Shown piece by piece: positions 1 through 22,760 of a stretch of DNA of 22,760 nucleotides (position 1 is the first letter of the stretch; each line of letters opens with the position of its first letter). Source of the stretch: a virus; IMG/VR virus record IMGVR_UViG_3300025141_000826, positions 1-22,760 of that record, one strand, 5' to 3'. Position numbers and translations under genes: made by a program. The notes beneath the pieces were generated by a model. The model saw nothing but the letters and a program-made list of their open reading frames with translations, was not told the DNA's origin and ran no database searches.

Positions 1-1
1 G

Positions 2-487
2 TTGCGATTGGGATTCAGCGAGGCCCTAAAGCGGGGTCAACGGGGTGAGAAGCGCGTCGCTGCGTCTCTGGAAGGGCTGGGGTATTGGGTGCTTAATGCG
101 TGCGATATAGCAGGGAAGGGAGGCCTCGGGCCTTCGTTTTTCTGTGAGGACTCGCGGCTTGCTGTGCCTGACCTCCTCTGTGCCGGTGAGCGCGGCTCCT
201 TCTGGGTTGAGGTCAAAGCAAGGGCGGTTAGCCCGCTCTGCAGGTGGAGGGGCTACCGGGTCTCGGGGATTGATACTCGCGACTTTAACAACTACCAGCG
301 CGTCGAGGAAGAGACCGGCCTTCCTGTTGCCCTCGTGTTCCTGCACGAAGAAGAGAAGCAGGTGAGGGGAGCGAAGCTCGAATGGTTCCGAGCAAACGTA
401 GACCATACCTGGGACAAGCGCCCCAACCGCATGACCTATTGGAAGTTTGAGGACGTGCCCCGCATCGCCTCCCTGGAGGCCGCGTGA
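2..487 (+). CDS. PD-(D/E)XK-type nuclease (Holliday-junction resolvase/VRR-Nuc-like)
   Basis: The 161-residue product carries the signature layout of the PD-(D/E)XK nuclease superfamily. An N-terminal helix has a RGEKRVAASLE motif (E16), followed by PDLL (D57), then a beta strand with VEVKAR (E70, K72) that would supply the metal-binding Asp/Glu and catalytic Lys. Single-domain enzymes of this size in phages usually act on branched or recombining DNA (Hjc-like) or as general DNA-processing nucleases. The TTG at base 2 is the first available start. Because the window begins there, the true start may lie upstream and a few N-terminal residues may be missing. The stop overlaps the next start (TGATG). 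Its place upstream of an initiator and helicase suggests a role in replication or recombination. Fold assignment is by motif; the exact substrate is unknown. Confidence 0.72.
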   Translation: MRLGFSEALKRGQRGEKRVAASLEGLGYWVLNACDIAGKGGLGPSFFCEDSRLAVPDLLCAGERGSFWVEVKARAVSPLCRWRGYRVSGIDTRDFNNYQRVEEETGLPVALVFLHEEEKQVRGAKLEWFRANVDHTWDKRPNRMTYWKFEDVPRIASLEAA

Positions 488-846
488 TGGTTGATTGGAT
501 AGAGGCGGCCATCGGCGGAAGCCCGGAGGAGTCCTGCCTAATCACGGATGCACAGATGGACGACCTGCACCTCTCAAGGCTCGTGGGCCTGCATGCAACG
601 GTCTTTGCTGGGCAGGAGACGAGCGTCCCCGAGTGGCTGGAGAACTCATGCGCCGTGGGACCGACGGCGAAGGAACTGTGGTGTTTGCTGAGAGAGAAGC
701 CTCTCCATGCGGACGAGCTCCGCCGCTTTCTCAAGTTCGACGAGGTCGAGTGGAGACAAATCTCCCCAAGCCTTGAGCAGCTCAGAAGAGCGAATCTTGT
801 TTTCCAACAAATCGGTGGGGCCCTGTGGGCCAAGGAGGTTGTCTAG
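487..846 (+). CDS. Small winged-helix-like hypothetical protein
   Basis: This encodes 119 residues if the ATG at 487 is used; a GTG three bases earlier is possible. The ATG overlaps the upstream TGA (TGATG). I do not recognise the family. The C-terminal half (about residues 56-118) reads as a compact winged helix-turn-helix: GPTAKELWCLLRE, then a second helix ADELRRFLKF, a recognition-like helix SPSLEQLRRANL, and a short hydrophobic hairpin ending in LWAKEVV. This is the layout of small DNA-binding or replication-accessory proteins, but no diagnostic motif is present. Its stop TAG overlaps the GTG of the replication initiator by one base (TAGTG), and its last codons supply the AAGGAGG ribosome binding site of that gene. 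Translational coupling is therefore likely. DNA binding is an inference from helix pattern only. Confidence 0.6.
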   Translation: MVDWIEAAIGGSPEESCLITDAQMDDLHLSRLVGLHATVFAGQETSVPEWLENSCAVGPTAKELWCLLREKPLHADELRRFLKFDEVEWRQISPSLEQLRRANLVFQQIGGALWAKEVV

Positions 847-1733
847 TGCTGTACGCGAAGCTGATGGGGGGATTCCATCACAACTCGAAAATCCTGCAGC
901 TCAAGAGCCTGGGGAGCGACCGCTTCTGTAAAGCGATAACCCTCTTTGTTATGTCGCTCAGCCACTGCGCAGGGGAGCTCACAGACGGCGTAATAAGTGA
1001 GCCAATTATGGCTCAACTTGTGCCATTTCGCATTAAGCGACCCCTTCGGGATTTAGAGGCTGTAGGCCTGTTGAAGGCCACTCGGGGGGCACTCGATGGC
1101 CACTGGGAGGTCAATGACTACACGTCGTATAACATATCAAAAGCCCAGTTGACTGCCAGTCGGGAGGCTTCAAGTGCCCGTAAGAAAAGAAGCAGGGCCC
1201 GGAATCATTCAGTAAATCGTGATGTGTCACGCGTGACTCACGCGGACGTCACGCGACCCCGGGACGCGGGACGCCACCATTACTTAAGTAAGAGTAAGAG
1301 TAATAGTAAAGGAGTAGTAGGGCGCGCAGGCGCGCAGGGCGGCACAACTCCCACGGAATTGAGCAAAGAAGAGTTGGATGCAGTGAGCCTTCAGGCCCGC
1401 ATTGCGTACACCAGGGCGGACAATGAGCGAGGGGGCCTGTACATGGGCAACTCCCCGTCATTTGCTGAACTTGGCCTGTACGCTTGGAAGGCCTCACAGC
1501 AGCAGGACGGACTTGACCCGGGCGCCATCGTTGAAGACTGGGCCGCTCGCTGGATGGACAGCAGGACCAGCCCGCAGCGTGACCCGCGCTGGCTGCTCGA
1601 ATGGGTGGAGCGCGGTGCTGCATCGAAGAAGCCGACCCCCAAGCCGCTGAACCGCACGCCAACAGTCGAAGAAGAGCAGGCCGCCTACGATGCCTTCATG
1701 GCTCGCCCAGAGGCGCAGGTGCAAAAGCGATGA
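846..1733 (+). CDS. Phage replication initiator / replisome organizer-like protein
   Basis: The product is 295 residues from GTG 846. That start is preferred over GTG 825 because a perfect AAGGAGG (832-838) sits 7 bases upstream and the upstream stop overlaps it. Residues 1-105 form a winged-helix domain with the pattern of phage initiator proteins: a short-helix start (LYAKLMGGFHHNSKILQL), ELTDGVISEPIMAQL, a wing with GLLKATRG and HWEVNDYTSYN, then a basic, low-complexity linker (KKRSRARNHS and SKSKSNSK). The C-terminal part (about 180-295) is helical, with several conserved-looking Trp residues, and may contact the helicase. The gene directly precedes and overlaps (ATGA) a DnaB-type helicase, as expected for an initiator/loader pair. 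The linker-coding DNA holds several arrays of tandem repeats (see origin candidate). The family is inferred from domain pattern plus context; there is no catalytic motif to confirm it. Confidence 0.68.
   Translation: MLYAKLMGGFHHNSKILQLKSLGSDRFCKAITLFVMSLSHCAGELTDGVISEPIMAQLVPFRIKRPLRDLEAVGLLKATRGALDGHWEVNDYTSYNISKAQLTASREASSARKKRSRARNHSVNRDVSRVTHADVTRPRDAGRHHYLSKSKSNSKGVVGRAGAQGGTTPTELSKEELDAVSLQARIAYTRADNERGGLYMGNSPSFAELGLYAWKASQQQDGLDPGAIVEDWAARWMDSRTSPQRDPRWLLEWVERGAASKKPTPKPLNRTPTVEEEQAAYDAFMARPEAQVQKR
1226..1336. other. Candidate replication origin: iteron-like and AT-rich tandem repeats inside the initiator gene
   Basis: Four neighbouring tandem-repeat arrays occur in about 110 bases. 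TCACGCG appears at 1227, 1238 and 1249, exactly 11 bp apart, the first copy lying inside the perfect 12-bp palindrome GTCACGCGTGAC (1226-1237). GGGACGC appears twice back to back (1261-1274). AGTAAG, AGTAAG, AGTAAT and AGTAAA run head to tail (1287-1310) in a locally AT-rich patch. GGCGCGCA appears twice (1321-1336). Iterons next to an easily melted AT-rich segment, embedded in the initiator's own gene, is the known arrangement of the lambda origin inside gene O. The encoded protein segment is a low-complexity linker, which leaves the DNA free to carry cis-acting sites. Function as an origin is inferred. Confidence 0.5.
1287..1310 (+). repeat. Four tandem AGTAAN hexamers
   Basis: AGTAAG, AGTAAG, AGTAAT and AGTAAA follow one another without gaps and encode the SKSKSNSK part of the initiator linker. 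The block is far more AT-rich than its surroundings and lies about 30 bases downstream of three phased TCACGCG copies. It could serve as an unwinding element. Confidence 0.75.
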
Positions 1734-3007
1734 GCATCCCATGCGCAGACCCCGAGCTTGAGGCTCGCTACCTCGGCTCAGCAATGAGCAACCCGGAGAC
1801 GCTCGACCGACACCCGGTCCAGTCAACCGACCTCTGGAAACCGTCACACCAGACCATCCTCTCGGCCATTCAGAGCCTGCGGGCAGCCGGTAAGCCCACG
1901 AACCCAATTGCAACGCAGCTTGAGCTTGACCGTCACGGCAATCTTGAGGGGGCCGGGGGCTCCCTTGCCGTCCGCCACATCGGAACCGTCGCCGAGCTGC
2001 AGCCCGGCCCAGTTGCTGAGAGAATCCGGGAGCTGGCCGTCCTCCGCCGCTACCGCCACGCAGCAGCGAACATCACCCAGCTCTGCGAGAGCGGAACGCC
2101 GGAGAGCGTGGCCCAGGCCATTCACGAAATGAGCATGCTGGTCACTCAGCCAGACGGCGAGCGCTACGGCACGCTGGCCCAAGCTGCGAACCTGGCACAG
2201 CAAGAGCACCTCTCCGCCATCGAAGGCGAGGGGGTGGGAGTCATCCCCACGGGCCTTGCTGCAGTGGACGCCATTGTGGGAGGCCTCGGATACGGGGACA
2301 TTTGCGTCATTGGTGGCGACACCTCCGTTGGTAAGTCCTCCACGGCCCTACTCGCTGCAGTGGCCCAGGCACGCGCCGGATATAAGCCCGGGATTATTAG
2401 CTGCGAAGACCCAATGATGCGTTGGGGACGCCGTGCGCTCTCCCTCGCTTCAGGGGTCCCAGCCCGCGCCCTTCGAGCGGGAGATACCACGCCAACCCAG
2501 CAGGGCCGGATTGTGAGCAGCCTTCGCAACATCGAGACGCAGAACATCGAGCTTGCAAGCTGCGTGGGCTCTCCGCTCTCCGAGGTCATCGAGGCAGCGC
2601 GCCATCTCATCTGGGACAAGGGCTGCAAGGTGCTCGTGCTGGACTACGTGCAATGCGTCCAGGTTCCAGGCATTGACAGCCGGCGGGAGCAGGTCCGACA
2701 GGTCCTGAGCCAGTTTAAGCACGAGCTAAACCGCCCAGGCGTTGAGGCCTGCGGAGTGGTGCTCAGTCAGTACCGCAAGCGAGACAACGAGGCCGAGCGC
2801 CCAAGCCGGAGCGCTCTCTATGAGGCGGCCTATATCGCTCAAATGGCGGAGATGATTCTCCTGCTCTGGAAGAGCGAGACGGGTCTTCTCTGTGGCGTGC
2901 TCGACAAGAGCAAGGACTCGGAGACGGGGCAGGAGTTCGCGCTCATGCGCGACCGCACCACGGGCCAGCTTTACGACCCTTCGGCAGAGGACCCGAACGA
3001 GTTATGA
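1730..3007 (+). CDS. dnaB: Replicative DNA helicase, DnaB family
   Basis: The product is 425 residues from ATG 1730, which overlaps the initiator stop (ATGA). An in-frame start further upstream at 1601 would add 43 residues overlapping the initiator and is rejected. Residues 1-140 match the helical DnaB N-terminal domain. The RecA-like ATPase domain has Walker A GGDTSVGKSS (195-204), the SCED strand with E226, Walker B VLVLDY (301-306), SQYRK (346-350) in place of the usual SQLSR-type motif, and a late AxYIAQMAEMILLLW helix-strand corresponding to the IEQDADVV region. DnaB-family helicases form hexamers that unwind DNA 5'-to-3' at the fork and recruit primase. At 425 residues it is slightly shorter than bacterial DnaB (about 470). 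Together with the upstream initiator it indicates that the phage builds its own replication start complex. No polymerase or primase is seen in the window. Confidence 0.93.
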   Translation: MSIPCADPELEARYLGSAMSNPETLDRHPVQSTDLWKPSHQTILSAIQSLRAAGKPTNPIATQLELDRHGNLEGAGGSLAVRHIGTVAELQPGPVAERIRELAVLRRYRHAAANITQLCESGTPESVAQAIHEMSMLVTQPDGERYGTLAQAANLAQQEHLSAIEGEGVGVIPTGLAAVDAIVGGLGYGDICVIGGDTSVGKSSTALLAAVAQARAGYKPGIISCEDPMMRWGRRALSLASGVPARALRAGDTTPTQQGRIVSSLRNIETQNIELASCVGSPLSEVIEAARHLIWDKGCKVLVLDYVQCVQVPGIDSRREQVRQVLSQFKHELNRPGVEACGVVLSQYRKRDNEAERPSRSALYEAAYIAQMAEMILLLWKSETGLLCGVLDKSKDSETGQEFALMRDRTTGQLYDPSAEDPNEL

Positions 3008-3567
3008 GCAGCTTGAAGCAAATCAAGGCCACTCCCTGGAAGCTGCTGCTGCAGATGCCGCTTCCCTTTCGGCTAACCATCAAGGTCCCCGGTGGCAACA
3101 TGGTTTGGACCACGGAGTCCGAGGTTGACCGACCCTCCGAGGCCTGCGCCATCTTCCAACGCGGAGAGTGGGGGAGGGTGTGTGCTGCAGTGGAGCTCGG
3201 GGACATGTTCGCCGGGGACTTCCCGAGGGTCCACAAGTCCCGGAAGAAGGGAAAGCAGGTGACGAGCCAGGAGGCTTTAGGGCGCAAGGCTGGGGACCTC
3301 GCGGCCAGAATTTATCTGCAGGGGGCCCCAGGATTGATGCGTCTTGGCAAGATTCTTCGCCACATTGGTGGGGAGCTTATCAAGGCGGAACTAGTGAAAG
3401 AAAGCGAGGAAACGAATGGCAGGAAGCAAGCCGGATTACACGGTGAAGATGGGAACAAAGGGCGGGGAATACTACAAGGTGGCGGCGGTCTGGAAGGACC
3501 TGAACCGGGTGAGCTTCGCCCTGGAGCAGGACTTCCTGAAGGTCTTGACACAGCTCAAGGCGGGTGA
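3004..3567 (+). CDS. Hypothetical protein of the replication module, with G/P/E-rich tail overlapping the next gene
   Basis: The product is 187 residues from ATG 3004, which overlaps the helicase stop (ATGA). I do not recognise a family. Residues 1-60 look beta-rich (PFRLTIKVPGG, MVWTTESEVDRPSEA), followed by a segment with AAVELGDMFAGDF, a basic patch HKSRKKGK (77-84), and a helical stretch to about residue 138. The last 49 residues are Gly/Glu/Pro-rich and are read from DNA that also encodes the first 50 residues of the next gene in another frame. They look like the by-product of overprinting rather than a folded domain. The position between helicase and an SSB-like protein suggests a replication accessory role, but no function is claimed. 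A frameshift in the sequence near 3416 is an alternative explanation for the long overlap. Confidence 0.6.
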   Translation: MSSLKQIKATPWKLLLQMPLPFRLTIKVPGGNMVWTTESEVDRPSEACAIFQRGEWGRVCAAVELGDMFAGDFPRVHKSRKKGKQVTSQEALGRKAGDLAARIYLQGAPGLMRLGKILRHIGGELIKAELVKESEETNGRKQAGLHGEDGNKGRGILQGGGGLEGPEPGELRPGAGLPEGLDTAQGG

Positions 3568-3673
3568 AGATGTTCGTGGGACTATTTGGTTTAACGATAC
3601 CAACGCTGCCCCCCGCAAGGTGTCTGATTTCAAGGCTCCCAGTTTTGAAGGAACCAACGACCTCCCCTTCTGA
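3416..3673 (+). CDS. Small protein with SSB-like C-terminal tip (possible ssDNA-binding protein)
   Basis: The product is 85 residues from ATG 3416, with GAGG just upstream. The N-terminal 60 residues read as short beta strands (PDYTVKMG, EYYKVAAVWKD, RVSFALEQ, DVRGTIWFND), compatible with a small beta-barrel. The protein ends in TNDLPF, close to the DDDIPF tip of bacterial SSB, the peptide that docks SSB-interacting partners. The gene sits just downstream of the helicase, where phages often encode their ssDNA-binding protein. It overlaps the upstream frame by 152 bases and the downstream Cys-rich frame by about 100 bases. Composition in the overlap favours this frame as genuine protein. ssDNA binding is an inference from the tip and the context; it could alternatively be a tip mimic. 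Confidence 0.62.
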   Translation: MAGSKPDYTVKMGTKGGEYYKVAAVWKDLNRVSFALEQDFLKVLTQLKAGEDVRGTIWFNDTNAAPRKVSDFKAPSFEGTNDLPF

Positions 3674-3974
3674 GGGGTCCGAGGTCTTCTGGTGTGAGCG
3701 TCTAAAGTGTCGGCTTTCAAAAAAAGCATGCGCCCAGCGGCACGTGCGGGGAGAGTCCCTAAAGCGGAACAAGAGGAACCGCTGGGAGCCCGCGTGCTGG
3801 GAGTCAATGGCTCCCCAGTGCAGGGGCTGCCCAGTGGGGGCGCTGCACCAGAAGAGCCTCCAGCTGTCAACGCCAACGCCTCCCCGGAGCAGGTGGGCGA
3901 AGCGCGGAATCTGGGCGGTAACCGGACGCAGGGGCTCTGGGGAGGGCTCGACGAACGGAGACAAGAACTCTTGA
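3570..3974 (+). CDS. Cys-rich probable zinc-binding phage protein
   Basis: The product is 134 residues from ATG 3570; GTG 3564 is two codons earlier, and TTG 3645 is a shorter alternative that would remove most of the overlap with the preceding gene. Six cysteines form a spaced pattern: WCERLKC, a third Cys in KKACAQRH, then PACWESM and QCRGCPVG. This C-x4-C-x6-C ... C-x7-C-x2-C arrangement resembles small phage zinc-ribbon proteins ending in a CxxC-G motif. The segment after the last CxxC is Ser/Arg/Gly-rich and may be unstructured. The first 35 residues overlap the upstream gene out of frame and may not be translated. The stop TGA overlaps a TTG start of the next gene (TTGA). No enzymatic role is evident. 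DNA or RNA binding through zinc is the plausible role. Confidence 0.55.
   Translation: MFVGLFGLTIPTLPPARCLISRLPVLKEPTTSPSEGSEVFWCERLKCRLSKKACAQRHVRGESLKRNKRNRWEPACWESMAPQCRGCPVGALHQKSLQLSTPTPPRSRWAKRGIWAVTGRRGSGEGSTNGDKNS
3719..3725 (+). promoter_or_regulatory. A7 run, possible -1 frameshift site
   Basis: Seven consecutive A residues lie in the Cys-rich reading frame as A AAA AAA, the codon phase required for a -1 slip. A -1 slip would move ribosomes into the frame that is open from about 3698 to the stop of the sigma-like HTH gene at 4250-4252. No strong upstream Shine-Dalgarno or downstream stem was recognised, so this is tentative. Confidence 0.3.
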
Positions 3975-4252
3975 GGCTCCACTCGACGTTGACGCGGGAG
4001 CAGTGGGAGCACCCCAAGCTCCTTGATTTTCTGATTAGGCGCTTTGGCCCGATGACACTTGCGGAGGTTGGAATTGTGCTCGCTGGAATCGAAGGGGTGG
4101 AGATGATTTCGAGAGAGCGAATCAGGCAGCTAGAGGAGCGAGCTATGAAAAAAGTTAGAGCCCGAGCAAAGGGCCTGGCGGGATACCTGAAGGAGAAGCG
4201 GGAATTGATGAACGGCTACGAGGAGCACGGACTATGGGCCTCCGATTATTAG
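3971..4252 (+). CDS. Stand-alone sigma-70 region-4-like helix-turn-helix protein
   Basis: The product is 93 residues if TTG 3971 is used; it overlaps the previous stop (TTGA) and has GGAG at 3957-3960. Residues about 28-64 match the sigma-70 region 4 HTH: MTLAEVG as the first helix, then a turn with a few extra residues (AGIEGVEM), then the recognition helix SRERIRQLEERAMKKVR, almost the canonical SRERIRQIEAKALRKLR. In sigma factors this domain contacts the -35 element and the RNA polymerase flap. A free region-4 protein in a phage may redirect host polymerase or act as a late-gene regulator. The same frame is open back to about 3698 with only a GTG at 3707 and no ribosome binding site, so a longer form is possible. 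The domain call is strong; the start is uncertain. Confidence 0.68.
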   Translation: MRLHSTLTREQWEHPKLLDFLIRRFGPMTLAEVGIVLAGIEGVEMISRERIRQLEERAMKKVRARAKGLAGYLKEKRELMNGYEEHGLWASDY

Positions 4253-4797
4253 GCATAGACCCGGGGTTTACATCCACCGGCTACGCAATCATTGACGTGG
4301 GAAGGAAGCATCAAAAGCTCCTTGCTGCAGGTGTCATCCATACCAAGCCACAGACGAGGCTTAAGCGGGTGGCCCGGGGTAGCGATGACATCCGGCGGAT
4401 TGCGGAAATCTTCAAGCCGCTCAATGCGGCCATCGCTGAGCACAAGCCAGACGTTGCGGCAATCGAAAGCATAGCAGGCTCACTGAGCGCACGAAGCGCA
4501 ACGGCCCTAGGCATGGGCTTTTCTCTGGCGGTGGGCGTTTGCCTTTCGCACGGACTGGAGCCCCTGGACTTCGGAGCGCTTGAGGTGAAAGAGGCAGCCA
4601 CGGGAAGCCGCAACGCATCAAAGACCGTTGTCGGGGGAGCCATCAAGGCCCGCTTTGGTGGGGCTCTCTGGGACAAGCTCTTGGAGCCCGTGGCCAGGAG
4701 CCGAAGGGAGCACGCCTACGACGCAGCGGGGGTAGCGCTAGCGGCTCTCAACCATCCTACATTGAAGCTGGCTGTAGGGCTGGGTGCGACAAAATGA
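4234..4797 (+). CDS. ruvC: RuvC-like Holliday junction resolvase
   Basis: The product is 187 residues from ATG 4234, with AGGAG (4220-4224) nine bases upstream. It overlaps the HTH gene by 19 bases. RNase H-fold resolvase motifs are visible in order: LLGIDPGFTSTG with D9 in strand 1, VAAIES with E78, EVKEAATGSRNASK (117-130) matching the RuvC VKKAVTG segment, and a C-terminal helix EHAYDAAGVALAAL with H160 and D163. These would be the four active-site carboxylate/His positions of the family. RuvC-type enzymes cut four-way junctions symmetrically. In phages they resolve recombination intermediates and branches before packaging, fitting the position immediately upstream of the terminase genes (ATGA overlap). 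Length is close to that of bacterial RuvC (about 170). Confidence 0.9.
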   Translation: MGLRLLGIDPGFTSTGYAIIDVGRKHQKLLAAGVIHTKPQTRLKRVARGSDDIRRIAEIFKPLNAAIAEHKPDVAAIESIAGSLSARSATALGMGFSLAVGVCLSHGLEPLDFGALEVKEAATGSRNASKTVVGGAIKARFGGALWDKLLEPVARSRREHAYDAAGVALAALNHPTLKLAVGLGATK

Positions 4798-5300
4798 ACG
4801 TGAAGAAGAAGAGGCCCACCTCGCGCCGAGGACTCAACACCAGACAAAGGAAATTCGTGGAGGCTTACTGCTCAACAGCGAAGGGAAACGCCACTCAGGC
4901 CGCAAAGCAAGCCGGGTACAAGGGGAACGATAACGCGCTCTCAACGGCTTCTCACCAGCTTTTGCGAAATCCTAAGATACACAAGGCAGTCACGGAATTG
5001 ATGAACAAGGCGTCAGCGGAGAGCGGTCTTTGCCGCGCTGAAATCATTCACCACATAGCCGACATCATCCGAGACGCGGACAACAACACCCGAGACCGGC
5101 TCAAAGCAATGGAGCTTTGGTGCAAAATGTCCGGCGCATTCATTGAGCGCCGCGAAGTTAAACACATCAACCCAGGTCCAACCATCTCAGTACAGCTAGA
5201 CGAGGCAGAGGGCCTCGCAAGGAGTCATAGAAATGCCAAAAAGCACGCAGTCCACATCATCGAAGCAACCCCCAAAGCCAGTAAAGGCGTGGTCTCTTGA
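4794..5300 (+). CDS. terS: Terminase small subunit
   Basis: The product is 168 residues from ATG 4794 (ATGA overlap with the resolvase gene). Residues 14-70 fit the Terminase_2-type small subunit pattern: LNTRQRKFVEAYCSTAKGN, then an HTH-like stretch ATQAAKQAGYKG, then a helix with LLRNPKIHKAVTELM. A second helical region (about 77-115) would form the oligomerisation part, and the C-terminus is basic. Small terminase subunits form rings, recognise the packaging start on the concatemer and regulate the large-subunit ATPase. The large subunit lies 356 bases downstream, separated by two small genes. The last 68 bases overlap the following gene. Confidence 0.88.
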   Translation: MNVKKKRPTSRRGLNTRQRKFVEAYCSTAKGNATQAAKQAGYKGNDNALSTASHQLLRNPKIHKAVTELMNKASAESGLCRAEIIHHIADIIRDADNNTRDRLKAMELWCKMSGAFIERREVKHINPGPTISVQLDEAEGLARSHRNAKKHAVHIIEATPKASKGVVS

Positions 5301-5451
5301 GAGGGCCGTGGGTGAAACCGGCTGGGTCTTTATCGAGATGGAGCTCTCACCTGCTCAGGTGAAGAAAGCAACCACGAAGCGTCACCCGCCAGACGTGCGG
5401 GCCGTTGTGCTTAGCAAGCTGGAGCGGGAAGCAATGAGGGTGGGGGAATGA
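5233..5451 (+). CDS. Small hypothetical protein between terminase subunits
   Basis: The product is 72 residues from ATG 5233, preceded by AAGGAG at 5219-5224 with an 8-base spacer, which is strong support for translation despite the 68-base overlap with the small terminase gene. Residues 1-18 are Ser/Lys/Pro-rich, and 19-72 read as a compact alpha/beta unit (WSLERAVGETGWVFIEMEL, SPAQVKKATTKRH, DVRAVVLSKLEREAMRVGE). I do not recognise a family. It overlaps the next start by ATGA, so it is translationally coupled to the membrane protein that follows. No function can be assigned. Confidence 0.6.
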   Translation: MPKSTQSTSSKQPPKPVKAWSLERAVGETGWVFIEMELSPAQVKKATTKRHPPDVRAVVLSKLEREAMRVGE

Positions 5452-5660
5452 CCTGGGAGACTGTCACGCTCGTTATAGGCCTAAGCGGCCTCGCCTGCGC
5501 CGCCTATGGTCTCCGCGTCTCCCTTCGCTTTCAGCACCTAACGAAGGCGAGGGAGGCCAGGAGGGCAAGCAGCAGGGGCATCAAGCAGGCGCTAGTGCGC
5601 ATTGAGCGGCTAGAGGAGAGAGTCCGAGAGGACAGCATCACGAGGCTGGGCAGGAGGTGA
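5448..5660 (+). CDS. Small single-pass membrane protein
   Basis: The product is 70 residues from ATG 5448 (ATGA overlap). Residues about 5-23 (TVTLVIGLSGLACAAYGLR) form one hydrophobic, Gly/Ala-rich membrane segment. The remaining 45 residues are strongly basic and helical (QHLTKAREARRASS and IERLEERVRED), most likely on the cytoplasmic side. Size and topology would fit a small holin-like or accessory protein, but there is no endolysin nearby and one membrane segment is not diagnostic, so no role is assigned. The stop overlaps the GTG of the large terminase gene (GTGA), and its last codons contain AGGAGG. Confidence 0.6.
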   Translation: MTWETVTLVIGLSGLACAAYGLRVSLRFQHLTKAREARRASSRGIKQALVRIERLEERVREDSITRLGRR

Positions 5661-7066
5661 CCCTAGCCGGCTCCGATATCGCCCCCCTCGAAGCGGTCCA
5701 CGGACTGTGGAGAGCGGGCGTGCTCCGCTACCTGCTGCACGATGGTCAAGTCGAGGTGCGCTCACACTTCAGCGCATCACAGACACGCATCTTTGCTTGC
5801 AACATGTCGAGGCGGTGGGGGAAGAGCTGGCTAGCTTGTGTGATAGCAGTAGAGCAGGCGATTCGGCAGCCCAGGTCGCAAATCAGAATCGCCGCTCCCA
5901 CCCGCAAGATGGTCACAGCTATCACGCTTCCCCACCTCCGGGATATCATGGAGGACGCGCCGCCAGACCTAGCGCCCGAGTACAAGGTTCAAGATGCAGC
6001 CTGGGTCTTCCCTAACGGCTCAGAGATTCATGCCGCAGGCTGTGACGGAGGAGGGGCAGAGAGGCTCCGAGGCGTATCAACGGACCTGGCCATAGTGGAC
6101 GAGGCGGGCTTCGTGGATGGCCTTAGCTACGTGGTCAACGATGTCCTGCTACCACAGACCATCACAACCGGAGGCCGGCTGCTCCTCGTCTCCACTCCCC
6201 CTCGTTCACCAGCACACCCCTTCCGCAGCTACTGTGAGAGAGCAGACGCGGTGGGGAGCTACCTAAAGCGAACCATCCACGACGCCCCGCACGTTACCCC
6301 GGAGCTCGTGGAAGAATACTGCAGGGAATCAGGCGGGGTAGAGTCCACCACTTGGCGCAGGGAGTATCTCGCGGAGTTCGTAACGGACGAGGAGCGGGCG
6401 GTTATTCCAGAGTTCCAAAGGGTGGAGAAAGAGATTGTCTTGGAGGTGGAGCCGCCCCCTTACCGCGACTGCTACGTCTCTCTGGATGTTGGCTTCTACG
6501 ACTTGAGCTTCTGCGTCTTGGGCTACCTGCACTTTGACCTTGGCAAGCTTGTCATTGAGGACGAGGTGGTCCTCTCTCGCAGCACATCCCAGGACATCAA
6601 CCGGACCATCTCCGCAAAGCAGCAGGAACTCTGGGGAGAGAAGGCCCCGCTCTCTCGTATCGTGGACGCTTCGGCCATCACCATCGCGGACCTGGGAGAC
6701 GAGGGTGGGGGGTGGTGCATGGCCAGAAAGGATGACCGCATCGCGGCCTTGTCCAAGCTCCGAGTGGCTATCGCTAATCGAGAGATTCTCATCCACCCCC
6801 GTTGCTCTCAGCTCATCTCGCACCTTAGGCATGCGACATGGAACAAGAGCCGCACCAGCTACGAGAGAAGCGCCGACCACGGACACTTTGATGGTGTCGA
6901 CGCGCTTAAATACCTGATTCGCGGCGTTGACTTCACGCGCTCGCCGTACCCCGACCTCCCACCCGGAGTCACCCTAGACAACCATCACATCAACCCGGAA
7001 GCGTTGAAGACAAAGACAGACAGAAACCTCGTAAAACTAGTGAGCAGAAGGAGAAAGCAAAGATGA
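5657..7066 (+). CDS. terL: Terminase large subunit (packaging ATPase and nuclease)
   Basis: The product is 469 residues from GTG 5657 (GTGA overlap). The N-terminal ATPase shows a Walker A-like MSRRWGKS (50-57), Walker B LAIVDEA with D148/E149 (144-150), and the coupling motif LLVSTP (176-181). The C-terminal RNase H-like nuclease shows SLDVGF (D277), IVDAS (D337) and HFDGVDAL (D412, D415), which would coordinate the two metals used to cut the concatemer. The enzyme drives DNA into the prohead through the portal encoded immediately downstream and cleaves at the start and end of packaging. Length is typical (400-500). The AGGAGG directly abutting the GTG is too close to act as its own ribosome binding site. 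GAGG at 5642-5645 or coupled reinitiation is more likely. Confidence 0.94.
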   Translation: MTLAGSDIAPLEAVHGLWRAGVLRYLLHDGQVEVRSHFSASQTRIFACNMSRRWGKSWLACVIAVEQAIRQPRSQIRIAAPTRKMVTAITLPHLRDIMEDAPPDLAPEYKVQDAAWVFPNGSEIHAAGCDGGGAERLRGVSTDLAIVDEAGFVDGLSYVVNDVLLPQTITTGGRLLLVSTPPRSPAHPFRSYCERADAVGSYLKRTIHDAPHVTPELVEEYCRESGGVESTTWRREYLAEFVTDEERAVIPEFQRVEKEIVLEVEPPPYRDCYVSLDVGFYDLSFCVLGYLHFDLGKLVIEDEVVLSRSTSQDINRTISAKQQELWGEKAPLSRIVDASAITIADLGDEGGGWCMARKDDRIAALSKLRVAIANREILIHPRCSQLISHLRHATWNKSRTSYERSADHGHFDGVDALKYLIRGVDFTRSPYPDLPPGVTLDNHHINPEALKTKTDRNLVKLVSRRRKQR

Positions 7067-9132
7067 GCATTTATTGGGCAGCAGAGCCGGCGGATAAACT
7101 GGCCTCCGAAGTGGTGGAACGCTTCAAGGACTATCACCAAACCATGGAAGGCTCTGGCCGTATGGGGGTCTGGCAAGCCGCCGCCCGGCGGTACTATGGC
7201 CAGGACTCAGACGGGGGCTACGCTCGCTCTTCGGCTGTGAGCTTTGGAGGGGAACAGGGGGAGCTTGCCTTGCTGCAGGTGAACCACTTCCGCTCACTTA
7301 TCCAGTCCATCTTAGCAATGACCACGGCCCAGCGTCCCGCCTTCGAGGCAACCCCAATCAACGACGACTGGGAAGCCTCGCAACAGGTGAGCCTTGCTGA
7401 GGCCGTCTGGGCTTACGAACTCGAAGAGGGCGGGGTTGAGAGGGCCTGTCATTCTGCAGCCGAGCGCTCCCAGGTCTTCGGGGAGGGCTGGGTCTTCTGC
7501 GGATGGGACGCCAACGGCGGAGAGGTTGTCGCCGTAGACCAGCCAGAGCCAGTGATAGGCGAAGACGGCATGCTCATTGAGCAGCCAGCACGGGAAATCA
7601 AGAGCGGGGAGCTCGTGGTCGAAAGCTACTCCCCCGTGGACGTAGCAAGGGACCTCGACGCCTCGTCAATCCGCGCTGCTTCTTGGTACATCCTCCGCCG
7701 AAGGACCAACCGTTGGGACCTCGCTGCCCAGTTCCCCGAGCATGCCCAAGACATCCTCAACAGTGAGAGCGTGGACGCAGCATCCGCGAACCGCCCAACC
7801 CATCGCAGCGCAACCGGAGAGAGTGACCAGTGCTTTGTGCTGGAACTCTTCCACGACCGCACCCCAGCGCTTCCAGAGGGCCGCTACGCCCTCATTTGCG
7901 GAGACGAGGTGCTCATTGACTCCGGCCTCCCCTATCCAGACCTGCCCCTGCATCCCTGCCTACCTGCGGAAGAGATGGGCGGAGCTGCAGGCTACTCGTC
8001 AAGCTGGGACCTCCTGGGCCTAAGTGAAGCCTATGACGCAATCATGAGTGGCATTCTTACCACTGCAGACGCAGGGAGTGTGCCTAACTGGATAGCCGAC
8101 AAAAAGCAGGAGGTGGAAGTCCGAGACCTAGAGGGAAGGCTGCAGCTTGTGCAGTATCGGGGGGACGGAGTAAGCCCTCCTCCCGGCGTGCTTCCTGGTC
8201 CAAAGATTGACCCTGGCCAGATTCGCTTTGCTGAACTACTGCAGCAGCTAACCCAGACCCTTAGCGGCGTTTCCTCCGTGGTCCGTGGTGACCCCGAGGC
8301 CTCGCTCAAGTCAGGGGCAGCCCTTGCTCTCGTAAGCTCAATGAGCGTGCAGCATAACAGCGCCTTCCAGCGTGCCTATGCTCACCTCCTGCAGAGCGTG
8401 GCTACTGCGGTGATTCGCAATTATGCCCGCTTCCTCTCTAGCGAAAAGATAGTGGAGATTGCGGGACGCTACGAGGCAGGGAGCGTGAAGAGCTTCACAG
8501 CGGAAGACCTCCGGCACGTCAAGCGAATCAAGGTAGAACTGGGCAACCCGCTTCTCCGAACCATGGCAGGCCGTGAGCAGATAGCCTCCATTCTCCTTGA
8601 GCGCTTCCCGAACAAGATAAGCGAAGAGCAGTACCTGCACTTCCTTAGCACTGGGCGACTAGAGGCCACCTACCGTGCTCCGAAGTCCCGCATCACCGGC
8701 CTTCGGGAAGAGGTAGACAGGCTACTGCAGGGGCTCCCGGTTCGAGCACTGGCCACGGACTACCACGTCGAGCACATCACCGAGCACAGCTCCCTCCTGG
8801 ACAAGCCCGAGGTGCGCTACAACGATGAGTTGGCCGGCCCCATCTTGGCCCACATCATGGAGCACATTCAGCTCCTGAAGAACACGGACCAGGCGCTTCT
8901 ACAGGCAACAGGGCAGCCCATCCCAGACGCAGCGATGCCGCCGCCCCCAATGCCCCCAGGACCTCCGGGACCTCCCGGGCCAATGCCCCCTCCCATGGCT
9001 GGGCCTCCCCCGGTCCCAGGAGCGGACGCTCTCCTAAACCAGCCGACTCCGGGCATGCCTAACTTGCCAAACATGCCCACTAACCCAGCAACGGGAGCGC
9101 CCGTTCCAGTACCAGGAGGAATCGCAGGATGA
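7063..9132 (+). CDS. Portal protein with collagen-like proline-rich C-terminus
   Basis: The product is 689 residues from ATG 7063 (ATGA overlap; AAGGAG upstream). It follows the large terminase and precedes the scaffold, the classic position of the portal. The size and pattern fit large podovirus portals. An N-terminal helical segment has WQAAARRYYGQD, then VNHFRSLIQSILAMTTAQRPAFEA and the clip/wing region with GEGWVFCGWD. The stem/crown part contains LLQQLTQTLSGVSSVVRGDPEASLKSGAALAL, a motif typical of portals of this type. Residues 624-689 are Pro/Gly/Met-rich with a GPPGPPGPM stretch and are probably unstructured. The portal dodecamer forms the DNA channel and docks the terminase and later the adaptor. 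Family assignment rests on pattern and context. Confidence 0.88.
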   Translation: MSIYWAAEPADKLASEVVERFKDYHQTMEGSGRMGVWQAAARRYYGQDSDGGYARSSAVSFGGEQGELALLQVNHFRSLIQSILAMTTAQRPAFEATPINDDWEASQQVSLAEAVWAYELEEGGVERACHSAAERSQVFGEGWVFCGWDANGGEVVAVDQPEPVIGEDGMLIEQPAREIKSGELVVESYSPVDVARDLDASSIRAASWYILRRRTNRWDLAAQFPEHAQDILNSESVDAASANRPTHRSATGESDQCFVLELFHDRTPALPEGRYALICGDEVLIDSGLPYPDLPLHPCLPAEEMGGAAGYSSSWDLLGLSEAYDAIMSGILTTADAGSVPNWIADKKQEVEVRDLEGRLQLVQYRGDGVSPPPGVLPGPKIDPGQIRFAELLQQLTQTLSGVSSVVRGDPEASLKSGAALALVSSMSVQHNSAFQRAYAHLLQSVATAVIRNYARFLSSEKIVEIAGRYEAGSVKSFTAEDLRHVKRIKVELGNPLLRTMAGREQIASILLERFPNKISEEQYLHFLSTGRLEATYRAPKSRITGLREEVDRLLQGLPVRALATDYHVEHITEHSSLLDKPEVRYNDELAGPILAHIMEHIQLLKNTDQALLQATGQPIPDAAMPPPPMPPGPPGPPGPMPPPMAGPPPVPGADALLNQPTPGMPNLPNMPTNPATGAPVPVPGGIAG

Positions 9133-10061
9133 GTGAAGCAGCAGCAGTAGAGGCCCCCGCCGCTGAGGCCGTGGCAGAAGTTCCATCAACACCCGAGGCT
9201 CCCATATCGGAAGCATCGGACCTCGAACTCCTCGACGGAGGAGGGGCGGAGGCAGGAGCGGAGCCGGAGCGCTTCGTGGTCAAGGTTGACGGCCAAGACG
9301 TGGAGCTAACCCTTGATGAGCTGAAGTCCGGCTATGGTCTGGAGAAGGCCAGCCGGGCAAGGTTCGACGAGGCCGCCCAGATACGCAGCGAGGCACAGAC
9401 CTTCCTTGAGGCCCGGGACCAGCTCGCGGCAATCTTCCAAGGTGACGACCTCGGAAGCCAAGCGGAGCTCCTCCGAAGGCTAAGCGGTGGGCGCTATGAC
9501 CAGCTCCTAAACCACATGGCGCAGGACGCCTTGAACTGGGAGGAGATGAGCGACGACGCGAGGAGGGCAACCACGGCGGAGAAGGAGCTGGAGTCTTATC
9601 GACGCAAAGAAGCCGAGGTAAAGCAAGGCCAGGAGGCGGAGTCCCTCAGGGTGGAGCAGGCAAAGGAGGTCGAGAGTTACAAGCGGAAGTTTACCGAAGC
9701 AATGACCGCAGCGGGAATGAAGCCAACCCCCATGGCCTTTCAGCAAATAGCCAGCGCCGTTCAGGCGTCCATGCAGGCCGGAAAGGACATTCCCCTGGAG
9801 GAGATTGTGGGCCTTGCTAACCGTGAGTTCTGGACGGATGCAGAAGCCCGCATTGGGGACCTGGAGGGAGACGCGCTATTGGGCGCACTTCCTAAGAGCC
9901 TTATAAAGCGCGTGGTCGCTGCAGAGGTCTCTAGGCTCAAGGCTTCTCGCCAGCCCATCCCCGCAACATCTCGCAGCCCCGAGCGTCACGGAGGGCCGGA
10001 CAGCAAGGTCAAGCGGCTCACCCTCAAGGAGGCCATGGAGATATCCCGAAAGCGTCGTTAA
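9129..10061 (+). CDS. Capsid scaffolding protein
   Basis: The product is 310 residues from ATG 9129 (ATGA overlap with the portal gene). The first 45 residues are Ala/Glu-rich and disordered. Residues 48-92 carry the conserved phage scaffold pattern FVVKVDGQDVELTLDELKSGY followed by a helix rich in Arg/Glu. Residues about 145-205 are a highly charged coiled coil (EKELESYRRKEAEVKQ). The C-terminal 25 residues are strongly basic (KVKRLTLKEAMEISRKRR), like the helix-turn-helix that anchors P22-type scaffold to the capsid lattice. Scaffold directs assembly of the major capsid protein into a prohead and is then released or degraded. It is the last gene before a transcription terminator and directly precedes the major capsid gene. 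Confidence 0.88.
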   Translation: MSEAAAVEAPAAEAVAEVPSTPEAPISEASDLELLDGGGAEAGAEPERFVVKVDGQDVELTLDELKSGYGLEKASRARFDEAAQIRSEAQTFLEARDQLAAIFQGDDLGSQAELLRRLSGGRYDQLLNHMAQDALNWEEMSDDARRATTAEKELESYRRKEAEVKQGQEAESLRVEQAKEVESYKRKFTEAMTAAGMKPTPMAFQQIASAVQASMQAGKDIPLEEIVGLANREFWTDAEARIGDLEGDALLGALPKSLIKRVVAAEVSRLKASRQPIPATSRSPERHGGPDSKVKRLTLKEAMEISRKRR

Positions 10062-10083
10062 ACGCTGCCATTTAGGCCAATTT

Positions 10084-10121
10084 AAGCCCCGCTCAGGTTT
10101 TTTTTGCTTGGGCGGGGTTTT
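10084..10121 (+). terminator. Rho-independent terminator after the scaffold gene
   Basis: An 11-bp stem (CCCCGCTCAGG, 10087-10097, with CTTGGGCGGGG, 10107-10117, including G-U pairs) encloses a T8-G loop and is followed by TTTT. The upstream AAG can pair with part of the T tract to lengthen the stem. It lies 23 bases after the scaffold stop and ends the long overlapping early/packaging operon. Some read-through is expected because structural genes follow on the same strand. Confidence 0.8.
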
Positions 10122-10283
10122 CCTATTGACCAGCAATTGGGGAGCACTTAGGGGTGAGAATAGAGAGACGGCGACGACTTGCTGGGAAGCGACGATAACC
10201 CCCTGGGCTCTGAACTCCGATAGCGACAATCAAGGCGACCTCAGAAACAAGTAAACACTACTTTTCTTTGGAGATTTTGAACA
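10122..10283 (+). promoter_or_regulatory. Leader of the major capsid gene with possible promoter
   Basis: This 162-base gap is the only sizeable non-coding stretch in the window. A TTGACC hexamer at 10126-10131 resembles a -35 element, but 17 bases downstream there is only TAGGGG, a poor -10, so a standard promoter is not convincing. The leader holds four copies of GCGAC (10171, 10189, 10223, 10235). It ends in an AT-rich segment with a GGAG ribosome binding site (10270-10273) 10 bases before the capsid ATG. Lying after a terminator and before the most codon-optimised gene, it should contain a strong or phage-specific promoter. Confidence 0.4.
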
Positions 10284-11528
10284 ATGGCAATCGGTGATAC
10301 GTCCACAGCGGACGGATATTTTAAGGAACTATATGGGGAGCTAGCAGACGCAGTCCCTGAGTACAGCATTCTCGCGGAGCGCGTGCCTTATGCAAAGCGT
10401 GAGCGCCTTGGAGATAGCTACCATTTCCCAGTACGCTTGCAGCGTGCCCATGGAACCACCTTCCAGGGTGGAGCAAGCAGCATGGGTGCTTTCACCCTTA
10501 ACGCTGTGCGCTCGGGGAAGATGCTTGACGCTTCGGTGTCTGGCTCCTCCTTCGTCGCGCGTGAGAGCTTCGGCTATAAGGCTGTCCTCTCGGCTTCCTC
10601 GAACAAGTCCGCCTTCGGCGACCTTTTCGATGAGGGTGTCTCGGACCTCATGAACACTGCCAGCTTCTTCCGAGAAGCTTGCATGCTTTATGGTGGAACG
10701 GACCTTGGAGAGGTTGCTAGTGAGTCCACTGTGGGCACCACGCAAACTGTGACCCTGACCGTCGCCTCTTCGGCAATGGGTCTCTGGTCTCAGATGCAGG
10801 GCGCGCTTGTTGACATCTACGCCGGCGCTGTGAAGCAGAACTCGACTGGTGCAGCTTCGGTGACTTCGGTCACTGAGAACGCTTCCAATCAGGTTGTCAT
10901 TGTGCTTGAGCTTGCCGCAGCTGGTGACGCTGCAGCAGCAGCGGACGTGCTTCTCCCTCACGGTGCGTACGGTCAGTGGTTCGCAGGAATTGATAAGATT
11001 CTCACGAACTCAGCAAGCCTCTTCGGCATTGACGCAGCAGCCAACCCACTGTGGAAGGGCAACAGCCACGCCGCAGGCTCCGCAGCCTTGACCATGGCCA
11101 AGCTTCAGAGCGCGGCTAGCAAGATTGTGCAGTCGAGCGGACCTGGGGACCTTGTGGCCTTGACCAGCGTCAAGACCTTCGAGAACCTCAACAGCGACGT
11201 GGCTGGTCTTCGTCGTTACGTTGAAGCGAGCAACACTGCAGAGCTTGGTGTCGAAGGCATCAAGTATCACTACAGTGGCGGAACCATCGAGATTCTACCT
11301 CACATCTGTGTGAAGGCCGGTGAGGCTTTCGTGGGTAGCCTTGATAACATCAAGCGTGTTGGCGCAAGCGACATCACCTTCTCCTTAGGTGTAGAGGGAC
11401 AGCAAGAGCGCTTCCTTCGTGAGCTTGCCGATGCAAGTGGTTTCGAGGTTCGCGTGATGTGGGACCAAGCCTGCATCATTCCGAAGCCTCGCGGCTGGTG
11501 CAAGATTTCGGGCATCGTCAACAGCTAG
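10284..11528 (+). CDS. Major capsid protein, HK97-like
   Basis: The product is 414 residues from ATG 10284, with GGAG upstream. Position directly after portal and scaffold, length, and sequence style fit a HK97-fold major capsid protein. An N-terminal arm leads to a helix (KELYGELADAVPEYSILAERV) and a beta-rich E-loop region (SYHFPVRLQRAHGTTFQGG). The spine helix region SDLMNTASFFREACMLYGG follows, then a Thr/Val/Ser-rich insertion (about 145-220) typical of an added beta domain, and the C-terminal P-domain with LRELADASGFEVRVMWDQACII. Codon use differs from its neighbours: all 15 arginines are CGN (mostly CGT/CGC) with no AGA or AGG, and CTT, GGT and GCT are frequent. That is the signature of very high expression. 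The protein forms the icosahedral shell. Confidence 0.9.
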   Translation: MAIGDTSTADGYFKELYGELADAVPEYSILAERVPYAKRERLGDSYHFPVRLQRAHGTTFQGGASSMGAFTLNAVRSGKMLDASVSGSSFVARESFGYKAVLSASSNKSAFGDLFDEGVSDLMNTASFFREACMLYGGTDLGEVASESTVGTTQTVTLTVASSAMGLWSQMQGALVDIYAGAVKQNSTGAASVTSVTENASNQVVIVLELAAAGDAAAAADVLLPHGAYGQWFAGIDKILTNSASLFGIDAAANPLWKGNSHAAGSAALTMAKLQSAASKIVQSSGPGDLVALTSVKTFENLNSDVAGLRRYVEASNTAELGVEGIKYHYSGGTIEILPHICVKAGEAFVGSLDNIKRVGASDITFSLGVEGQQERFLRELADASGFEVRVMWDQACIIPKPRGWCKISGIVNS

Positions 11529-11544
11529 AGCTTAGGGGGTTAGC

Positions 11545-12048
11545 GTGGCTCAGACGCTTATCACAGTCACTCATCCAGAGACGGCTCCTGAGGCCGCGCT
11601 CTCCCTTGCTCGTGCAGCATCGTCCGGCCCCCGTGAGGGGGCCAGGGCGCTTGCTGATTTCTTCCGCGCCATCACATGCGGCGTGAAGCAGGCCGCTATT
11701 ACCGTGGTGGTGGTCGAGGCAGACGAAGAGCCAGCGCAGGCAGAAGAGCCGCGCGCCGTCGCCTCCATCGAATGTAGCTCCTACTATATCAGCACAGGGG
11801 ACCGGCTGCACATTGGCCCGGTAGCCCTGGAGTGGGGCGAAGACATGCACCGCGCGAGAGCGAATGTGCTGTGCGCTGAGAACCTGGCCCGCGCCATCAA
11901 TGAGCGCGGAGCAGCAGAGGCAAGAGCGGACGGCTCTGTGGTTTACCTAGAGGCAGAAGAGCCTCTTTATTTGATGACCGAAGCGAAGAAGACCGGAGGG
12001 ATGTGTCTCTCCGCTTCTAAGCTCGAAATCCCAGGAGAAGAGATATGA
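11545..12048 (+). CDS. Virion beta-domain protein (possible capsid decoration or head protein)
   Basis: The product is 167 residues from GTG 11545, with AGGGGG at 11534-11539. The first 65 residues are Ala-rich and helical (LADFFRAITCGVKQAAITVVVV). Residues about 70-160 match a beta-domain pattern widespread in phage structural proteins: SSYYISTGDRLHIGPVALE, a loop, then AENLARAINERG, ADGSVVYLEAEEP and a final strand. Equivalent proteins usually lie next to the major capsid gene and are virion components. The exact role (decoration, head completion) is not shown by the sequence. A similar LARAIN-containing segment recurs in the tail nozzle protein (around residues 503-515). The gene overlaps the next one by ATGA. 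Confidence 0.6.
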   Translation: MAQTLITVTHPETAPEAALSLARAASSGPREGARALADFFRAITCGVKQAAITVVVVEADEEPAQAEEPRAVASIECSSYYISTGDRLHIGPVALEWGEDMHRARANVLCAENLARAINERGAAEARADGSVVYLEAEEPLYLMTEAKKTGGMCLSASKLEIPGEEI

Positions 12049-12266
12049 AGTCAGCAAAGAAGAAGGCTCTTGAGGAGATTATCTCGGAGGCCCGGAAGGC
12101 CCGCCTGGGTGATAGTTTGCCGGAAGAAGAACGCCCCGCCGCTTTCATGATTTCCATCGGCCTAGCAGAGCCAGAGATGATGGAAGAAGAGGAAGCGGAG
12201 GAGGAAGACGAAGAGGACGAAGAAGAGGAAGCGTCGAACCGCTGCTCCGTCTGTGGTGGGGAGTAG
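12045..12266 (+). CDS. Very acidic small protein with terminal CxxC
   Basis: The product is 73 residues from ATG 12045 (ATGA overlap; AGGAGAAGAG just upstream). It has three parts: a basic helix (MKSAKKKALEEIISEARKAR), a short hydrophobic middle (PAAFMISIGLAEP), and an uninterrupted acidic run (residues 47-62, only Glu, Asp and one Ala), ending CSVCGGE. I know no family for it. The acidic run could act as a charge mimic or assembly factor. The single CxxC could bind metal only if paired with another protein. The size, Shine-Dalgarno sequence and tight packing between virion genes argue that it is translated. Confidence 0.6.
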   Translation: MKSAKKKALEEIISEARKARLGDSLPEEERPAAFMISIGLAEPEMMEEEEAEEEDEEDEEEEASNRCSVCGGE

Positions 12267-12269
12267 GCC

Positions 12270-13187
12270 GTGTCCTGGACTGCGGACACCCTCCTGGCCT
12301 CAGTAAAGGTCAAGGCAGGCTGGCCGTCATCGGGTGGCTACCTAACCAACACTGAGATTCTATCGCTTGCCGATGACGAAACCCTCACCACGATTGCGCC
12401 GATTCTACGGGCTACACGTGAAGAGTATCTCGTCTCGGAAGAGGACCAAACCCTTGTTTCTGGAACCGCCCTTTACAGCATCCCCGCAAGAGCGCTTGGC
12501 TCTTCCCTTCGCGATGTTCTACTCGTCACGGGTTCGCAAACCTACAGCCTCCCAGAGATTCCGCCGGAGGAGCTGTGGCGTTATGAGACGAGCGCGGGGC
12601 CTGGCTGGCGCGCTCCTTATGGCTTTTGCTTGCAGGCCGGAAAGCTTCGTCTTTTGCCTGGCCCTGTCAGCAGTGGCGACACGCTGCGCCTGAGATATCA
12701 TCGCCGGCCCTCGCGGCTGGTCACTGTTGCCGAAGCGGGCGTCGTTAGCTCCACGGGGGCAACAACAATCACGCTCTCTGCGACGGCCCCCACGGGCTGG
12801 GGGGCCTCCGCTACGTTGGACGTTATCAGCCACCTGCCGCCCTACGACGCGGTGAGTGATGACCTGAGCGCAACGATTGTCGGCACCGGGGTTACTGTTG
12901 CAGCGGGCGTGAGTTCAAGCGTTGGGGCTGGCCACTATGTCTCCCTCAAGGAGACTACGCCAATCCCACAAATGCCCGTTGAACTGCACCCCCTCCTTGT
13001 TCTTTGCACTGCTAGGTCCTGCGCCTCTGCAGCCGGGGATATGAGGGTAGCAGGAGCCCTGCAGGCCCAGGCGATGCAGGCAGAGGACCGCGTGCGCGGC
13101 CTTCTCAAGCCCCGAGTCCTCGGGGAGCGCCCGGTAGTGATAAACCGCTATTCCGCCCTTCGTGGCGGGCGTAGGTGGGGCCGCTAG
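12270..13187 (+). CDS. Head-tail adaptor protein (P22 gp4-like role)
   Basis: The product is 305 residues from GTG 12270, with GGGGAG (12257-12262) upstream. N-terminal helices (ADTLLASVKVKAGWPSSG, TEILSLADDETLTTIAPILR) are followed by a beta-rich core with SGTALYSIPARALGSSLRDVLLV, a strand-rich AGKLRLLPGPVSSGDTLRLR with YHRRPSRL, and a C-terminal helical tail (LHPLLVLCTARSCASAAG). The GDTLRLRYHRRPS segment is characteristic of podovirus adaptor/tail tubular A-like proteins. An inserted Ser/Thr/Val-rich beta segment sits at about 150-215. The adaptor ring closes the portal after packaging and receives the tail nozzle encoded immediately downstream. The role is inferred from pattern and gene order. 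Confidence 0.68.
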   Translation: MSWTADTLLASVKVKAGWPSSGGYLTNTEILSLADDETLTTIAPILRATREEYLVSEEDQTLVSGTALYSIPARALGSSLRDVLLVTGSQTYSLPEIPPEELWRYETSAGPGWRAPYGFCLQAGKLRLLPGPVSSGDTLRLRYHRRPSRLVTVAEAGVVSSTGATTITLSATAPTGWGASATLDVISHLPPYDAVSDDLSATIVGTGVTVAAGVSSSVGAGHYVSLKETTPIPQMPVELHPLLVLCTARSCASAAGDMRVAGALQAQAMQAEDRVRGLLKPRVLGERPVVINRYSALRGGRRWGR

Positions 13188-13189
13188 TC

Positions 13190-16100
13190 ATGGCTGAAAA
13201 GGTGACAATGCAACTGTCCGGGCTTGCCCTGGACGCTACAACCCTAGACTCCCGCCAAGGGACTATGAAGGTTGCGGACAACATTGTTATCGAGAGGGCA
13301 AACACCATCGAGCTCCGCCCTGGCATGCACCGCCGCAATATCTCATGGGACGCGGATGTCACGGACTACCACCCTACGGCCATGGTAGACCACGGGGGAA
13401 CGCAGTTTGTGGTGGGGCGCACAGCCGGCGGGGCCTTCCGTCTGTACTCCACTGCGGTCAAAAGCTACCTGGCAGGAGAGGCAGAGCCGCCAGACTTCGA
13501 CCTTGCCTCCACCTCTTTTGCTCACGCCAGGGGGAACCTCTACCTCACCACCAAGGACGGCGTCCGTAAGGTCATCGAGCCTGCAGGCGGGGACGGGGGC
13601 TCGGAGAAGAACTTTTACGACTCGGGAGTGCATCCTGCACTAACCGGGACCGCCGCTCTCTTCGACAATTCCGGGAGCAACAGGGCGCTGGTTAACGGAA
13701 AGAGCGTGGCTTACCAGTGGTGCTGGACCTTGGAGGACAGCAACGGCGTCATCACTCGCAGCGCCCCCTCTCCCTGGATGAAGGTGACCAACGGAGCGGG
13801 AGCCGACCGGGACGTTAAGCTCACCATCCCTCTTCAGCATCAAATCACGGCGCCCGATACCAGTTATCCGCGCCTTGAGATTTACCGCTCAAAGGCCATC
13901 ACAGGCACCCCGTCAAGTGAGCTCTTCTTGGTTAAAGACGTTGCCATGGGCTCCTCTGACTTGGACCTGGCAAGCTGGCCCAACGGCTACGAGTTCACAG
14001 ACGATGTCCTGGAGGACAACCTGGGGGCCGTGCTCTACAGCTCGCCCGGTAGGGATGGCGCGCTCAAGGAGAACCACTCTCCCCCTCTCTGCCACAGCCT
14101 AGCCACCTTCGGCGATTGTACGTGGTTCGCCAACACGAAGCGCCGTCACGGGCTGCGCCTTGCCGTCCTCTCTTCCACCCACAACGCGGGGCTGGGCGCA
14201 GACATCTCCGGCGGCTCTAGTACCACCATCACAAGCGTTGAGACTAGCATCTCCTGGGTTAAAAAGATGGCCTACTCCGGCACCTCCGGCGCGTCGTCTA
14301 TCACCCTAGACCTAGACACGGGCTCGGACCCCACGGGCTGGAATACGATGGGCCTGCAGGTGGGCATGGGGGTAACTCTCTCGTTCTTGGACCCGGCCCT
14401 GGGAAGCACGGTGGAGCGTTTCCCTGCAGGGGCAGGCCTCGCCTCGGACCTCCTCCCGGCAAATACGAAGGTGACCAGCCTTGGCAACGATGGGACGGGC
14501 CGCGTGGTGGTGGGCCTCTCTAATGCACTGACGGGAACCTTTAGCACCGGGGGTGGCGTGAATACCGTTGCCGGCTTTAGTGACATCGTAACGGTTAACG
14601 GCCTGGAGCACTGGGCCTTTGAGCTGGACAAGGTGCGGACGAACTCCTCCACCATTGCCACCTCTTTTATCTGCACCGATTCCGAGTCCGAAACAGCAAG
14701 GCACCTGGCCCGCGCAATCAACAGCGGAACCCGGGACAGCATAGGGGCCGCCCTGGTTTATGCACGCTGCATCGAGGACCCGCTAAGCGAGGACCGCCCC
14801 GCAGAGATTCACCTGACCCGCTCGAACCTGAGCGCGTCTAGCTTTACCGTTTCCACAACCCGCCCGGGGGCCGTGGACATCAAGGGGGACCCCCAGGGCA
14901 GCGCCGGCACCTCCTCCCAGTCCGTCCGCCCTAATCGCATCTTCTACAGCAAGCCAGACCAGCCGGAGCACGTGCCCCTCCTGAACTACCTAAACGCAGG
15001 AGAGGCGGACTCTAAGGTCTTGGCCATGACCCCGCTTCGGGGCTCGCTTATCGTCTGGACCACGGCGGGCCTCTACAGGGTCAGCGGGGTAGCTCCTGAC
15101 AGCTGGCGATGTGACCTCCTGGAAGAGGGCCTTGTGCTCATCAAGCCCGAGGCGGTCTGTACACTGGACGGCGCTGCTTTTGGCTGGACCAACAGGGGCG
15201 TGGTGCAGGTTACGGAGGCCGGGGTAGGCAACGTCAGCGAGGGGGCCATAGGCCGCAAGCTCACGGAAAAGAGCATCACCCTAACCACAGCCGGAACAAA
15301 CAAGGGCGCATTCATGCTGGCCCACCCAGACCGGGGACTGGTCTTCCTTGGGCTTCCCCCTGCAGCAGACGCCCTCTATGCGTCGGAGCTCTACTGCTTC
15401 AGCGTGAGGACGGGGGCTTGGACCCGCTGGCCTATGGATGTCCTTGCGGGCTGCTACGTGCCTTCGGAGAGGGCCATTGTCTTAGCGGATGGCCCAGCGA
15501 CCCTGAGACTTCGGCAGGAGGTGACGAGCCGGAACGCCCTTGCCACCCATGACGGAGACTTTGTGCTCGCTGGCGGCCTCAATGTTGCTGGCGAGGTGAG
15601 TTTCTCCGGCGCAGAGGTGGCCACCTACACCCCAAAGGTAGACGACACGGTGCTAGCAATCGTTGGCTCCTCCCTCTACACGGGGAGCGTTGCCACCTAT
15701 GAGACAACCTCCGGGGAGCCCGTGGTCACAGCCTCCGGCGACGCTGTCACCACGGCAAGCGGAGAGGCGGTGCTCACCACCACGCCAGGGGTTAAGTACA
15801 CCTTCACGCCTGCTATGGGCTCGGGGACGCTCGCCCTATTTCAGGTCTACGACGCAATCCCCGCAGAGATGGAGTGGAACGCAATGCTCCCGGGGAGCCC
15901 TCAGTCCGTGGGGCGCTGGCGTGAGATACAGCTACACACTGCAGACGATGCGGGGCCCACTGTGACCGGGGAGGCCTTTGTAGAGCTGGGGGGACGCAGT
16001 GAGCGGGACACGGCCTCGACGAGGACGAAGGTTAGCTGTCCACTCAGTCTTGAGACGGTCCCCACGAAGAACTACCGCGCGATGATTCCACGAAGCGCGC

Positions 16101-16213
16101 ACCGCTCCTCCCACCTTTACCCGGCGGTCAAAATCGCTAACGCGGGCTGGGTCTGGAAGATTGCAGGTCTCAGCCTCACTGCAGAAGCTGCAGGCGGAAG
16201 GGGGACGCGATGA
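13190..16213 (+). CDS. Large tail nozzle/stabilisation protein (P22 gp10-like role)
   Basis: The product is 1007 residues from ATG 13190, chosen over GTG 13175 because TAGGTGGGG precedes it and the longer start would overlap the adaptor. The N-terminus has the pattern of podovirus nozzle proteins: DNIVIERANTIELRPGMHRRN. A beta-propeller-like repeat region then runs to a late segment with RIFYSKPDQPEHVPLLNY, SLIVWTTAGLYRVSG and FGWTNRGVVQVTEAGVGNVSEGAI, which is characteristic of the family. Residues about 467-563 hold an extra beta domain with RHLARAINSG. Near the C-terminus are three tandem 8-residue repeats (SGEPVVTA, SGDAVTTA, SGEAVLTT; 841-864). At about 1000 residues it is longer than P22 gp10 (about 470), consistent with the inserted domains. 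It would form the tail tube below the adaptor. Confidence 0.75.
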   Translation: MAEKVTMQLSGLALDATTLDSRQGTMKVADNIVIERANTIELRPGMHRRNISWDADVTDYHPTAMVDHGGTQFVVGRTAGGAFRLYSTAVKSYLAGEAEPPDFDLASTSFAHARGNLYLTTKDGVRKVIEPAGGDGGSEKNFYDSGVHPALTGTAALFDNSGSNRALVNGKSVAYQWCWTLEDSNGVITRSAPSPWMKVTNGAGADRDVKLTIPLQHQITAPDTSYPRLEIYRSKAITGTPSSELFLVKDVAMGSSDLDLASWPNGYEFTDDVLEDNLGAVLYSSPGRDGALKENHSPPLCHSLATFGDCTWFANTKRRHGLRLAVLSSTHNAGLGADISGGSSTTITSVETSISWVKKMAYSGTSGASSITLDLDTGSDPTGWNTMGLQVGMGVTLSFLDPALGSTVERFPAGAGLASDLLPANTKVTSLGNDGTGRVVVGLSNALTGTFSTGGGVNTVAGFSDIVTVNGLEHWAFELDKVRTNSSTIATSFICTDSESETARHLARAINSGTRDSIGAALVYARCIEDPLSEDRPAEIHLTRSNLSASSFTVSTTRPGAVDIKGDPQGSAGTSSQSVRPNRIFYSKPDQPEHVPLLNYLNAGEADSKVLAMTPLRGSLIVWTTAGLYRVSGVAPDSWRCDLLEEGLVLIKPEAVCTLDGAAFGWTNRGVVQVTEAGVGNVSEGAIGRKLTEKSITLTTAGTNKGAFMLAHPDRGLVFLGLPPAADALYASELYCFSVRTGAWTRWPMDVLAGCYVPSERAIVLADGPATLRLRQEVTSRNALATHDGDFVLAGGLNVAGEVSFSGAEVATYTPKVDDTVLAIVGSSLYTGSVATYETTSGEPVVTASGDAVTTASGEAVLTTTPGVKYTFTPAMGSGTLALFQVYDAIPAEMEWNAMLPGSPQSVGRWREIQLHTADDAGPTVTGEAFVELGGRSERDTASTRTKVSCPLSLETVPTKNYRAMIPRSAHRSSHLYPAVKIANAGWVWKIAGLSLTAEAAGGRGTR
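15710..15781 (+). repeat. Three tandem 24-bp repeats coding an SG[ED]xVxT octapeptide
   Basis: Three consecutive octapeptides, SGEPVVTA, SGDAVTTA and SGEAVLTT, occupy residues 841-864 of the nozzle protein. The protein repeat is clear while the DNA copies differ at synonymous positions, so it is an old duplication kept at the protein level. Confidence 0.7.
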
Positions 16214-16581
16214 TTCTCCGCGACTTCGCCTTTAACACGGCAGCAGCAACGCTCCGCTCCACCCTGGCCCAGCTAGATGAGCAATTTAACGACCTCCGCA
16301 ACATCCTCAACAAGGGCTTGCGGATAGAGGACCAACTCCCCGGAGACGTGAAGACGCTTCGGCTTAACACCTCTCAGCTCCCCAGCTCCGTCTATGTGGA
16401 CCGCGCCCCTCGTGCGGTCTTGGTCCTTAGTGCAACAAAGGAAGTCTCCGACGATGGGCAGCAGGACACGGGAAACCGCATTAGCTGGGAACATCGCGGG
16501 GGGCTTCTTCATATCCACGCCGTGGACGGCCTAGCCGCTGCCACTGCGTACACCCTAGAGCTTTTGATTTTGGAGAAGTAG
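16210..16581 (+). CDS. Small virion-associated hypothetical protein
   Basis: The product is 123 residues from ATG 16210 (ATGA overlap with the nozzle gene). It has two parts. An N-terminal helix-rich segment (1-45) contains TLAQLDEQFNDLRNILNKGL. A beta-sandwich-like segment (46-123) contains PRAVLVLSATKEV, RISWEHRGGLLHIHAVDGLAAATAYTLELLIL. The W...G.L.I.AVDGL....Y.L.LL pattern recurs in small proteins of podovirus tail clusters, next to nozzle and ejection genes. I know no biochemical function. A structural role in the tail or as a chaperone is likely from context only. The next start follows its stop with no gap. Confidence 0.6.
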   Translation: MILRDFAFNTAAATLRSTLAQLDEQFNDLRNILNKGLRIEDQLPGDVKTLRLNTSQLPSSVYVDRAPRAVLVLSATKEVSDDGQQDTGNRISWEHRGGLLHIHAVDGLAAATAYTLELLILEK

Positions 16582-17811
16582 ATGTCTGACGATTTTAACA
16601 TCCCTATTGACGGAATGCCGGAGGACGAAGAGCAAAGAGCGCGAGCGCTTGCGGCCATCCAGAGCCGAAGCGGCCCCCTTAGCGGCTGGACCACCCATGA
16701 AGGAGGGTGGCAAACGCGCCCCGGTGAGGAGTTGCCGGAGGGCTATGGGGCATGGGTGGCTAGCCGGGAAGACAAGGCGAGGCGCGGACAGCTTGGAACC
16801 CCAGACGGAGAGGGAACGCCCAACAACCCTTTAAGCCGCATGGTTGATGATGCCACCGGCGAGTCTGAGTACCAGGAGCGCAAGTACCGCCGTGGGCAAG
16901 AAATCCAGCACGGAAAGAGATGGTACCAGATGCAGGCGGAGGGGGACACCCGCTCAGCCGAGCAGAAGATGCGCGAGCTTGAGCAACAGGTAGCGGACCC
17001 CTCCCAGCACCTCGGGGGCCTCACCCCTGAGGCTCAATGGCAGTACAACCAAGCTGTCCTAGACACTCTTGCAGCAGAGAGGCCGGAGCTTGAAGACCTC
17101 ATCGCCAGCTATGGTAGCGAGGATGAGCAAAAGTACATGCCTGGGGCTTCGGAGTTTCAGGACCTGGAACTCCCAGGGGAGGGCAGGGACGCCCAGATGC
17201 AGGCCCTCACCGGGCTGCAGGACATCATCTCTGGTGAAGGACTGACGGACGCAGACCGCGCGAGGATGCAGCTTGCAAGGGGCGAGGCTGCCAACTGGAT
17301 GTCCCAGCAGCGAGCAGCTAACGAGCAGGCCATGCGGGCGCGTGGCATCGCAGGTGGTGGAGCAGAGCTAGCCGGCATGATGGGCGCACAGTCCAGCGCA
17401 GCGCAGACCCTTAATCAGCAAGACCTAGCCATGCAGGTTCAGGCCCAGGACAGGGCCCTGCAGGCCATGCAGTCAGCGGGGCAGCTTGGCGGAAGCATGC
17501 GGGGCGAAGACCGCGCCGCCGCTTATGGCCGTGCAGCATCCTTAGATAGCTTTAACCAGTGGGCAGCCCAGCAGCAGCGCGATGCTTATCAGCGCAACAT
17601 GGGCCGCCGCGATAAGGAATCTGACAACAGGGCACAGGCCTACCGTGACCGCTACGGCATGAAGGAGCGCGAGATTGCCCAGCGAACCGAGCAATATCAA
17701 GGGGTTGCTGCAGCGCAGTCCAGGGAGAACGCAGAGGCCGCCGCAAAGGCCGAGGAAACCAAGGGCGTCTTAAACGCACTGAGTGCCGTTGGGACCGCAG
17801 TCATCGGATAG
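16582..17811 (+). CDS. Internal virion/DNA ejection protein 1 (409 aa)
   Basis: ATG 16582 directly follows the previous stop, with GGAGAAG upstream. The first 150 residues are charged and Trp/Gly-rich (SGWTTHEGGWQTRPGE). Residues 205-350 are a long Ala/Gln-rich helical region with LTDADRARMQLARGEAANWM, RARGIAGGGAELAG and DRALQAMQSAGQLGGSMRGED, matching small internal core proteins of short-tailed phages. The C-terminal 15 residues are hydrophobic (GVLNALSAVGTAVIG). In P22 and T7 such proteins are packaged inside the capsid and extruded at infection to build a channel across the cell envelope. It is the first of three such genes of increasing size and could correspond to P22 gp7. Ejection is inferred from composition and gene order. 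Confidence 0.68.
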   Translation: MSDDFNIPIDGMPEDEEQRARALAAIQSRSGPLSGWTTHEGGWQTRPGEELPEGYGAWVASREDKARRGQLGTPDGEGTPNNPLSRMVDDATGESEYQERKYRRGQEIQHGKRWYQMQAEGDTRSAEQKMRELEQQVADPSQHLGGLTPEAQWQYNQAVLDTLAAERPELEDLIASYGSEDEQKYMPGASEFQDLELPGEGRDAQMQALTGLQDIISGEGLTDADRARMQLARGEAANWMSQQRAANEQAMRARGIAGGGAELAGMMGAQSSAAQTLNQQDLAMQVQAQDRALQAMQSAGQLGGSMRGEDRAAAYGRAASLDSFNQWAAQQQRDAYQRNMGRRDKESDNRAQAYRDRYGMKEREIAQRTEQYQGVAAAQSRENAEAAAKAEETKGVLNALSAVGTAVIG

Positions 17812-17823
17812 GGAGGGGGAGTC

Positions 17824-19878
17824 ATGGACGCAGCATCGCGAAACATTCTAGAAGAGCTTCTCCTTCACAGGCGAGGGCCCCGGGGACGCCCTCCACTACG
17901 TCGTGAGCAGCAAGAGGAGGAGCGCTCGGAGCTCTTCGACACGGGCAACCCTTATCTCCCGGAGACCCCCAAGGCCGGCTCAACGGGGGCCCCTCCAGGG
18001 CCAGAGCCGCAGGACCCGCCCTCCTTTGTTGATGAGGACCTCCCAGAGATTCCCGCAGAGCGTCCCGGAATGACGGACGCGGAGCTCCGAGACAAGGTGC
18101 TCAACGAGCCGGGCATGCTGGCCCCGCCAAAGACAACGCCCCGCACCCCGCAGGGCCAGGAGGCGGAGGAAGTCATCCAGGCCAGGCAGCGAGAGCAGGA
18201 GCAGGCCCGCGCGGAACTCTTCGAGACAGAGAACCCCTATCCAGCACCAGCCCCCGCGCCAACCGTTGCACCAGCAAAGCCAACCGGACCAAAGCCGGAG
18301 GCAGAGGAGCAGGAGGACCCCACCCTAGCGGCAATCGAAAGCGCACGAACCCGGGCAAGGTGGGGCGCTGCCCTTCGCGGCCTCCTTGGGGTTGTGGGGG
18401 CTACACAGGGCGTGGACACTGGGGCCCAGGGCTTCGATGGCTCACGCTTTGCGCAACAGCTAGCGAACCGCCGCCGTCAGATGGAACAGAACGAGCGCGC
18501 GCAGGTGTCCTCCAAGCAGTCCGAGGCTCGCAGGATTTCACAAGACGAGCGCCAAGCCAGGCTAGACGAGGGCCGCGAAGCGGACAGGTCCTCAGCAAGG
18601 GAGCTCCGAGCAGCACGCCTCCGCACACTGCTAGAGAGCCGAGAGCAAACCACAGAAGACCGCGCAAGACTTGAGCGCCTGCGTGACCCCTCCTCGCCAG
18701 AATCTCAGCGCTCACAGTCGATGCTTCGCGCGGAAATTCGGGGATACCTAGAGGAGAACCCGGACGCGCAATCAACCCTGGCCCCAATGCTTGCACAGCT
18801 CGACGATATGCCAGCGTCCGAGGAGCGGAGCTTCCGCTCTGGCCTTAGCGGCATTGTCCGCCCCTACCAGCACCGCCGCTCCAGGCGTCGAGGTTCGCGC
18901 GGTGGAGCATCCGCGCCGGGCCAGAGAGCAAGGCGCTCCGGCTCAAGGGGTGGGCGCAGAGCCCAGGCCCAGGGAGGGCAGCCACAAGAGCAGGCTCCGG
19001 GCTCGGCCAGAATGTACACCCGGCGAATACAGAACGCGCCGCAATTGAACGACTCTCAGCGAGAAGACCTCTTACGGGTGGCAGGGGAGTTGGAGTCCAC
19101 GCGCGGGAACAGTGCAAGCGCAAGGGGCCGCCGCAGGGAGCTCCGGGGAATCCTGGACGAAGCTACGCAGCCCGCATCCGGTCACACCTACACGATTCTC
19201 CCCGGCGTCCAATCAACCATCCAGATTCAAGAGGGAGAGGCGCGAGACATCCGCAGCGGGACAGCGCAGTTGCAAGGCGCCCTAACCTCCATGCAGCGAA
19301 TCATTGACAACATCTCAGAGGGCGGGGCATGGGGCAACCTCACCCCGGGCGAGATGCAATCGAGGGCGCGCGCCGCGATGGTCCCGCTTCGCGCAATGGT
19401 GGCGCGTGTTCAGGGTACGGGCGTTATCAACGCCGGAGAACTTGAATTGATAGACGCTGCGCTCCCCAATCCGAACTCCATCTCTGCTCACGCCTTCGGG
19501 GGCTTCCTTGCCTCGGCCAGGGAGTGGGAGAATATCATCCGTGACCGCGTGAGGAATCGCCTCTCTTCTGTGGGCGTGGAGCAAGACGGAATCCGGGCCG
19601 CCATGGGTCGCCTTCATCACATCCGGGACAACTCCCCAGAGGCAAGGGCAGAGCGAGAGCGGGAAGAATCGCGCGAGCAGGAGACGGCCCAGCCAGAGGC
19701 CCAGGCGGTCCCAGCCCCACGCCCCGGGACAGTACACCAGCAACTCCTTGACCAAGGCAGGACCGTTGAGCCCGCCGGGACTGACGCCCAAGGTAACCCG
19801 CTGGTGAGGATTAGCGGAACACGGGGACCCGTGCCGGCCTCTGTGCTGGAGAGACCAGCCGGGGGAGGGGGCGAGTAA
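17824..19878 (+). CDS. Internal virion/DNA ejection protein 2 (684 aa) with Arg-rich patch
   Basis: ATG 17824 lies behind GGAGGGGGAG. The first 165 residues are Pro/Glu-rich and disordered and contain a duplicated motif, SELFDTGNPY (35-44) and AELFETENPY (130-139). Residues 165-340 are helical and highly charged. Residues 350-380 are an Arg/Ser/Gly patch with 12 arginines (HRRSRRRGSRGG, RSGSRGGRR). Residues 455-600 form a helical domain with LQGALTSMQRIIDNI, VINAGELELIDAALPNP and FGGFLASAREWEN, similar to the C-terminal domains of podovirus ejection proteins. The tail is Pro/Glu-rich again. The Arg patch may bind packaged DNA. Within the ejection trio its place suggests the role of P22 gp20. 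The stop TAA overlaps the next ATG (TAATG). Confidence 0.65.
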   Translation: MDAASRNILEELLLHRRGPRGRPPLRREQQEEERSELFDTGNPYLPETPKAGSTGAPPGPEPQDPPSFVDEDLPEIPAERPGMTDAELRDKVLNEPGMLAPPKTTPRTPQGQEAEEVIQARQREQEQARAELFETENPYPAPAPAPTVAPAKPTGPKPEAEEQEDPTLAAIESARTRARWGAALRGLLGVVGATQGVDTGAQGFDGSRFAQQLANRRRQMEQNERAQVSSKQSEARRISQDERQARLDEGREADRSSARELRAARLRTLLESREQTTEDRARLERLRDPSSPESQRSQSMLRAEIRGYLEENPDAQSTLAPMLAQLDDMPASEERSFRSGLSGIVRPYQHRRSRRRGSRGGASAPGQRARRSGSRGGRRAQAQGGQPQEQAPGSARMYTRRIQNAPQLNDSQREDLLRVAGELESTRGNSASARGRRRELRGILDEATQPASGHTYTILPGVQSTIQIQEGEARDIRSGTAQLQGALTSMQRIIDNISEGGAWGNLTPGEMQSRARAAMVPLRAMVARVQGTGVINAGELELIDAALPNPNSISAHAFGGFLASAREWENIIRDRVRNRLSSVGVEQDGIRAAMGRLHHIRDNSPEARAEREREESREQETAQPEAQAVPAPRPGTVHQQLLDQGRTVEPAGTDAQGNPLVRISGTRGPVPASVLERPAGGGGE

Positions 19879-22049
19879 TGGACCCCGAAGAACTACAGGC
19901 GCTACTTGATGCGGAGGCTGCGGCGGTAGAGCTTGCGCCCCCGCCCTCGGACCTTGATGCGATGCTACAGGCTGAAGCGGAAACGGTAGAACTCGCGCCC
20001 CCGGAGCCAGAGCCACAGGAGGAGTCCGGCTCCGCCATTGGGCGCTTCCTTAGTCGCGCAACTGGCCTAGACACCCCCAGCCTCGCGCCACTTGGCCGCG
20101 TGCGGAGCCTCTCAGACATTCCCGACGCCCTGTCCCAGGTCTTCCCCACTGCTCCGCATTATGGAGCCCCGAGGAGAGAGCTTCGCTTCCCGGAGATGAC
20201 GCTAACGCCTGGGCAGCCCTTGCCCGAAGTTCCAGAGCCGGAAGAGGTGGAGCTCCCAGCCCGACAGGTGCCCATCGTGGGCCCAGACCGAAGGCCCTTC
20301 ACCCCGCTAGCAGCCTTTCACGACACGATAACACTAGGCCACAGTGATGAACTATCGGCGCTGCTTGGCGGGCTAACTGGCAGGCCCGGGAGCTACGCCC
20401 AACGCCGGGACGAGATAGAAGAGGACCGGGCGGAGGCTTACCAGCAAAGCCCCGAGGGGGCGCAGCTTGGCGCGGGCGTGGGCGCTGCGACGGCGGCCCC
20501 TCTTGCGATTACGGCAGCAGGCCCGGGCGTACTCACGGCGCGGGGCCTGGCCACGGGCGCAGGAATGGGAGCGGGCGCAGCGCTCGGAGAGCAGACGATT
20601 GTCGAAGAGGGGGACAGCGTAGGAGACGCGCTTAGTAGGGTGCCCCGGGCAGCGCGCAACGTGCTTGTCCCAGATGCCCCGCTGCCAACCTCGACAGAAG
20701 AACTCCTCCGCTATATCACCACCCCGTCTGCAGCAACGGGCGCGGGAATTGAGGCTTCAGTGGGCCTGGCCCAAAGGGCCCTTGGTCCGCTTGCCCGCAG
20801 TGGTGGGAACGCTTTGCGGCGCGGCTTAATGGCCACATCCGAGCGGGCGCGAGAGGCTGCAGCGACCCAGAGGCTTCTTGGCTCCAACGTCACGGGCCCC
20901 GTTTCAAACCGGGTCTTGCAGAGGGGCGGGAGGCTGTCCCCCTCGGAGTCCACGGTCCCCTATGCTGAGCAGCTAGAGGCGCAGAGCTTCGCGGCTGCAG
21001 AGGTTCCCATTGTCGGCGGCATGCCGGCCTCCATTCGCCCCAGCTTCCGGGACCCCGTGACGGGCGAGATGCGCCGCCGCACCCTCTCCGAGGCCATCAA
21101 CATTCCCTCACAGGCAAGGGCAGGGGATGCAGCGCGCGCAAGGCTTGAGGGTGCTTCTGGGCGCTTTGAGGGCTTCTTTAATGACCTGGAGTCAGCCACC
21201 CGAAGGCGAGCGGAAGAAGCGGCGAGCCAGGGCAACATGCGCGCCCCCATGGCCCGGCGGGAACAGCTGGCGGGAACCGTAAGCCGTGAAGAGGTCGCGG
21301 ACGCCGTAAGGGACATCTCACGGGAGAGAGAGGTCCTTGGCAGCCTCCAGGGCCCAGAGATTGCGAGCCGCCTAGACACCCTCGCAGACAGCATCCTTGC
21401 AGCCGGAGAGCGCACGGGCTCGCAGCGCATGACCTTCCGGGAGGCGCACGAGCTCCGCCAGCAGGTAGACGGCATGATAAACTACCAGCAACCCGGAGGG
21501 CCCCGCATTGAGGGCGTCAGCGAGGCAACACGGGAAGCGCGCCGAAGGCTTGGGGACCTTATGGAGGGCTCCTTGGGTGACCTTTCGCCAGAGTTGCGGG
21601 AGCAGTGGCGCACAGCCAACCGGGACTATGCGCAGGCCTCACAGATGCTAGACGAGTCCTCACGGGGGCTTCGCATGTCGCGCCAGCGAGGGCAACGAAG
21701 CGGGGGGATTGCAAGGGCCTTCCAGCGAGGCCAGCAGGCACAGAGCTTCAACCCGGCCTCCGCCATGCGCCAGCAGGTGGAAAGCACAGTTAGAGACAGC
21801 CTGGGGGCTTGGGCGAACGATATCAGAAACGGGCGGCAAGCGTGGTGGCATGCGCGAATGCGTGACCTCCTCCGCAACGTGGCGAACGTCCCAGCGGGGC
21901 AGGCCCTCGAATGGGCGGAGCAGGGAAGGCTCCCGGCCATGCATTTTGCGATGATGCAGAGCTATCCCGAGTACCGGCAGGGAATCGAAGAGATAAACGA
22001 ACTTAGGCAGCAGGAAGAAGCGGAGGAGAGCAATGGCTCAGCACGGTAG
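19878..22049 (+). CDS. Internal virion/DNA ejection protein 3 (723 aa)
   Basis: ATG 19878 overlaps the upstream stop by one base. The N-terminus carries a tandem motif, LLDAEAAAVELAPP and MLQAEAETVELAPP (residues 9-22 and 29-42), then a Pro-rich linker. Residues about 143-240 contain FHDTITLGHSDELSALLGGL, a charged helix, and a Gly/Ala-rich hydrophobic stretch (198-236, with GAGVGAATAAPLAITAAGPG and GAGMGAGAALGE). That stretch resembles glycine-zipper membrane-inserting segments. The C-terminal half is helical, with TFREAHELRQQVDGMINYQ, then REARRRLGDLMEGS and WRTANRDYAQASQML, a repeat-like pattern common in large phage internal proteins. It is the largest of the trio and may form the membrane channel, as proposed for P22 gp16. 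The stop overlaps the tail fibre start by 17 bases. Confidence 0.65.
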   Translation: MDPEELQALLDAEAAAVELAPPPSDLDAMLQAEAETVELAPPEPEPQEESGSAIGRFLSRATGLDTPSLAPLGRVRSLSDIPDALSQVFPTAPHYGAPRRELRFPEMTLTPGQPLPEVPEPEEVELPARQVPIVGPDRRPFTPLAAFHDTITLGHSDELSALLGGLTGRPGSYAQRRDEIEEDRAEAYQQSPEGAQLGAGVGAATAAPLAITAAGPGVLTARGLATGAGMGAGAALGEQTIVEEGDSVGDALSRVPRAARNVLVPDAPLPTSTEELLRYITTPSAATGAGIEASVGLAQRALGPLARSGGNALRRGLMATSERAREAAATQRLLGSNVTGPVSNRVLQRGGRLSPSESTVPYAEQLEAQSFAAAEVPIVGGMPASIRPSFRDPVTGEMRRRTLSEAINIPSQARAGDAARARLEGASGRFEGFFNDLESATRRRAEEAASQGNMRAPMARREQLAGTVSREEVADAVRDISREREVLGSLQGPEIASRLDTLADSILAAGERTGSQRMTFREAHELRQQVDGMINYQQPGGPRIEGVSEATREARRRLGDLMEGSLGDLSPELREQWRTANRDYAQASQMLDESSRGLRMSRQRGQRSGGIARAFQRGQQAQSFNPASAMRQQVESTVRDSLGAWANDIRNGRQAWWHARMRDLLRNVANVPAGQALEWAEQGRLPAMHFAMMQSYPEYRQGIEEINELRQQEEAEESNGSAR

Positions 22050-22760
22050 TTTAACAATTGCAGACGGGGTCCACATCGTCCACGCCTTTGAATATGCGAA
22101 CGCAGGCCTTCGGGCTGGCGCATCGGGGATGGCCGTTTCCGATGTGGGCAAGATAGCGCTCCAGACAGACGACGGGAGCCTCTGGCGGCTCACCAATTTT
22201 AGCCCCGTCACTTGGAGCAAAATACTGCAGCAGGACCACGAGGGCACGAACACTCACGCCCAGATTGACACCCACGTCACGGCTGCAGCTGCCCACCTCG
22301 CTAGCACCGCAAACCCGCACAGCGTAACGGCTGCCCAGGCTGCGGTCACTGGCACTCCGACAAACTACACGGCAGCAACGGCAGACGTGCAAGCGCATCT
22401 CGCCGGGGTGGACACGGCCCTAGCAATCGGGGGCTCTGACAAGCATATACAGTACAACAACTCAGGCGTTACGGGTGGGCACGTTGATTTCCAAATCGAC
22501 ACAACGACCGGGAAGCTGAGTGCCCCCGTTACGCAATCAGACCACGTAAGCCTCATTGAGCAGGCAAGCGCGCCAGCAACGCCGGCCTCTGGCTTTGGTG
22601 CGGTATACGCTAAAACGGACTCCAAGCTTTACTTCAAGGACGATGCGGGGAATGAGACGGACCTGACGGGCGGCGGCGGAGGGACTCCCGGAGGAAGCAG
22701 CGGCCAACTCCAATACAACGATGGGGCGTCAGGATTTGCGGGGAGCGCAGCCAAGGCAAG
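22033..22760 (+). CDS. Tail fibre/appendage protein, 5' part (runs off the window)
   Basis: ATG 22033 is preceded by GGAGGAGAG and the frame is open to the window end, giving at least 242 residues. The N-terminus has MAQHGSLTIADGVHIVHAFEY. Next come His-rich fibre repeats (THAQIDTHVT, HLASTANPHSVTAAQA), which match the HxH/NPHxVT signature of metal-binding trimeric tail fibres. Further on is the APATPASGFGAVYAKTDSKLYFKDDAGNETDL pattern (split here: PASGFGAVYAKTDSKLYF, then DDAGNETDL), common in fibre shafts, followed by a Gly-rich hinge and GQLQYND. Such proteins bind host surface receptors. The position after the ejection genes is where P22-like phages encode the tailspike or fibre. The receptor-binding tip lies outside the window. 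Confidence 0.82.
   Translation, partial: MAQHGSLTIADGVHIVHAFEYANAGLRAGASGMAVSDVGKIALQTDDGSLWRLTNFSPVTWSKILQQDHEGTNTHAQIDTHVTAAAAHLASTANPHSVTAAQAAVTGTPTNYTAATADVQAHLAGVDTALAIGGSDKHIQYNNSGVTGGHVDFQIDTTTGKLSAPVTQSDHVSLIEQASAPATPASGFGAVYAKTDSKLYFKDDAGNETDLTGGGGGTPGGSSGQLQYNDGASGFAGSAAKA

Follow-up and report, generated by a model that had tools for sequence, protein, structure and literature searches.

Complete absence of GATC from 22.8 kb of a tailed phage genome and its likely explanation by host restriction

The four-base word GATC is completely absent from IMG/VR record IMGVR_UViG_3300025141_000826, a linear sequence of 22,760 bases without a completeness estimate, which was analyzed over its full length and is called the window here. 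The preliminary description of this DNA had reported the absence from reading the letters, and an exact string search returned 0 occurrences. We consider it likely that the window derives from a tailed phage, with a genome of perhaps ~40 kb, whose lineage shed all of its GATC sites by synonymous mutation under restriction of unmethylated GATC by its hosts, through enzymes of the MboI/Sau3AI/DpnII type.

The number of sites to be expected in the window is 78.3 based on mononucleotide composition and 80.7 ± 7.4 in dinucleotide shuffles, in agreement with an earlier estimate of about 80. The preliminary description had also proposed comparison with Markov and protein-preserving codon nulls, and the deficit persisted in both. 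A maximal-order (trinucleotide) Markov model predicted 66.2 sites, and 1,000 codon-preserving shuffles that kept the proteins of 22 ORFs (21,813 bases of coding sequence, in which overlaps enter twice) gave 75.8 ± 6.7, with a range of 54–101, versus 0 observed. With 0 of 66–81 expected sites, the window falls under elimination as delimited in the excerpted text of Rusinov et al. 2018 (PMC6286503), i.e., a ratio of observed to expected below 0.1 where more than 15 sites are expected. The next most depleted four-base palindrome by z in the Markov model was CATG (74 observed, 95 expected), and the next lowest in the codon shuffles were CGCG by z (143 versus 197 expected) and TATA by ratio (10 versus 19 expected). 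When the scan was extended to 1,181 words (5-mers plus those 4- to 7-mers that are palindromic or degenerate, each with an expectation of 12 or more), GATC had a z of −8.1, followed by WCSSGW (43/84.5, z −4.5), while CCGCGG and CGGCCG, at 0 of 13.6 and 0 of 12.8 expected, were both borderline. The one-step neighbors CATC, GATA, GATT, and GATG were in excess in the window. The loss is tied to GATC, not to general composition or codon usage.

The route of the loss is visible in the codons, where the preliminary description had correctly noted the behavior of isoleucine and aspartate. No isoleucine that follows a G-ending codon is written ATC (0 of 65), compared to 152 of 218 otherwise and 94 of 143 after a C-ending codon (Fisher p = 2e-27), and aspartate is written GAT in 0 of 93 cases before C, compared to 66 of 259 otherwise (p = 2e-10). 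Glycine and arginine are likewise never written NGA before TC (0/54, versus 245/1,183 otherwise; p = 1e-5), and G-ending codons are scarcer before isoleucine (58/211) than elsewhere (2,057/5,473). There is no clear protein cost of this avoidance, as the residue pairs that are capable of forming a site are as frequent as expected or marginally rarer: D-[LPHQR] 100 versus 102 expected, [GR]-S 93 versus 93, a residue with a possible G-ending codon followed by I 218 versus 231, and [MW]-I 7 versus 9.7. Of 58 aligned GATC sites in two relatives, L011 and L015, both residues are conserved at 4, and the window has a site-breaking synonym at all 4. Together, the codon bias, the dipeptide frequencies, and the excess of neighboring words make it well supported that selection acted on the DNA word GATC itself through synonymous choice, in all three frames, and far more than on protein. 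The strong selection on the word that the preliminary description had proposed is thereby borne out by the codon null and the synonymous choices; that a GATC-specific restriction enzyme was its agent, the type of that enzyme, and the host are matters that we infer.

Gene content is that of a tailed phage, with all 22 ORFs used in the analysis on the + strand, and no tRNA was found in the window. Going by the contigs of the two nearest relatives among the matches listed, of 40,118 and 40,203 bases, perhaps 55–60% of the genome is seen, which is a guess as other members of the window's clade have contigs of up to 89 kb. The features referred to here are as follows.

1..22760, both strands (palindrome): GATC-free stretch, from exact search and nulls
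2..487, + strand: nuclease-related ORF, weak NERD match below Pfam's cut-off
825..1733, + strand: replication initiation protein (PHROG 2447)
1601..3007, + strand: DnaB-like replicative helicase, 49% identity over 269 aa to the helicase at the end of contig G001
3707..4252, + strand: ORF with a weak sigma-70 region 4 match, just under Pfam's cut-off
4234..4797, + strand: RuvC-like Holliday junction resolvase, by sequence match
4794..5300, + strand: terminase small subunit, by sequence match
5657..7066, + strand: terminase large subunit (TerL), by sequence match; basis of the tree
7063..9132, + strand: portal protein, by sequence match
10284..11528, + strand: major capsid protein (PHROG 14242; weak SU10 MCP match)
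12270..13187, + strand: SU10-type adaptor protein, by sequence match
13175..16213, + strand: large virion protein, weak internal virion protein match
16582..22049, + strand: three further ORFs without a PHROG match, the first two with homologues in contigs G001 and G002

The helicase ORF overlaps the preceding ORF, and its true start codon may be further in. PD...EVK-like residues were noted by eye in ORF 2..487. Searches with this ORF gave nothing in the phages collection (E 1e-3) and nothing in the loci fetched up to that point (E 1e-4).

Among cultured phages, the window's terminase, portal, and capsid are closest to those of Proteobacteria phage MWH-Nonnen-W8red 1 (L001; CP017838.1, recorded as a partial genome), whose host is Silvanigrella aquatica. 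It was the best of 321 terminase matches to the window (31% identity) and the sole phages-collection record to match the portal, capsid, and large virion proteins (tblastn, E 1e-5). Like the window, L001 has no GATC (0 in 43,334 bases, 72 expected), and it encodes an integrase. Unlike the window, it has a GC content of 33%, is also free of GGNCC (0 of 28 expected), and is placed on the TerL tree, by a long branch, outside the other 27 rows of the window's clade (support 91). From its two missing words, systems directed at GATC and at GGNCC are predicted in S. aquatica. Nine other phages-collection records (L002–L010, whole or in part), reached through weaker matches to the terminase, portal, or helicase of the window or L001, have GATC at 0.54–1.02 of expectation. 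No relative was found in two scans of genome_contigs (with the portal of L001 alone, and with that portal aligned with the window's), nor was there a match in a plasmid search with the window's portal, so that no host could be named.

An ancestral family trait had seemed likely from the 0 GATC of L001, and was ruled out by L011 and L015, which are closer to the window and keep the site. Contig G001 was found in a scan of viral_contigs with a capsid alignment of the window and L001, and a scan with a TerL alignment of the window and L011 returned 80 loci, the best 80 of at least 235 confirmed relatives, including G001 again. No relatives came from viral_contigs scans with the window's TerL, capsid, or portal alone, with portal and TerL alignments of the window and L001, or with the TerL of L001. 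Among the matches listed, GATC is present in 27 of 27 distinct contigs of the window's clade (34–51% TerL identity), the lowest count being 16/86 over 38.6 kb (L038/G020), and the relatives nearest to the window, at 41–51% TerL identity, all keep it. The preliminary description had asked whether related phages also lack the word; those listed from the window's own clade do not, and the absence is found instead in L001 and 38 distant loci. The two nearest of the matches listed, G001 and G002, share the TerL, portal, capsid, adaptor, and large virion proteins with the window, and their GATC counts are normal or mildly low: 142 versus 147 ± 8 in the codon null for G001 (39,000 of 40,118 bases) and 106 versus 149 ± 9 for G002, with the trinucleotide null making both look lower (161/246 and 109/194). 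Because the nearest relatives keep GATC, the most parsimonious reading is that the purge most likely occurred on the window's own branch, after its split from G001 and G002, and the "lasting" selection of the preliminary description is limited to that extent.

The TerL tree has 86 rows, with L017 (on the same contig as L011) and L031 (an irregular TerL match that has GATC, 62 versus 58 expected) left out, and it joins the window with L011 and L015 at 99% support. GATC is absent from 38 of the 80 loci (the best 80 of at least 235), all of them in more distant AT-rich groups and five of them so short that under 10 sites would be expected; in L058, 1 site is present where 50 are expected. The GATC label needs 5 changes on the tree, likewise when only starred branches are used, a number that is soft since the tree was built quickly and several of its branches, including that of L001, are long, and a parsimony count cannot by itself separate loss from regain. 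Relatives have also purged other sites. G030 has GATC at 2/118 (observed/expected) and GGCC at 0/140, and G038 has both GATC (0/97) and ACGT (0/39) purged, whereas G032 has lost GATC and kept ACGT (59/65). CATG is absent from G029 (0/92) with GATC kept (88/125), and ACGT is absent from G036 (0/159; 80.7 of 85 kb counted) and G041 (0/47), in both of which GATC is above expectation (348/261 and 147/105). Including that of L001, the purges in other parts of the tree, of GATC alone or with other palindromes and in G029 of CATG instead, apparently arose independently. The words GATC, GGCC, ACGT, and CATG are typical Type II recognition words.

Such a lineage-by-lineage pattern fits the restriction systems that each lineage met, and fits poorly with mismatch repair or inherited composition. 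In the mechanism that we propose, hosts on the path of the phage would possess enzymes cleaving GATC when it is unmethylated, and those lineages that had lost their GATC sites through synonymous mutation would survive. A site-free phage would be uncuttable whether or not the site is methylated, and hence would need neither a methylase nor an inhibitor. The preliminary description had named Sau3AI/MboI- or DpnI-type enzymes, and of these the MboI/Sau3AI/DpnII type fits better. DpnI cuts methylated GATC only, and as searches for the three methylase families PF02086, PF01555, and PF05869 gave nothing within the 22.8 kb of the window, a DpnI-type enzyme is less likely as the direct agent. It would matter to a phage without a methylase only on passage through Dam-positive hosts, and loss of the site would cover both types. 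Some considerations weigh against restriction of unmethylated GATC as the explanation. The scans turned up neither a host nor a GATC enzyme. The window is a fragment, and GATC sites or a methylase could be present in the rest of the genome; in addition, only GATC is strongly purged in the window, and exposure to many systems might be expected to remove more than one site from a phage genome.

The same three families were searched for in 46 records: the window, L001, and 44 contigs out of 80 distinct ones, of which the omitted 36 are all <10 kb. PF01555 was above cut-off in 4 of the 46 (G036, G041, G044, and G026). The first three are all GATC-bearing, with the match in G044 being a fragment at the contig end, whereas G026 is GATC-free (0/43) and yet has a PF01555 gene fragment at its contig end, against the idea that phages either delete the site or methylate it. 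None of the three families was matched in any of the six GATC-poor records >20 kb of the distant AT-rich clade (G028, G032, G038, G039, G040, and G042, the last counted for GATC over 16.9 of 24 kb), nor in the GATC-bearing G029. In the window's clade, G003 has a PF05869 (Dam) protein, below NCBIfam's cut-off for the phage methylase family, and normal GATC in the 21 kb examined, as a single case. The numbers are too small to establish a delete-or-methylate pattern, for which these genes would be candidate GATC methylases.

It is improbable that GATC was instead lost to escape Dam/MutHLS mismatch repair, either through MutH nicking of unmethylated phage GATC or because a higher mutation rate was favored. 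In the excerpted text of PMC5014478, phage phiX174 (5.4 kb) lacks GATC and restored sites lower its mutation rate, lower phage yields in dam- mutH+ cells are cited, and the GATC sites carried no significant fitness cost without stress. Mismatch repair concerns GATC alone, whereas the relatives purge GGCC, ACGT, CATG, and GGNCC, alone or with GATC, and it is because these different palindromes are Type II-like, and because the GATC trait comes and goes on the tree, that we prefer restriction. MutH-type repair is not known outside part of the Gammaproteobacteria, and Silvanigrella, the host of the nearest cultured relative, belongs to the Bdellovibrionota.

Descriptions of Dnd restriction at GATC are far fewer than those of Type II restriction, and it seems quite improbable that a phosphorothioation (Dnd) defense, rather than a classical restriction enzyme, drove the loss. 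Site removal would be a good answer to such a defense, since GATC methylation did not block phage restriction by the GATC-recognizing Dnd system of Bermanella marisrubri RED65, although that system showed no restriction of a transformed plasmid (both from the excerpted text of PMC10470545). Other systems would in any case be needed to explain why relatives purged GGCC, ACGT, and CATG. Very unlikely, in our view, is a phage-made GATC-directed nuclease, from ORF 2..487 or a gene outside the fragment, that would attack host or rival DNA while the phage kept its own genome site-free. The ORF looks nuclease-related and has no match in any GATC-bearing locus fetched, but it is equally unmatched in the GATC-free L001 and other GATC-free loci, many of them partial, its NERD match is below cut-off, and the searches revealed no restriction enzyme. 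It is scarcely credible that the absence reflects bias in composition or codons, a habit inherited within the clade, or an artifact of the assembly or the library, as the codon null predicts 76 sites and never fell below 54 in 1,000 shuffles, sister phages keep GATC, and although some libraries are made by cutting with GATC enzymes and would favor GATC-free contigs, selective recovery could only pick out a genome that already lacked GATC and could not generate 22.8 kb of site-free sequence.

Site loss as an anti-restriction strategy of phages, which the preliminary description had mentioned, is indeed published, and the window is a new and extreme example of an elimination already described for GATC and other sites. 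In the excerpts of Rusinov et al. 2018 (PMC6286503), the GATC ratio was <1 in all 46 phages of hosts encoding GATC (Type IIM) enzymes, and <0.8 in 45 of them; excluded sites made up 3.9% of the experimental set and 7.5% of the cases in their figure 4a. Those phages resemble the window in the near-total loss of a short palindrome from a dsDNA phage, with GATC a named case, and differ in that the host enzyme was known, whereas that of the window is proposed from the phage sequence. Elimination was raised there only in non-temperate dsDNA phages, and the integrase of L001 sets the window's relative apart. The GATC-free phiX174 is an ssDNA phage discussed for mismatch repair (PMC5014478), whereas the window is 22.8 kb of a tailed dsDNA phage. 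The 936-type lactococcal phage Phi93 answers the same kind of enzyme, in that it methylates GATC with a Dam methylase and resists DpnII (PMC4190342, excerpted text) rather than deleting the site. Among titles and the openings of abstracts, nothing was found on GATC in the window's phage group.

The total loss of a four-base site over 22.8 kb is a record of a long fight with one defense. As related phages variously keep GATC, have lost it, or have lost other palindromes, the tree tells more than any single count, and sets of missing words may fingerprint the restriction systems in the unknown hosts of uncultured phages.

Among the best 80 of 235 confirmed relatives, 35 AT-rich uncultured phage contigs formed one clade in which GATC was absent from the stretches first fetched. 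The members of this clade were:

AT-rich clade: 35 loci among L050-L091, with the contig records G028, G032, G038, G039, G040 and G042

ACGT was also wholly absent from several of these contigs. When the whole record of G040 was counted, two GATC sites were observed.

Two relatives of this clade, the contigs G036 and G041 (loci L072, L081, L098 and L099), had matches to the PF01555 methylase family, four in G036 and two in G041, where a gene for methionine adenosyltransferase (metK) adjoins a methylase. In both contigs, GATC was above expectation and ACGT was absent. Contig G029 (L054, L114, L115) had none of 92 expected CATG sites and none of 10 expected GGCC sites in 38 kb, and it retains GATC. 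In G030 (L058, L105, L106) two words were jointly purged, with GATC at 2 of 118 expected and GGCC at 0 of 140.

Additional features were noted in individual sequences. A small ORF in the window (3707-4252) has similarity to sigma-70 region 4 slightly under Pfam's cut-off. In locus L031, the TerL match (2319-4352) is ~700 bases longer than those of relatives, and this gene is possibly interrupted. The Silvanigrella phage (L001, CP017838.1) has two seven-ORF blocks, at 22669-25296 and 31731-34358, with identical ORF sizes and order. They appear to reflect either a direct repeat of 2.6 kb or a feature of the assembly. For TerL, too, two matching places occur in this record. The product of L001:40354-40815 bears an Acb2/Tad1 hairpin domain, and the gene is a candidate anti-defence gene.
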